Source of the DNA: Limnomonas spitsbergensis
Lineage: Eukaryota; Chlorophyta; Chlorophyceae; Chlamydomonadales
DNA length: 64,000 bases
Direction: 5' to 3'
Assembly (NCBI GenBank): GCA_037349105.1
Contig: JAYJMM010000089.1
Span: forward strand, 186,001 to 250,000
Positions 1 to 64,000 of the stretch are shown here, in pieces. The position numbers were made by a program, and so were the translations under genes. Within the stretch, counting starts at the first letter, position 1, and each line of letters opens with the position of its first letter. The notes beneath the pieces were generated by a model that saw nothing but the letters and a program-made list of their open reading frames with translations, was not told where the DNA came from and made no database searches.

Positions 1-214
1 GTCATTATATCCTCCCTCCTCCATGCCGTATCTCCCTTCCACCACACCCGACACGCCGCTGCAAACAGTTGGATCACTGTTTATTTTAGCACGCTTCAGC
101 TACAAATCAGCCTTTGGCCGTAATGTAGCTTAACTGTGGTTGAATGGGTCTGCTTCAACTGGGCTTGTCGCACTAGGCTGGTTCTGGCGCATACTAAAAT
201 AAGCCCTGCCACAG

Positions 215-3200
215 ATGCTGGACGCCAACAACAAGACCGAGTGCACGGCAGCATGGGGAGAGACCTGCTTGACTCCCTGCTGGACCTGCATCGCCAGCTG
301 TGTTACACCTTGCTGGCCTACACAACGGCCATCCTTGACAAAGGTGGCGTTTACGCTGCTAACCAGCTGCTGCTAGGCGCCGAAGACTTTAACCTGGCGG
401 GCGACCTGACGGATCTGTGGCATGTGCTCTCTATCTCGGCCAGTGTGTTATGGAAGCATATTCCGGAGTCGGTGCACGGCGAGACTGTGGACGGTCATTT
501 GCCGCCGCAGTTGCCGCATGGCCGTCGTCTTCCTCCTCCTCCTCGGGAGCCCAGCGTGCCCTCAGCGCAGATTGTTCACGCCGTGGTTCAGTGTCTTGCA
601 GTTTCTATGGAGGTGAGCTGCTAAAAGAAGGGAGTGTTTAAAATATGTGTCTGGTTCAAAAGCTGACAGGCAGTCGTAGCCGTCCTCAAGGGACAAAAGA
701 ATAAAATCTTGGGCGTGGATTCAAAATAGATTGACTGGTGTATTTGACAGGTGCTTTGAAACCCAACCTGATCATGCTGGATTTGAATCCTACCCTACAT
801 GGATTTGACTCGTGCTGTGGATAGATTTGAGTGCCCTCTCTGAATGGGTTTGAATCTTGACCTGGATGAATTTGAATCCCGCACAAAAGGTTTTTGAATC
901 CTGCCCTGTATGGATCTGAATCCCATTCATTCTGGAAGGCTTTGAATCCAGCCTGTATGAATTTGAATAACATAATGTATGGATTTGAATCCCGCCCTGG
1001 TAGTTTCTGATTTCTGTCCTGCATGGATCTAAATTCCGCTCTGATTGAATCTAAATTCTGCCTGTATGCACCATATTTGAATCCCACCCTGTATGGATCC
1101 CTGTCCCGTTCTGTTTGCATTTAAACCCTGCTCTGGTAGGATTTGAATCCCACCCTATATGGATCCGTGTCCCACTGTCCCGTCCTGTTTGAATTTTAAC
1201 CCTGCTCAGGTAGGATTTGAATCCCACCCTGTGTGGATCCGTGTCCCGTCCTGTTTGCATTTAATCTGCACTCCGGGTAATATTTACATCCTGGCCTGTA
1301 TGGATCCAAGTCCCGCCCAGTTTGCATTTTAACCCTGCTCAGGTAGGATTTGAATCCCACCCTTTACGGACCTGAAATACCTTCTCTGTACTTATTTGAA
1401 TTTTCGACCTACTCCCCGCTCTGTTTAAATTAAAATTGCCTCCCCATTCCCCCGCTCTGGGTAAATTTGAATTGCCTCCCCATTCCCTCACTCTGGTTGA
1501 ATTTGAATTGCCGTCCCATTCCTCTACTCTATCAGGTATTCTCAGTGCTGCACCAGGCGCTGTTTTGGGCGCTCTTCGATGAGACTACGGGCCAAGAGCA
1601 GCAGCTTGCTAGGCCTGCACCCAGCAGCGGCGCGGAGCGCGGTTCCGCCGCGAACGACGGCGCTGCATCGCCAGCTTGCGACCTGCCAGGCCAGGGCCTT
1701 GGCGTCCGCCAGCTGCCCTGCCAGCTTGCTGACTCAAGATTGGGGTGTGCATCTCCGGCCACTGCCGCTGCCGCCAAGCGCCTGCTCTGGATCCTGTTGA
1801 GGAAGCATGCGGCCCGGACGCTGCTCAGTGCTGTGCGGTGGACGACAAATGCTCTCCTGGATCACGCAGGCACCAAGGCACCGGATCTCGCACTGACAGC
1901 TGCGTACGGGGATGGAGATCGCATCCACGCTCTGGTGCTTGACCTCATAAAGCAAAGGGAGGCGTTGCTGTCGAAGGACGAGGAGCAGGCAGCAGCAGCA
2001 GTATACGCAACAGCAATGGCAGCAACAGTAGCATCGGGATCCACAGCAGCAGCAACAGTGACATCAGTATCCGCAACAGCAGCAGCAGCAGGTGAGGTTG
2101 GTCGCCTCTAGATTCTTGATCACTACGCACTCAAGCACCCTGCTGTGTTTTTCATAGAGGATTTCCTTTTGCTCCCTGCCATTCACAATCCTCCTAACGG
2201 CTGTAATGAGCTCGCAAGAGCATTATGCTGCAAGATACCGTACCTGGATGATGCTTAGTATGCAGGTTATGCAGCATAATGTCGGATTGTTTCTTAATAT
2301 GCCGGACGCCTATTTCCCCTCATATCCCCGTTACCGTTCCCGCTCCCGTATTGCCGGTATGATGCTCAAAATGCTGGGCTTGTCTGCTTCCTCATACCCC
2401 TCCCACCGTTCACGCTCCAGCACTGCCTGGATGATGCTCAAATGCTGGGCGCCTTTGTTTCCTCATACCCCTCCCACGGTTCTCACTCTGGAATTGCCTG
2501 GATGATGCTCAAAATGCTGGGCGCGTTTGTTTCCCCCCCCACTGCTCCCGCTCATCTCCCCCAGACCATCACAAAGCACTTGAGCACCGTGCTGTGTTTT
2601 CAAATCCTTGTACATTAGCGTTATGCCGCATAATGCCTTGCCATGCTTAATATGCAGCTTATGCAGCGTAAATGCATAATGCCTGACAGATGCTCAAAAT
2701 GCTGGGCACGTCTGTTTCCACATATCCCCACCACCGTTCCCGCTCATCTCCACCAGACCCTACGGAGATCTCGGCATCTCCCCGATTGACTCGAGAGGGC
2801 AGGGCGAGCGGATCCCAGCCAAGGAACGAGGGCGGGCGCGGCGTCTCAGCAGGAGCGGGAGCAGGGATGGCGAGGGAAGGAGCGGCGGCGGCTGAGTGGG
2901 ACGAGAGTATCCTAGGCTGCATCAAGATGCGCACTGCCACATTGGCGGGGTGCGTGGGGCCAGTAATAACGTCTCAGTATACCCCCCCTCCTGAAACACA
3001 CAAAAGGACATGAGATCAACCCTCGAGGGCATCAGTACACACTACACACACAACCTCCATGCTCCTCCTCACACTCCAACGCCCTCCATACACCCAATCC
3101 TCACACTCCAACACCCTCCATGCACCTTCTGACTCTCCAATACCCTCCATGCAACCCATCCTTCCATTCCATCACACTCCCCTCCCACTTCTCCTACTCT

Positions 3201-6200
3201 CCATGCACCTTCTCACGCTCCTCACCCGCTCCATGCACATTCCCGTGCCCCCCTCGTTGTACCTCCTAGGCTCTTCCATACATTGCCAGCTGCCACACTC
3301 CCCATGCACCCAGCCAGGTTTGTTGTAGTGGCCTCATGTGCTGCTTTTGATTGCAGCGCATTAGGTGCTCCATGCACCTCCTTCTCACACCCTGCCACGC
3401 CCTCCATGCCCCTCCTCCTCACACCCTGTCACTCCCTCCATGCTCCTCCTGCCCCCCCCCCCTTGCTGCGCATTCCCCATGCCCCTCCTCCTCACACCCT
3501 GACACTCCCTCCATGCTCCTCCTGCCCCCCCATTGCGCACTCCCCATGCACCTCATCAGGGATGTTGTCTCGAGGTCTCATGGGCTGCTTTTGGTTGCAG
3601 CGCATTGGGTCCTCCATGCACCTCCTCCTTACACCCTGTCACGTCCTCCATGCTCCTCCTGATCCCCCCTTCCCCACTGCGCACTCCCCATGCACCTCAT
3701 CAGGTATGTTGCCACGAGTCCTCATGTGCTGCTTATTGCTGCAGTGCAGATGGTGCTCCATGTTCCTCCTCCTCACACCCTGTCATGCCCTCCTTGCCCC
3801 TACCGACCCCCACTTCCCACACTGCGCTCTCCCAATGCACCTCCTCCTCACACCCTGTCACGCCCTCCATGCTCCTCCTGCCCCCCACTTCCCACACTGC
3901 GCACTCCCCATGTTCCTCCTCCTCACACCCTGACACTCCATCCATGCTCCTCCTACATACACTGCTCGTTATTGCAATTTTTTTACTGAGTTCAGCACAT
4001 ACACTGCTCGCCCATACATGTTTTTCCTTCTCTGAGAACGACACAGATCGACTCATCTCAAGTGAACTGAGCACCAGTCACTGATATTTCGGCCCTGATC
4101 AGGCATTCTCTAGCCCCCTCCCGCCCCCCCATTGCGCACTCCCCATGCACCTCATCAGTTATGTACTTATGTTGTCTCGAGGTCTCATGTGCTGCTTTAG
4201 GTTGCAGCGCATATGGTCCTCCATGTTCCTCATCCTCACACCGTGCTACTCCCACCTTGCCCCTTCGCCCCCCCCCACCACCACCACCACTGCGCACTCC
4301 CCATGCACGTCCTCCTCACACCCTGACACGCCCTCCTCCATGCCCCCCACCAGTGTTGCTGCGGAGACCTGTGTGAGCTTCTGGCGGCTCCAATCCAGAT
4401 ATGCTTCAGACTCCCAAGATACGGATGAAAACAATGCTCGACGTCTGCAATTTTTCGAGGGCCTGAATCGCTCTGTCATGATCCTGCCGTCAACTGTCAG
4501 GTGGGGTTCGGGTAAGGGCAGAGGATGGGGATGGGGATGGGGATGGGGATGGGGATGGGGATGGGGATGGGGATGGGGATGGGGATGGGGATGGGGATGG
4601 GGATGGGGATGGGGATGGGGATGGGGATGGGGATGAGGATGGGGATGGGGATGGGGATGGGGATGGGGATGAGGATGGGGCTAAGGGGCTAAGGGGCTAA
4701 GGGGCTAAGGGGATGGGGATGGGGATGGGGATATGCTGGTGACAGGTGTTTGTCGCCCTGATTAAATGTGTGCTGTTTTATATGACCGACCCGCGATCAC
4801 TGCCCCTTGCCGAGTGCTTCATCACGTCCACTTGTGTTGCACAAACCTTGCTTCTCAACCCCGATCTTCCCTTGCCTAAGGGTTAAGGCTTTTAACGGCT
4901 TAGGGTCCAGAAACCCTATCACCTGCACCTGCAACTTAACGGTTACTGGACCTGAGGCCCTTCATCGTAAACACTTGACTTTTGACCCTTACCAGGGAGC
5001 AGTCACCGGCAAGTCAAAGGGTTAATAAAACCCTAACCGTACAGCATTGACCCCAATCTGTGAACCCTTAAAACAACCCCAAACCGTGAACATGCACTTG
5101 CAAGTTGTAGGGTTTTGAACCCTTAACCCTAAGCCATGAACCCTTCGGCCAAAAATGGGAGCTGGCACTCACAAGTCAAAGGTTTATAAACTCAAACCCT
5201 AAACCTTAAACCCTCCACCCTAAACTGGGGGCAGACACCTGCACTCGTAGAGCTCCGAAACCCCAAACCCTAAACCGTAATCCTTCACCCGAAACTGGGA
5301 GCATGCACCTGCGAGTCGCAGTGTGTCTAAACCCTGAATACTCAACCATTAACCCTCCACCCAATACTGGGAGCAGGGACACGCAAGTCGTAGAGCTCCT
5401 TTTCCCTATACCCTCCACCCAAACCTGGGAGCAGGCACTTGCAAGTTGTAGAGTACCTTTACCCTAAACCCTCCACCCAAACCTGGGAGCAGGCACTTGC
5501 AAATCATCATGGCCGGCATCAACGTCGCCGAGGGTGCGTCGCAGGTCTCAAAGGCTACGATTCAGCTGGTAACGGCAAGCGAGATAGACGACCAATACCT
5601 GTCACGCCGGCTGGGCGGCTGGAGCCACCGGCGAGTTCGCCAGATTGCAGAGGTGGGCCTAAGGTTAAGGGTACATAAGCGGAGGGTGCATGGCAGGCGT
5701 CCAATTCATGGGTCAGTGGCAGGTGTCCAATACATGGGTGCATGGCAGGTGTCCGATTCATGGGTTAGTGGCAGGTGTCCGATTTATGGGTGCGTGGCAG
5801 TTGTCCGATTCATGGGTGCGTGACAGGTCTCGAAGGCGATTCATCTGGTTGCTGCAAGCGAGATAGACGACCCGAACCTGTCATGCCGGCTGGGCGGCTG
5901 GAGCCGCTGGCAAGGTGGCCTGATTGCGGAGGCGGGCCAAAGGCTAAGGGTTCTTAACTGTCAAGCCTGATCGCAGAGGTGGGCTAGATTCCAAGTCCTG
6001 CATTTCCACGTTGTGTCCATTCCACCTGGATTGAGGTGGGAGGTAATTACGGCTCACGTCCATTCCACCTGGCCTCCCCCCTCTTCGCAGACGCTCTCGA
6101 TGCATCTGGTGGACCTAGGGGGAGCTCTGCTGGATGACTTACACGAGCACATAGAGCAGAGTCTTCCTGTGACTTTTCCAAAGCTGCAAGTGCGCTCGCT

Positions 6201-9200
6201 GGCCAGCATCATACTGGACCTGCAGTGCCTTACGTTATTGAGTGGCGAGGAAGAGGATGCGGAATCAACAGCTGCCGCAGCAGAGGGCGCCGCATCAACG
6301 GCTGCACCTGCAGCGGCAGCGGCGGCAGGCGTTGCGGCGGAGTCAGGCGCGGTTGCCGAGGGGAGGCTGAGCGCGCGCTGCGCGAGAAAGTCCATGATGT
6401 TGCTGAATGCGATGTGGCGGGAGAGCCTCAAGTCAGATTTGCTGGTGCGAAGGGGTACGTCCTGTGAAGAGGGGGAGCAGGAGTGGGAGCAGGGGCCACA
6501 TGGGGAGGAGGAGCCGGGGCCACAAGGGGAGGAGGAGCTTGCACAGGATGATTGCGAGCGGGAACAGCTGGAGCAGATGCTCGCTTCCCGCATCCCGGAC
6601 TCCCTGCTCTGCAAGCTCTCCGAGCGTTGCCTTCTCATGCTCACCTCCTCGCTTGTTCCGGTTTTGGCGGAAGATGAGGTTGCTATGAAGGAATTGGCGG
6701 AAACACTGGCGGCCGCCGGGCTGCTCTTGAAGGACATGCTCAGGGAGATGCTCCGGAGCCAGGCGGACGGGGAGATGCTCCGGGACCAGGCGGGCGGTGA
6801 GATGCTCCAGGACCCGGCGGGCAGTGAGATGCTCCGGAACCAGACACGCGACAGGATGGACCGCCTGTGGGAGGTGCGGGGAACAAGTGAGTATGGGGGA
6901 GGGGGGGCGCCAAGTGAGTATGGGGGGAGGGGCCAAGACACAGCCGCGCAGGGTGAGGGAGTTCGTGTGACTTTGCAGCCTGAGAGGTCAGGTGTGACTT
7001 AAGCATGCGGAGTGAGATGCAGACAAAGAGTGATGTACAAAGTAAGTGTGGGGGTCGTGGTGTGCATGGGCAGTCACGAGTATAATGGCTCTTACCACTG
7101 GAGTACCGGTGCCCTTGGCCGGTGGAAGAGTAATAACCCACAGTGAACTCAACACTCATGCTTGCGGTGTGAACGTGCATCCCGGGGGATTAAGTGTGAC
7201 CTTGCAGTCTGAGGGATTAAGTGTAACCTTTCAGCCTGAGGGTGAGGTGTGACTTTTTTCTGTATGTCCGAGCCGCAGACTCGCACGTTCTGGAGCATGT
7301 GCTGCTCAGCCCGTTCGCCGTGGATGCTTGGATCAGCGCCCTCGGGACAGCGATGAGCTTGGGTATGATCCACACCCAACACTGCACCTCTGCTTCTGAG
7401 CTGCTCCGCGTGCGAACGCTGGCGGGCTTGACAGCCCCGCTGATTGAGGCAGCCTCGGACGTCCTCTTTTTGCGGCAGCGGCCTGACGCAGTTGTTCCGT
7501 GCGCGGCCAGCAGCAGCCTGGGTTCCGGATCCAGCCATGGATCTGGATCTGGATATAGGTTTGGCACGCTGGACCTGCTGGACGCGCTGCGGAAGGCTCT
7601 GATCATGCTGTTTGTTGCCGTGATAGGCGGCACGGGGCAGACGGAGGTGCGTGGCGGCGGCTCCGACTTCCGGAAGCACCTTTCGGCCCCCTTGAGATCT
7701 GTGTGGCGGCACACGATGGCAGTTGCAGCGCCTCAGTGGCACACACTGGCAGTTTCCGCGTCGCAACAGCAGCCGAACAGCGTGCCGGCAGTTCCCGCAG
7801 CCGCAGGGCTGGCGGGCGCTAGCGTGCCCGGGGCCTGCAGCGGCGGCGGATCTGGATCTAGCTCTGGACTCGGAGCCGGATTCCGGGCCGGCCGGGAGGG
7901 GATTCAAGCGGCGGCGGCAGCAGTGGGCCGCCAGGACCTGCCGGCTCTGACTGTCGCCTTGGGGATCCATGTCATGCACCCGTTGGTGGCATTCGCTGGA
8001 CCGGGGATCCAAGAGCTGCATCGCCTCCACAAACGGGTGCGTGGGTGTTCATGTTCATGCGAGGGTGCTTTGGGTGGGCTTTACGGAGGTCGGAGGCGAA
8101 AGAAGCTTTTACATTGTAAAAAGAGAATCTGGTCGCATCGTGCTTAAATGGAGCGCAAGGGGCCCGCCGTCTCCCGAGAGGGAGACAGGCCCTGTTTTGT
8201 AATATTTCGTATTCCAACCGCAGAAACAATCCGCGTTATCAAACATGTTCAATTGTTCAAGGGGACATGTTGTGAAAGCCATGTTTGCATGCTGTGCTTG
8301 AGCCGCCGGTAGTAGGCCGGTCAAGGTTAGGTCCCAGCCGGCCCAGCAGCAGCTGCCCGGCGGCCCCTTACTTGGTGCGTGGGTTTCCATGTTCATGTGA
8401 CTATGCTTAAGCTATAGCCCAGCATGAGTTCACGGGGACCTGTTACAGATGGCCCCCTTTTGCTTGAGGCACCCGCCGTGGGCCGGTCAAGGTTAGGTGC
8501 CTGTTGGCCCGGCAGCGACCGCCTGGTGGCGCCCAACTTAGTATGACCCAAACAGGAGGGCCCTTGTATTTAGGTCAAACCGGTACCCTGAACCCTATGT
8601 TGTACATCTTCTGCCCCCAAACAGGAGGGCCCTTGTATTTAGTTCATACCGGTCCTTTGAACCCTATGTTGTACATCTTTTGTCCCCAAACAGGACCTGC
8701 AGCGGCATCAGCTGGCTCAGCAGATCCAGCTGACACGAACCCTGCATACCTCCTTCGTCGATATGGGTCCCCTGCCAAAAGTGGAGACGGATGAGGAGAT
8801 GGTATCCGCCATGACGGAGCTTCTGTTGCCTCCGCTCGTGGCAGTGGCCGCCGCGGCCCGACACCAGGTACGGCTAGGAAGTGACTTATCACGCGGGGGA
8901 GGAAGGATGGGGCTTGCTATCGACTTTTGGTAGTTTGTGTGAACCTGCTCGCTAGTCGTATGCCGCTTTGTGGTCGGGTTTGTGATCTGTTTATATGCTT
9001 TTTCTCAATTTTATTTATGCTTTCATGAGGACACGTTATGTGGGATGGCATTGATTGTGAAGCCACGGGCGGTCCAAGGGCAATCTCGTGGCCTTTTCGA
9101 AAAAGGCGTTTGAATTCTGATATGCATTGAGACGTTGGCTCCTTGACAACCCTGAATCCTCAACTCCCACTTTGTGAGTGCATGTTATGTTGCAACTTCT

Positions 9201-12193
9201 GCTGTGACATGCCGAGGGTTCGGGGTTTCCCTCCATCCTGTGGCTTGTCGACTGTCCATCTCGGCCGCGCCAAAGTGTATTAAATAGCCATTTTAATCTG
9301 AGGCGATAGCGAGGGAGGAATGTAGAAGAGGGCAATTAATTGTTATCAGCCAAAAATTTACCTCAGGCTACCAGTATGTAACGGCTAATTCAAAATGACT
9401 GTGTGGTAGGCCAATATAGTGTTGCGTCTGAACGGGTGGCTTCCATGATCCACACCCTCTGTCGTAAAGCGTAGAACGGGATAGGGTTCGCACACCCCGG
9501 CTTTGGATATTTTAGCAAATCATCCGCGCAGGCAAATACCGGTAAGCTATGTGTCCTCACAGCGCATTTACCGCGCAGCAACCAATATGAGCTATTGAAT
9601 TTATTTTCTGTGCGCACAGCTAATACGATCTTATTAATACAGGTCCGCGCAGCTACCAAAACAACAACTTCGCACAATGCAAAATAGTGCGCGTTAGCTC
9701 CGAAGAGGGTGCGCGTTAGGCCGCCCGACTGTGAAATAAATAGTATCCGGGTGCGCGATATCGATGCTGGGCAGAATCAGTTATAATCGGTTGGAATCAG
9801 TCTGAATCGGTCAAAACCGAGCATTGCATGGACTGATGAGCCATTAAACTTGTTCCTGATGGACGTAATGAACAATTACAAAAGGGGCTTCATAAAACAA
9901 TTATATTTTCCTAGGGAAGGCTACGGTCTTTAAACGTACCGGTGTGGCATCATTTTGTCGTGTATCAAAGAAATTGTACCGGCGCCGTACCGTATCATTC
10001 ATTTTTAAATCAATCGTTTTTATATTGTTCCAATCGATCAATTTTGTAATTTTTAATATTCGTCTGGTTCCAATACCGGTACCGGTATCATTTTTTGCAT
10101 CATACATCTGGTGACTACGTCGATATCGGCGCCTTACGGAATAATAGACGAGCATCACTGCGATAACATATGTATGACATTTGTGTGCATCTGCTGATCC
10201 TCAGGTGCAGCTCGCGGGGCGTGTCTCCTCCGCTGCAGCCCCCTCTACAGCACCGGCAGCAGGCAGGATGCGGCTCCCTGTTCCTCCGTCCTCCATTCCG
10301 TGCAGCACAGCTGCCCTTCTTGCGCTCGTGCATATCGGCGCCCCGGGGCTGCTCGCGCTCGTTGCAGAGCAGCGGCCGCACTTGTCCGCTGCTCTAGCCG
10401 GCGCCCAAGCGGCATTGCGCGCAGCGCAGCAAAACGATCAAGAAGCCTGCGAGGCTGAGCGCGCGGTCTCGGAGCAGGGCCGGGCCGGGGCCGCGTCAAA
10501 CAGGAGCATCCGGCATGGTGCGCCGGATGGTGGAGCCCTGGCAGGGCCACGCGGCGGGGACAAGCGGCATGTTAAGGCGGATCTCGAAGAGATTCTTCGC
10601 GTTGCAACGGCACGGGTGCAAGCTGAGAATAGGGCGGAGCAGCTTCGGAAGCTTGACCAAGCCGTTTCGAGGATTGCGGACCATCGTTCGAGGGTGCATC
10701 CAGCAGCAGCGACTTGCTTGGAGGCTTTGGCGGATCTGGCGGCATGTGCGGCATGCAGCGCAGCATCCGAGGCAGCGACAACGACGACGCGGCGGTTGCA
10801 CGGGAGCGGGGTTGGCAGCTGCTCGATAGCTTCCCCAACTCCCGCCTCCGCTGCGTCAGCGGCGGGAGCGGATTGCCGCGCCTGCCCACCGGCAGCGGGT
10901 TGCAGCCACAGCGCCCACGGCAGCTGTGCGGCTTATGATACCCCATGCGCCGAAGAGCAGTATGCGGCGTTGGCGGGTGTTCTGCGAATGGACCAGGCAG
11001 TACGGATCTTGCGCAAGATCCTGTCTGACCCGGGTGTGGCCACGCTGTTATCTGCGGCTTTTGAGGACCCTTGTGAGCAGATCTGCCTCAACGCATCGGA
11101 GAGTGGCCAAGGCCCGTACGCGCCCGCTCGTCCCGCTTTCAGAACTTGGCCGGCCATAAGCGGCTTGTTAATAGCGCGGCTGTTGCAGCACATGACTCGC
11201 ATGGCCAGGTCCATAGCTCTGCTGGTGACGACAGCGACGCCGCAGTCAGTATGCGGCGGGCGCCAGGGACGGTGTGAAGGTGGCAGCGGGAGTCGTGCGG
11301 GGATGGAGGAAACGTCGGGTGCCGCCTCTGGTAGGGCACAGCGGGGGCAGCTGAAGCAGCGGTCAGCAGAAATCGACCGCAGGGATTCAAAGGCTGAGGT
11401 GCCGAGAACGGGATTTGGAGCCGCTGCAACGAATGTCGAGAATGAGCTCGCGGTTTTGGCTGGCAAGTTGGAAGCCATGGCGGTTCTGCTGGCACGGGCG
11501 ACTGCAGAGCAGGTGGGCCCCGGCGCCGGCGCCGGAGTCTCGTTGGTTCCGGAGCTGGTCCCTGGCCTCTTGGCGGTTTCAGAGCACCTAGCTTATGTGG
11601 CGGGATTGTGTGTCGACGACTTCCAGGTGGAGTTTGTCAGGGCGGCTGCTAGAGAAGGCGAGGGTGGCCCTAGGGCGTCTGCCTTCCATGGCGTAGGCGC
11701 TTCGGCTACAGAAGGCCCCTCGATTGCGGATGGGCTGGGCTTGCGTGCAGCGGTGCGGCTAAGTGTGGAGCTGCGGGAGGGTATGAGGTGTGAGGAGCTG
11801 GATTGGGGCTACCTGGTTGCAGCGCTGGCTGAGGATGAGGCCGTGTCTGCAAGGGCAGAGCTGGAGTCAAACAAGGCACGGAGAGCTGAGTCGGAGAGGA
11901 TAGCAGAGAACGATGCAGGGGGTGAGGCGGAGCATTTTCTGCCGGAGCGCCCCGTCGATGCAGAGGCTGCGTGGCGGTGTTGCGGTTTCCTTGAATGCAT
12001 GAGTGATGCGGGATCTTGCCTCAGCGAGGTAGACGATGGCGGCAGGTTATTGCTGCACCCCTGCCAGCAGGGCTGTGGTGCGGTGCGATACTGTAGCGAC
12101 GAGTGTGAGGCCATGGCGGCGAAGGACGGCCATACGTCTGTTTGCGCAGCTCTGAGGAAGAGGAGGCAATATGCAGTGGCGCTAGGCCGCTAG
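215..12193 (+). CDS. Giant MYND-type zinc-finger protein, nine exons in window, 5' end missing
   Basis: Function is unknown. MYND fingers usually mediate protein-protein contacts, and very large Ala-rich MYND proteins are common in volvocine algae. The exon chain is 215-612, 1536-2091, 2757-2949, 4354-4500, 5493-5652, 6091-6886, 7279-8036, 8694-8867 and 10205-12193. Every junction has GT/AG and every phase matches, giving at least 1,722 residues ending at TAG 12191. The body is mainly Leu/Ala-rich helical sequence (VVQCLAVSMEV joined to FSVLHQALFWALFDE) with low-complexity inserts. The finger sits in the last 60 residues: a CCGFLEC segment, then CQQGCGAVRYCSDEC and H-x3-C. Exon 1 is entered in phase 1, so at least one upstream exon lies outside the window; the internal ATG at 253 is an alternative start. 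The exon chain is seen in sequence, the family call is motif recognition, and the role is not inferred. Confidence 0.75.
613..1535 (+). repeat. Intron 1 filled with degenerate repeats of a TGAATCCCACCCTG-type unit
   Basis: Between donor 613 and acceptor 1535 the sequence repeats variants of 'ggatttgaatcccaccctg...atggatccctgtcccg', roughly 30-67 bp per unit, many times. Just before the acceptor (1424-1530) a shorter unit, 'aatttgaattgcctccccattcc', occurs three times, leading into the real acceptor tract. No coding potential was seen. Confidence 0.75.
2092..2756 (+). repeat. Intron 2 with repeated acceptor-tract units
   Basis: Units of about 74 bp, 'atgatgctcaaaatgctgggc...tcctcatacccctcccac', recur from about 2240 to 2720. 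The one at about 2510-2575 ends in 'ctcccccag' followed by 'accatcac'. This resembles the true exon 3 acceptor 'ctccaccag' followed by 'accctacgg' at 2757. Confidence 0.65.
2950..4353 (+). repeat. Intron 3 pyrimidine-rich minisatellite with copies of the exon 4 acceptor
   Basis: A C/T-rich repeat ('cctccatgctcctcctgcccc', 'cctcacaccctg') fills most of the intron. Embedded in it at about 3312, 3558, 3703 and 4158 are copies reading CAG followed by 'gtatgttgccacgagtcctc' or a close variant. These align with the real exon 4 start at 4354 ('tgttgctgcggagacctgtg'). Confidence 0.65.
4518..4735 (+). repeat. (GATGGG)n hexanucleotide microsatellite
   Basis: About 35 units of GATGGG lie directly after the exon 4 donor, interrupted near 4680-4710 by four copies of 'gctaaggg'. 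The run of G triplets on the plus strand gives strong G-quadruplex potential. Related CCCATC/CCCAGC repeats occur at 20375-20480 in a kinase intron. Confidence 0.95.
4985..5492 (+). repeat. Decaying copies of the exon 5 acceptor with telomere-like CCCTAAACC tracts
   Basis: The true acceptor reads 'ctgggagcag' followed by 'gcacttgcaa' at 5493. Upstream, the same junction recurs with increasing change near 5430, 5375, 5305, 5230, 5158, 5090 and 4995 ('gggagcaggcacttgcaagt', 'gggagcagggacacgcaagt', 'gggagcatgcacctgcgagt'). The unit is about 65-75 bp. The spacer in each unit is CCCTAAACC/CCCTCCACCC, so the telomere-like motif acts here as the pyrimidine tract of each acceptor copy. Confidence 0.75.
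5653..6090 (+). repeat. 28-bp tandem repeat plus a degenerate copy of exon 5
   Basis: From 5680 to 5825 a unit of about 28 bp, 'atgggtgcatggcaggtgtc', occurs about six times. From about 5822 to 5935 the intron carries an almost complete but mutated copy of exon 5. The blocks 'gcaagcgagatagacgacc' and 'gccggctgggcggctggagc' are shared between exon and copy, and the donor position reads 'ggaggcgg' instead of 'agaggtgg'. Confidence 0.8.
6887..7278 (+). repeat. Intron 6 with repeated donor-like and acceptor-like segments
   Basis: The donor context 'acaagtgagtatgggg' (6884) is repeated as 'ccaagtgagtatgggg' (6911) and more weakly at about 7038. Near the 3' side, 'gtgaccttgcagtctgaggg' and 'gtaacctttcagcctgaggg' form two decoy acceptors before the phase-correct acceptor at 7278. 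Confidence 0.55.
8037..8693 (+). repeat. Intron 7: GGCC-palindrome repeat copies and three tandem acceptors
   Basis: Segments at 8300-8350 and 8470-8530 share 'gggccggtcaaggttaggt' and belong to the GGCC-palindrome repeat family described for 33 and 51 kb. Near the acceptor, a unit of about 70 bp ending 'ccaaacagga' occurs three times (8547, 8616, 8693). Only the last joins in phase to exon 8 (8694). Confidence 0.7.
8868..10204 (+). other. Intron 8, AT-richer, with a transposon-terminus-like motif
   Basis: No exon-like frame was seen. At about 9470-9500 'acgggatagggttcgcacac' matches termini found inverted at 49.5 kb and direct at 58.7 kb. Diverged 'aatcggttggaatcagtctg' repeats at 9775-9825 resemble those at 56.88-56.97 kb. 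Several ACCGGTA palindromes lie at 9945-10085. Confidence 0.5.
10205..12193 (+). CDS. Terminal exon of the MYND protein (662 codons, finger at C-terminus)
   Basis: The acceptor is the CAG at 10202-10204, and the frame is open to TAG at 12191-12193. Gly/Ala-rich stretches alternate with helical blocks such as LRMDQAVRILRKILSD and VENELAVLAGKLEAMAVLLA. Next comes an acidic, charged segment (roughly 11820-11930) and finally the Cys/His cluster at roughly 11975-12155. The Cys spacing in the second half (C-x3-C-x5-C-x3-C, then H-x3-C) is slightly off the textbook MYND pattern. I therefore call it MYND-type rather than canonical. It is by far the longest exon of the gene and has no visible internal repeats at DNA level. 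Confidence 0.8.
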   Translation: MQLAGRVSSAAAPSTAPAAGRMRLPVPPSSIPCSTAALLALVHIGAPGLLALVAEQRPHLSAALAGAQAALRAAQQNDQEACEAERAVSEQGRAGAASNRSIRHGAPDGGALAGPRGGDKRHVKADLEEILRVATARVQAENRAEQLRKLDQAVSRIADHRSRVHPAAATCLEALADLAACAACSAASEAATTTTRRLHGSGVGSCSIASPTPASAASAAGADCRACPPAAGCSHSAHGSCAAYDTPCAEEQYAALAGVLRMDQAVRILRKILSDPGVATLLSAAFEDPCEQICLNASESGQGPYAPARPAFRTWPAISGLLIARLLQHMTRMARSIALLVTTATPQSVCGGRQGRCEGGSGSRAGMEETSGAASGRAQRGQLKQRSAEIDRRDSKAEVPRTGFGAAATNVENELAVLAGKLEAMAVLLARATAEQVGPGAGAGVSLVPELVPGLLAVSEHLAYVAGLCVDDFQVEFVRAAAREGEGGPRASAFHGVGASATEGPSIADGLGLRAAVRLSVELREGMRCEELDWGYLVAALAEDEAVSARAELESNKARRAESERIAENDAGGEAEHFLPERPVDAEAAWRCCGFLECMSDAGSCLSEVDDGGRLLLHPCQQGCGAVRYCSDECEAMAAKDGHTSVCAALRKRRQYAVALGR

Positions 12194-13351
12194 GCTGTAT
12201 GAGGTCCATATCACCGCGATGGTCATGCGGAAGAAAGCAAGACCAGCGGGGTGTGATCTGTGCGGAAGCATGTGAAGTATGAATGCAGTCAATGCACAAA
12301 ACTTAACATTGACGGAGGTGTCAGATTTTACGGTTTGACTAACATGTATGTTCAGTACATTTAAATGTGGCAGTTGCCTCACAGCAGATGAGGTTGCCAC
12401 TCTCGACACTCTTTTACAACACTGCAGTTATAAGTGAGTGTTCCTCGTATTTTATTATACTCTGCAGGATTAATTGACCTCCGAAGCTATATCCGTTCCC
12501 TCCAATGTCTCTCTATGAATGGTGTGTTATGCTTCACATTGTATTTTGTTGTCGCTGAAGTCCGTTTCCTTTGAGGCACGGGGCAGTCGCCTGGATCCGA
12601 GCACTACAGTGGAATTTAATACATGACACCTATCGGTGGTGTCGCTATGGAGGATTCCACCGACTGGGTGTATTACTGTGTGAAGTATATTTCACTCATA
12701 TAGGGGAGGAGTAGGGAATTGGAGGAGCTCCACGATCAAATTATGTAGACATTATTACTCTTAGTCTTAAAGCTTCTCTCAAACTCTTTTCTGAAGCTCA
12801 GATATGCCGATGATATGGGATGGGATATGGGATGGGATGTCGATGCCATGAAATTATTGAGGGGAATGTTGTTAAAATGACGACGAGGGAGGCCCACTCA
12901 AAGCCTGTCTGTGGATGACTGTGGTTTGGTGGTGTATAAAGCAGTAATTTCGAAACGTAATTAGAGACCGTGCGGTACAGCATATCAGCGGCATGAATAG
13001 AATAGATGGTTGCATTTTACGACAAGGCTTGCTTGAGGGATTGCTAAATCGCGATCTACGGATTGCTTGATTGTTTGAATGGCCGGGATGGCTTGGGATT
13101 GCTTTAGGGTTGTACACTTTGCTTGAGTGTTGTTAAGCTATATTATCAATTTTCATAGGCGGTGTTCAACCTGTTTTCTCCCATGCCATGTTTTATGACG
13201 GGGCTTATCTTCTGCACTATGAGGTTTATTCCCACGCTACTCCTCGGAACACACAGTGCCTGAAGGCCGGAGCCTGCTCATTAGAGTGACCGCGCATCTT
13301 AGAGGCCATGTATCTGAACCTGTCCGGGCTATCCATCTCCTCTGCCAGCTC
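12194..13351. other. Spacer between the MYND gene and the minus-strand fragment region
   Basis: No convincing coding frame, RNA gene or polyadenylation TGTAA was found close to the stop codon. The sequence is AT-richer than the exons. 'gatatgggatgggatatggg' near 12815 is a small local repeat. Confidence 0.5.
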
Positions 13352-15256
13352 ACTGAGTGGATCCCAGCAGTGCAGAGCATTCTGATGCAATGTCTGCAAA
13401 TATCTGGGTGCACATCTGGGTGAACTGGCGGTGCTGCCGGTTGCTGCGGAAGGGCTGCTCACTCAATGCTGTGCACGCCAGGCTATCCACCAGCACTAAG
13501 GTCATGGTGGCTGCCACCCCTACCGCCAGTTCCGGCCAGTTAGTTGACCAATAGCATTGGCAACGGTAGGGTCCCTACCGTGTAAAGATGCAGGAGCAGA
13601 CTGCTGCCGGCCCTGCCAGCCAGGGCAGTTGCAGCACCTTGTTGGAGGACTGGATACTGTTCCACACTTCATCGGCCAGCAAAACTGACAGGCACAACCG
13701 TGGTGCTGCGATTCCACAAGAGAGGGCCCGAATCACACCGATAATTTGGGGTGCAAAGCTGAAGGCGAACCCGTTCACAGGTGCCCCTGCTCCGCTGGCA
13801 GGTGATGTTGTACTGCTGGCAGGCGCTGCAGCAATGCCAGGGTTCGGCGCAGTTGTTGCCAGGACTGTAGCCGGCAAGCTGCAGCAGGCCGGGATAGCCA
13901 AGGCAGCCACTCCGTCCAAGGCACGCATGCGCACGGGCAGGACCCACGCATGCCCTACAGCAGACTCACAGGATGACCAGAAAGAGGCAATGGAACCCCA
14001 CAAGAGAGAACAGCCCTTAGTGTCGTCAACCTCGGCTGGAAGGAGCGCCACTGATTTGGACAGAGACAGCCAGGCCCAAGCTGACCATCCTCAGCAGACT
14101 CGAGCACAGCTGCTCCGACAGACGTGGGGAATTCAGCGCTATGCTGCTATCACGTAATGCCTGGCTGGCCTTCATCATAGCCATCAATAGTTGGGCAATC
14201 CCTGTCATCCCCCTCACATGCGTCATCGCATCAGCTACTAGGTGAGGGGCTGTGAGGCGCAGCGTCTCCTCCATCAAGCACATCAGATCCCACAGTTGTT
14301 GCGGCCTCAACAGCTCTGTGTCAGGACATGGTGGACACGGAGGGGTAGGCGGGAATTCAAGAGAGTGACTAGATAGTAGAGATAAGGGTAGGTGAGTGTG
14401 TAAATATGAGGATATTTATATGCAGCAGGCCGCAGGCTGCAGCATCACATTATTATATATTAAGAGGCAAAGGCAGGTTGAGAAGCAAGCAAGTTGATAT
14501 TTGCATGATTGATCAGCAGCAAAACTTGCAAACCGGTACTCATGGAGGTCACAACATGTGCTGACGTACATGACACAATTCAATATGATTACGCACTGGA
14601 GCATGGCTTCGAGAGCTTGATCCCCATACATCTCGGAACAAATCTTGCAGTATGACAACCCACCCGGCGAAAATGTGCTGAACACGTCCCCTGCATGAAT
14701 CGGCAGGTCGAGTTTCGCCTCGGACACAGAGAGGATCATGTTGGCTGTGCTGGCTGCAGCCTCAAACGGCGGTGAAAGCGTAGTGTGGCGGTCGCTCCCC
14801 GGCAGCAGTGCAATCTGCAGGGCCTGCAGCGCGCACCGGCATGGCCACACCTGGAAAGATCCACCATCCTCACACAGCAGTGACGCCATGATAGCAAGCG
14901 GGAGGCTCAGACCAACGTCATAGATCATCGTAGCCCTCATCGCTCGGATCCTCAGGCAGTGCCCTAGCATGCAAGCCCCTGGCCAGCTGGAAGGACTGCA
15001 CCAGCAGGGGCGTCAGCTTCCTCTAGTCTGCAGAGGAAAGTGATGGATCGATAAAGTTGTCCCTAAGGCATGCAAGACAACCGAGCCTTAGTAGAAAGGG
15101 CTATGAGGATTCAATGATCAAAGGTCGATTGCTGCTGTCAGCCTCCAGCCACTTACGGACGAGGGGCATGAGGTATTTGAAAATGGAGCAGTACATCTCC
15201 ATGATGTCATCGGTGCTCACGCCTAGGAAGGCACTTCCCAAGCGGCTGTTTGACTG
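13352..15256 (-). pseudogene. Frame-broken coding fragments, probably a decayed gene
   Basis: I do not recognise the product. Coding-like minus-strand blocks follow one another but in different frames. 15256-15157 is a clean exon candidate with an acceptor before CAG and donor GTAAGT (SRLGSAFLGVSTDDIMEMYC). About 15000-14935 gives LARGLHARALPEDPSDEGYD then a stop, overlapping in another frame the block 14930-14560 (GSFQVWPCRCALQALQIALL). 14300-14045 (RPQQLWDLMCLMEETLRLT) runs into 14050-13575 (SIASFWSSCESAVGHAWVLP) one base out of frame. 13555-13352 holds LVLVDSLACTALSEQPFRSN. The helical Leu/Ala style recalls the MYND gene, but no finger is seen and paralogy is unproven. Real introns mistaken for frameshifts remain possible. 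Confidence 0.35.
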
Positions 15257-18200
15257 CTGAATAGGGTGAGGGTCCAGCTGACAGTTCTTAGGACCATTGG
15301 TCCATTGTACTAAGGAGCAGTGCCATGCACAAGGAGACACAGCAAGTTGACACATGCAGAGATGATCTTCGCCATACCCTGCTGCACTATTAGCCAAGAA
15401 TCCAGCAAGTCCTACAAGCAAGTGAACTAGGTGAGTAAATTTGATATGGACGTGGAGCGTGGATCCTGGGGCCTGACTCCAAGTAAGGCTCTTGCTTTGA
15501 GAAGGGCTCCGGAAGAAACGTTTCAACCATCAAGGCCTTTGAAGATGTCTATACTCCAATCATGGGCTGGCGCAAGAATACGCAAGAGTTCAGATGGAGT
15601 CGCAAAAGCCGAACCCACCTAATATCTCATTTGTATTGCCACTTCAGTATTTTGTTTCAGAGCTACGCAGCTAATAAGGGCATTCGTGTATGCAGAAGGG
15701 GTCACTGTCCCTATGTATTCCTGCTGTACTTAAATAGACGTGGCTACGACACTAAGGATTCCGTGTACAACCTGCAACCTGCAGTTGAGGTGCAGAGATG
15801 CCTATTTGTGAAGTGCACGGCTACTCGGCTAGTGGTTGCAGATTTATTTGGTGGACAAAGAAGTCTGCACGGAACGTGTTGGGCATGCTGGCACCAATAG
15901 TTTAGGATGGTATTTCCCCTATAAAAGAGCGGGCAGTGCGCCAATAATAAATCTATGAACTAGGTTTTATGAACGGAGCAGGTAGTAGATGCCGTCAGAT
16001 CTCCAATGTACAGCTGATGATGCGGGAATTACGGCTTAAACTTGAAGTCACTTTCATGAAAGCGTCCCCCCCCCCAATATATACAGTACAAAACCACAAA
16101 CGTCATGCAGCCAATTTTTCCAGGCGTCCACTCAACCAAGTGTTTACGGCATCACTTCACTGGAACTTGCACAGTATGCTGTGTGGTTGGCGAAAAATGT
16201 CCACAGCCTCAGATGAGGAGCGAGGGCAAGGGTAAGGACATCCTTAGGAAGAAAACTAGGCTCCTCAACAAGGAGCGTGCTCAAGCTGCGGAAGATGAAA
16301 AATGTATGCAGAAAGGCAAGCGATACGAGAGGCCAAAGTATTTGTAGCGGCGTCGGGAGCTACTAGGCCAACGCCACAAGGTGCGGTAACTGAGTGACGA
16401 CCTGGATCGGTGCACTGTAGCCTAAGGATAGCAGCATGACTTCCGCCTAATGCTGAACATGCCAGTACTAACATCCTTTATAAAGAGATCTCCGAATCTC
16501 TGATATGCATGCCCTGACACGACATCTCTGATACTCATTCATCAATATTTACTTTATACTAGTGAGATGGGGATCACCCTCTTTATTTACGCCTACTCGA
16601 GTATCTTGCCACACCGGCAAGGGGCAGCAATGCAATGGGCTTCAGATCCAGCTGCTAAGGGCAGCAATTTATCAGATCTCAGATCCACTATTAGGTCTTA
16701 AATACTTCCAGGAACGGCGTGTAGTTTTTGTTTTCGGTGTCAGTTTAGAAAGAGGAAGCATTCTAGCTCTTCAGCAGACTACGGACCGTTTCCTTTCAGC
16801 CCGTAGACTCCATGCCGTTACACCTCTGGGTCCTGCTGAGGAAGGAGGAGGCTTGCGGGCGCCCAACCAATCGGTTAAGAAATTTGATACTCTGATCTCA
16901 TCATGCAGACATCGCGGTCTTGCTCTAGACCATGGGAGGGTATCAATGCGCATGTCAGAATCTATGTGACTGGTCAATGTATTGTTGAATGTAAGGTCGA
17001 TCTTTTGCCAAGACCAAGACAACACAGCCTTAACAACATATCTCTTTATTGTACAGGGAAGTACAAATGTATTTGTCAGCATCTCTGGGGATGTCAGGCC
17101 AGCACATCATTGAATCAGAGGAGGCTCTGTTGGTAACACCGAGACGTTATAACCTACAGCCTACCGCTTGCAGATATGCCTCTGTAGCCTCTGTGGTATA
17201 AGGGACAACACAAATGAGCTTGTCAGCATCTCTGTTACTGCCAGACCACATCATCATTGAATGTAAGCACTCACTAATGCCAGCAGTCAAGACTTAAAAC
17301 GTCACAGCCTAAAGAGAGAAGGTGCCTCTCTATTTTAGAGGAACACACAAATGGGCATTTCAGCCTGAGCTGTATGTGCCTTATAGGCACCTAAATAATG
17401 GAATTTAAGGAAGCTCTATTCCAGCAGTTAGACTTGAGACAACAAAGCTTTTGATCAGTGACAGCACATACAAACCCCAGCCATGGATATAATAGCCATA
17501 CAGAGCACATGCATATTTACTTAAGAGGAAACCACGAGAATACAAACATGGCCATGCCTCTCAGGCATCTTCATCATGGAGTCAAAAGGACGCTAAATAC
17601 CGAACATTCACACATCGCAGCCATGTGCCTTTTGATGTATAAAGCCACCAATGAGCATTTCAGCAACTCTGTGCTTGAGTTTGGCCACTGAATCACTGAA
17701 TCTAAAGAATAACCTGGACTCTCTTTTCCCGACAACTTGACATCAGACAGATTTTAGCAAGCACTGGGGGCGGAGTAGCTCACGCGTGCGGAAAGCCAAC
17801 ATTGGCACCCCCCCACCTATGTATGGTACAATGACGTCAGAGGTGAACGAGTCCTCCAACGAGAAGTGAAGTGAAAACCGATTTCAAAGCGCAAACAAGG
17901 CAACATTGGTCCCTCTAATGACAGCTTAAATCTCAAGTAGTCAGGTGTTGCATAAACTACATTTCAGCACTTGAACACTGTACATCGTAGGTGTTGCACG
18001 ACCTCCAACTCAGGTGTTGTACAACCTACATCACAGCAGTTGCATGACCTACATCTCAGGCTAAGGTACTAGGATGATTTTTAAACGTGCATTCTGACAC
18101 CACTTAAAGAACAAGCAAGATGAACCCCACTCACTGAATGAGAGTCCCAACCCCACTCCTTGAATGAGTCCAAACCTCAAGCAACAGCCAGCTAAGAATA

Positions 18201-18755
18201 GAGGACTGCCGGCATTCAAAAAGGCAGCGTTAAATCTAAACAACCTCCCTCTCGCCATGCAACATTACTTATCGTACATTATCCCAAAGCGCCCCAAAGC
18301 CACAAACACATAACATACTACTTTAGGGGGGATCTCGGGGATGGGATGCTAGGAGGACAGGCTCCAGTTGCGCAACTTCAAGGGAATGTACAGACACATG
18401 AAATTACTGGCCCTTCTTAGTTGAACTTGCATCTCCGTAATTCCCTACTTCTCAAGTTTCAACAAGTCAGTAAGCAAACCACCTCTCACCTCCGGCTTAA
18501 TAATATTCATGTAACCTCCTCCCTCAAGGCTTCTCCCTCGTAAGCTTCTCACTCTGGCCAGCCCGTAATAGGCATCTGTCCCCACTTATACAGTGGACAG
18601 CGGGCGAGCCAGTATTGCCGTGATAATGCCCCAGCGGTACATCACTTCCACCCTAGCGGTACATCACTGCCGCCTCAGCTGTACATAAATTCCGTCACAC
18701 AAGTGTGTCAAGTCCTCCCCAGCAGTACATTCTTTCCACCTCAGCGTATCACACA
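15257..18755. other. Gene-poor spacer with short degenerate repeats
   Basis: No gene is supported. 17030-17700 contains diverged copies of a segment with 'caaatgagcttgtcagcatc' and related text. 17935-18062 has about four copies of a 28-bp-like unit 'caggtgttgcacgacctaca'. 18610-18790 has about six copies of 'agcggtacatcacttccgcc'. A reversed retroelement tail lies at 16815-16885. Confidence 0.55.
16815..16885 (-). mobile_element. Retroelement 3'-tail fragment (inverted)
   Basis: It reads 'gttacacctctgggtcctgc' followed by 'gcgggcgcccaacc'. This matches, in reverse, the 3' tail after the LINE fragment at 32060-32130 and the copies at 40255-40330 and 40683-40760. Confidence 0.6.
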
Positions 18756-19684
18756 TCACTTCCGTCTCAGCGGTACCATGTACCTCGGTGATGCCTCTAC
18801 CACCGTGCGTCCAACCGCAACAGGCCCGTTGACTGCGTCCGCCAGCCCATCCACCGGTGCTACCCTGTTCCACCCACTCCTCCGGCCCTGCAGCGGCGGC
18901 GGCGGCGGCGGCGGCGGCAGCGGAGACGTCGCCAATGCTGCGCCTCCGAAGCCGCTCTGTACAATATGAGATGCGGCCAATGCTCCGCGTGGGGCCCTGC
19001 AGCCGGCGGTGTAGCTTTCGTCTGTTGAGGCGCTCCGTCCGACCGGCCAGAAGACCTCTCTGATATCTACTACAGAGCTTTGCCTCACGGGGCCCGCAGC
19101 AACAGCAGCAGCAACGGCAACGGCGACAGGCACGTCAGCAGCAAGGAGCGGTATGGTCTTGTCAGGTACGACCGTGCTCCTCGTGCAGTGCTTGATGACG
19201 CCCATTGGCACAGCTGACCTTGCGGACGACAAAGACGCGTTGCCGGGCGACCACGCGCCGGCGATGACGCCGGCGGCCGTGTCTGCTGCCGCGTCAAAAC
19301 CTCCCTTGGCAGCATACGTGAGCAACAGCGAGGTGAGTGACCTCTCGCTCCTGGCCCTGCCTATCGCATTGGCGGTGGCGCCGCCGTGTCTACCGCCACT
19401 GCCGACGTTGCTGCTCGTGAGGCTTCGGTCAAACAAGGTCCTGCTGATCCTGGCCCTGCTCACGCCAGCGATGCGGCTGGAGGCGGCAGCGGCGGCGGTG
19501 CTGCCACCGCTGTGGGCGACGTCGTAAGGTGTGGCGCTGTGGTCCAACATGGTCCTGCTGACCCTCCGGCTGGGGGCGTTATGTAACGTCGGCGGGACTT
19601 CGAAAATGGTCATGCTGATCCGCCGGCGGGACGGTGCACGTGATCTGCTGTTCCTCAGGCAGGAGGGCGGCAGAGTCGCAGAAC
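18756..19684 (-). CDS. Probable last kinase exon with basophilic phosphosite-like repeats
   Basis: It is entered in phase 1 after 'gtgcag', which fits donor 21088 exactly (G+GT = Gly). It contains three spaced repeats of R-[IV]-S-[MR]-T-[ILM]-[FL] (RRISMTIFE, RRVSRTMLD, RARISRTLFD) plus a fourth weak one (RARSERSLTSL). It then has Ala-rich, polyproline and Gly-rich segments and a stop at 18756. It could instead be a separate gene, but no start context was seen. Confidence 0.6.
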
Positions 19685-22600
19685 CTGCACGCGACAAGAC
19701 ATCTGTTGCACACTCAGTTTATGAGCCGATAGGCACACAGAAGTAGACGTCGACGTGGAAGCCGTGACGCCTGATTTCGCGACCAGTTTGGAGTCAGGTT
19801 CCAAGCACATTTACACCCATCATCCGTTTGGTCAGTGTCATGTTCGGTTTCCATTCAGCGTCACCAGGGGGCTGACACTCCCCCCATCAAATGAGGGTTT
19901 CAGGATTTGGGGTTGAGGGTTTAGGCTTACAGAGAGTTTCAGAGGGCAACTTCAAATAAGGAGTGTCGCGACTCTGGAAGGTTTTTGACAGCCCCAGAAT
20001 TTCTTCAGGGAGAGAGACATCATACAACAGTTCGTGAGATGCTGCTTGGGCCACCAGCTGCAGAAAGGTAAATTAAGCTTCTGCACCAATCGGCCCAGTG
20101 GTAGCCCTCCAGCAGCCCCCCACTGATGGTCTAGCCCAACGGTGGCCTTCTATCAGCCCCCCAAAGACTGTCATACAGGACCTAAAATAATCAGCATTTA
20201 TGATGCCTACTCCTACAGAAAGTTTGTATGCCACCAGTGCATGGCCATGTGGGCAATAAGTAAATACGTTGAATGAACTACCGGTATTAGTTATCCACAA
20301 ATCCTCAATATCCAAACAAGCAATGTTACAGTGATGTTTGTAAAAAAGGGCAGGCAGGAGAAATCCTTGTGAATCCCAGCCCCAGCCCCGGCCCCAGCCC
20401 CTGCCCCTGCCCCATCCCCAGCCCCTGCCCCTGCCCCTGCCCCATCCCCATCCCCATCCCCATCCCCATCCCCATCCCCAGCAGTAGCAGTAGCAGTAGC
20501 AATCCATGTACTGGTAGTACCAGTATTGTTTTCACTAAAAGACATTACCGGTACCGTAGTGCACGGGTAGTTTTTTTTGTTTTGAAAACAATTCCTGATG
20601 ACAGCACCGAAGCTCACTGGTGTGGCGCGATGTGAGCAGTCCTTGGGGGCTCATGGGATACCCAGGTACAACCACAGCCACAGCCATAGCCACAGCCACA
20701 GCCACAGCAGCAGCCACAGCAGCAGCCACAGCAGCGATCCATGTCAGATTGAATGGTACTCTGGTATCGGTTTAGTTTGCACTGACAGATAACTCCGGTG
20801 GTGTACATTCAAAATAAGTTCGGATTTCAGCACCGCAGGTCACCAATGATCATTTCTAGTGATATCGGCTTATGTTGGGTGCAACACTGAAATATCACGG
20901 ACGAGCGCCGCAGGAAGCCGCAGGCGCAAAAAATCTTGATCCTCAGCTGTATTTGCTCGTATTCGGTGCATTTCGGATATTTCCGGTACCAATCGAGTGC
21001 GTTGATCTCAAGACCAATAATTGTTGGATACCGTATTTCTATACGAGTTGTACCCGGTACCGACTAACAAATATTACTGCAGCTCACCTGTGCGGGGGAA
21101 GGTGGGTAGTCCTTGGGGGCTTTTGGGATCGCCAGCCAGGGCCACACCCGCGTCCTCAGGGGCAGCAACGGGCGAGAAAGGAGAAACAGCAGCAGCACCA
21201 GCGGCTGCTGAGCTCTCCCACGGCACAGCGAAGGGGCTCTGAGGTTGCACACTGTTCAAGGCAGCAGGGGGCGCCAAGGCCCTGCCTGCTGCTACCTGAA
21301 GCTTCCCCAGGCCCCCTCGGGGCGACGCATCCCCCCTCCAGGTGGAATGCCAGCCGCCAGCATCATTCCCCGGGGTCGTGGGCGGCGTTGACGCGCCCAC
21401 GCACGATGCGTTGCGGTAGATGGAATGCCGGCGCCTTCTGGCTTCCCTGTTAGGCATCGGAGACATCAGGGAGCCCTCGCAGGCGACGCCGCAGATGCTA
21501 CCCCCCGGAGAGGAGGGAGACGCAACGCGTTGCCGCAGGTTCCGCAGCCGATCCGCCGGCGCCATGGCGCCCGGCGCAGCCGCGTCATGCGTCGCGATCC
21601 GTACCTGAGCAGGCGGGGCGGGCAGCTCCAACTCCGCCACCGCCGTGTTGTGCGTCTCGATACGCGTCCAGGCGGGCGGTGCGAGCGGCTCTGACGCGGG
21701 CTCGGGCGCGCGGCCGGGCACGGCCAGCAACGGCGCGGCAGCGCCGCTGCTTCCACAGAGCTCCCTTTGCAGAGCCGTCAGCTGCAGCAGCACCTCGACC
21801 ATTCCTGGCCGGCTCTCTGGCAGGTCCGCCAGGCATCGGTCCATAAGGTTCCGGTAACCTTCCGGGCAGCCAGACGGCAGCGTCGGCCGCAGCCTCGCCT
21901 GCGTAACCACCAACGCGACCTCGCAGTCCTCGAGATCCTTGTAAACTGTGTCCGCTGTGTACACCTCCCACATGAGCACGCCGAGTGCAAACACGTCCGC
22001 CGCAGGCGTCAGCACGCCGTCCGCCAGCAGCTCCGGCGGCTGGTGCGTCACCGTCGCGTAGCCAGAGACGGCCAGCCGCTGCCGCGTCAGGAACCGCGCA
22101 AAGCCAAAGTCTGCTAGCTTGGCCTCAAAGCAGCGGCGGTCGCGGCCACTGTCGGACAGCAGGACGTTCCCGGCCTTTATGTCGCCGTGCACGACGCCGC
22201 TCTCGTGCATGAAGGCAGCGGCGCGGGCTACCTCCATGAGCGTCTCTAAGCTGGCCCAGGAGTCCCAAAGCATGATACCGCCGGTTTGCGTCGCGGCAGC
22301 GGCGCCAGCCGGCACAATGCCCCGCTGCTGCTGCTCCTGCTGCTTTGGGCCTTTCGACCCTGCTGATAGTGCTGCAGCTGCTGCTGCTGCTGCCGCTGCT
22401 CTTCGCCGGCGTCCGTCTCTGGCAGAGTGCTCTGGGCTCTTATGCAGAGCACCGCGCCTCAAAGCGTGCCATAGGGATCCCTGCGGCATCAGCAGCAAGA
22501 TGCGTGCATTGGAAGCAGCCTTCACAGCAGGGGTTACAGCCTTGGAAGCAGGTGGTGCAGCATGGGTAACAGCCTTGAAAGCAGGTGCGGCAGCAGCGGG

Positions 22601-25562
22601 GCGTAAACATTCATAATCACCACGAGCAACAGCAGACGGCGACAGGGGTGGGTGAATGGTTGAAGTCAAAGGATGCCAAAGGTCTTGATGCGACACTTTT
22701 TGTTGTCACAATGTCAAAGCGTGACATAACGATTCCTACAGCAGGAGCGGCAGCGGGATGCGAGCAACAAAAAGTATGAACGTCAGCAAGAGCAGACGGC
22801 CACAAGGTTGTGTGTTTTGACGCAACAGTCCTTGTTGTCACTATGCCCATTCATCACCCTTCAGCCGTTTTTCGAACAGCTTACAGCACCGGTGTTCAGT
22901 CTACCGTATTTAAAGAGTGTATTATTTTCTTTCATCAAAAGCCTCTTCGACCTTCTCAATCGGTAGATGCCGAACGGGACCATAGGTACCAGTACTGGAT
23001 TTCCAGCATTTCAACACAAGCTTCACTTCCGGTACGGTGCGCATGCTGATAGACAGGACTATTCAACATTTTGAACGCAAGCTTTACAAGAGACCATGCA
23101 ACCCAAGATAAGAAGAAATGCGGCCATGCAGCCACAGGCAAGACGAAATGTGGCCATGCAACCACTGTACCTGCGCGCAGTACTGCATGACAATGAAGCA
23201 CTCAAACCGCTTGTCCCGCGGCCCCAAAGCCGCTGCGCCTGCTGGGCCGCCGCTGCTGCTGGTACTACTGCTGCTGCTCCACAAACACCTATGCGCTGCT
23301 AGCACATTAGGGTGCCCAGTCAGCAGAGACATCACCGTCGCCTCCAACTGCAGCATGCCCACGAAATCCTCAGCCACTTCTGCCGCAGAGTCCAGCCCCT
23401 GGTGTTCCTGCTGCTGCTGCTGCTGCTGACGAGGCAGGCCTGCCCTCCGCTCTCCGCTCACATGCTTCACCGCCACCTGCAGCGGGGATTCCCATTTTTT
23501 ACCAACGTCACCGCCGATGAAACCGCTACCGGTACCATAATTAGTAATCAAAACTTCAGTACCGTGTACCAGTAAGGAATACTGGTAGGCTTCTATCCTG
23601 AGCAAGCCGCATAATGTTTAGGCCGAGGCATTTCCCAACCCGTGAGATTTCCTCACGCATTTCCCAAAAGTTTGCCTCAAATACCGGTACACATCATTGA
23701 TGTACCGGTATACCGGTACCTAAGCCCTTAACCCTACGTACCATAGATTTGATTTGATAAATGAGTTACGAACAATTAATAACCGGTAGACGCAATTAAA
23801 AAAGTGTGTGCCAGGGAAGCACTGCACCTGTTCGCCGTTATAGTCGGCCAGGTAAACCGTCGCCGCCCCGCCAATTCCGATCTTCCTTCCAAAGCTGATG
23901 TCCACACCCTCTTCGTCGTCCCTAAGAACCGTCACACCCGGCCGTATCAGAGAGCCGCCGGCGCTGCCGTCATTGTCTTTGTTAATGTTTCCTTCCTCAT
24001 CGAAACAGCCACGGTGAAATAAGTGGCAGTTGTGCACCGAAGACAAGCGTTCGCTGGAGAACCGAGTGAACGCGCCTGATCGGCTGTCCAGGATGGCCGC
24101 CAGGCGCGTCGGGAGCGCAGCGGAAGGCAGCAGCGCGGCGCACTCCGCTGCTGCCTCGGGGTGGTCCCTAAGGCCGCTCTGTCGCGATGCACCCCCCGGC
24201 AGCCCCCCGCCGGCAGGGGACGTGCTTGAAACGCTGCGAAGGCTCGCCATGCCGGAGATGAGGGAGAACCAGCCAGAGGTGGCCCCGCTCATCGATGAGC
24301 CTGTGCTGCGGCCGCTGCCGCCACCGCGGCGGCCCGGTGACGCCGGAGGCCGCACGGCGACTTTTGTTGCAACAGCAACGGCGGAGCCGCGGCGGTGCAA
24401 GGCTGACTCTCTGATGGGCAGCGTGCCAACGACCGCCGAGCCGCTTCGTTGCATGCCACGTGCGCTGCTGCTGGGGTGATCAGGGAGAGGGGATGCGCTG
24501 TATGCAGAGGCCGCGGTGGAGGGGTGGTACTTGTGGTTAGGCCTGTAGGTGCGAGGGATATGGTGTCAGCAGCCAGTGTGGGGATAGGAAGGGACCAGGG
24601 GGGGATGGAGGAGGGATGAGAGTCTGGGAGAAGGGAGGAGGGGCAGGGAGGAGGGGATGGAGAAGTGAGGAAGGGCTGGGGGAAGAGAGGAGGAGATGGG
24701 AGGAGGGAGGAGGGGATGGGGAGGTGAGGAGGAGAGGCTGGGAAAGGGGAGGAGCGCATGGCAAGTGAGGAGGAGTGGATTGGACAGGAGAGGAGGTGAA
24801 ATGGTGGGCCAAAAGAAAGCAGTGGGCCACCCTATTCTGGTGCTGCACCAACCACCTACCATGTGCTCTCCCCCAAATTCCACCAGCTTGCGTAGGCAAG
24901 AGGCTCTGCCCCATGCAAAACTCTGAGCGTGCACCAACATGGTGCCCCATGCAACCTGAGCATGGGCCAATATGATGCCCCACGGCATGCAAACTGATCC
25001 TGTACTGACCTGTTAAGATTTACAATGGCCTGGACATTGCCGCCAGGCAGCAAGCTGACAGTGGTCGGTTGCGCATGTACAAGAACAGAGCTAGCAGCAA
25101 CCAAGCAATGCAACACCCGACCAATTGGCCGATGAGGGCAGAATCGGCATTGTAACAGAATGCGCTGGCTGTCGGCACTCACATGTCCCGCTCGTGCGCT
25201 GCCAGGTTCGCCAACAGCTGCAGGAACGATTCCAGGCGGCTGCTGCCTCTGCTTGCCGATGCTGCGCCTGTTGTCCCTCTCCCAGCCGTCGTTGCCCTTG
25301 AATCACCCTCTAGAAAGCATGACGAAGCTGCGCTAGGCAAAGGGTAGCTGCCGCAGTCCTCAGCTCCCATCGGCATCGTTGTATGGCTGTTGCAGTTGCT
25401 GCTGCAGATCGCTGCGGCCTCACCGACGCAGTTCTCGCTGTATATGCGCTGAGAGGTCGAACAGCCATCTCTGCTAGGAACCCATTTAGTGTCGGTGGCT
25501 GCATTTGGCAGCGAGTCATACCTGATGCTGTCCGAGGCAAGCGAAGAGTGGACGCAACCCAT
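18756..25562 (-). CDS. TKL-type Ser/Thr protein kinase with N-myristoylation motif, about 1,215 residues, five exons
   Basis: A predicted membrane-anchored protein kinase. Exons in transcript order are 25562-25183, 24467-23828, 23476-23171, 22480-21088 and 19684-18756; all have GT/AG and matching phases (2,0,0,1). The protein starts MGCVHSS (Gly2 myristoylation, Cys3 palmitoylation, Ser6), then a Ser-rich region. The kinase domain is near residues 315-665: Gly-rich loop KIGIGGAATVYLA, VAVKHV lysine, alpha-C Glu in LQLEATVMSLL, hinge FIVMQYC, catalytic VVHGDIKAGNVLL (HGD for HRD), LADFGFARFL, PPEL in place of APE, ADVFALGVLMWEVY, and Arg in ESRPGM. All catalytic residues are present, so it should be active. 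Ala/Gln inserts split the C-lobe entry. The tail carries basic repeats RRISMT, RRVSRT and RARISRT. The exon 5 join is phase-perfect but less certain, because a stop lies 15 bases past donor 21088. Confidence 0.92.
19685..21087 (-). repeat. Kinase intron 4 with CCCCAT microsatellite, CACAGC repeat and a copy of the exon 4 end
   Basis: 20375-20480 is (CCCCAG/CCCCAT)n. 20668-20740 is (CCACAG)n. 20636-20665 ('agtccttgggggctcatggg') copies the end of exon 4 at 21108-21130 ('agtccttgggggcttttggg'). On the minus strand the copy reads MSPQGLLTSRHTSEL against the real KSPQGLPTFPRTGEL. Confidence 0.7.
21088..22480 (-). CDS. Kinase exon 4: catalytic loop, DFG and C-lobe
   Basis: It begins GSLWHALRRGAL directly after the hinge exon (FIVMQYCAQ), in phase 0. 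It carries HGDIKAGN (residues about 540-547), DFG (about 566-568), the PPEL end of the activation segment and subdomains IX-XI. After residue 665 it continues as a Ser/Pro/Ala-rich tail, with TPPTTPGND and SPFSPVAAPE as possible proline-directed phosphosites. It ends PRT-G at donor 21088; read through, it would stop at 21074. Confidence 0.93.
22481..23170 (-). repeat. Kinase intron 3 with short tandem copies after the donor
   Basis: Immediately inside the donor (23170 downward), a unit of about 38 bp, 'gccatgcagccacaggcaag', occurs two to three times to about 23095. Toward the acceptor, 'cagccttggaagcaggtg' recurs at 22520-22590. A unit of about 125 bp around 'ttttgttgtcacaatg' is repeated at 22695 and 22830. 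Confidence 0.6.
24468..25182 (-). other. Kinase intron 1 with long purine tract on the plus strand
   Basis: 24590-24790 is an almost uninterrupted GGAGGAGGGGATGG purine tract on the plus strand, pyrimidine on the transcribed strand, leading to a CAGCAGCAG multiple acceptor at 24467. Either NAG choice keeps the frame. Confidence 0.65.
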
Positions 25563-26940
25563 ATCCAACTCCTCACGCCTCGCAGTAATTTAATTGCAGA
25601 TCCTGGTTCGACCCAAATAGATCTTCAGCTCTTGCTGATAATGGCCTTCGCCTCGGGAGATCAAAATAGCGACAGTGTTCGGCCGTCGCAGGGTTGTGAC
25701 CTTCGCTGGGTGACCAGGCTGGATTGCCCTAGCAGGGCTGTTCACTGCAGCGGCCTTTGCTGTCCTATGGTAGCTGCTATGGGCAATGCCCTAGAGTTTG
25801 GTAGATAGTATATCAGTCACAAGATATAACGCAATACTGTGGGGATTTGCAAACCAGGGGCGTGTGCAAGTAAACGCGACAATGAACTTGGAATGTAGGT
25901 ATTAAAACGTGTCGAACAGCGTACATATAGTATTCTTATAGCTTGCTTAGCCGAGGTCGTGCACGCAACGCAGGCGCAAAAATAGTTCGTTTCACAACCC
26001 ACGTAATGCTCCCGGAGAGCAATAAGAGGCCAGCTTAAGGCAGCCACAATAATGAGGATCCAAACTAGAAAATATGATGGATGCGTGTATTATAGGAGTG
26101 TGTGCGAGCTTGGGTACAGTGCCGACTAGGTGAGCTTCGGCGAGGACGCTTCGGCGTTCGGGTGGCGTAATTCGCATCAGCGGTGCCAGTTAGGAGCACG
26201 TGGGATGTCGTACTTCTGGCATCCACGGCCACACAGCAACATTGTGTGGGGGGAAAGGCAGGAATGAACAATTAGCCATGAGGCCCGCGAGTTCTATTCA
26301 CTTGAGGTCGACTGCGCCCTGGCAAACGCTTTCCTAGTAATGAGGAGGCGCTATGAAGCAATTACAGGGGTTGTGGAAGTTCTCGCTCAGGGCAAACAGT
26401 TTGTTTGCTTGACAAGACACGTTTGTGGTTCAACTCTTCATAGGTGCCTAGCACAAAAGCAGTCGACCTCAAGTGGAGGGGACTCGCGGGTCTCATGGTT
26501 AATTCACCACGTCGGGACCTTTGCCTCTCCGGCCCAAGCTTGCGACGTAGAGGCCATTCATATACATTTACAATAGACTGTGCGTCGAAATTAGGCCTGC
26601 TGTTGTCTTCTTCGCATGGACACACTGTGTCTGGCATGTCTGGCACTCTGGCACATGTGTGAATTATGACATGTGCATTTCAGCAGCATTCTGCATCATG
26701 AAGCCTGGGCCATAGTGAAATACTATGATGAAGATACAGAACTTCACTGGTTATGCATGACAGCCTTAGGCATGACATCCCTGCCCCCATCAAGGACGGA
26801 GCCAACACCATACACGTAAGTCTTTATGTTATATACTGGCTGCGGCAGGGTAAATGTGCATGCCTATGTCCTTTCAACAAAATATAAGGACTGATATACC
26901 GGTATTTACACGTCAACACACTAAGGCGGTGTTGCATGAC
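25563..26940. other. Upstream region of the kinase gene, no gene seen
   Basis: No supported coding frame, RNA gene or transposon was recognised. It presumably includes the kinase 5' UTR and promoter, but no clear core element could be picked out. Confidence 0.4.
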
Positions 26941-27312
26941 ATGGCTGGCAAGTCGGGCGCCCAAAGGATACAGCACATCAGAGGCCTTCCTCAGCAACTG
27001 CAAGATGACCTATTTGCCACATTAACAGCCATGCAGCAGCAGCAGCGGCAGCAGGCTGCACAGGAGCGCGCTGCAGCCTTGCAGCGGCAGCAGGAGCAGG
27101 CCGTGCAGGAGCGCAATGCAGCCTGGCAGCAGCAGCAGCAACAGCAGGCTGCGCATGCATGGGCACGCAGCAGCCGTGCGGCAGCAGCACGCTGCAGCCA
27201 TGCAGCAGCAGCTAGGACAAGCCATGCTTCTTCAGCACCTGTATGCACAGCAGCAGCAGCAGCAGCAGCAACTGCATCAGTATGCACTGCACCTGTGGAA
27301 GGAGCAGCATGA
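26941..27312 (+). CDS. Gln/Ala-rich hypothetical ORF
   Basis: ATG 26941 sits in a favourable context (gACATGGCtgg). The first 33 residues look ordered (SGAQRIQHIRGLPQQLQDDL) and are followed by Gln-rich repeats (QQQQRQQAAQERAAALQRQQ) encoded by CAG runs, then Ala/Ser-rich sequence and TGA at 27310. CAG repeats open several frames on both strands, so length alone is weak evidence. No family was recognised, and it could be a lone exon of a larger gene. Confidence 0.3.
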   Translation: MAGKSGAQRIQHIRGLPQQLQDDLFATLTAMQQQQRQQAAQERAAALQRQQEQAVQERNAAWQQQQQQQAAHAWARSSRAAAARCSHAAAARTSHASSAPVCTAAAAAAATASVCTAPVEGAA

Positions 27313-28239
27313 GCCACAGCCTGGTCTTGCGCCACCCTTACCGAACCAAAGAAGTCGTGCTGACCACCCATAGCTTTCCCAGCCTGCATCAGTGTTTTGC
27401 TATTTGTAGACTACAATGTAGAGATAGAGTCACGGCAGCTGCGAGTTCGCCAACAGCAGCAAGGTCCGCCAAGTACCCCTGAACGACGCTCGCTAGCGCC
27501 CGAAAGGCGCGTAGTGCGTAGGAGACTTGCTGGACCCGGTCTGAACATGACGGATGATTAATATATATTTATTAATCATGATCGAACTGATAAATGAGAG
27601 AAAACTTGAGAGCTAGATAAAACCTACGTTTTTGGTACCCCAAAAGTTGCTGTGCGGCCAGCGCAATGCACAGCATCACTCCAACATGGAGGGGTCTCTT
27701 CCCCAGACTCTTCCCGGCCTAGGCATTTACATGCCATACATGTCACATACGCAAAACGCAAGTCGTATCGGTTGAATGATCACGGTACAATGCGTCGGCA
27801 TCACGCCGCATGCACCGCGCGCGATCGATTGAGAATGCTGTTGCTAGCCACCCAGGGCGCGATTGCACGGCCTTCCTTTAGGAGCGTCCCGTCACGCCCA
27901 CGTGCGCAAAAGCAGCATGCAAGCACAGCAAAGCCACGTGCGCCAAGACAGCATGCATGGTCACCAGGAGCAGCGTATACCCCCGGGGCTAAACACTGAT
28001 GATTCCACAATCAGGTAAACCCCTGACCTTCCACGCATCCACCTGCACCGATTGGATTGTCAGGTTGAACCCTTCCACCCGGCTTCGAATCGCCTGCACA
28101 TTTTGAGATTCTAGAACGTGGCCATACACCTTTTCGATTGATTGTTGGATTGACGGGTTGACCCGTGGGATTGATCCATGCTGCCTACCACTCAAACTCT
28201 CCTCAAAGGGGCACCCCTGCCTCATCTTGCCTGCAGTTC

Positions 28240-28610
28240 CAAGTGATTTAGATTCATACTCTACCTTTTGTTTTTTACTTTTTTTATGCGAATAAGAAGG
28301 GAAAAAAATAAACCCTCTCAGAGAATTTTAAGTATTTAAATAAAATAGTTTTTTGTTAGTACCATCCTGAGACTCTACCTCTAAAATTAAAATAAAGTAT
28401 CTACCGATGCGAAGATTTTGCAGTATTAAATACATGCCAATATGAGTACACCACTTTTTGGATTTAAAGTTAATCCTTTAGTATTTATTTAACGGAAACC
28501 TTTTAATAAGATAAGCTCCGCAAAAAAACATTAGCATACCTCATGGTGCTCTCCTTATTTGTTATATTTAAATATATTTTACTTTTCCATATTGGAATCG
28601 GAACCCATCC
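28240..28610. other. AT-rich spacer
   Basis: A block of strikingly high A+T ('tttttactttttttatgcg', 'aaataaagtatctaccgatg') inside otherwise GC-rich DNA. No gene was seen. Confidence 0.6.
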
Positions 28611-29189
28611 AGGCGGAAGCTCTTCTTTGGAGGGCTAGTTGCTGACTGCGTGACGTGCATGCTCGCATTGACCCAAGGTTTATTCAATTTTTATATTATT
28701 TTAGTGCACACCGGGGCACTCTTGTGCGACATTCCATTCGAATGGGACTTCCTCAGACCCGCTGGGTCAATGCGGACCAAGTTACTAAACATTGACCTGC
28801 GGCCTACCAACCGTGGTCAGGCCATCCCGGTCAAGGGTCTTGTTATGCCTCAGTGGATGGTAACTGAAGGCTTGCTGGTCACAAATGGGGATTCGCGCGG
28901 GAGGCCGAAGTGTAGCCGACATGTAGCTGAGTCACGAAACAAACACAATGGCTAACATCCGGTGTCAATAAGGTCATCCCTTTGTGCCTTGCTTAAAAAT
29001 GCTCGGCCGCTGTTTGTTTACTACTATTACCCCCTGTTATTACCGTACTGTGGATATCAGTGTGTTTTCAGTGACCTTCTTTGGTAAGCCGTTGGGCGGC
29101 CACCACTGGGCTGGTGGGGATTCAGACCTTCATTGAACTACGGTTGGTATCCGATCCGATGCAGCTGAGCTTACTGCACCAGGCTGATG

Positions 29190-30440
29190 TAGCTGAAGTG
29201 CAGATTCAACTTACCGGTAATCGCGTGAATGGGATCCCCTGTGTAGATGTTGTTGTAGCTGAAGTGCAGATTAGCCTATAATCACCACTGGCGTGGATGG
29301 GATCCCCTGTGTAGATGTTGTTGTAGCTGAAGTGCAGATTAGCCTATATTCAACACTGGCGTGGATGGGATCCCCAGTAGTACAAGCCCTGCCTTGTGGC
29401 CGAGTGCTGTGACCCAGGTAGACTTCAGCCGCTCCCAGAAGATGCAACTCCTCTTGGATAATCAAGTTTTCAAACACAAGCAAACACCAGTGTGGATGAC
29501 ATGGCCTGGACTCCATGCTCTACTTTGTGTCAAAGGCTATGACCCGGATAAACATCAAACCAGGCGATGCATTTCTTCTTGAATAATCATGTTCTCAAAC
29601 ACAGCGGTGACAAATAAACAGTAGATAGTGTGGACGAAATGGCCTGGACTCCAGGCTCTACCTTGTGCCAAAAGGCTGTGACCTGGATAAACTTCAACCC
29701 AATCGATGCAGTAGTTTCTTCAGAGTACCGGCAATCCAGTTTTAAGTGATGGCAGCGGTGGTAAAGCAAACACCAGTATGGATCAAATGGCCCGGACTCA
29801 AGGATCTACCTTGCGTCTTAAGGCTGTGACACTCATGATGGAGCTGGTTCATGTGCCAGTGGGAGACCGTGGCCCTGACATGGTCTTCCACAGACCACAC
29901 CAACCAGCTCCATCAACACCTTGCCAGGGTAGAAGGGTACCCCGGCATGTCAGTGAAGTAGCTCCTCTGGCACCAGCTCATAGGCCGCTTGGCCGCTGCG
30001 AGGTCGCCCAATGGTGAAGTTGGGAGAATGAAACTGAAGCTGAGAGGGGAAGGAATTAAAGAAAGGATCACACATCAGAAAGAAGCGATATCTGGCTGCT
30101 GATTGTGAATGAGAACCACGGCCCCTGCTTTGACTGCCAGGGGTAACCTGTAAGCCCGCCGACATGCACGCTTTGGAGGACCTTGGCACCTGCTACCCAG
30201 CATCTGCATGCAGCTGGCGGCTGAGTAGAGTAGGACCTTGGCCTACGCATTGACTGACAGGGTACCCAGTAAGCCCGGCATGCATGCTGTGCATGATAAT
30301 GGCCCCTGGTACTGACTGCCAGGATACCCCGTAAGCTTGACTTGCATGCTGTGGAGGACTGTGACCCTTGCACTGACTCCCAGGGTCACCAGTCAGTCAC
30401 TCAGCCCGTCACTAATGCGTGTTGTGGAGGACCTTGGCCC
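29190..30440. repeat. Three blocks of degenerate tandem repeats
   Basis: 29190-29380: a unit of about 64 bp around 'ttgttgtagctgaagtgcag', three copies. 29380-29830: a unit of about 130 bp with 'tggcctggactcca' and 'ggctgtgacctggataaact', about four diverged copies. 30110-30440: a unit of about 70-75 bp around 'gactgccaggggtaacctgt', about four copies. They resemble intronic arrays elsewhere in the window, but no flanking exon was identified. Confidence 0.65.
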
Positions 30441-30954
30441 TTGCTGACCAGCCTGCTGATCAGCGCTATGCAATTGCGCCGTAGTTCAGAAATCGTGCAA
30501 GTAATTATTGTCTTCTAGTGGGTACTGGTAAAATTAGCTGAATCTGCCTTGAAATTATGGTGACCAAAACTCGGATACGTATGTAACTCAGCCTCCGTAA
30601 GGTTCGTTGGCACAGCGCCCCACAGCGCTCACTGCCAGGATCGCCCGGCCTGCATATTTTTTTGTTGTGGGGGAATGTGGTCCTTGCTGGCCAGCATGTG
30701 GGCTGCCTGATTGGAATGACCTGGATTGCCTGCTGTGTGTTTGGGGGCGGGGGGTATCTTGTGACGTCTTGCCCAGCCTGCTGACTGCCTGACTGACCAG
30801 GCAAGCTATTAGATGTTGAATTTGCTCTCCTAAAAATGATGTACTGGCAATCTACAGCCCCACCCAGTCGAGGCCAATGCAAAAACCTTCATTCGATGTT
30901 AGTTTACCATACATTTTAAAGTCCAGCTTGCTTCAGCACCTACGCCAGCTTGCT

Positions 30955-31782
30955 TCAGCACCTACGCCAGGCTACCTGCCTCAGCCGCCAGTTGGGGAGT
31001 CTTGAGAGAGCTGCAGCTCCAGCCTCTACAGCGAGACTGGTGGACCCATATCCTCTGTTTCTACAATGCAGCGGTGACATCGATGGCACAGCAGCAATAC
31101 AGCCCTCTCATGGCTCAAGTCATGGCAGCAGATATGCAGCTTGCAGTCAGCCAGGGCACTGGCGGCCGCACCTGGTGCTCTGATCTGCTGGGTGCATTAG
31201 AGGAGCTGGAGCGGGGAGCAGCCACCCCCACCTTGTGCGAGGCAGAAGCTGCCCTACAGCTTCTACCCGTTACAGAGGTGTTGGCACTCGTTGACGCAGC
31301 CTACGAGCAAGCACGGCTGGACGCAAGCGGCGGCGGGGACCCCATGGACCTTACCACCGAGCACAGATCTGCGGCGACCTACCGCGCATGGTTCCAATCC
31401 ACGGCGGGTGCCGTGCTGGCGCAAGCCAAGAGCCGCACTAGCCAGAGGGAGTGTGCTTGTCTGCGCATACATTTGCGACTGCGCCTCAGCGCGGTCAGCA
31501 CGGCTGATACCAGAGGACGACGCAACGGTCAGCGGCGAGAGGTACGCTGCTGCCAGCGGTGTTGGGCACGGGGGCATAGCGAGCAGGTGGAGGATGCACT
31601 ACATTTGTGATTCCAGTGCCCTAGTGTCAGGGAGCAGTTACGGGAACGGGGGTGGGCAGGTCCTCCGGGCACTGCCACTAACTTCCACCAGCTGTACCAG
31701 GCTGAGCAGGGGTGCGATGCACTTGCTTTTGTGGACTGTGCTGTGGGCATTGTTGAGGGTTAGTCTCCAGGGATTCTGAGGC
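30955..31782 (+). mobile_element. LINE-like retrotransposon, C-terminal fragment of the reverse-transcriptase ORF
   Basis: The frame ASAASWGVLRELQLQPLQRD continues WWTHILCFYNA, the style of C-terminal LINE ORF2 sequence I associate with volvocine elements. It ends in a reverse-transcriptase zinc-knuckle-like cluster: CQRCWARGHSEQVEDALHL, a stop (TGA 31608-31610), then FQCPSVREQLRERGWAG, and a final stop at about 31780. The in-frame TGA inside the knuckle, where a Val/Ile/Leu codon would be expected, marks it as a decayed 5'-truncated copy. No polymerase or endonuclease motif remains. Confidence 0.6.
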
Positions 31783-32135
31783 GCCGGTGTCGTTCTGCCT
31801 TTCCGGCCTTCTCTTTTGGTCATTTTTTTTGTTTGTTGTTGCGATGTTTGCCCCCTTTTTAGTTTCTTCTCTTCTCCCTTCTGATCAGTGGGGCACCCTC
31901 GCGGCCAAGCATGGGTGGGATACGCTTGGCTTTGTGGCCTTTTTTTCGAGAGGCTTTGTTTAGGGCTACTCTCTAGTGGAACTCAGGTGTCGGACTTGGT
32001 CCTCTTTGCCTTCCCGGCCTCTCCATTTGTTCCTTTCCCCCCCTCTTTCTTTTAGTTCCTTCTTTTCTCACTTCTGAACAGTTGGGCGCCCACGCGGCCT
32101 AGATTTGAGCGGGCCCAGAAGTGTAACGTTATTGA
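31783..32135 (+). mobile_element. 3' tail of the LINE-like element, duplicated
   Basis: T-rich sequence with two related blocks: 31790-31910 ('tgatcagtggggcaccctcg') and 31985-32130 ('tgaacagttgggcgcccacg'). Each contains 'ttccggcct' or 'ttcccggcct', a polypyrimidine run and a CGCGGCC box. The second block recurs elsewhere in the window as short tails. Confidence 0.6.
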
Positions 32136-32788
32136 CCTTTTGCAGGCAAATGCATTGTCGCCCGAATTGTTTGCTTTATTGGCAGGCAGAAGGACTGCTG
32201 CAACGAGTGCATGCTACAAACAGTGGAACCGCGGTTGCAGGTGATGACGAGGCAGGCGCAGTCGATCGGTTTACCGCTCGGTCGGCACCGAGCGACTGAG
32301 CGAGCGAGCGACCGATCCGGTACAACCTAACGGTCGATCGACCGCCAGCGGACCCACAGTGCCAACGCCCTCGAAACTGTGCACACCCATCCATCGCCAG
32401 CCCAGGTTGAATGACAAGTAAAATTGCCGTCTTAGGGCGGGATAGGAGCGACTCAGCCAGTTCAAGCAGCGAAGCCCAACTGGCAACTGCCCATCAAATT
32501 ATTGCACCTTGCGACACACACGCCGACAGGCTTCACATCGGGCTGCTCGAGTGCTAGTGCTGGCTGCACATAGAACGTAATCAGCCGTTTCTGGGACTGA
32601 GAAAGACACTGCTAGCAAAGCTTCTTGCTTCCTCCAACAATTGCCATTTTCCACTTGCCATATTATACCCCCAACAATTGCCATCTCAAATTAAAACCTA
32701 CCAGCCAAAAAAAACAGCTAGCACTCCAGCTCACAGCTTCCCCTCCACTACCTAAACCGCCATCAGCGCACCTTCGACCCTGCCAACC

Positions 32789-35700
32789 ATGAAGCCCATC
32801 AAAAATGCCGCTCCCCTCGCCGACGGGGAAGCCGAGACTGGTGATACGACTTCTCCCAGCTGTGGCTCCGCCAGCGCCAGTGCGCCTGCCAGCCGCCGCT
32901 GGACCCCGACACTGCTGGTGCTGCTGGCCGTGGCAGGCCTCCTCCTTACTATCATGACCGTATCAGCATTCAAAGGTGAGCCGATTGTGAAGAGTTGCTG
33001 CGAATAGCCGTGAATGGCTGTGATGGTAAGCAGGGGGGACCTGTCTACCAAAGGTGTTGATGTGGTATATCTGTGGGCGAAGCAGCTTGTCCAGTAGCAC
33101 GCAACCTGCAAGGAGGTGTGGGCGACATGCTTGAAATTCGAATATCTATATCCAAACTCGAAACAGGGCTCAGCCAGCCCTGCTACCAAGGCCACCGGCC
33201 GGAGGCCGGTCCAGGTTTGGTGTCAATCGGCGCAGGATTGGCCGCAGCACGGCCCATCAAAGGTGGTCCGGTGACCTCTGGAAACAAAAATGGTAGGAAG
33301 CATGATGGAGCCGCTGCTAGTTCTTTTGGTCGTGGTGAGCCTCCTCCTTAGTTATCACCGCTGTAGAGATCGTGGCAGCCTCCATCGGAGAGCCGGGTGA
33401 GCCTGGGCGGTATCCCTGGCACAGATGTCGCGTTGGACCAGGCTGTGCTGTTTCCTTACCCCTCACACCCCCCACAGGGTTGAACTGTCCTCTCATTCGG
33501 CAGATATCGTATGGAGGGTGTCCCCCCCCCCCCAAATAGTCCATACAATTTGGAAACTTTGAAGAACATTGTTAAACCCAATCTGGGAAGTTGCTATCTT
33601 AGACGAATGTGCTGCCCTTGCTGCGAGGTGGCAACTCTGCCATCTCTAGAGTGGTATTCAGGGATTCGGGTTAAGGGTTAACTCTTGAATGGTATTCAGG
33701 GCTGGGGATCCACATCCAGGGCAAAGAGTGCCGCCTGCAAAACGGTTATTTGGTTGCTCCTCCATTACCCCCCCTGGGCTACCACACACATTTGTTGGAA
33801 TTAAGGGCTCAGGACTAATTCAGGCGGCTATTTTATTTTTCTTGGAGCCGTCAAAGGTGGGCCGCGCGCGTGGAGCTTGATGGCATGCCTGTGGCAGCCG
33901 TCAAAGAGGCCTGGAACATAATAAGGCTTTGGGTGATTCCACTTAATCAGTCCGGTGTTTTTTGCAGTGGTTACCGCATCACTTTCAGCTACATTTCAGC
34001 CACACTGGGGCCTACAGCCACAAGCCCCTGGCTCCGCCAGCCCTGCTGCCAAGGCCACCGGCAGGAAGCTGTGCCAGGTTTGGTGTCAATCGGCCCAGGA
34101 ATGGTTGCCTCACGGCCCATCAAAGGTGGTCCGGTGAATCATACAAAAGAAACTGAATAACGTCAAAAGGCTTTGGGTGATTCCACTGTATCAGGGATGA
34201 ACGATCACGTGCAGGTCCCCTCACTACCAGCAGCCATGCACATAGCATCAACCCCGAAACGCACTATCCATACTTTCTTAGTTGAGTGTGGGCATAAGCT
34301 GATGAGCCCACCCACCCTTTTGCGCGCAGGCCCTTTTGGTACCAGTGCCCAGGCTCATAGCGTCAAGCTCGACACGATAGACGCGCCCAACGACGGCATG
34401 GGCATGTCCGGCAATAGGGTGGGCATGCCTGGCGATAGCAGGGGTGGGGGCACTTTCGATGACAATGTGGTCGGGCTAGATGCCATGCTGCGGCGCATCT
34501 CGGCCCCGGCGCTCTCCTCCATCTCGCGCGGGGAGGATCAGGCCGCTGCCTGGCAGCTGCGCCTGCATCAGATGGAGCAGGACGATGATGCCGACCCTGG
34601 AGAGCATCTGCAGGAGGCGATGCAATGGCTGATGTCTGCATCAAACGGGATACAGGTGTGCAGCTGTGAGGACTAAGGAAACAGGACTAAGAAAGAGAAG
34701 GATTAGGAGGTACTGTACCTCAAAAAAGGGTGAATCCCAAACACAAAAATGGGGGGAGAAAGAATCTCGAGAATGAAACGATTTCAAAAAACTTATTTCT
34801 TGAAGGAAGGTCTCTAGATAATCCAGGAGCCGCAATGATTTTTACCTGCCAGGCTGTAATTTGAAAAGTGGTGCCCTCTATACCTTGATAGCCCATGTGT
34901 TCCCTCCTACCCCCCTCCTCCATAACTCTGTCGGCTTCTCATTCCTCAAGAGCATGCATTCAGCCATGCAGGCCAAGCCACAGAACCAAGGACTGTCAAT
35001 GCCCAGCAAATGTGCTTAGCACCTTCAATTCTTACCCCCCCCCCCTCCAGAAAAGTCACGCAATGAACAAAAACATGTACCGAAGCATGTTCCGTATCAC
35101 GCACCCTGCGGTCTTACCTGCAGGATTTTGTGCAGGCCTCTGTGGCCTCTCCCATACCTCACTATTTTAGTCTTCATAGTTATCTGCATCGATTTATTTT
35201 ATTCTCCGCACGCAAGATATTTGTTCTGCATGCAGAGCCACAGTGAACGGACGGTATGGGCAAAAAATATCCGCGTATTGCATTGAATATTGTCTTGAAT
35301 ATTACATTTCCTTTATGAATTGAGTATAGCATTGAGTATTGCATTTCCGCTATGACTGCGTATTGAATTGAGTATTGCAATTCTTCTATGACTGCGTATT
35401 GATTTGAGTAATGCATTGAGTATTGTATTAAATATTACATGTCCCCTACTCTGCCCTGCGGCCCTGCACGCAAGAGTTAATTGGGGCCTTCGATGTTGTG
35501 CAGGCCGCCGAGGCCCTGGGAGGAGTCATGCAGCACTTCCTGCACCCCATCTTATTTATTCATACCGGTACACCTCTTTAATTAGCTCATTCATTTCATG
35601 TGCAGTGGATTGTGCAGGCCGTTGAGGCCCAAGGAGGAGTCAAGCAGCACCCCCTGCACCATACTTAATTTGTTCATAACGGTACACTCATTTAACGAAC

Positions 35701-37932
35701 TAATTCATTTTGCGTGCAGGAGGTGGTGCAGGCCGCCGGGGCCCTAGGAGAAGTCATGCAGAGCCGCCGGCACCAGGCCTAATTTTTGTATACTCATGCA
35801 AAGACCGGTACATGTACCGGTATTGAGACCATTCACTATTTTCGTGTGTGTGCAGGAAGTGGTGCAGGCATCCGAAGCCCTAGGGGAAGTCAAGCAGCAC
35901 CCCCTGCACTGCACTTCATTTATTCCGGTTTACCTCTTAAATCACTTGATTCTTTTCACGTACAGGAGGTGGTGCAGGCCGCCAAGGCCCAAGGATGAGT
36001 CAAGCAGCACCCCCTGCACCACTCTTTAATATCCATAATAACACACTTAACATTTTCACGAATTGATGTCACATGCAGGATGTTATGCAGGCTGCCGAGA
36101 CCCTAGGATAATTCAAATAGCACCTCCTGCACCACACTTTGTTCATATTAGTACACTTATTAAATGGCATAATTAATTTTGCGTGCAGGAGGTTGTGCAG
36201 GCCACCGAAGCCCAAGGAGAGTTCATGCAGGGCCTCCTGCACCCCACTATATTATTCATAACGTCACACTTGTTGCGTGCAGGAGGTTGTGCAGGCCGCC
36301 GAGGCCTTAGATGAAGCTCAGCAGCACCTCCTGTATCAGGCCTCCGCATCCTCACCAGGCACCGCAGAGCCAGGAGCAGCGACCGCCGCAGCCGCAGCCG
36401 CCGCAGAGAAGGCAATGTCCAAATCAGCTCACCTCACAGCGCCCAACGATTTGGATGGCGACCGAGAGCTCGAGCATTGGGCGGCCATGCTGGGTAGTCT
36501 GCTCAGCAGCAGTGCCACTGGAACCCACCCTCGAGGTGCCAGTACCAGTGACATTGGCAGCGTGCCCTCTCCTGGTGGGAGCCTGGATGCTCTTCTGCTT
36601 GGTTTGGATAACGAGTTTTTGCCGCACCACAGCACTACAGAGCAGCCAGGTGGTGGGCTGGCGGAAGGCGGGCAGCAGACCTGGGCAGCCATGTTGGAAG
36701 CGCTGCTTGGAAGTATTGTCAGTAGCAACGGTGTGGGCGACGGGAGCAGCAGCAGCGGCAGCGATGGAGGAGGCGGTAGCAGCAGCAGCAGCGGCAGTAA
36801 TTGGTACGGCCTTGGCGACCACAGCGGCAGCAGCAGCAGCAGCAGCGGTGGCGGCTCTAAAGCCACAGGCGTATCAGACAACAAGGGCGCTCTTGGAAAA
36901 CAGTCCTGGCTCTTTCTCACAGCTGATGGCGATGCTGATGCCAGCATTTGGGTCAACCATGATGATGATAGGAGCAGCAGTGGCAGTGGCAGCAAGCCTT
37001 GTCAAGATGATCACAGCAGTAGCAGTAGCAGCTATGGCATCGGCAGCAGCAGCCTGGGCCTTGGAAGCAGCGACAGCAGCAGCAGCGGCAGCAGCGGCAG
37101 CTATAGCAGCGACAGCAGCAGCAGCTATAGCAGCAGCAGTGGCAGTATCAGTGACAGCTACAGCGGCCTGCCTTATGATCATGACTACAATGATGATGTC
37201 CTTTCCGTGACTTTCGGCTTTTTTGAGGCTGGCGATGACGTTGACGGAGCAGCAGCGGCCGGCGCCAGGGCTGGAGCGGAGGCGGAGTCTTGGCCTACAG
37301 CCGGGGCTGAAGCCGCCGCACAAGCCGAGGCTTGGTCCAGCGCAGAGGCCGAGGCTGAGGCTGGGGCTGAGGCTGGGGCATTCAATCGAAAGCTTTCCTC
37401 CACCCCCTCCTCCTCCTCTTCCTCCATTCTTGACTTCTCTGCCTCTGACTATGTACTGGAGTCCATCCAGGGACAGGGCCGGAGCATCAAGCAGCAGCCG
37501 CAAGATCCGCGGCGTCAAGGCGACGGGCCTGCTCGCCCGCCCGACCCGCCCCCGCTCCCGCCGCGCGGCAACGTGACCACGCCGTGGGTACGCTACAAAG
37601 AGTCCGGGGACGGCAGCAGCAGTCTGGAGGTGGGCTCTCGGCTGTTCCCGTTTGTCAACGTCAAAAGTGATGCGCAGGAGGGAGCAGGAAGTAGCGGCAG
37701 CGGCGGCAGTAGCGGTGGCAGTAGTGATGCGGGGCTGGTGCAGCAGCGCAGCGCGCCAACTGGCGCCAGCGGTAGCGATGGCAGTGGTGGAGGTGGTGGG
37801 GGCGGCCCTGGAGCTGGTGATGCTCCGAAGGATGTGAAGGTCAGCGTGGGGCTGCTAGGCAAAGTGTACAACCAAGATAAGGACGCCAACGGCAACACGG
37901 AGATCAAGGTCTTGGGGGCGTTTGGGAGGTAG
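32789..37932 (+). CDS. Signal-anchored Ser-rich low-complexity protein, 720 residues, three exons
   Basis: No family was recognised. Exons are 32789-32975, 34330-34655 and 36283-37932, with phases 1 and 0 matching exactly, ATG in 'caaccATGa', stop TAG 37930. The N-terminus is polar. One hydrophobic helix (LLVLLAVAGLLLTIMTVSA, residues about 42-60) follows, so it is a type II membrane protein or an uncleaved-signal secreted protein. Residues 63-171 are hydrophilic and end MQWLMSASNGIQ. The last exon opens EVVQAAEALDEAQQHLLY (helical), then WAAMLGSLLSS and WAAMLEALLGS twin motifs, long Ser/Gly/Asp runs encoded by AGC repeats, Ala/Glu repeats, a Pro-rich patch, and a conserved-looking end (VKVSVGLLGKVYNQDKDANG). 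A candidate TGTAA polyadenylation signal is at about 38649. Cell-wall or surface location is an inference. Confidence 0.75.
33165..33290 (+). repeat. GGCC-palindrome dispersed repeat, copy 1 (partial)
   Basis: Contains 'ccaccggccggaggccggtc', 'aggtttggtgtcaatcgg' and 'cccatcaaaggtggtccggt', shared with copies at 33955-34160 and 50895-51095. Here the 5' part is missing. Confidence 0.8.
33305..33400 (+). repeat. Intronic copy of the exon 1 end and donor
   Basis: The segment with 'tggtgagcctcctccttag' and 'gagccgggtgagcctg' parallels exon 1 ('tggcaggcctcctccttac' to donor 'caaaggtgagccg' at 32976). It lies about 390 bp downstream and is mutated. Confidence 0.6.
33955..34160 (+). repeat. GGCC-palindrome dispersed repeat, copy 2 (near full length)
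   Basis: Starts 'ttttgcagtggttaccgcat' and runs through 'gctacatttcagccacactg', 'ccaaggccaccggcaggaag' and 'ggtttggtgtcaatcggccc' to 'tggtccggtgaatcat'. Nearly collinear with the copy at 50895-51095. Confidence 0.85.
35490..36282 (+). repeat. Array of seven decoy acceptors: copies of the exon 3 start
   Basis: Copies of [acceptor + exon start] begin at about 35492, 35606, 35720, 35856, 35966, 36079 and 36189, spaced about 94-136 bp, before the real exon start at 36283. Most have a 'gtgcag' or 'tacag' acceptor and then a version of 'gaggttgtgcaggccgccga'. Translated starts include EVVQAAGALGEVMQ, EVVQASEALGEVKQ and EVVQATEAQGEFMQ against the real EVVQAAEALDEAQQ. Several hit stops soon after. 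The spacers are AT-rich with ACCGGTA motifs. Confidence 0.92.
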
Positions 37933-38080
37933 GCTTGTGTTCAAGCTGCTCCCATTCTGGTCAATGTGAGGTTTTACCAACTGACTTCGTAACTGGTATA
38001 ATGATTAAGTTGTGCTTCAGGGAATGTGTGAAGCTTGGAATGTGAAAAATCAAGTGACAGATCTGTGAGGAGAGCTGGGA

Positions 38081-38172
38081 AGTGCTTTTCTGACCAGCTG
38101 TTTTTCTGACCAGCTGTTTTTCTGACCAGCTGTTTTTCTGACCAGCTGTTTCTCTGACCAGCTGTTTTTCTG
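38081..38172 (+). repeat. 16-bp minisatellite (tttttctgaccagctg), about 5 copies
   Basis: Near-perfect tandem copies with one T-to-C change. Each unit contains the hexamer cagctg. Confidence 0.95.
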
Positions 38173-38578
38173 GTTGAAGTCATGGGTTCGTGGTTTGATT
38201 GTTCAAAACTATTTGACATTGCTGCCTTTCTTTTTAGTCCCCTACCGGTACATACACAGCAGTAAGTCAATGTTAGCATGCTTTGGTCAAAGGGCCTGAC
38301 TCGTATATTCAGTGTGAACTTCTACATGCAGCCAAGGTCTGTGAGGCGCAATGCAATTGAATTCAGTTAAGCAGGATTCATTTCCGTTGAGGTGCTGAAT
38401 TGAGGTCACATGCGATTCTATGGATGTGCTCAAACCTCTTTTGTCCTGCTGACGGTATAAGATTTGCGGACCTGTGTTTTTGTTGCAGCAGCTGTGGGGG
38501 ACTGGTTTCCAGAAGTTGTGGGATGCTGTGGTTCATTCTGGATCTGGTGATTATGACCATAAATTGTTTGAAATCAAA

Positions 38579-38626
38579 ACTGTGTCCATGCACCTGTGTC
38601 CATGCACCTGTGTCCATGCACCTGTT
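38579..38626 (+). repeat. 14-bp tandem repeat (ctgtgtccatgcac), about 3 copies
   Basis: Three direct copies in a row at 38579-38622, unit seen directly. Confidence 0.9.
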
Positions 38627-39439
38627 GATACCCAGTGACCGATCGGCTGTAAACAGCATGAAAACAAGGACACTAACGGTTACAAATTCCAAGCGCCTTC
38701 TTTGTGCATCGATGAGCTGTCAAAGTTCGAAATTTTGAATGTTCGGTCAGACTGATAGGTCCAGACTTTTGGCTGCCTCTGATGATGCCGATCCAACGGC
38801 CGCAGACAAAACTCGACCAAGGCCATCCATTCCCTGTGGGCCCTTCACGATACATTTAAGAAAATAAAACAAATAAGTAATACTCCTTTCGCCGAAGCAG
38901 GAGGCGTGAGGTACCGCTCGACCACAGCAGATATATCCTTCGAAGGACATTCAGATCTCCCTTCAAACGACAGCTACCAGACAGCTACCAGACAGCTCCT
39001 TCAAACGCATTCATACTGCAAAGCACACCAGTGCCTTCATAAATAAGGCATTCGAAAACCTATTCAAAGTCGAGAAAAGTGGCAGCAAACCTAATCTGAC
39101 AGTCTAGAATAGGTGAAGGAATTTCAACTGCGGTAAAAAACGAAAGTGCTGCTAGATAGTCGCCAGTAGCGTTATGCCCATGATTGATCATAATTTGATA
39201 TTTGGTACTGGTAATTAGATTGTGCTGCCCTGAAATTTTCTTTGGCCTGTAACTACCCAATCCGCGCAGCGGGATCTGAGGGATTTTTCTGAACAGCGCT
39301 TTCAGTTCGCTTACCCCAAAGACAAAAAAAGAAAACGATAAGTGAAATCGGTTCTACGGAACAGGTTTCGATTGCATAATTTAGGTCTCACGGCCCTGAT
39401 TTTTTCAGTGTCTCACCTTCTTTCCCACATCTCCTTTAT

Positions 39440-39830
39440 GGGAGCATGCGAAGTACATGGAGACGGCGTCGGGGGTCTCGTGGATGACCTGGAAACGCAT
39501 CAGGCTGGGGTTAGGGTGCAGGGCTATGGGTTGCGGGTTTATGGGTTTAGGGGGGGCTCCTGGGTGACCTGGCGACACATCAGGCAGGGCCAAGGGTTGA
39601 GGATTTAGGGGGTCTTTTGGATGACCTGGAGACGCATCGGGCAGAGTTCAGGGTTAAGGTTTAAGGTGGTAGGGTTCAGGGCTGGGCGCTCACTGGCGTG
39701 GACACGCATTCAAAGATGTCGCGAATAGGCTAAGAGTTTAAGATCCAGTTCCTCTAGTGAGGCTGAAGGGTTGGGCGCACACTGGTGTGGTCACGCAATG
39801 GATGCTGTCGGGGATTTGTTGAGGGTTCAT
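39440..39830 (+). repeat. Degenerate repeat of about 90 bp with telomere-like GGTTTAGGG motifs
   Basis: Units contain 'gatgacctggaaacgcatca' or 'tgacctggcgacacatcagg', followed by 'gggtttaggg' or 'gggttaaggt'. About four to five diverged copies. Confidence 0.65.
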
Positions 39831-40254
39831 GCTCCAAGATTTATAATCGGGTTCATGGGTGTAACGATCACATGAGTGCACATGCAATCGATGCTGATGG
39901 ATGTACATTACATGCCGCGCTGTTTCCTTAACCCTCATGCCCCTGCGGAGCGTACTTTCTTTATTTCTTTCTTTCTACATGTTTGAGTTCCAGTTTAAGG
40001 GCTGGGCTAGCTGGGCGCTCACCGGTGATGACACACAGTCGATGCAAGCGAGCGATCCGGCCGCCGGGGCCCGGGAGCGGATACTTCGATAACGCGGCCT
40101 GGGCACATCTGCCTGACGGGCAGGCTGCGGGTCCCAGTGGATTTGGGGACGCAGTGAGCATATGCGCAAGCGATCTGGGAGTTCAGGAGGAGAGCCCAAC
40201 CTAACCGATAGGGTGGTCCAAGCTAGTGCACTGGATCACCAGGTTGTGGGTCAA

Positions 40255-40340
40255 TGACGTAATGACGTTACACCTCTGGGCCCTGCTCAAAAAGGCTTGG
40301 CCGCGAGGGCGCCTAGCTAAAGAGTTGTGAGAAAAGAACG
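40255..40340 (-). mobile_element. Retroelement 3'-tail copy (inverted)
   Basis: Contains 'gttacacctctgggccctgc' and 'tggccgcgagggcgcctagc', the reverse complement of the tail after the LINE fragment at 31-32 kb. Confidence 0.65.
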
Positions 40341-40679
40341 AAACGAACACAAGGATCACCATGCTTACCATGCTGTGGGTAGAGGCGTGCAATCGAAGCT
40401 TCTCCTGTCACGTGAGGGACACAGTGGTAGCCTTGGATGAGCTAAGGAGGAACCATCTTGCAGAGTGAGCCACAAGGGCGCTCGCCCGTGCAGCTCCCTT
40501 ATACCTTGGATGATACGGGTGCGCTGTTTGACGGTGAAGTTTTTTTCAGTCCATGACGGTATTATTAGGGAGGCGTCCGAGGGAGAGGTATGGCAAGCAA
40601 GAGTCGACAGAGGCGGTTAGCGTGTTCTCGGAAGGATGGGTTCTTGAGCGGCAAGAAGAGCAGGATCTGCCAAGTCCAT

Positions 40680-40802
40680 GACGTCACACCTCTGGGCCAT
40701 GCACAAGAAGGCTCGGCCGCGTGGGCGCCCAACTGTTCAGTAGGAAGAAAAGAGGAAACTAAAAGGAAGAGGGAACAGAAGAAAGGAATAAAATCTGTCA
40801 TG
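40680..40802 (-). mobile_element. Retroelement 3'-tail copy (inverted), longest dispersed copy
   Basis: On the minus strand it reads a T-rich stretch, then 'tgaacagttgggcgcccacg', 'cggccgagcc' and 'cagaggtgtgacgtca'. It aligns with 32040-32130. No coding part accompanies it, so it is a severely 5'-truncated or SINE-like insertion. Confidence 0.7.
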
Positions 40803-40816
40803 AACAAGCGATCAAG

Positions 40817-41305
40817 AGGGGGGTCCGCATGACCCAGAGTGGGGTCCAAGCAGTGCATTGGGATGAGATCGGACTGGAAGCCAGGAGGGGGATCCGCATG
40901 ACCCGGAGTGGGGGCCAGGCAGTGCCTTGGGATGAGATCGGACTGGACGCCAGGAGGGGGATCCGCACGACCCGGAGTGGGGGCCAGGCAGTGCCTTGGG
41001 ATGAGATCGGACTGGACGCCAGGAGGGGGATCCGCACGACCCGGAGTGGGGGCCAGGCAGTGCCTTGGGATGAGATCGGACTGGACGCCAGGAGGGGGAT
41101 CCGCACGACCCGGAGTGGGGGCCAGGCAGTGCCTTGGGATGAGATCGGACTGGACGCCAGGAGGGGGATCCGCACGACCCGGAGTGGGGGCCAGGCAGTG
41201 CCTTGGGATGAGATCGGACTGGACGCCAGGAGGGGGATCCGCACGACCCGGAGTGGGGGCCAGGCAGTGCCTTGGGATGAGATCGGACTGGACGCCAGGC
41301 TAGGT
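40817..41305 (+). repeat. 69-bp minisatellite, about 7 copies
   Basis: Unit with 'gggggatccgcacgacccgg', 'agtgggggccaggcagtgcc' and 'ttgggatgagatcggactgg'. The last five copies are essentially identical and the first two diverged. Since 69 is a multiple of three, several frames stay open on both strands (plus-strand 23-residue unit with QAVPWDEIGLDARRG). The open frames are better explained by the repeat than by a gene. Confidence 0.97.
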
Positions 41306-41620
41306 CTGCCCGTGAAAGCGATTGTGTCTTACTATCAAGAGGGTGATGGGTACCAAGCAATAAGGTCGGCAGACAGGGCGGATGGAGCCTGGATCTACAT
41401 GCAGGTGGTTGCGTGTTAGTTGCTAGCCCAGGGCGGTCACTGGTTTTCGCTGGCTGTCCTAGCGCATCTAGTGCCTGTACCGGTTTACGGAAGCATGCCC
41501 CATGCATCGAATGTGATGCTCTGTTGGACTGTAAAAAGTTCACACAACTTCACATGCACATCTTAGACGACAACAAGTGAGCAAGTCGGTCTGAATCAGA
41601 GCGCGAGAGGGTTCGGAGAT

Positions 41621-41737
41621 ATACCAAGTTCGAAGATGTGAAATGAATTACCAGGTTCGAAGATGGGAAACAAACTACCAGGTTCGAAGATGTGAAATGA
41701 TCTACTAAGTTCGAAGATGTGAAATGAACTACCAGGT
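41621..41737 (+). repeat. 27-bp minisatellite, about 4 copies
   Basis: Unit 'ttcgaagatgtgaaatgaac' plus 'taccagg', with minor substitutions. Confidence 0.93.
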
Positions 41738-42639
41738 CAAGCATGCAAGCAAAGCCTCCAATCAAAGGTGCAAATAGCTGGCAACAATCTCAAGCTACTT
41801 GTCAATTCGTAAGGACATATCAAATCTTAGACATTGAACTAAACCTTACATTTAACCTAAACCCTAAACCCCGAACCCCGACTGGTGACTCAGGAGGCAT
41901 GGCTGCATGCGCAGCTTCAGGGCAAGGTGTGAAAAGATGCAAACCAGCATGAACTATGAAAGTGCGTGCATAAAGCAAGGTGGCTGATTTTGTGTGTGGA
42001 TGCCCGAGGTTGTTTAGGGTTGGGCGGCCGGCCTCACACCTTGTAAAGTCCAAGCAAAAGAAATAAGGTGGCACAGCCGCACAACTAGCTCGGCCAATTA
42101 TAAAACCCAAAAGAGCAAGGTGTTGAACCCAAGAGAGCAAGGTGTTGAACATGCTTTGCGACGCATGCACCAAAAAGCATTTATTTGAAAGTTCCATGCC
42201 GGCAGCGCAAACGAAATCTGAAACCCTAAACCCTAGGCCCCGAAACCCAAACTGCAATTCAAGCAGAGAGATTTGAAGAGGAACCGATAAGCTAGATAGT
42301 GAATGGTCATGAAACGGGCAGCAAGGCCTTCAAGCATGCCTGCTGGACGCGATCGCCCGTACTGCCTGCTGTGCTGCCGACCGTACTGCCAGTCGACTCC
42401 ACCGGTCCTGAGAGGGGCCCCGAGCGCAGCTGGCAGAAGCCATTCTCCAGAAGCACCGACACTTGGCACGAAGGGATGACGTAGCAGGCGAGGCTGTGAA
42501 ACAGCGACATGAGGATTAAGGGTTCTGTATAAGTGGTGAAGGTTCATTGGTTCATAGTTCAGGGTCACGGTGCGAGTGTTCCGGGTTTTTGTTCTTTGTT
42601 TAGGGTCAGGCTTTAGACCCCGGGTTTAGGCTACAGCGT

Positions 42640-42810
42640 TCTAAAATGCATACTCAAAAACGCACACCCACACAATTGCACACACACACAAATGCACACA
42701 CACACACACACACACACACGGATGCACACAGACACACAAATGCACACACACACACAAATGCACACAGTCCCCCCCCACCCGCCCCTCCCATACACCCACC
42801 CACCCACACA
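42640..42810 (+). repeat. (CA)n-rich microsatellite
   Basis: Runs of CACACA interspersed with 'aatgcacacacacacac' and 'gcacacagac', followed by C-rich sequence. Confidence 0.95.
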
Positions 42811-43729
42811 AATTTGAGGGCAGTGACACAAACCTGCATGACGCAATTTCCGGGAGGTAGAATCCGCCAATGTCGACGCCGGCAACATCCAAGCCCGGCG
42901 GCAGGCAGACATGTGACGGCGCTGTGCAGACAAAGGGTGGGGAAGAAGAGCTGCAGTTGACGGGCCGGGGGGGGGGCATAGCAATTTTTTGGTTTTTGTA
43001 GCTTTCCCCCCAGTACGCTCTGCCTGGCCCTTTTACAAAAGGCTGTGGGTGGATGCATAAACTTGGGGACAAGGGGAGGGGGGAAGAGCTGCAGGTGACC
43101 CGCCGGGGGGGGGCACTGGCATCACGTTTCTGATTGACCTCAAAACTGCCAGGGTCTTTCCAGTCTGAAACACTTGACCCCATAAAGTCTTCGGTGCCTT
43201 TGGATCAACTGAAGTCGTACAGTCTTTCCCGGGTACCCCCCTCCCCGGAATATCCAAAGACACTGGAGAGCTTGTGTGCCCATCGATAGGCTTTTGTTCA
43301 TAAGTAAGAATTGTTGCGTGATTCTGGCTATAAAGAAAGAGAGAAAACAACGCCACGCAGGGGCGTGAGGCTTGAGGAAAGCAGGAAACAGCGCGGCATG
43401 GGCCTAGGCCGCGTCCGCGCCCTAACCATCGTAAAAAGATAAAAAGTCTTGCAAGCTACGGTGGCTTGCGCTTCCGGCTGTGTTTGGCTGACTGGATTCT
43501 GTCTATGGGCTAATCGGGCACGCGTCAGGCCGCGGCCTCTGTCACTCAGGGGTGTTCGCAGGTGAAACACCCACACCGGAACAATTTCGAAGACCAGCAA
43601 ACTGTTGTACACGCTTTTCCCGATGATTGTACCTCCCATATATCAGTCTACGTAATTGTACCTCTGCAGGATCATGATTGTACTTCGCGTCTATCTTTCA
43701 TCGTGAATGTACATCCGTAGCATCGAATT

Positions 43730-44221
43730 TCACAACACACCTCCTGTGTAGCTGAACTTGAGGCATGTGGCATACACTCCTGAGGCAGCCAAAATAAATG
43801 AAGCGGCAGAGACAGCTCCAGCAGTGGATGGCGAATCGGTCGAGGTGGTTAAGGAAGAGTCAGGGGATGAGGCAGCGGAAGAGGTAGGGGAGGGGGAAGA
43901 GGTGGTAGAGGACGGGTTGGGAGACTTCGTGAAAAAACGTGAAGAGGAAATGGTCGAAGGGGAGAAGAGGGGAGAGGAGAAGGAGGAGGAGGAGGAGGAG
44001 GAGGAGGCATTGGTGGTGGTGGTGGTGGTGGTGGAGGAATCGCTGAAGTGCGAAGTAGAAGAGAGGGAGGAGGAGGAGGAGTAGGATGAGGAGGGCGGCC
44101 CTGTTGCTGCTGCTGTTGCTCCTGCTGTCGCCGCACCAGGAGAATTTTGGGCCAGCACCTCAATAAGGTCCGAGCGTGTCCACACATTCGACCACAACAT
44201 ACACAGCCCATCCCCCGTCGG
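43730..44221 (-). CDS. Last M11 gene exon, Ser/Thr-rich tail
   Basis: Acceptor CCAG before CCG at 44221, phase 0. It starts PTGDGLCMLWSNVWTRSDLI, then a run of Ser/Thr with TTTTTTT and SSSSSSSS tracts (possible O-glycosylation). It ends VYATCLKFSYTGGVL and a stop at 43730. The antisense strand reads as Glu/Val runs, a shadow of this composition. Confidence 0.75.
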   Translation of the reverse strand, partial: PTGDGLCMLWSNVWTRSDLIEVLAQNSPGAATAGATAAATGPPSSSYSSSSSLSSTSHFSDSSTTTTTTTNASSSSSSSSFSSPLFSPSTISSSRFFTKSPNPSSTTSSPSPTSSAASSPDSSLTTSTDSPSTAGAVSAASFILAASGVYATCLKFSYTGGVL

Positions 44222-47200
44222 CTGGAAGTGTGAACAAGCAGGGATGACGCCACAGGTCTGGGCACATGCCTGTGGCAGGGAGGAGGGGAGGGGGGTTGAG
44301 GGCTCTTAGGTTTTATCTTCTGGAAGTGTGAACAAGCAGGGATGATGCCACAGGTCTGTGCACATGCCTGTGTCAGGGAGGACAGGATGTAGGGCAATAT
44401 GGACCAATGGTTACGGAGCCCCAGGTCTGTCTCATCTGTTACCGGGTTACTGCCCTCGGTCTTGGCCAGGGCTCGGGGGTAATCACCTAAAGGTATCACT
44501 CGGTGATGACCCCCGAGCCCTGGCCTCCACCTCGGGTTCTAACCCGGTAACAGATTCAGTCACACAATGACCCTCTACGTACCCGTGGTTGTTTATGCTA
44601 CTTTTGTCTCCGTCTTGCGGTTTGGTTAGCGGTGTATGTAAACCGGTTTATACTTACCGGTTTAGGTTTCATGGTTTATGGTTTAGGGTTTAGGGCTTAT
44701 GGTTTAGGGTATAGGGTCAAGGGTTAAGGTGCGCACCTTGGCTGAGACCTGCAGTGCAGCCACAAGCTCTCCTCCAGCCACAATACCATCGGGCAGGCAG
44801 TACCACTGCTGTACTGCGGCAAGCCCGCCGCATGTACCGCAGGACAGCGGGCAAGATGCCAGCGTGCCAGCATCTGACCTGCGAACATCAAGATATGGGT
44901 TGTGGCTCACGGCAGGGCATACACAGTCATTGGGAAAATTAGTGCAGGGTAATAAAAAGGGGAGTGGCGTAGCAGGGCAATTCATGATGATGAAAGTGTG
45001 AAGTACAAGACTAGTGTGCATTTTTGAGGTAAGGCAATTTAAATCTACAGTACAGATTTGGGGTCGATTGTTCGCACCAAGGGCAGTATTCAAAGAAAGA
45101 ATGTATTCTCACTCGAGGGAAAGCAAATCAAATCTGCAGTAGCGTTCCTGCATTCAACTTCACATGATGCACAGGAAGAAAGACGCGACAAGAGGACCCA
45201 GGGGAAGCCCACCGGCTTTGATCAACTACAGTATATTTGCTTTGCCTTTCCTCGTAATTAACGTTGCTTGGGGTTGAGAGATCCATGAATATACTTATGA
45301 TCGATCGGCGACGCAAGATTTCAGTCAGAAATCAAGATTTTTTGTCGACAGTTTGCCCTGAGGGTACCGTAGCATTAGAATGAATCATTTTTGGATGCCC
45401 GAGGGAAGGCAATTCAAATCTACGGTACCGGAACCTCCCATTTTTTATTTGCATGCACACACTCACCTGCACAGCCCCAGCGCCGCCCTGGCCGCGCAGT
45501 CTGCGCCTGCCTCCATATGCGACAGCACCCCTGCGGTGGCCAACGACTGCGGCACCTCCGGCAGGACAGTTGAGTCAACGCATTCATCAGCACCCCCGAC
45601 CTGAGGGGACTGAGACAGGGGCCGAGGCAGCGGTGGCGGAAGCCCTGGCGCCGGGGAGCTGGGCGGCACCGTGCCGAGCCGGTGCGGCGGAGGGTGCCCG
45701 TTGGCCGCTGGAGCAGCCGGCGGCAGCGGCGGCGGCGGCGGCGGTAGTAGCGGATGTGGTGGCAGTGGTGGCGGCGGCAGCGGTGACGCGAGCTTCGGGG
45801 GCAGCCGCAGGCCCCAGGGAGCGTTGGGTGGTGGCGGCGCTAGCGGCGCCTCCAGCTGCTGCTGCGGCGGCGGAGGTGCCAGCTGCACCTCGAGCGGCGA
45901 CTGCGGCGAGGGCCACGGCAGCGGTGGTAGCTGCTGAGGCGACAGCGGCGCTTCCGGCTCCGCCGCAGCCACGTTGGGCGCGCAGAGTAGCCGTATCTGA
46001 AGGATGGCGTCTTCGCTTCTTGCCAGCCGCAGCCCACTCAGCCGTGCGCCCGCTCCCGATTCTGTTGCGCACGCAAACCTGGATGCTGTGGTATTCGGAA
46101 CGGGCCCCAGCGTCCCGATGAGCGGGGAAGTGAAAGCCCCTGGCGTGATAATAGCATTGGCAGCCATTCCTGGCTTGTCATTGAGCCCTGGTCCTGCAGT
46201 CCCCGCCTCGGTCGCCATTGCCGCATTAATGCCTATTGCTGATTCTGTTGTCGCCCCAGTGGCGTCCTGGGGGCTTGCCTTGTCCCACCTGGAAGCCGAT
46301 TTCGGCAGCTCAGGGACTTTTGCTGCCGCTACGCTCGTCGTCACCTCATCGGAGGCCTGGGACTGCCCATTTGAGGCCTGGGCCTGACCATTCGAGGCCT
46401 GGGCCTGCCCATTTGAGGCCTGCTGCTGCTGCTGCTGCTGCTGCTGCAGTACCTGCTGTTGTTCCTCCGCAAGGGCAACAGTTGAGGAGCTGACGGCAGT
46501 AAGGGTTGAGGTCATGGCCACTCCTCCGGCACACCTGTTGGGGGCAATGGAGGAGAGGTGTCATACAGGTGAACATTAGAAACAGATCTCCTCAGAGCAT
46601 CTTAAGTTTACCTATTAAAGTGCATGGGGACGCATGGCAGTGCATGAAGGTACATGCAGATGCATGGCGGTGAATGGAGGGGTGCTTGGCGCTGCATGGG
46701 GACGCATGGCAGTGCATGAAGGTACATGCAGATGCATGGCGGTGAATGGAGGGGTGCTTGGCGCTGCATGGGTTTGATGCATGAGGTGACTCACTTGCAA
46801 CCCAGTTGTGATGGCATGGATGTAGTGCCATCCCTCATGCGCACTGCATGGCGGTGCATAGAGAGGTGCATGGTCGTGCACTGGGGTGCATGGCGTCGCA
46901 TGGCAATGTGTCACCTGAATCCAAGCTGTGATGGCATTGAGGTTGGGCCTTCGCTCATGCGCACTGCATGGAGGTGCATAGAGAGTTGCATGGTTGTGCA
47001 CAGGGATGCATGGTGACGCATGGCAATGTCTTACCTGAATCCGAGCTGCGATGGCATCGAGGTTGGGCCGTCGCTCATGTGGACTGCATCGAAGCCAGTG
47101 GGGCAGGAGAAGGAGAAGATGAGGTCGTTGGCGAGCAGCTTCATGACTCCCACCATGCCGATCGATGCGCCATCATTGCAGATGAGACCCAGGCTGCGGG

Positions 47201-50200
47201 AGAGGGTTAAGGTTTTTTTAAAGTTCAGGGCTCAGTGGGACAGAAGAGGGGGAAGATAAGGTCGTTGGCAAGCACCTTCATGACTCCCACCATGCCGATC
47301 GATGCGCCATCACTGTAGATTAGACCCAGGCTGCGGGAGAGGGTTTAGGGGGTTTTTAAGTTCAGGGTTCAGTGGGGCAGAAGAAGGGGGAGATGAGATC
47401 TTTGGCTTGCAGCCACGTCGTGTACAATGTGCCGATCGAGGAACCGGAACTGCCTACAAGGCCCAGGCTGCAGGGGATGGTTGAGTGGTTCCAGATTAAG
47501 GGTTCAGTGGGGCAGGAGGAGGAGAACATGAGGTCGCTGGCGAGCAGCCGATATGCGGATCGGGGTGTCGACGCTGTACATGTATCCCAAGCTGCGTGGA
47601 AGAGCACAGAGCAAAGCGGTTGGGGCTGATCTTGAGTGTGAACGGTCCATTGCATAGGCGTCAAGCCTTACACGCTGAATGGGGCTACTGTAACTGCACA
47701 TTAATCCTGGGCTATGGGACTTTTTAGGGTTTGTGTTCGTGGTTTAAGGTTTCAGGATGGCCCGCCAAATCAGCGGGCTTGATATTCTTGACACACCGAT
47801 ATTGATGTTTAACAGATATCTACCTTTCTAGCAGCAGGCTCTGTACTCGTAACACAGTAACACACCCTACCGTATATTCTGATATTTTCTATACTGTATC
47901 TTGGATTTGCTCCACCCTTACGATCAGCAGGCTAAAAATCAAAACAAATACTTTTCTGGTATATTCCCTGTACTGGTATCTTGCATCTGATCCCTCCTAG
48001 CAGATTCGAAATTAAAAAACATTACATTCTCTGTAACAGTATCATGGATCTGCTCTTACCTCCGGATCTGCAGGTTCGAAATTCCAAACACCCCTGTAAC
48101 GAAAAGGCCCTCTGGGCAAACCAAGCTGGCGTTGAGGGACAGCTCCGTGGCAGTTACTCCAAAGCGTCGGCTCTCAGAAGGCCCTGCATGTGTCAGATAT
48201 TTGAATTTTCAATTTCACTCAAAACCAAGCTGGCGTTGAGGGACAGCTCCGTGACAGTTACTCCAAACCGTCGGCTCTCAGAAGGCCCTGAAGGGGCGAA
48301 ATATTTGAATTTTCAAATTCACTCAAACCGGGGGGCCCCCCCGACAGTTACTCCAAAGCTTCGGCTCTCTGTAGGCCCTGCAGGGGGAAATATTTGAACG
48401 TTTAAATTCACTCAAAACCAGGCTGGTATCGAGGGGGAGCTCCGTGACTGTTACTGCAACCTGGCGGCTCTCAGAACGCCCTTCAGGGTATTGTTTTGTA
48501 ATTGTCAAATTCACTCAAACCAGGCTGGCATGGAGGGGGAGCTCTGTCAGGGTGACTCCAAAGCGTCAGCTCTCAGAAAGCCCTGCAGAAGTAATTTTTG
48601 TAAGATTCAAAGTCACTAAAAACCCGGCTGACATCAAGGGGGAGCTTTGTCACAAGAGCTTTGAAGCGTAGGGTCTTCATGAGAGCCCAGAAAACGGAAA
48701 TCCGCCGAATTCATAATTCAGGAGGCGTCTGTGACTCAAAGCGTCAAATCTCAGAGAGGCCCTGTTGGTTTAGTTTTCAAATTTTGAAAGTTCGATTTCA
48801 CAGTTTCCAGTGACTTGAAAGTGTAGGTGTTCAGACAGCTCAATTGACAGCTCTGAAGAGGTACATGTTCTAAATTTGAAATTCTGAGGTGCCAGGGCCT
48901 CGAAGGAGTCAGGTGGCGGTTTAAGATGTCCGATCCAAACAGTCCCATCCATTCAAACACAACATGGCATCAAGGGGGACGTCAGTGACATAAACTCCAA
49001 CTCTCCAAGCGCCTGCTCTTAGATCGGACTGTGGGGGGGATTTTCGAAACTTGAATTTCAAAGTTGATGGTGAGCAACAACCTACAGCTCTCAGATAGGC
49101 ACACAGGGTGCAAAAACGTTTGAAATATTAAGTTCAAGCCTTCACATTTGAATTTCCTCGCCTGATGGATTCGACATCCGTTCATTGATACCTGACCATG
49201 TACTGTCCTTTGAGGCAAACTGTGTTTTTGATTGAGTTGAATGTATACCGGTAAGAGCTGTGCTGAGAATGCGCTGAGTGGAGACTGTACGTACCAGCGC
49301 TGCACGGAGAGGATTGTACGACTGATGACTAAAAGTGTTGCGCGGACCTTAATTGGTGTCTTTCGGACCGACTGCACGATATTTAGCGATACAGCAATGA
49401 ACTGTTTCAAAAACAACCAGCTGCGCATGCGCGGAGTAGGGTTATTTTTGCCAGTGTGACGAATGTGATATATCAGTTGTCAACGGGGGTGCGCAGACCC
49501 TATCCCGTTTTACGGAAATTGTTTTGCTTGGTAAAACCAACACAATTGTAAAAATAAATAGATTTCAGGTATCAAATAAAAAACAAACAAAAAACGAAAA
49601 AGGGAATGGTTTCGGGTATCAAACAAAAAACCAACTCAAAAGAAACCAAAATCAGACTTATACTACAGTATCTTTTCGATGCATTTCGCCAGGCGCTGTT
49701 CTGATGCATAGTCTTGAAGCATGATTTAAAGGCAGTTTTAGTGAGGCATATTTCCCAGCTGTGATTTTGTAGGGCTTTGCCCATGATGTCCCAACACTCT
49801 GGACATCGCCTAACAGGCACATCCGCTTAAACAACGGGCTATACAAGCTGTACGTGCGGTACAAGCAGTGGTACGAGCGGGTAAGGCATAACAGTAATCT
49901 CTTACCAAAGGCTGGTACAGGTGGCACAGCTGTGCCAGGCGGTGTTTGAGATGGGGATGGGGAATCGATCCCGGTCTGAGACAAGGGTGGCGGAGATAGC
50001 CCGGGGCTCGTCAAAGGCGGGGTTATGGACAGTAACGTTGGCTGCGGAGGCTGGCTGGTTGGAGCTCGGGGGGATGAGGGATGAGGAGGAGCTAGAGGCG
50101 GCGGCAGTGGCGGTGGGGAAGGGAGGGGAGGTGGACGGGGTCGAGACTGGGACGGTGTCGATGGGGGTGGCGGACGAGGGGGAGGGGGAGAGCGGGGCGG

Positions 50201-53200
50201 CGGCGGCGGGGGAGGTGATGGTGGCGGGGGCGGGGGTGGCGATACGGGCGGGGGAGGTGGGGGTGGAGAAACGGGCGGCGGGGGAGGAGGCGGGGACATG
50301 GGCGGGGGGGGCGTAGGCGGCGGCGGCGGTGGTGGGGACGTGGGCGGCGGCGGCGGCGGGGGGGGTGTAGGCGGCGGCGGCGGTGGCGGGGACCGGGGGG
50401 GAGGCGGCAATGCAGGTGGCGGCGGTGGCGGCTGGAGCTGAGATGTGGCGGATGAGCAGGATGGGCTTGACTGGGATTGTGGGCGGCACAGGCCGACCGT
50501 GGCGCTGGAGGCATCGATCGAGATGATGCTCAACTGAAATGCAAAAAGGGGGGTGAGGTGGGGTGGACATGGTCAGCCTCGGTTGGCGAGAAAGAGGAGG
50601 CCGTCAGTCCTGGACCGGAGGGGTAGCCAGCACAGGCCGACCCTTGCACTGGACGCACCAACGGAGATGGTGCTCAACTGAAATCTCTTTTAGTAACCGC
50701 AACCGCTAATCACTTCAGTTGACCACAGACAGCCCCCTCCCTCCCACCTCTACTGTGAAGGTATGACCCCTCTTCTGTACCCCTCCCTTCCCCTCTCCCT
50801 CCTCTCTCCTCCCCCTCCCCCCCCCCCCCCCCCCCTCACTCCCCCCTGACCCCCCCCCCTCCCACACACACCCTTGCTTCCCCCCTACACCCACCAGTTT
50901 TGTTTGCAGTGGTTACCGCATCACTTTCAGCTACATTTCAGCTACACTGTGGCCTATGGCCACCAGCCCCTGGCTCGGCCAGCCCTGCTGCCAAGGCCAC
51001 CGGCCAGAGGCCGGTCCAGGTTTGGTGTCAATCGGCCCAGGTGTGGAAGCACGGACCATCAAAGGTGGTCCAGTGACCACTAAAAAAACACTGACACCCA
51101 CCATCAGCAAAGCATTCCCGAAGATGAAGGTCTGCCCAGCCAGCAGCGAGGCGTTTTGATATGTATATATCGCATTCTGCCTGCCTCCGTTGAACATGTA
51201 CACCATTACCCGGTTGCTCCAAGAGCCGGGGACCTGCAGTACAATGGGTGCAACACAGGGAGAGAGCAGTCACATGGTGCAACACAGGGAGGGAGCTTGC
51301 TGCGGTACAGGGAGTTACACAGCTTTGTATTGCCTGCGGGAGTCACAAACTCTTAAGGCACACTAGAAAATTCTCACACCTGCTCGTAAGGGTCGTTGTA
51401 CTGCCTGAAGTTGATGAAGTACGTACCGCCCAGTCCCATGCTGGTGGGTGCAGTCAGTTGCAGGAAGTTCACCTGAGGAGCAAAACAGGTTTTATGGTGT
51501 TTAGAGTGAGGGGGGAGGGGAGGGAGAGTAGTGTGGGTGCAGACAGTCACAGGAAGTTGTCTGGAAGGGGAAGACAGGGTGAAGAGTGTTAAGAATGACG
51601 GGGGTTGGGGGAGGGAGAATAGTGTTGTCAGGTGCAGTCAGTTACAAGAATTTGTCCGGAAGGGGAAACATATTATGGGGTGTTCAGAGAGAGGTTGGGA
51701 GAGCAAATAGTGTTGGTGGGTGCAGTCGGTTGCAGTCAGTTGATATGCAGACCTATTAGTTTCCCTCTTCTTCCTCATCTCCAAAGTGTTACATGTTTAG
51801 GGTTCAGGGCTACGGTTGTTTCGTTCTAAGAGTTTACCGTTAAGGGTGGATAGGGTTCATACTTCATAGGCCTCAGGGTTCATGGCTCAGAGTTCAGGGC
51901 TCAGGGCTCAGGGCTCAACGTTCATGGTTCATGGTTCAGGGCTCAGGGATCAGGGGTCAGGGATCAGGGCTCAGGATTCAGAGTCTTATATGGACCCAGG
52001 GGTACAGCTAGTGGACACAGTCAGTTGCAGGAAAATGACCAAATTTATGTCGGTGGGTTACAAGAGCTGGTGAATGTCGGATGTGTGAGGTTTGCTAGTG
52101 AGTGGTGTCAGTGAGTGGTGGGTGTTGAGTGGTGCGTGGGCACCTAGGCAAGGAATGCTAGCGGGTTGAGTGGTGGGTGCTGTAGGGTGGGTGCATAAGT
52201 GGTGAGTGACAGGTGGGTGAATGGTTCTGGTGAGTGGTGGTGTGTGGTGTCTGGATGAGTGCCATTGTTTGATAGCAGCAGGCAGGTGCGCATGACAGTG
52301 TATATTTTAGTACGTGCCTGAGTACCTTCGGGGGGCCACCGGGCGGCCTTTTCTCGGCGGATTGGGACCAAACCTTGTCCGGCCTACGGCCAGTGGCCCG
52401 ATCAGTAGGGCTACACCAGAACCCGACGGCCGTAGGCCGTGATGTAGCTGAATTGTAGCTGAAGCGCGCTAAAATAATCAGGTGCGCATGATATCCGCCA
52501 TTGATAACCCGGTTTCAAGCCTCGCCTGATTTGTTGCAGCAGCAGGTGGCATGCAGGCACGCATGCCCCCCATCGTTATGCTGTACCGTGCTGTCCCTTT
52601 CTTTAGGGTTTAGGGTTCAGGGTTTACAATTCAGGTTCTAGTTTCACCTGACTTGTGGCAGCAGGCAGTATGAAGGAGTGCGTAGCACCCATGGTTATGC
52701 CGCACCTAGGCATCCCTTGATATAGGGTGAACAACTCAAGTTCAAGGCTCACCTGATTCGTTGCGGCAGCAGGCAGCACGAAGGAACGCGTGATCCCCAG
52801 GGACATGCCGTCCACGGCCAGGCTGATGATGGGTTGGGCCCAGCCCAGCTGCCACAAGTGTGGAGCGTTGGGGCACTTGAGGCCGATGCCAGAGTAGCCC
52901 CTTTAGGGGTGGAATTTTGTGAGAGGGTGGGCGGAGGGCAGGGAGGTAGGCGGATGGGTTTTGCCCAGATCAGCCGCGACAAGTGCGGAGCATTGGGGCA
53001 TTTGAGACCAACGCCAGAGTAGCCCTTACTAGGGCAGCATTTGTGTGGGAGGGTGGGAAAGGGGCAGCCAAGTGGGAAGTTAGGCAGGTGGGCGGGCAAG
53101 GAGGCAGGGAAGGAAGGCATTTGTGTGGGAGGGTGGGATGAGGGTAGCCAGGTGGGCAGGCAGGGAGGAGAGTATCCAGGTGGGCGGGCAGGGAGGACGT

Positions 53201-56200
53201 GGCCTTGACATAACCATCAATCATCCTTTGGTGATTCAAGAAGTGTCCGTGCAGTGTTCACCTGAGCCTCCACCTTGTAAATGTAGAATGTAAAATATAA
53301 AAGTTGTTGGTCCAGAGGCAACACAACCGCTCTTAGCCGCTTTCGAAAGGGCCAGGCGGAGCGAACCGGGGGAGAGAATTGGGCACACAAACAAAGGAGG
53401 CCCTAAAAGATGAACAACACTTAGGAGAGCAGCCTAAAAGGGTTCCGGCGAGGATGTCTGGATGCTTAAACAGCAAACTGATTACTTCTGCCACAGGTGC
53501 TTTTGCCCCATACCAATACCTACACCCTTCTATCTCACATTATGCATGAGGTGTCTCCGTACTGGTCCGTGGCGAGGGTGCTTGGATTCTGGATGGCAGC
53601 ATGGTGGAGTCCCATGTTGTGCTGTATCTCATGCGATATCACCTATGGAAGCATGCATGGGGTGGGAAGTCGTGCTGGACACACATGGGACATGCACACA
53701 TGAATGGGATGGGTGCAGTCCCATGGCATGCTGCTACTCATACGAGAAGATCTGCACATGCATGCATGAGGTTGGAGTCCCATGTTGCGCTGTATCTGAA
53801 GCGACATCATCTACGAAAGCATGCATGGGATAGAGGTCGGGTTGAGCGCACATGGGACAAGCATGCATGGGGTAAGAGGTCGGGTGAGCGCACATGGAAC
53901 ATGCATGCGTGGAGGGGGCAGGTGCAGTCCCATGGCATGCTGCAACTAGTGCAAGAATATCTGCACATGCATGCGAGGGTGTAGTCCCATAAGGCCTTGT
54001 TGTGCTGTATCCCATGCAATCTTAGTCATATCACCTACGAAAGCTTGCATGGGGTGGAGGTCGGACTGACTGCACATGGGACAAGCATGTATGGTTAATT
54101 TCAATCCCATGCTGTGCTGTATTTTATACTATGTCACCTACGCACACATGCGTGCATGCATGCATGAATCTCCAGGTCATGGCTGACCTCCCCATGCTAG
54201 CATGCTCCAACCCCCCCTCTCCATGTCATTTCTCATGCTCATTCATGCATGACATGGAGGATGTGTGGGGGGGGGGAGGGAGGGCATGGAGCGCAGGAGT
54301 GTGACAAAGCAGATCTGCGGCCCGTTATTTACCAGGAAATTACAGGTGAGACTTGTGCCTGCGGTGAAGGCCAATTGGGCGTCGTCCCAGATATGCAAAT
54401 GTAGTATGCCTTATGAATGCCCATGCCAAACAATCACGTCTATGGCAATGCATGGAGAGGTACATGGAGAGATGCATGAGGAGATGCATGGCAAGGTGCA
54501 TGGGGTGCATGGCAGTGCATGGGGAGGTGGTCAAGGACGTGTATGGGGGAGCATGCCAAGGTATGGAGAGGTGTGTGAGGAGATGCATGTGTGTGCATGG
54601 CAGTGCATGGGGAGATGCATGGGCGTGCATGAAAGTGCATGGGGAGGTTCTTGGGGACGCTGAGATGCATGTGTGTGCATGGCCAAGCATTAGAAAGTGC
54701 ATAGGGGTGTCTGGCAGTGCATGACAAGGTGATTGGGGCGATGCATGGGGAGGTGCATAGGGGTGCAAGGCAGTGAATGACAGGGTGCATGGACAGATGC
54801 ATTGGGAGGGGAATGAAGAGTTGCATGGGAATGGCGCATGGATAGCCATAGCCACTTACGTCCAGTCGGTTCCAGTAGTCGGATCTGATCCATGTTTGTC
54901 GCCCAAGAAGCTCACCTGTATAAATAAAAGCATGAGGTCAGTCCTAGTCAGCATCACGAGGTCAGTCCTAGTCAGCACCATGAGGTCAGTCCTGGTCAGC
55001 ACCATGAGGTCAGTCCTAGTCAGCACCATGAGGTCAGTCCTAGTCAGCACCATGAGGTCAGTCCTGGTCAGCACCATGAGGTCAGTCCTAGTCAGCACCA
55101 CGAGGTCAGTCCTAGTCAGCACCATGAGGCCAGTCCTAGTCAGCACCATGAGGTCAGTCCTGGTCAGCACCATGAGATCAGACCTAGTCACCACCATGAG
55201 GTCAATCCTAGTCAGCACCGGGAGGTCAGTCCTAGTCAACACCAGAAGGGCAGTCCTAGTCAGCACCTGGAGGTCAATCCTAATCGGCACCATGAGGTCA
55301 GTCCTAGTCAGCACCATGAGGTCAGTCATAATCAGCACCTGGTGGTCAGTCCTAATCAGCACCATGAGGTCAGTCCTAGTCAGCACCAGGAGGTCTGTCC
55401 TAGTCAGCACAAGGAGGTCAGCCCTTATGATTGTCGAGAGGTTGGTCTGTTTGTACAAATTTCCTCTAAGCTCGCCAGGTTTCCATTTCAGCGCAGTTCA
55501 AAAACGTATTTCAAAATTTCAACACAAAAACAAATGATGGCAGCGCTCACATGTCACAAGTGCCTATGGGCGGCGCTGACAGGGTCCATTGAGAAGCTGT
55601 AGTTAAGGAGATGGATTTAAGATATAAAAATGTATGCAAGGAGATAGATTCAAATCTGAAATGGAATTTACGAGACGGATTTAGAATATAAAATGGATTT
55701 AAGAAAGGCCTGTTGATCTGCACTGATGACAAGAGGCAAAGATTAGGCTCCACACAAAAACGAGCAGACTGAAGATGTTTTCAATGTGGCACAGGACGTA
55801 TGGATCTAACAGGACGGATCTAACAGGACGGATCTAACAGGATGGATCTAACAGGATGGATCTAGCAGGATGGATCTACAGGATGGATCTAACAGGATGG
55901 ATCTAACAGGGCAGAACACGTTGGTGTTGGTAGGAGGCAATGTCAAGGCTCCGCAAGGCAATATCAACGAGATGAAAATGGATTCAAGATAACACAAGAT
56001 GGCAGATCTAAGGGGACAGAGCAAGATGGTACTGATGGGAGGCTATGCCAAGGCTCCGCACAAATATCAATGAGATGAAAACGGATTCAAGATAACACAA
56101 GATGGCAGATCTAATACCTCTTCTTCCCTGCCGCCTACGCTTCCCTGACACGCCACCGCGACCTGCAGTATCTGCTCTTCGGATGCCACCGACAGGTCGC

Positions 56201-59200
56201 CACGACCCCTCCCAGTATCTATTCTTGGGTGGGCCGGCAGGTGGGTCGTGTAGTTAAGCCACGTGACAACATTAAAAAACGAGCACGAATGCGAGCGTCC
56301 GCGAGCCATTTTGCTTTCAATTAACAAGATGGCAGATCTAAGAGTTAACAAGATGAATCTAAGGGGGCAGCACTCACCGGTGCCAATGGGAGGTGCAGAC
56401 AGGGTGTTCGCCGTGACGCAGCCGGAGGGGTACGGCGGCAAGATGTACACAATGTGCCTATCGGGGAGGGGAAAGGAGGGGGGGGCATTAAGGGTTTAGG
56501 GTTCCGGGTCTCGGGCCGGACAAAGTGTTAAAGCGGGCATGTATTTTTAAATCGAAATGTGGCTGGCAGGAGTTTTATCTGCCCCGTAGCCTCCCCAAAC
56601 GGCAGGGTTGATGAAAATACCGAAAAAGAAGAATAAAAGTGAAAGTTAGCACACACATATACTTTAATATTTGCCAGAAAGTAAATAATGCACATAAGCC
56701 AGTAAATAAATAAATAACATAGGACAGCACCGAAAATTAGGTTTGCCTTCCCACGCCCCTAGGAATTACCTTTTTTATATTTCAAGCACCTCAGCCAATT
56801 TTCTTAATTGTTTATCGAGCCCCGCAGGATGAAATTTCACCGTTTACTAGTTCACGCGTTGCCTGCTTCCGCCCGATTCGGACTGATACCAACCGATCTA
56901 ACCAATTCCGACTGATACCAACCGATCTAACCGATTCCGACTGATACCAACCGATCTAACCGATTCCGCCAAGCGACGTCATCGAGCACCCCCGACATCA
57001 TCTACTTATAGCTCGCGCAGCTTATCGCGCACCCCTCGTCAACTTACTTTTGCAAGAAGGCGAAGCTAATCTACACTAGGTATATAAATAGCCTTTGCAC
57101 ATTGAGTACACACATAATATTTGTCAGAAACTGCTGAAACCACATTTTCCATAGGGATAAAAAAGGCCGGACAGGAAGTAAATAATATACGGTATGTCAG
57201 TAAGTAAAAAGAAATGCCTGAGTGTAAATAAATATCATTTGCCTGCAAGGAAATAAATGTAATTTGCCAGAAAGTTAGTTAATGACATTTGCCGGTACCG
57301 GAAGTACGTAAATGACATTTGCTAGAACGTAAATAAATAACACTTCCCAGTACCTTAAGTTCATTAATACCGGTAGCATTTTTCAGCGCGTACCGTACTA
57401 TCAGTGTCGATTGGAATCCACTATGGTCTCAAACCATGAAACCACAGTGGATAAAGTGGCCTTAAAATCTAAAACGGTCGAACCAAAGCTTGATAGTCGT
57501 AAAAGTCGTGTTTTGAGCGAAAAAGTTTGACGTGTTTTCTCCTTAAATGCAGGACGCAAGCTTTACGTGCATATATCTGATTTGCATTGAGAGAAGCAGA
57601 AGCAGCAGAAGCAGACGCAGCAGAAGCCGAAGAATCGCAGTACGGGGATGAGCGAGCGTCAGATGCGGGCGACGATGCGTTTAAATGGAACGTCCCCTTA
57701 CAGGTTTCTTCCCACAAGCGCAAGTTTGCGAATTAGCTACTCGATCAACATCGCAGAAAAGGAGGCAGATAGCACCAGCTCCAGCAGCGAGGAGGTTGAG
57801 CAGAGAGGCAGGGACCGCCGGACCGGGACAGGGCCAAGGTAGCTTAAGCAGCAGAAACAGCAGGCGGGGCTGGCAATACCTCAGAAGAGCATGCAATCAG
57901 AACCAGCTCCAACAGCGAGGAGGGCGAACAAATAGCAGGTGTCAATGGAGCAGTGCGCGGGCGTGGGCGTGGGCCCGGGCCCTAGGGTCAGATGCAAGGG
58001 TTTTGGGATGCTCCAAATGCCGATGGGAAAGCCGCAGTTGCGCTGCGTGCCGTCAGAGCAGGATGAGGCTATGAGGCAGCAGCAGCAGCTTTAGAGCAAG
58101 TAGTGCAGTGTGGCGTGTGTGGTCCCCTTGACTGAGATGGCTGTATTTGACAAAACCAAATTCAAAATTATTTCGAGAAACAAAAATCAGTGCTGGATAA
58201 AATTTGGCTTCATTCAAGGCCAAAACATGGAATCAAAGCTACTGAATACCATCTGACGCTGACGGTACGCTATGTAGATAACATTTTCCAGAAAGTAGCG
58301 TTGTCAGTAGGGATGGTAAAAATTAAAAATAACTGAACACACATGTGTATCATCACCTGTATGAGTCTGTAGGGGTGCCTGCAGCCTGCATCGCCAAGAC
58401 AGCAGCGTTGGACAAAGAGTTGTAGGGTGTACACCAGCCTGGGTTGATGGCCACACAGATGGATACCTAGGGGGGATGAGAGAGCAATAGTGGGCATTGG
58501 GAAAGCGCCTATTGGATGCATTTCACAAAGTGTGGTAGGCTATTCCCAGCCAGGGTTGATGGCCACACAGATGGATACCTAGGGGGATAGATAGAGTGAG
58601 GGGGGATACACACCGGGGCAAGGGGCGAGAGGCGATAGGTTGCTCACTAGCAGGGAATAACCAAAGGGGATAACCACAGGGGCGAGGGCCGAGGGGAAAG
58701 AGGGGAAAGAGGATGCTCTCTAGCAGCATCCCCACTAGCATAAAGCGGGATAGGGTCCGCGCATCCCTGTTGAGAAGTAATACACCGAGTTCGCCGTGCA
58801 GGCAAAAATTAGCCTACTACTACGCGCACGCGCAGCTGTACCACCACTTGTTCCCATTGGCTGGTATATTTTCGATATTTTGTGGCGGAATTACTACCCT
58901 GCACCCCCACCCAAAAAAAATTGTTGTTAGATTATAATTCTGTCGCGCATCACAACGCGCACCTCCAAAAATAATTACGGTATATAAGCGCAGAGCTACA
59001 CCGGTTTTACGGTATGGCTTATGTCAGGATTTATGGTTGGGAGCAGCACCCATCACCCCTATTAAATACCTCACATAGTACATGACCACCACTTGTTCCC
59101 ATTGGCTGGCATAATCAGGGGCTTAGGGTTCGGGTCTACTCCCTAAGCCCTCAACCCAAATCGGGCTCTCACATCTAGCACCATCATTAAAGTCACCGAC

Positions 59201-62200
59201 CCAATGGTTGGATCCTGGTTTTATTTTTATGGTTTGATCAGAACCTGGCCGAAGGGGTTTTGAGGGAGTGCGTTGTCCCTTAACCCTGGACCCTAATTTT
59301 GCATCCTACACCCTCAACCATAACCCTAAAACCGAAAAACTAAATCCTAAACCCTACATCATGTCCACCTCCACAAACAGCACAGCCGCTGGGATAATCA
59401 GGATCTAGTTTAAGGAGTTTAGGGTTTAGGTGTTTCCTTAACTGTGAACCCTCAACCGTGCTCACCTCGAGTACCAATAAAGTCACCTTTCTTGATCAGG
59501 ACCTGGCTGTGGGAGTTCAGGGTTTAAGCATCCCCTTGACTATCAACCCTCAATTGTGCTCACCTCTAGCACCAACACAGCTGCTGGGCTGATCAGGACC
59601 TGGCCGTAGGAGCAAGCCTGGTTCCACCCAGCAAACGACTGCTTAGGTGGGGCCTGCCAAGGAGGGGCCTGCCAGGCGAAGGGGGGGAGGGGAGTGTGTA
59701 AGTGCAGTGTGAAATGTAACGCAAAGAACAAGCCTGGTTCCACCCAGACAATGACTGCTTAGGTGGGGCCTGCCATGGAGGGGCCTGCCAGGCGAAGGGG
59801 GGAGGGGAGTGTGTAAATTAATGTGTGAAATGTGACGCCAAGAACAAGCCTGGTTCCACTCAGACAATGACTACTTGGGTGGGGCCTGCCATGGAGGGGC
59901 CTGTAAGAGGGGGGGTGCAGGAGTGAGAAACAAAAGATTTTCCAAGGCGCAAAAGCCAATATTCTATTTAAGTTATAAAATAAAATAAAAAAAATACGCT
60001 AGTCTTGCAATGATTTTGCAAAATCTTTTGTTTACTTACGGTACCTGCATTTCTTTGGCGCCCATAAAATTTTGCATGGTCTTTTTTTTGTAAAGCCTTC
60101 TCAAGAAGACCATGCAACTCCTGTCCCTGACACCCCCCTTTCTTGGGACCCCCAAAGGGGGGGTGAAAATTGGTGAGAGGCGTGTGAAACAAGGCGTGAA
60201 ATGTGACGGCAAGAGCATGCCTCTTTCCACCCAGAACATTACTGCGTCAGTGGGGCCTGCCATTCAGGGGCCTGTCTAGGGGGTGGGGGGGGAATGAAAC
60301 AAGGTGTACAATTTTGCCATAGGGTGCAAAACAAAATGTGGACTGTGACGGTAATAGCATGCCTGGCTCCACCCAGAAAATGACTGCTGCGGTGGGGCCT
60401 GCCGCTGTAGGGCCTCATGAGGGTAGGAGTTGTACCAAAGAGTGAAAAGAGGCATGAAATATGACACGGCTAGTCCCAACCAGTAAACAATTGCTTTTGC
60501 AGGACCTGGCACAGTGGGGCCTGCCAGGTGGGCAGGACGATACGTGTGACACGAGTTGTAAACATGGCCATTGGGGTGTGAAACAATGTGTGAAATGTGA
60601 CTGCAGGAGCAGGCTTGATGTCACCCAGAAATGACTGCCTGTGTGGGGCCTGCCACGGTATGGCCTCAAGTGAGAGGTGTTCTAACAAAGTGTGAAAGTG
60701 GTTTGAAATGTGTTATGGCTGGTTCCAACCAGGAAGCAAATTCTCCAACGGGGCCTGACAGGGTAGGGAGAGGGGGGGGGCGCCTGATTGTGAAAAGAGG
60801 TGTGTGAGGTTCCAAAAACAATCACACGCATCGCGTCTGAAGGAGATCCCTCAGAATACCCCCCCCCCCCGGCTGTCCCTCCTCTTAGGCCCCACCCTAC
60901 CTCAACAGCTGCTCATGCTCCCATCTACCACTCCAAACAAGATCGATCACATCCCATCAGAAGCAAATCCCATCCAACGCCCCTTAAACTTCTCTCAGGC
61001 CACACACCCCTCCCCGACTGATCTCGCACCCACCCACAGGTCCCAGAAACGACCGAGCGCATTGTGTCTGAAGCAGTTCCACCGAAATCCCCCCCACCCA
61101 CCCCCCTTCGCTTCTCACAGGCCACACTAGACCTCCCAGGCTGCTTGCTCTCACCCACCGATCCAAACAAGACCGAGTGCATTGTGTCTGAGCTCTGAAG
61201 CAGCCCCCCCCACCCCCTTTGCTTCTCACAGGCCACACCCGACCTCCCCAGTTGCTCTTGCTTTCACACACTGATCCAAACACGATGGACCCCATCACCT
61301 CTGAAGTGGTTCCTGCTGATTCCCCCCCTTCCCCCTTCCCTTCCCCCACCCCCTTCCCCCTTCCCCTTCCCCCTTCCCCTTCCCCTTCCCCAGCCCTTCC
61401 CCTTCCCCTTCCCCCAGCCCCTTCCCCCTCCCCCCTCCCCCCTTCCCCCTCCCCCCTTCCTTCTCCCCCCTCCCCCCTCCCCCCTTCCTTCTCCCCCATT
61501 CCCCCTTTCCCCTCCCTTTCCCCTCACTCATCCCTTCCCCTTCCCCCTCCCCCCTTCCCCCTTCCCCTCACTCCTCCCTTCTCCTTCCCATCCTCCCTTC
61601 CTCCTCCCTTTCCCCTCACTCATCCCTTCCCCTTCCCCCTCCCCCTTCTCCTCCCCGACTGCCCTCGCACCGACCCACCGTTCCAAACACGATCGTGCGC
61701 ATTGCGTCACCAGTTGTTCCCGCCGGCTCTCCGCAGTTGCTGACCACCGCAAAGATGATGCTTGGGGAGTACGGCAGTGACGGGATGGCAAAGCCAGCCA
61801 GACGGCGGCGGCGCTGGTGATGACCTTGGTCACCAGCCGTAACATTGCCAGTCTGGGCCAGGCGGCGGCGCCGGTGGTGGCGCTGGCCTTGGCCGACAGC
61901 CGTACCGCCACCAGCAACAGCCGTACCGCTGGTAGTAGCTGCACCGCTGTACAGTGACAGGTCTTCCGCGAGGATGTCCAGGTCCAACACATCATGAATC
62001 AAATAATCAGGTCCGGATCCAGATCCAGATCCGGAGTCTGAGATCAGATCCGACTGTTCCGCAGCTCCGGCAGTAGCAACGGCAGCGGCATCCAGCTCAG
62101 CAGCCTCCGGTGTCCGCTGCTGCTGTACGTCTTTTGCACCCGCTGCCTGACGCCGCCCCCGCTGCCGCCTGAAACGCGCCCGCACCGTCTGCCCTGGCCT

Positions 62201-62793
62201 CATCACGCGCTTCGACTCCGCCGCGGCAGCGGCTGCGGCGGCTGCAGCCGGCGGCGGCAGGCCTGGCCCGGGGCCTATCAGCAATCCTGACGCCAGCGCT
62301 GTCGTCATGTCAAGGTCCAGGCGTGAGCCGTCATCCAGGTCCAGAGCGTACACCTGGCGGGAGCCGCCCAGCTCCTGAGGCATCATCTCGATGCGTACAG
62401 AGAGAGTGCCTGTGTGCGTGTAATCGTGTATTTGAGCTTGCGTGTGTGTAACTGTGAATGGGTGTGCGTGTGTATCAGTGTATGTGTGCCTCTGTGTGTG
62501 TGCATGTGTATGTTTGTATTTTGTATTTGAGTATATGTGTGTGTAATTGTGGATGTGTGATTCAGTGTACTTGAGCAGGTGTATGTATATATCAGTATCA
62601 GGGTGACGTGTCGGGGTGGGGTGGCCAAGGAAGCATGTGTGAATGTCCGTGCGCATGTTTGCGTATGCATGTTGGTGAGTAATTCCAGCCTCTTGAGCCC
62701 AGCCGCACCCGTCACTGTCGCCTCGGCCTCTTCGCCAGTGCCCAGCGATCCAGCCGCTTCCGCGAAAGGCTGAGCGACGACGCATCCTGCACC
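43730..62793 (-). CDS. Gametolysin-like peptidase M11 with polyproline rod, lectin-like and ShKT-like modules (at least 16 exons, N-terminus unresolved)
   Basis: A secreted zinc metalloprotease of the gametolysin (M11) family, which degrades cell-wall/extracellular-matrix glycoproteins. Exons in transcript order: ~62793-62709, 62409-61679, 59653-59564, 58466-58357, 56457-56378, 54915-54860, 53642-53539, 52900-52753, 51472-51380, 51233-51102, 50533-49906, 48183-48060, 47193-47035, 46534-45467, 44878-44749, 44221-43730. From the second exon on all junctions are GT/AG with matching phases, giving about 1,380 residues. Modules: prodomain (RQVYALDLDDGSRLDL); protease core NQACSYGQ, HIVYILPPYPSGC, TWIRSDYW, HEIQHNMGLHHA, CIMGY Met-turn, CPNAPHLWQLGW; ISIDASSATVGLCR; polyproline rod; CPEGLFVTGVFG and LGLICNDG; Gln/Pro-rich linker; ShKT-like Cys cluster; Ser/Thr-rich tail. 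All metal ligands are intact. A signal peptide was not found, so the start may lie outside the window. Confidence 0.9.
44222..44400 (-). repeat. Duplicated acceptor region before the last M11 exon
   Basis: 'ggaagtgtgaacaagcaggg' followed by 'atgacgccacaggtctgggc' at 44224-44285 is repeated at about 44322-44385 with few changes, spacing about 100 bp. Confidence 0.85.
44749..44878 (-). CDS. M11 gene exon completing the ShKT-like module
   Basis: Joined in phase (AG+G), it reads LCRSDAGTLASCPLSCGTC, matching the ShKT ending C-x(n)-C-x3-C-x2-C. Then LAAVQQWYCLPDGIVAGGEL leads to donor 44749. An alternative donor at 44737 keeps the same frame and adds four residues. Confidence 0.78.
45467..46534 (-). 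CDS. M11 gene exon with Gln run, ASNGQAQ repeats and Pro-rich linker
   Basis: Phase 2 entry (AG+G = Arg), phase 2 exit at donor 45467. It contains a run of nine Gln, an ASNGQ[AS]Q repeat in four copies (30 bp each), a Cys module with LSGLRLARSEDAILQIRLLC, then LPPPPP/APPPP rod sequence. Last comes CVDSTVLPEVPQ...ADCAARAALGLC, the first half of a ShKT-like module completed in the next exon. Confidence 0.85.
46560..47034 (-). repeat. Copies of the 47035 exon end and donor, with TGCATGG minisatellite
   Basis: The exon end and donor ('cttacctgaatccgagctgc' on the plus strand) recur as 'tcacctgaatccaagctgtg' (about 46908) and 'tcacttgcaacccagttgtg' (about 46791). Each is followed by 'atggca...gcgcactgcatgg'. 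Between them lie short 'gtgcatgg' repeats (46620-46770 duplicates a 65-bp block). Confidence 0.85.
47035..48183 (-). CDS. Two exons (48183-48060, 47193-47035) forming a Cys-rich lectin-like module
   Basis: The joined text has CPEGLFVTGVFGISNLQIRS directly followed by LGLICNDGASIGMVG, then FSCPTGFDAVHMSDG and QLGFRCAGGV in the next exon. The pattern C-P-x-G-x-x-V-x-G-x-x-G...L-x-L-x-C recurs twice, and again in the following exon (ACATESGAG...ILQIRLLCAP). It resembles carbohydrate-binding-type repeats of algal matrix proteins. The fold assignment is inference. Confidence 0.75.
47194..47720 (-). repeat. Array of four copies of the 47193 exon start and acceptor
   Basis: Plus-strand 'tgccgatcgatgcgccatca' and 'gacccaggctgcgggagagg' mark the exon start and acceptor. 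Copies lie at about 47230-47345 (near perfect), 47395-47480, 47520-47605 and 47640-47710, progressively diverged. Confidence 0.88.
47880..48059 (-). repeat. Copies of the 48060 exon end
   Basis: The real end 'cttacctccggatctgcagg' plus 'ttcgaaattcc' is echoed at about 47990-48020 ('cctcctagcagattcgaaat') and 47915-47945 ('cccttacgatcagcaggcta'). Confidence 0.65.
48184..49025 (-). repeat. Array of about 6-8 decaying copies of the 48183 exon start
   Basis: A unit of about 100 bp contains (plus strand) 'ccaagctggcgttgaggg', 'agttactccaaagcgtcggc' and 'tctcagaaggccctg'. Acceptor copies fall near 48288, 48375, 48480, 48582, 48680 and 48758, with a faint one near 49010. The nearest copy differs from the exon at only about two positions over its first 66 bases by eye. 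The more distant ones differ increasingly and also lose length. Confidence 0.9.
49485..49515. repeat. Transposon-terminus-like motif (inverted orientation)
   Basis: 'ggtgcgcagaccctatcccg' followed by 'ttttacgg' is the reverse complement of the motif at 58740-58772 and similar to that at 9470-9500. Confidence 0.55.
49906..50533 (-). CDS. M11 C-terminal strand plus polyproline (hydroxyproline-rich) rod exon
   Basis: It begins LSIISIDASSATVGLCR, the closing part of the M11 region, then about 150 residues of PPPPPP/SPPPP repeats typical of volvocine extracellular-matrix proteins, where the prolines are hydroxylated and glycosylated. It ends PPVPAFG at donor 49906 in phase 1, which joins exactly to the GG of exon 48183. 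The polyproline DNA is GC-rich with long GGCGGC/GGGGGT runs. Confidence 0.88.
50534..50700 (-). repeat. Copy of the 50533 exon start
   Basis: Plus-strand 50625-50690 ('agcacaggccgacccttgca...ggtgctcaactgaaatc') duplicates the acceptor and first about 55 bases of exon 50533. Translated minus strand: LSTISVGASSARVGLC against LSIISIDASSATVGLC. Confidence 0.9.
50895..51095 (+). repeat. GGCC-palindrome dispersed repeat, copy 3 (full length)
   Basis: Runs from 'ttttgtttgcagtggttacc' through 'ggccaccggccagaggccgg' and 'ggtttggtgtcaatcggccc' to 'aaaggtggtccagtgacc'. It sits inside an M11 intron, seven bases from donor 51101. Confidence 0.88.
51473..52035 (-). repeat. Copies of the 51472 exon start
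   Basis: Plus-strand 'tgcagtcagttgcaggaagt' at the exon recurs as 'tgcagacagtcacaggaagt' (51538), 'tgcagtcagttacaagaatt' (51632), 'tgcagtcggttgcagtcagt' (51720) and 'cacagtcagttgcaggaaaa' (52017), with G-rich spacers. 51780-51990 between them is a 'cagggctcagggttca' repeat. Confidence 0.82.
52327..52490 (-). repeat. GGCC-palindrome dispersed repeat, inverted diverged copy
   Basis: Contains 'accaaaccttgtccggccta', 'cggccagtggcccgat' and 'tgtagctgaattgtagctga', the reverse complement of the family core and of 'cagctacatttcagctaca'. Confidence 0.65.
52515..52752 (-). repeat. Two copies of the 52753 exon end and donor
   Basis: The real exon end (plus 'ctcacctgattcgttgcggcagcaggcag') recurs at about 52642-52705 ('cacctgacttgtggcagcag') and 52527-52600 ('gcctgatttgttgcagcagc'). 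Minus-strand text is CGITMGATHSFILPAATSQ against GMSLGITRSFVLPAAATNQ. Confidence 0.88.
52901..53200 (-). repeat. Copy of the 52900 exon start plus GTGGGAGGGTGGG spacer repeats
   Basis: 52965-53035 duplicates the acceptor and exon start. Minus-strand YSGVGLKCPNAPHL against the real YSGIGLKCPNAPHL, with the following sequence diverging (SRLIWAKP against WQLGWAQP). 53040-53200 has two or three copies of 'tttgtgtgggagggtggg'. Confidence 0.9.
53539..53642 (-). CDS. M11 zinc-binding exon (HEIQHNMGLHHA)
   Basis: Acceptor ATAG before GTG at 53642, phase 0 in, phase 2 out at donor 53539. It encodes VISHEIQHNMGLHHA and then the YGD that precedes the Met-turn. Two His of HExxH plus the third His of the G-x-x-H element would bind zinc, and the Glu is the general base. 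The M of the Met-turn (CIM-GY) is split across the next junction (AT+G), a strong confirmation of the join. Confidence 0.95.
53643..54165 (-). repeat. Array of degenerate copies of the zinc-motif exon start
   Basis: Plus-strand 'gtcccatgttgtgctgtatc' at the exon recurs at about 53778, 53985 and 54104, with acceptor copies at about 53810, 54034 and 54136. Shorter echoes ('gtgcagtcccatggcatgct') lie near 53716 and 53922. The zinc-motif residues are lost in the copies (for example LQIQRNMGLQ, and a stop before YKIQHSMGLK). Confidence 0.88.
54930..55440 (+). repeat. 24-bp minisatellite, about 21 copies
   Basis: Unit 'accatgaggtcagtcctagt' plus 'cagc', with few substitutions, directly upstream (in transcript sense) of the 54915 exon. 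Being a multiple of three, it leaves open frames on both strands (eight-residue units), which I do not call genes. Confidence 0.96.
55545..56377 (-). repeat. Copies of the 56378 exon end, with 'ggatctaacagga' repeat
   Basis: The exon end ('ccggtgccaatgggaggtgc') is echoed at 56018-56055 ('tggtactgatgggaggctat'), 55918-55955 ('tggtgttggtaggaggcaat') and most clearly at 55558-55595 (minus WTLSAPPIGT against NTLSAPPIGT). 55797-55910 is a 14-bp-like 'ggatctaacaggat' tandem repeat. Confidence 0.82.
56870..56970 (+). repeat. 31-bp tandem repeat, 3 copies
   Basis: Unit 'ttccgactgataccaaccga' plus 'tctaaccga'. Distantly similar to 9775-9825. Confidence 0.9.
57590..57970 (+). other. Possible nested plus-strand coding fragments inside an M11 intron
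   Basis: 57590-57701 reads EAEAADA-type acidic sequence ending DERASDAGDDAFKWNVPLQ before GT. 57754-57836 reads EKEADSTSSSSEEVEQRGRD and ends at 'caag' followed by gtagct. 57895-57940 echoes it ('caacagcgaggagggcga'). Acidic Ser/Glu segments of this kind occur at the N-terminus of some transposases and nuclear proteins. No start codon, catalytic core or phase-proved chain was found. Confidence 0.3.
58467..58610 (-). repeat. Copy of the 58466 exon start
   Basis: 'agggttgatggccacacaga' plus 'tggatacctagggg' at 58552-58588 repeats the acceptor and first about 30 bases of the exon at 58438-58470. Confidence 0.92.
58740..58772. repeat. Transposon-terminus-like motif (direct orientation)
   Basis: 'aaagcgggatagggtccgcg' followed by 'catccctgttgagaag'. 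Matches the inverted copy at 49485-49515 over about 30 bases, and 9470-9500. Confidence 0.55.
59165..59563 (-). repeat. Copies of the 59564 exon end and donor with telomere-like spacers
   Basis: The exon end (plus 'cacctctagcaccaacacag' then 'ctgctgggctgatcaggacc') recurs at about 59464-59510, 59362-59405 and 59170-59215. Spacers are 'ccctcaaccgtgctcacctc' and CCCTAAACC-like runs. Confidence 0.8.
59654..60765 (-). repeat. Array of about 7-8 copies of the 59653 exon start
   Basis: A unit of about 110-125 bp with plus-strand 'cctggttccacccagacaat', 'gactgcttaggtggggcctg' and 'ccatggaggggcctg'. Copies lie at about 59730, 59848, 60215, 60362, 60465, 60610 and 60715, with identity falling with distance. 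The 'ggtggggcctgcca' element is the acceptor plus exon start. Confidence 0.88.
60800..61678 (-). repeat. Array of five copies of the 61679 exon end and donor, plus a long CCCCTTCC tract
   Basis: The real exon end and donor (plus 'cgacccaccgttccaaacac' then 'gatcgtgcgcattgcgtcac') recurs near 61270-61320, 61150-61205, 61038-61090, 60925-60975 and 60805-60855, spaced about 115 bp. Each has 'acccac' or 'acacac' before 'atccaaacaagaccgagtgc' or a variant. 61325-61660 is a C/T tract of CCCCTTCC units wedged between the exon and its first copy. Confidence 0.88.
61679..62409 (-). CDS. M11 prodomain exon
   Basis: It is entered in phase 1 after a CACACAG acceptor at the edge of a (TG/CA)n tract (62400-62570). 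It pairs with donor 62709, where AEATVTG continues into TLSVRIEMMPQELG. Then follow VYALDLDDGSRLDL and RPGQTVRARFRRQRG, in the manner of gametolysin propeptides. After these come an Ala-rich stretch, acidic sequence and basic RRRRLA patches that could be processing sites. It ends SIIFAVVSNCGEP...IVFGT at donor 61679, matching the N-terminal strand of the M11 catalytic domain. Confidence 0.75.
62399..62580 (+). repeat. (TG)n-rich microsatellite next to an M11 acceptor
   Basis: TGTGTG-rich sequence on the plus strand (CA-rich on the transcribed strand) directly upstream of the acceptor at 62410. Confidence 0.9.
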
Positions 62794-64000
62794 ATATGAC
62801 ACAGAATCCAGGTTCGTGAATTCAGGTTTTGGGTTCAGGTTTTATACTGCAGATTCGGGTTCAGGTTTTCGGTTCAGGTTTTCGGTCCAGTTTGGGGTTC
62901 AGGTTTTGGGTAATTGCCGCGTTACCACTTTGGTTACGACTCATGGAACCAGTACCCACTAAAATATACACTGGTGGCAATGCATCCCCCCTAGTGCCTC
63001 ATTGGAAGTGGGCTAAGGATTTGAGGGCTCTGAAGGTATAGGGTTGAAGCCATTTTGGGGAGTTTTGGGGTTACAGCTGTTTGATTGGTTTTAGATATTG
63101 TTTTTGATTGCCTGTGATTTATGTATGTAATAAACACGCATCTGTCGCACTACCCCCACCACACACATATACCTGGGCGGTTGCTGTGGAGCGCCGGATG
63201 TGACAATGAGAGGAGGAACAGCAGAAGGAGCCTTACTGGGGGAAGCCTGAATATGCAAGAGAGGGAAGGGGCCTGTCAGGTGGGGGGTCGGGCCGGCCTT
63301 CCAAAGCAGGGGGTTTGTGGGCCTAGGTTTGCGCCTTAGCTCATCGAAGCGTATGCTTAGAATAGAGAGGGGGGATAGAGGGAGGAGGGGGGGGTATTCA
63401 TGGAGTCGGCTTGGGCCTAAAACCTGTGCCTAGCGTCCCTTGCTGTCCTAGGTCAGCATGAGCGGCTTTTAATGCCTTGTCGACCTAGGTCAGCTTGGGC
63501 CTAAAAGCCGTGCCTAGCGTCCCTTGCTGTCCTAGGTCAGCATGAGCGGGTTTCAATGCCTTGTTGACCTAGGTCAGCTTAGGCCTAAAAGCCGTGCCTA
63601 GCGTCCCTTGCAGTCCTAGGTCAGCATGTGCAGGTTCTACACCCTTACCGATCTAGGTCAGCAAGGGTTGGCAGTGCACATGGTCACATGAGGGGGCATG
63701 GGGATCAAGGACGTTACCCCACCATGTACAGTTGTGAGAGGACTAGTGGTGGGCCTGGCAGTTATGGGGGCTCTGTTTCTAACTTGGAGATGTACAAGTT
63801 TTTTTTCAGGACTGGGGTCCCACCTTTTGGACAGGTGGAAACCCTGAATGTCCCTACAAAAAAAAGACGCCAAAACATGTGCCCAGACATGGACTCCCCC
63901 TTCAATGCCTGTTTTGCCTCATGGAATGGACCCCCATGCATGCATTATAGCATACCCCCCATGGATCCCCCATGCAGATATCAGGTATCAAGAGACACAT
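62794..64000. other. Right edge of the window, no gene seen; 84-bp tandem repeat at 63425-63665
   Basis: 'gcctagcgtcccttgctgtc' followed by 'ctaggtcagcatgagcggg' occurs three times at 84-bp spacing (63429, 63513, 63597). 62815-62915 has a short 'ttcaggttttcggttcaggt' repeat. The missing M11 signal-peptide exon could be here or beyond, but I could not identify it. Confidence 0.7.

Follow-up and report, generated by a model that had tools for sequence, protein, structure and literature searches.

Repeated sequence in the introns of algae is known from introner elements, which form dispersed families. Tandem repetition at the splice junctions themselves was described in human genes of segmental duplications, in which internal tandem repeats (minisatellites) occur at exon-intron boundaries (PMC2812944). 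The units of these minisatellites include the exon-intron boundary, and their expansion is seen in genes that were duplicated recently; roughly half of them lie inside coding exons, and those at the boundaries can create new introns or alternative transcripts (PMC2812944). The Rogers model, which invokes tandem genomic duplication and AG/GT proto-splice sites, likewise involves the local duplication of exon sequence together with splice signals (PMC2891723; PMC4974935). In mammalian cells, the fill-in of break ends by CST/Pol alpha-primase followed by end-joining produces small tandem duplications and is a source of homology-independent head-to-tail duplications, for which the smallest overhangs used were 43 bp (PMC8355091). 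Both boundary tandem repeats (PMC2812944) and small tandem duplications that arise from break repair (PMC8355091) are already known.

In this study, a window of 64,000 nucleotides was analysed, which corresponds to positions 186,001-250,000 of contig JAYJMM010000089.1 of Limnomonas spitsbergensis. The published genome of this Arctic snow alga, which was assembled using long reads, has 260,248,090 bp in 124 contigs, the longest of which is 10.736 Mb, and a GC content of 54.15% (PMC11228838); the genome that was searched here likewise has 124 contigs, with 260,226,709 bases in total. In the minus-strand, gametolysin-like region (62785-45467), we modelled 11 exons (E1-E11) with 20 edges, which were set by reading frames, phases and splice sites, while a coding predictor supplied the end of E8 and the distal end of E11; these exons were drawn by eye and phase, with the copies partly known beforehand. 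The phase is consistent throughout E1-E5 and throughout E6-E9, and E10 is in phase with E11 (46534-45467) and out of phase with E9. One exon seems to be missing between E5 and E6, and, because of the E9/E10 mismatch, E10-E11 may be a separate gene, in which case the E9-E10 interval (49905-47194) would not be an intron and the gametolysin-like gene could end near 49.7 kb. A 104-bp array of about five units lies between E9 and E10 (48117-48588). E5 starts at position 54915 with AG/GTGAGC, so that its acceptor abuts a donor-like sequence, and a 24-bp array of about 20 copies that contains no exon sequence is located just upstream of it (54931-55425). A Pfam scan of selected frames from parts of the window found a kinase as well as a gametolysin M11 match below the threshold (17 bits vs a cut-off of 21). 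A TrAA12 match, which was barely over its cut-off and sits on a (CCCAGC)n repeat, was taken as spurious, and a sub-threshold Kdo match overlaps the kinase. Among the exons of the gametolysin-like region, outside protein support is strong for E6 only, in which 52900-52753 shares 61% identity over 51 aa with P0001, a EukProt protein with a gametolysin domain and the sole match of that search, and weak for the exon at 51233 (27.5% identity, E 0.024). An ab initio gene finder that was trained on about 16 kb of ORFs proved too weak for short exons and chained spurious ones; it was kept solely for ranking the long exons and for some edges.

A copy was called when the outer 40 nt of an exon matched its own adjoining intron with a score of at least 18. 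In the gametolysin-like region, 11 of the 20 edges have such a copy (6/10 starts and 5/10 ends), and the copies are composed as a first-pass annotation of the window had described them, i.e., the upstream ones carry the acceptor and the first exon bases, and the downstream ones carry the last exon bases and the donor (Table 1). The consistent side, which the annotation had also claimed, was confirmed in this region, in which wrong-side copies were found at 0/18 edges and opposite-strand copies at 0/20; in the other window genes, there was one wrong-side match among 14 edges, which was caused by an in-exon CAG repeat. This consistency follows from the geometry, as a duplication across a junction puts the extra half-exon on the intron side. 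Shuffled exon-intron pairings, a check that the annotation had proposed, gave 0/162 matches in the gametolysin-like region (1/162 at cut-offs of 14 and 16). Measured from each exon to its outermost copy, with spacers and the borderline E4 zone counted in, the array zones of this region cover 4,495 of the 13,633 intron bases (33%). The first 25 residues of the E6-matching stretch of P0001 (aa 321-345) also match the upstream copy at 53027-52953, which is therefore a duplicated exon start.

Table 1. Exons of the window with junction copies. Positions are those of the window; a slash marks the splice junction; identities are listed going outward from the exon where stated.
Feature	Position	Strand	Remarks
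E1, 1107 nt, starts ATG, ends GGAACG/GTGGGT	61679..62785	minus	strong coding score; phase fits E2
Four downstream copies of E1 end + donor flank, last ~30-54 exon nt	60890..61325	minus	identity 0.66-0.79
E1 downstream copies singly	61325-61243, 61188-61132, 61080-61009, 60959-60890	minus	GT kept in 4/4
E2, 105 nt, arrays on both sides, nearest copies meet at nt 57-59	59564..59668	minus	phase
Seven upstream copies, E2 acceptor flank + first 51-73 exon nt; nearest two reach nt 59	59726..60795	minus	identity outward 0.95, 0.84, 0.77, 0.79, 0.73, 0.72, 0.74
Two downstream copies, E2 end (both from nt 57) + donor flank	59350..59515	minus	identity 0.78, 0.71
E3, 110 nt	58357..58466	minus	phase-consistent
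One upstream copy, E3 acceptor flank + first 62 exon nt	58518..58596	minus	identity 0.84
E4, 80 nt	56378..56457	minus	
Weak, borderline downstream copy of E4 end, last ~16 exon nt	55890..55937	minus	
E6, 148 nt, GYSGIGLKCPNAPHLWQLGWA..., arrays on both sides, nearest copies meet at nt 73-78	52753..52900	minus	P0001 match; same limits in paralog L056
Upstream copy, E6 acceptor flank + first 73 exon nt, AG lost	52953..53066	minus	DNA and protein-level match
Two downstream copies, E6 end + donor flank: 52711-52619 (from nt 78), 52584-52514 (from nt 90)	52514..52711	minus	
E7, 93 nt	51380..51472	minus	phase-consistent; matching exon start in paralog L056
Two upstream copies, E7 acceptor region + first 26-29 exon nt; AG lost in both	51533..51694	minus	
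E9, 628 nt, proline-rich	49906..50533	minus	
Upstream copy, E9 acceptor flank + first 68 exon nt	50610..50684	minus	
E10, 159 nt, arrays on both sides meeting at nt 97-102	47035..47193	minus	phase fits E11, not E9
Three upstream copies, E10 acceptor flank + first 97 exon nt	47234..47604	minus	identity outward 0.88, 0.72, 0.81
Three downstream copies, E10 end (from nt 102, 105, 100) + donor flank	46621..46972	minus	identity outward 0.87, 0.73, 0.74
Exon starting CGTGCAG/GAGGTTGTGCAGGCC, open to stop codon	36283..37932	plus	strong coding score, ORF
Five junction-spanning upstream copies, 36283 acceptor + first 24-60 exon nt; AG kept in 5/5	35640..36212	plus	
71-bp downstream copy, end of kinase exon 22683-21088 + donor region	20606..20676	minus	

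In the other genes of the window, 2 of 14 edges, which were fixed mainly by coding score, are copied (the start at 36283 and the end at 21088). The total for the window is 13/34 edges on 10 exons, eight in the gametolysin-like region and one each in two other genes, which is fewer than the fifteen or more exons of the first-pass annotation. Its statement that all four intact genes are affected did not hold either: in the first plus-strand gene (0.1-12 kb), a copy was found at 0/5 definable edges, including the one at 612, beside the start at 613 that had been claimed for the phenomenon. The array that precedes the acceptor near 8693 extends no more than a few nt into the exon and hence carries no exon copy. 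Among the 56 copies from the gametolysin-like region, the array before 36283 and the Rab gene L043 described below, 37 span the junction (at least 15 exon nt and at least 10 intron nt), i.e., they are head-to-tail tandem units that cover the exon-intron boundary. Ordinary dispersed repeats, which would have undermined the interpretation given in the annotation, left no sign in a DNA search of one 401-base exon region against the 260 Mb genome, which returned its own locus only at limited sensitivity, as the search skips common words and missed diverged paralogs.

The copies decay without regard to their splice sites. The splice dinucleotides are kept in 25 of the 37 junction-spanning copies (AG in 14/18, GT in 11/19) vs 22.3 +/- 2.9 for random adjacent pairs; there is thus no sign of selection for or against decoys, the dinucleotides decay neutrally, and selection on the copied splice sites was rejected as the main driver. 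Identity declines with the distance from the junction (Spearman -0.47, P 0.003, for 37 non-independent copies). The earlier claim that the nearest copies are the most similar is accurate overall, where it is driven by the exons at 59668 and 47193, and fails at 61679 and in Rab L043; in the 36283 array, the nearest copy alone stands out. The copies are 0.77-0.79 identical to the functional junction and about 0.69 identical to each other, which is a near-star relation with the exon at its centre. Adjacent copies share 149 differences from the junction vs the 86.5 that are expected under independent copying. This excess is nearly flat (ratios of 1.72, 1.78, 1.52, 1.46 and 1.88 at separations 1-5), which is why it can be accounted for equally well by copying from copy to copy and by site-rate variation or alignment error. 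The share of identical changes between copies drops unevenly with separation, from 0.57 to 0.33.

Local duplication was also sampled elsewhere in the genome. For 1,600 60-mers drawn at random from 20 random 10-kb regions, a copy (score of at least 20) was located no more than 1 kb away on a given side in 34% of cases and on either side in 41%, compared with 0.4% in a control in which one 1-kb stretch of another region was searched; for the 60-mers of the window (n=620), the values are 21% and 32%, respectively. Tandem Repeats Finder covered a mean of 31% of the same 20 regions (L009-L028; range 2-96%) and 16% of the window. The authors of the L. spitsbergensis genome also ran Tandem Repeats Finder for masking, and their repeat table lists 0.10% satellites, 72 simple repeats and 22.8% unclassified repeats (PMC11228838). 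The sampled tandem-repeat cover is far above the satellites and simple repeats of that table, and tandem repeats are possibly hidden within its unclassified class. The window contains a very young 69-bp array of seven copies with 98% matches (40816-41299), which has open frames of 196 aa on the plus strand and 243 aa on the minus strand, as well as interstitial 7-bp arrays of GGTTTAG, which is telomere-like (44659-44729), and of AGGGCTC (51868-51981).

We consider that the junction copies are explained, with a probability of roughly 0.7, by rampant local tandem duplication of which selection retained only the events that left an exon intact. Pieces of about 50-150 bp would be duplicated very frequently, either through slippage during replication or through the filling-in and joining of broken ends, and most of the duplications would land in introns or intergenic DNA. 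A duplication that spans a junction would still leave one intact exon, because the exon-proximal copy keeps its splice site, and would place an extra half-exon inside the intron (acceptors upstream, donors downstream). It would be tolerated for as long as splicing uses the exon-proximal site, readily in the fast-evolving gametolysin-like gene and rarely in housekeeping genes. With the exon nearly fixed and the half-exon copies decaying neutrally, the exon would continue to resemble the source, and its copies may remain recognisable for longer than ordinary intron duplications. That starts and ends are copied alike fits a process at the DNA level and not one that is polar with respect to transcription.

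This reading was weighed against a special anchoring of the duplications at exon edges. In a naive test of the gametolysin-like region, the 11/20 edges exceed the 26% of all interior 40-mers (P 0.006) and the 21% of those outside the junction zones (P 0.0008), and this uncorrected excess counts against our reading. When a two-fold correction for detectability is made, which is a model assumption in that the copy of a slow exon is taken to diverge on one side only and to be visible about twice as long, 46% or 37% of the edges are expected to be copied (P 0.27 or 0.08), in support of it. At cut-offs of 16, 18, 20, 22 and 25, the corrected P for the strictest interior rate is 0.25, 0.08, 0.16, 0.16 and 0.39, and overall the corrected P at cut-offs other than 18 spans 0.16-0.59. 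The correction may be too generous given the small difference between the exon-side (0.793) and the intron-side (0.769) identity of the copies; this is less contrast than a frozen exon predicts and argues against local duplication with exon selection, as do the near-star relations, which were predicted by the exon-source model of the first-pass annotation. The region was also picked for being striking, which inflates any edge excess. Moreover, the exon-side reach varies from 16 to 97 nt among the exons, with no fixed register of break points relative to the junction. An edge-anchored duplication mechanism remains unproven.

A sample that was blind to repeats was obtained using a WDTAGQ motif pattern, whose 27 genome hits are all covered by 24 stretches, from which 14 Rab/Ran genes were kept. 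Their exons came from a purpose-written spliced protein aligner, independently of repeats; the set omits exons below 20 nt and doubtful terminal exons, and two Ran genes are intronless in the aligned part. A copy was present at 1/71 edges (score of at least 18; 2/71 at 14-15), compared with 5.6% of 594 tests in the intron interior (10.4% at a score of 14). Hence, the exon edges of the Rab/Ran genes show no excess of copies over the intron interior. In the sole positive, Rab L043, an exon end is followed downstream by six copies that span the junction. When genes were resampled, the edge deficit was weak (P 0.15, or 0.03 if exon copies are visible twice as long); this weakness counts against our reading, which the rarity of the copies in these genes as such supports. 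The explanation offered in the annotation, i.e., local slippage or template switching at exon edges with selection holding the exon, therefore survives in part: the local process and the selection agree with copies that match their own junction only, and the special anchoring is not supported by the Rab/Ran rates or by the gametolysin-like excess, which is non-significant after correction. Three WDTAGQ hits outside Rab genes (L034, L036 and L044) share an LRLVGP..VGRHNQLP-like downstream stretch, which we take to be, perhaps, one retroelement family. Within three gametolysin paralogs (1.7 kb each), the E6-matching exon is copied at 1/6 edges (the end in L055), with the exon end in L057 being uncertain. 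In L056, the limits of this exon are identical, and no self-match was obtained within 1.7 kb at E <= 1e-3. Since L056 lacks a self-match and L055 has an end copy of its own, the arrays look young and locus-specific.

The three exons with copies on both sides share a feature that is unexplained by independent duplications and counts against our reading. The nearest start copy ends, and the nearest end copy begins, at almost the same mid-exon point, or hinge (nt 59/57 of 105 in E2, 73/78 of 148 in E6 and 97/102 of 159 in E10), with gaps of -3, +4 and +4 nt in 3/3 cases. In a simulation, three gaps of at most 4 nt had a P of about 6e-4 under uniform break points and of 2e-3 to 6e-3 under a mid-exon tendency, in a test that is post hoc and concerns three exons. 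The outer copies follow the hinge inexactly in E2 (51-73) and E6 (90) and exactly in E10 (97, 97, 97; 102, 105, 100). Such a pattern might arise if breaks or fork stalls recurred at one point in the exon and repair inserted a copy of the exon unit (acceptor flank, exon and donor flank) into the centre of that same unit, with U[UV]V as the result; the exon formed last would then be central, the older half-exons would form outward shells on both sides, and introns would grow thereby. The coincidence of the nearest copies in E2, E6 and E10 fits this account, as do the three copies per side of E10, whose layer identities (0.88/0.87, 0.72/0.73 and 0.81/0.74) match in two of three layers, and the first layer of E6 (0.79/0.78). 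However, most of the affected exons are one-sided (E1, E3, E4, E7, E9, 36283, 21088, Rab L043 and paralog L055), and among nine internal exons, with six copied starts and four copied ends, three were copied at both, compared with 2.7 expected. E2 has seven upstream vs two downstream copies with unequal identities and an outer reach of 51-73, the second end copy of E6 starts at nt 90, and the pattern concerns three exons and was noticed after the fact. We therefore regard duplication centred on the exon as unlikely. An E10-type pattern would be expected from exon units nested one within another, each inserted at mid-exon, with a recurrent in-exon break site as the milder alternative; the one-sided arrays, which are the majority, need neither. 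That some exons have been repeatedly rebuilt in this way, the whole exon unit with both splice flanks being copied into a mid-exon break and leaving half-exon shells by an onion-like growth of the intron, is a doubtful proposition, to which we give still less weight.

Retention of the copies for a function, exon-modelling artefacts and an origin in intron gain all appear far less probable. The copies might be kept as regulatory decoy or poison splice sites, at which use of an upstream copy leads to a premature stop; good splice sites do remain in some copies, and the two E10 copies that were translated in the exon frame each encounter a stop after 34 codons. This idea is made highly improbable by the splice dinucleotides, which are no better kept than other positions and are lost in both E7 copies and in 4/6 copies of L043, and by the matching exon of paralog L056, which has no copies. 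An artefact, with the exons fitted to the repeats or the tandem arrays misassembled, deserves consideration since the exon models were drawn in the present analysis and the coding signal is weak for short exons; we judge it very unlikely, as P0001 supports both E6 and its copy from outside, the L043 exon with its end copies was found by homology alone, the copies are 66-95% identical, which is far beyond read error, and the assembly is based on long reads (PMC11228838). The least probable account holds that the copies are remnants of introns that were formed from duplicated coding sequence, or of duplicated alternative exons. The tandem duplication of exon sequence is indeed a proposed route to introns (PMC2891723; PMC4974935), but in the case of E6, paralog L056 shows the exon with identical limits, flanked by an intron on either side and free of copies, which means that those introns pre-exist; moreover, the copies carry a real intron flank and an exon edge, and each of those listed for the gametolysin-like region spans one junction and ends within the exon, so that none of these is a complete extra exon.

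In the literature searched (titles and the openings of abstracts), no earlier account was found of introns made of junction copies, or of their extent, their decay into half-exon shells and a shared hinge. These observations show the origin of some intron DNA, in that decayed copies of a gene region's own splice junctions can occupy a third of its introns, and they indicate that, in a genome with a high level of duplication, splice-site decoys and half-exons pile up neutrally, which has a bearing on intron growth, cryptic splice sites and gene prediction in repeat-rich algae. If the shared hinge were general, it would represent a new, exon-centred route of intron growth that could be dated layer by layer. 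Compared with the dispersed introner families, the one exon region that was searched matched its own locus only, at limited sensitivity. Small duplications by fill-in were demonstrated in mammalian cells (PMC8355091) and are a candidate pathway in the alga. Unlike in the Rogers model (PMC2891723; PMC4974935), there is no sign of intron gain, and the copies consist of a real intron flank and an exon edge beside an existing junction. In comparison with the human boundary minisatellites (PMC2812944), the extra units in the alga are intronic, strongly decayed half-exons, and some exons carry them on two sides with a common hinge.
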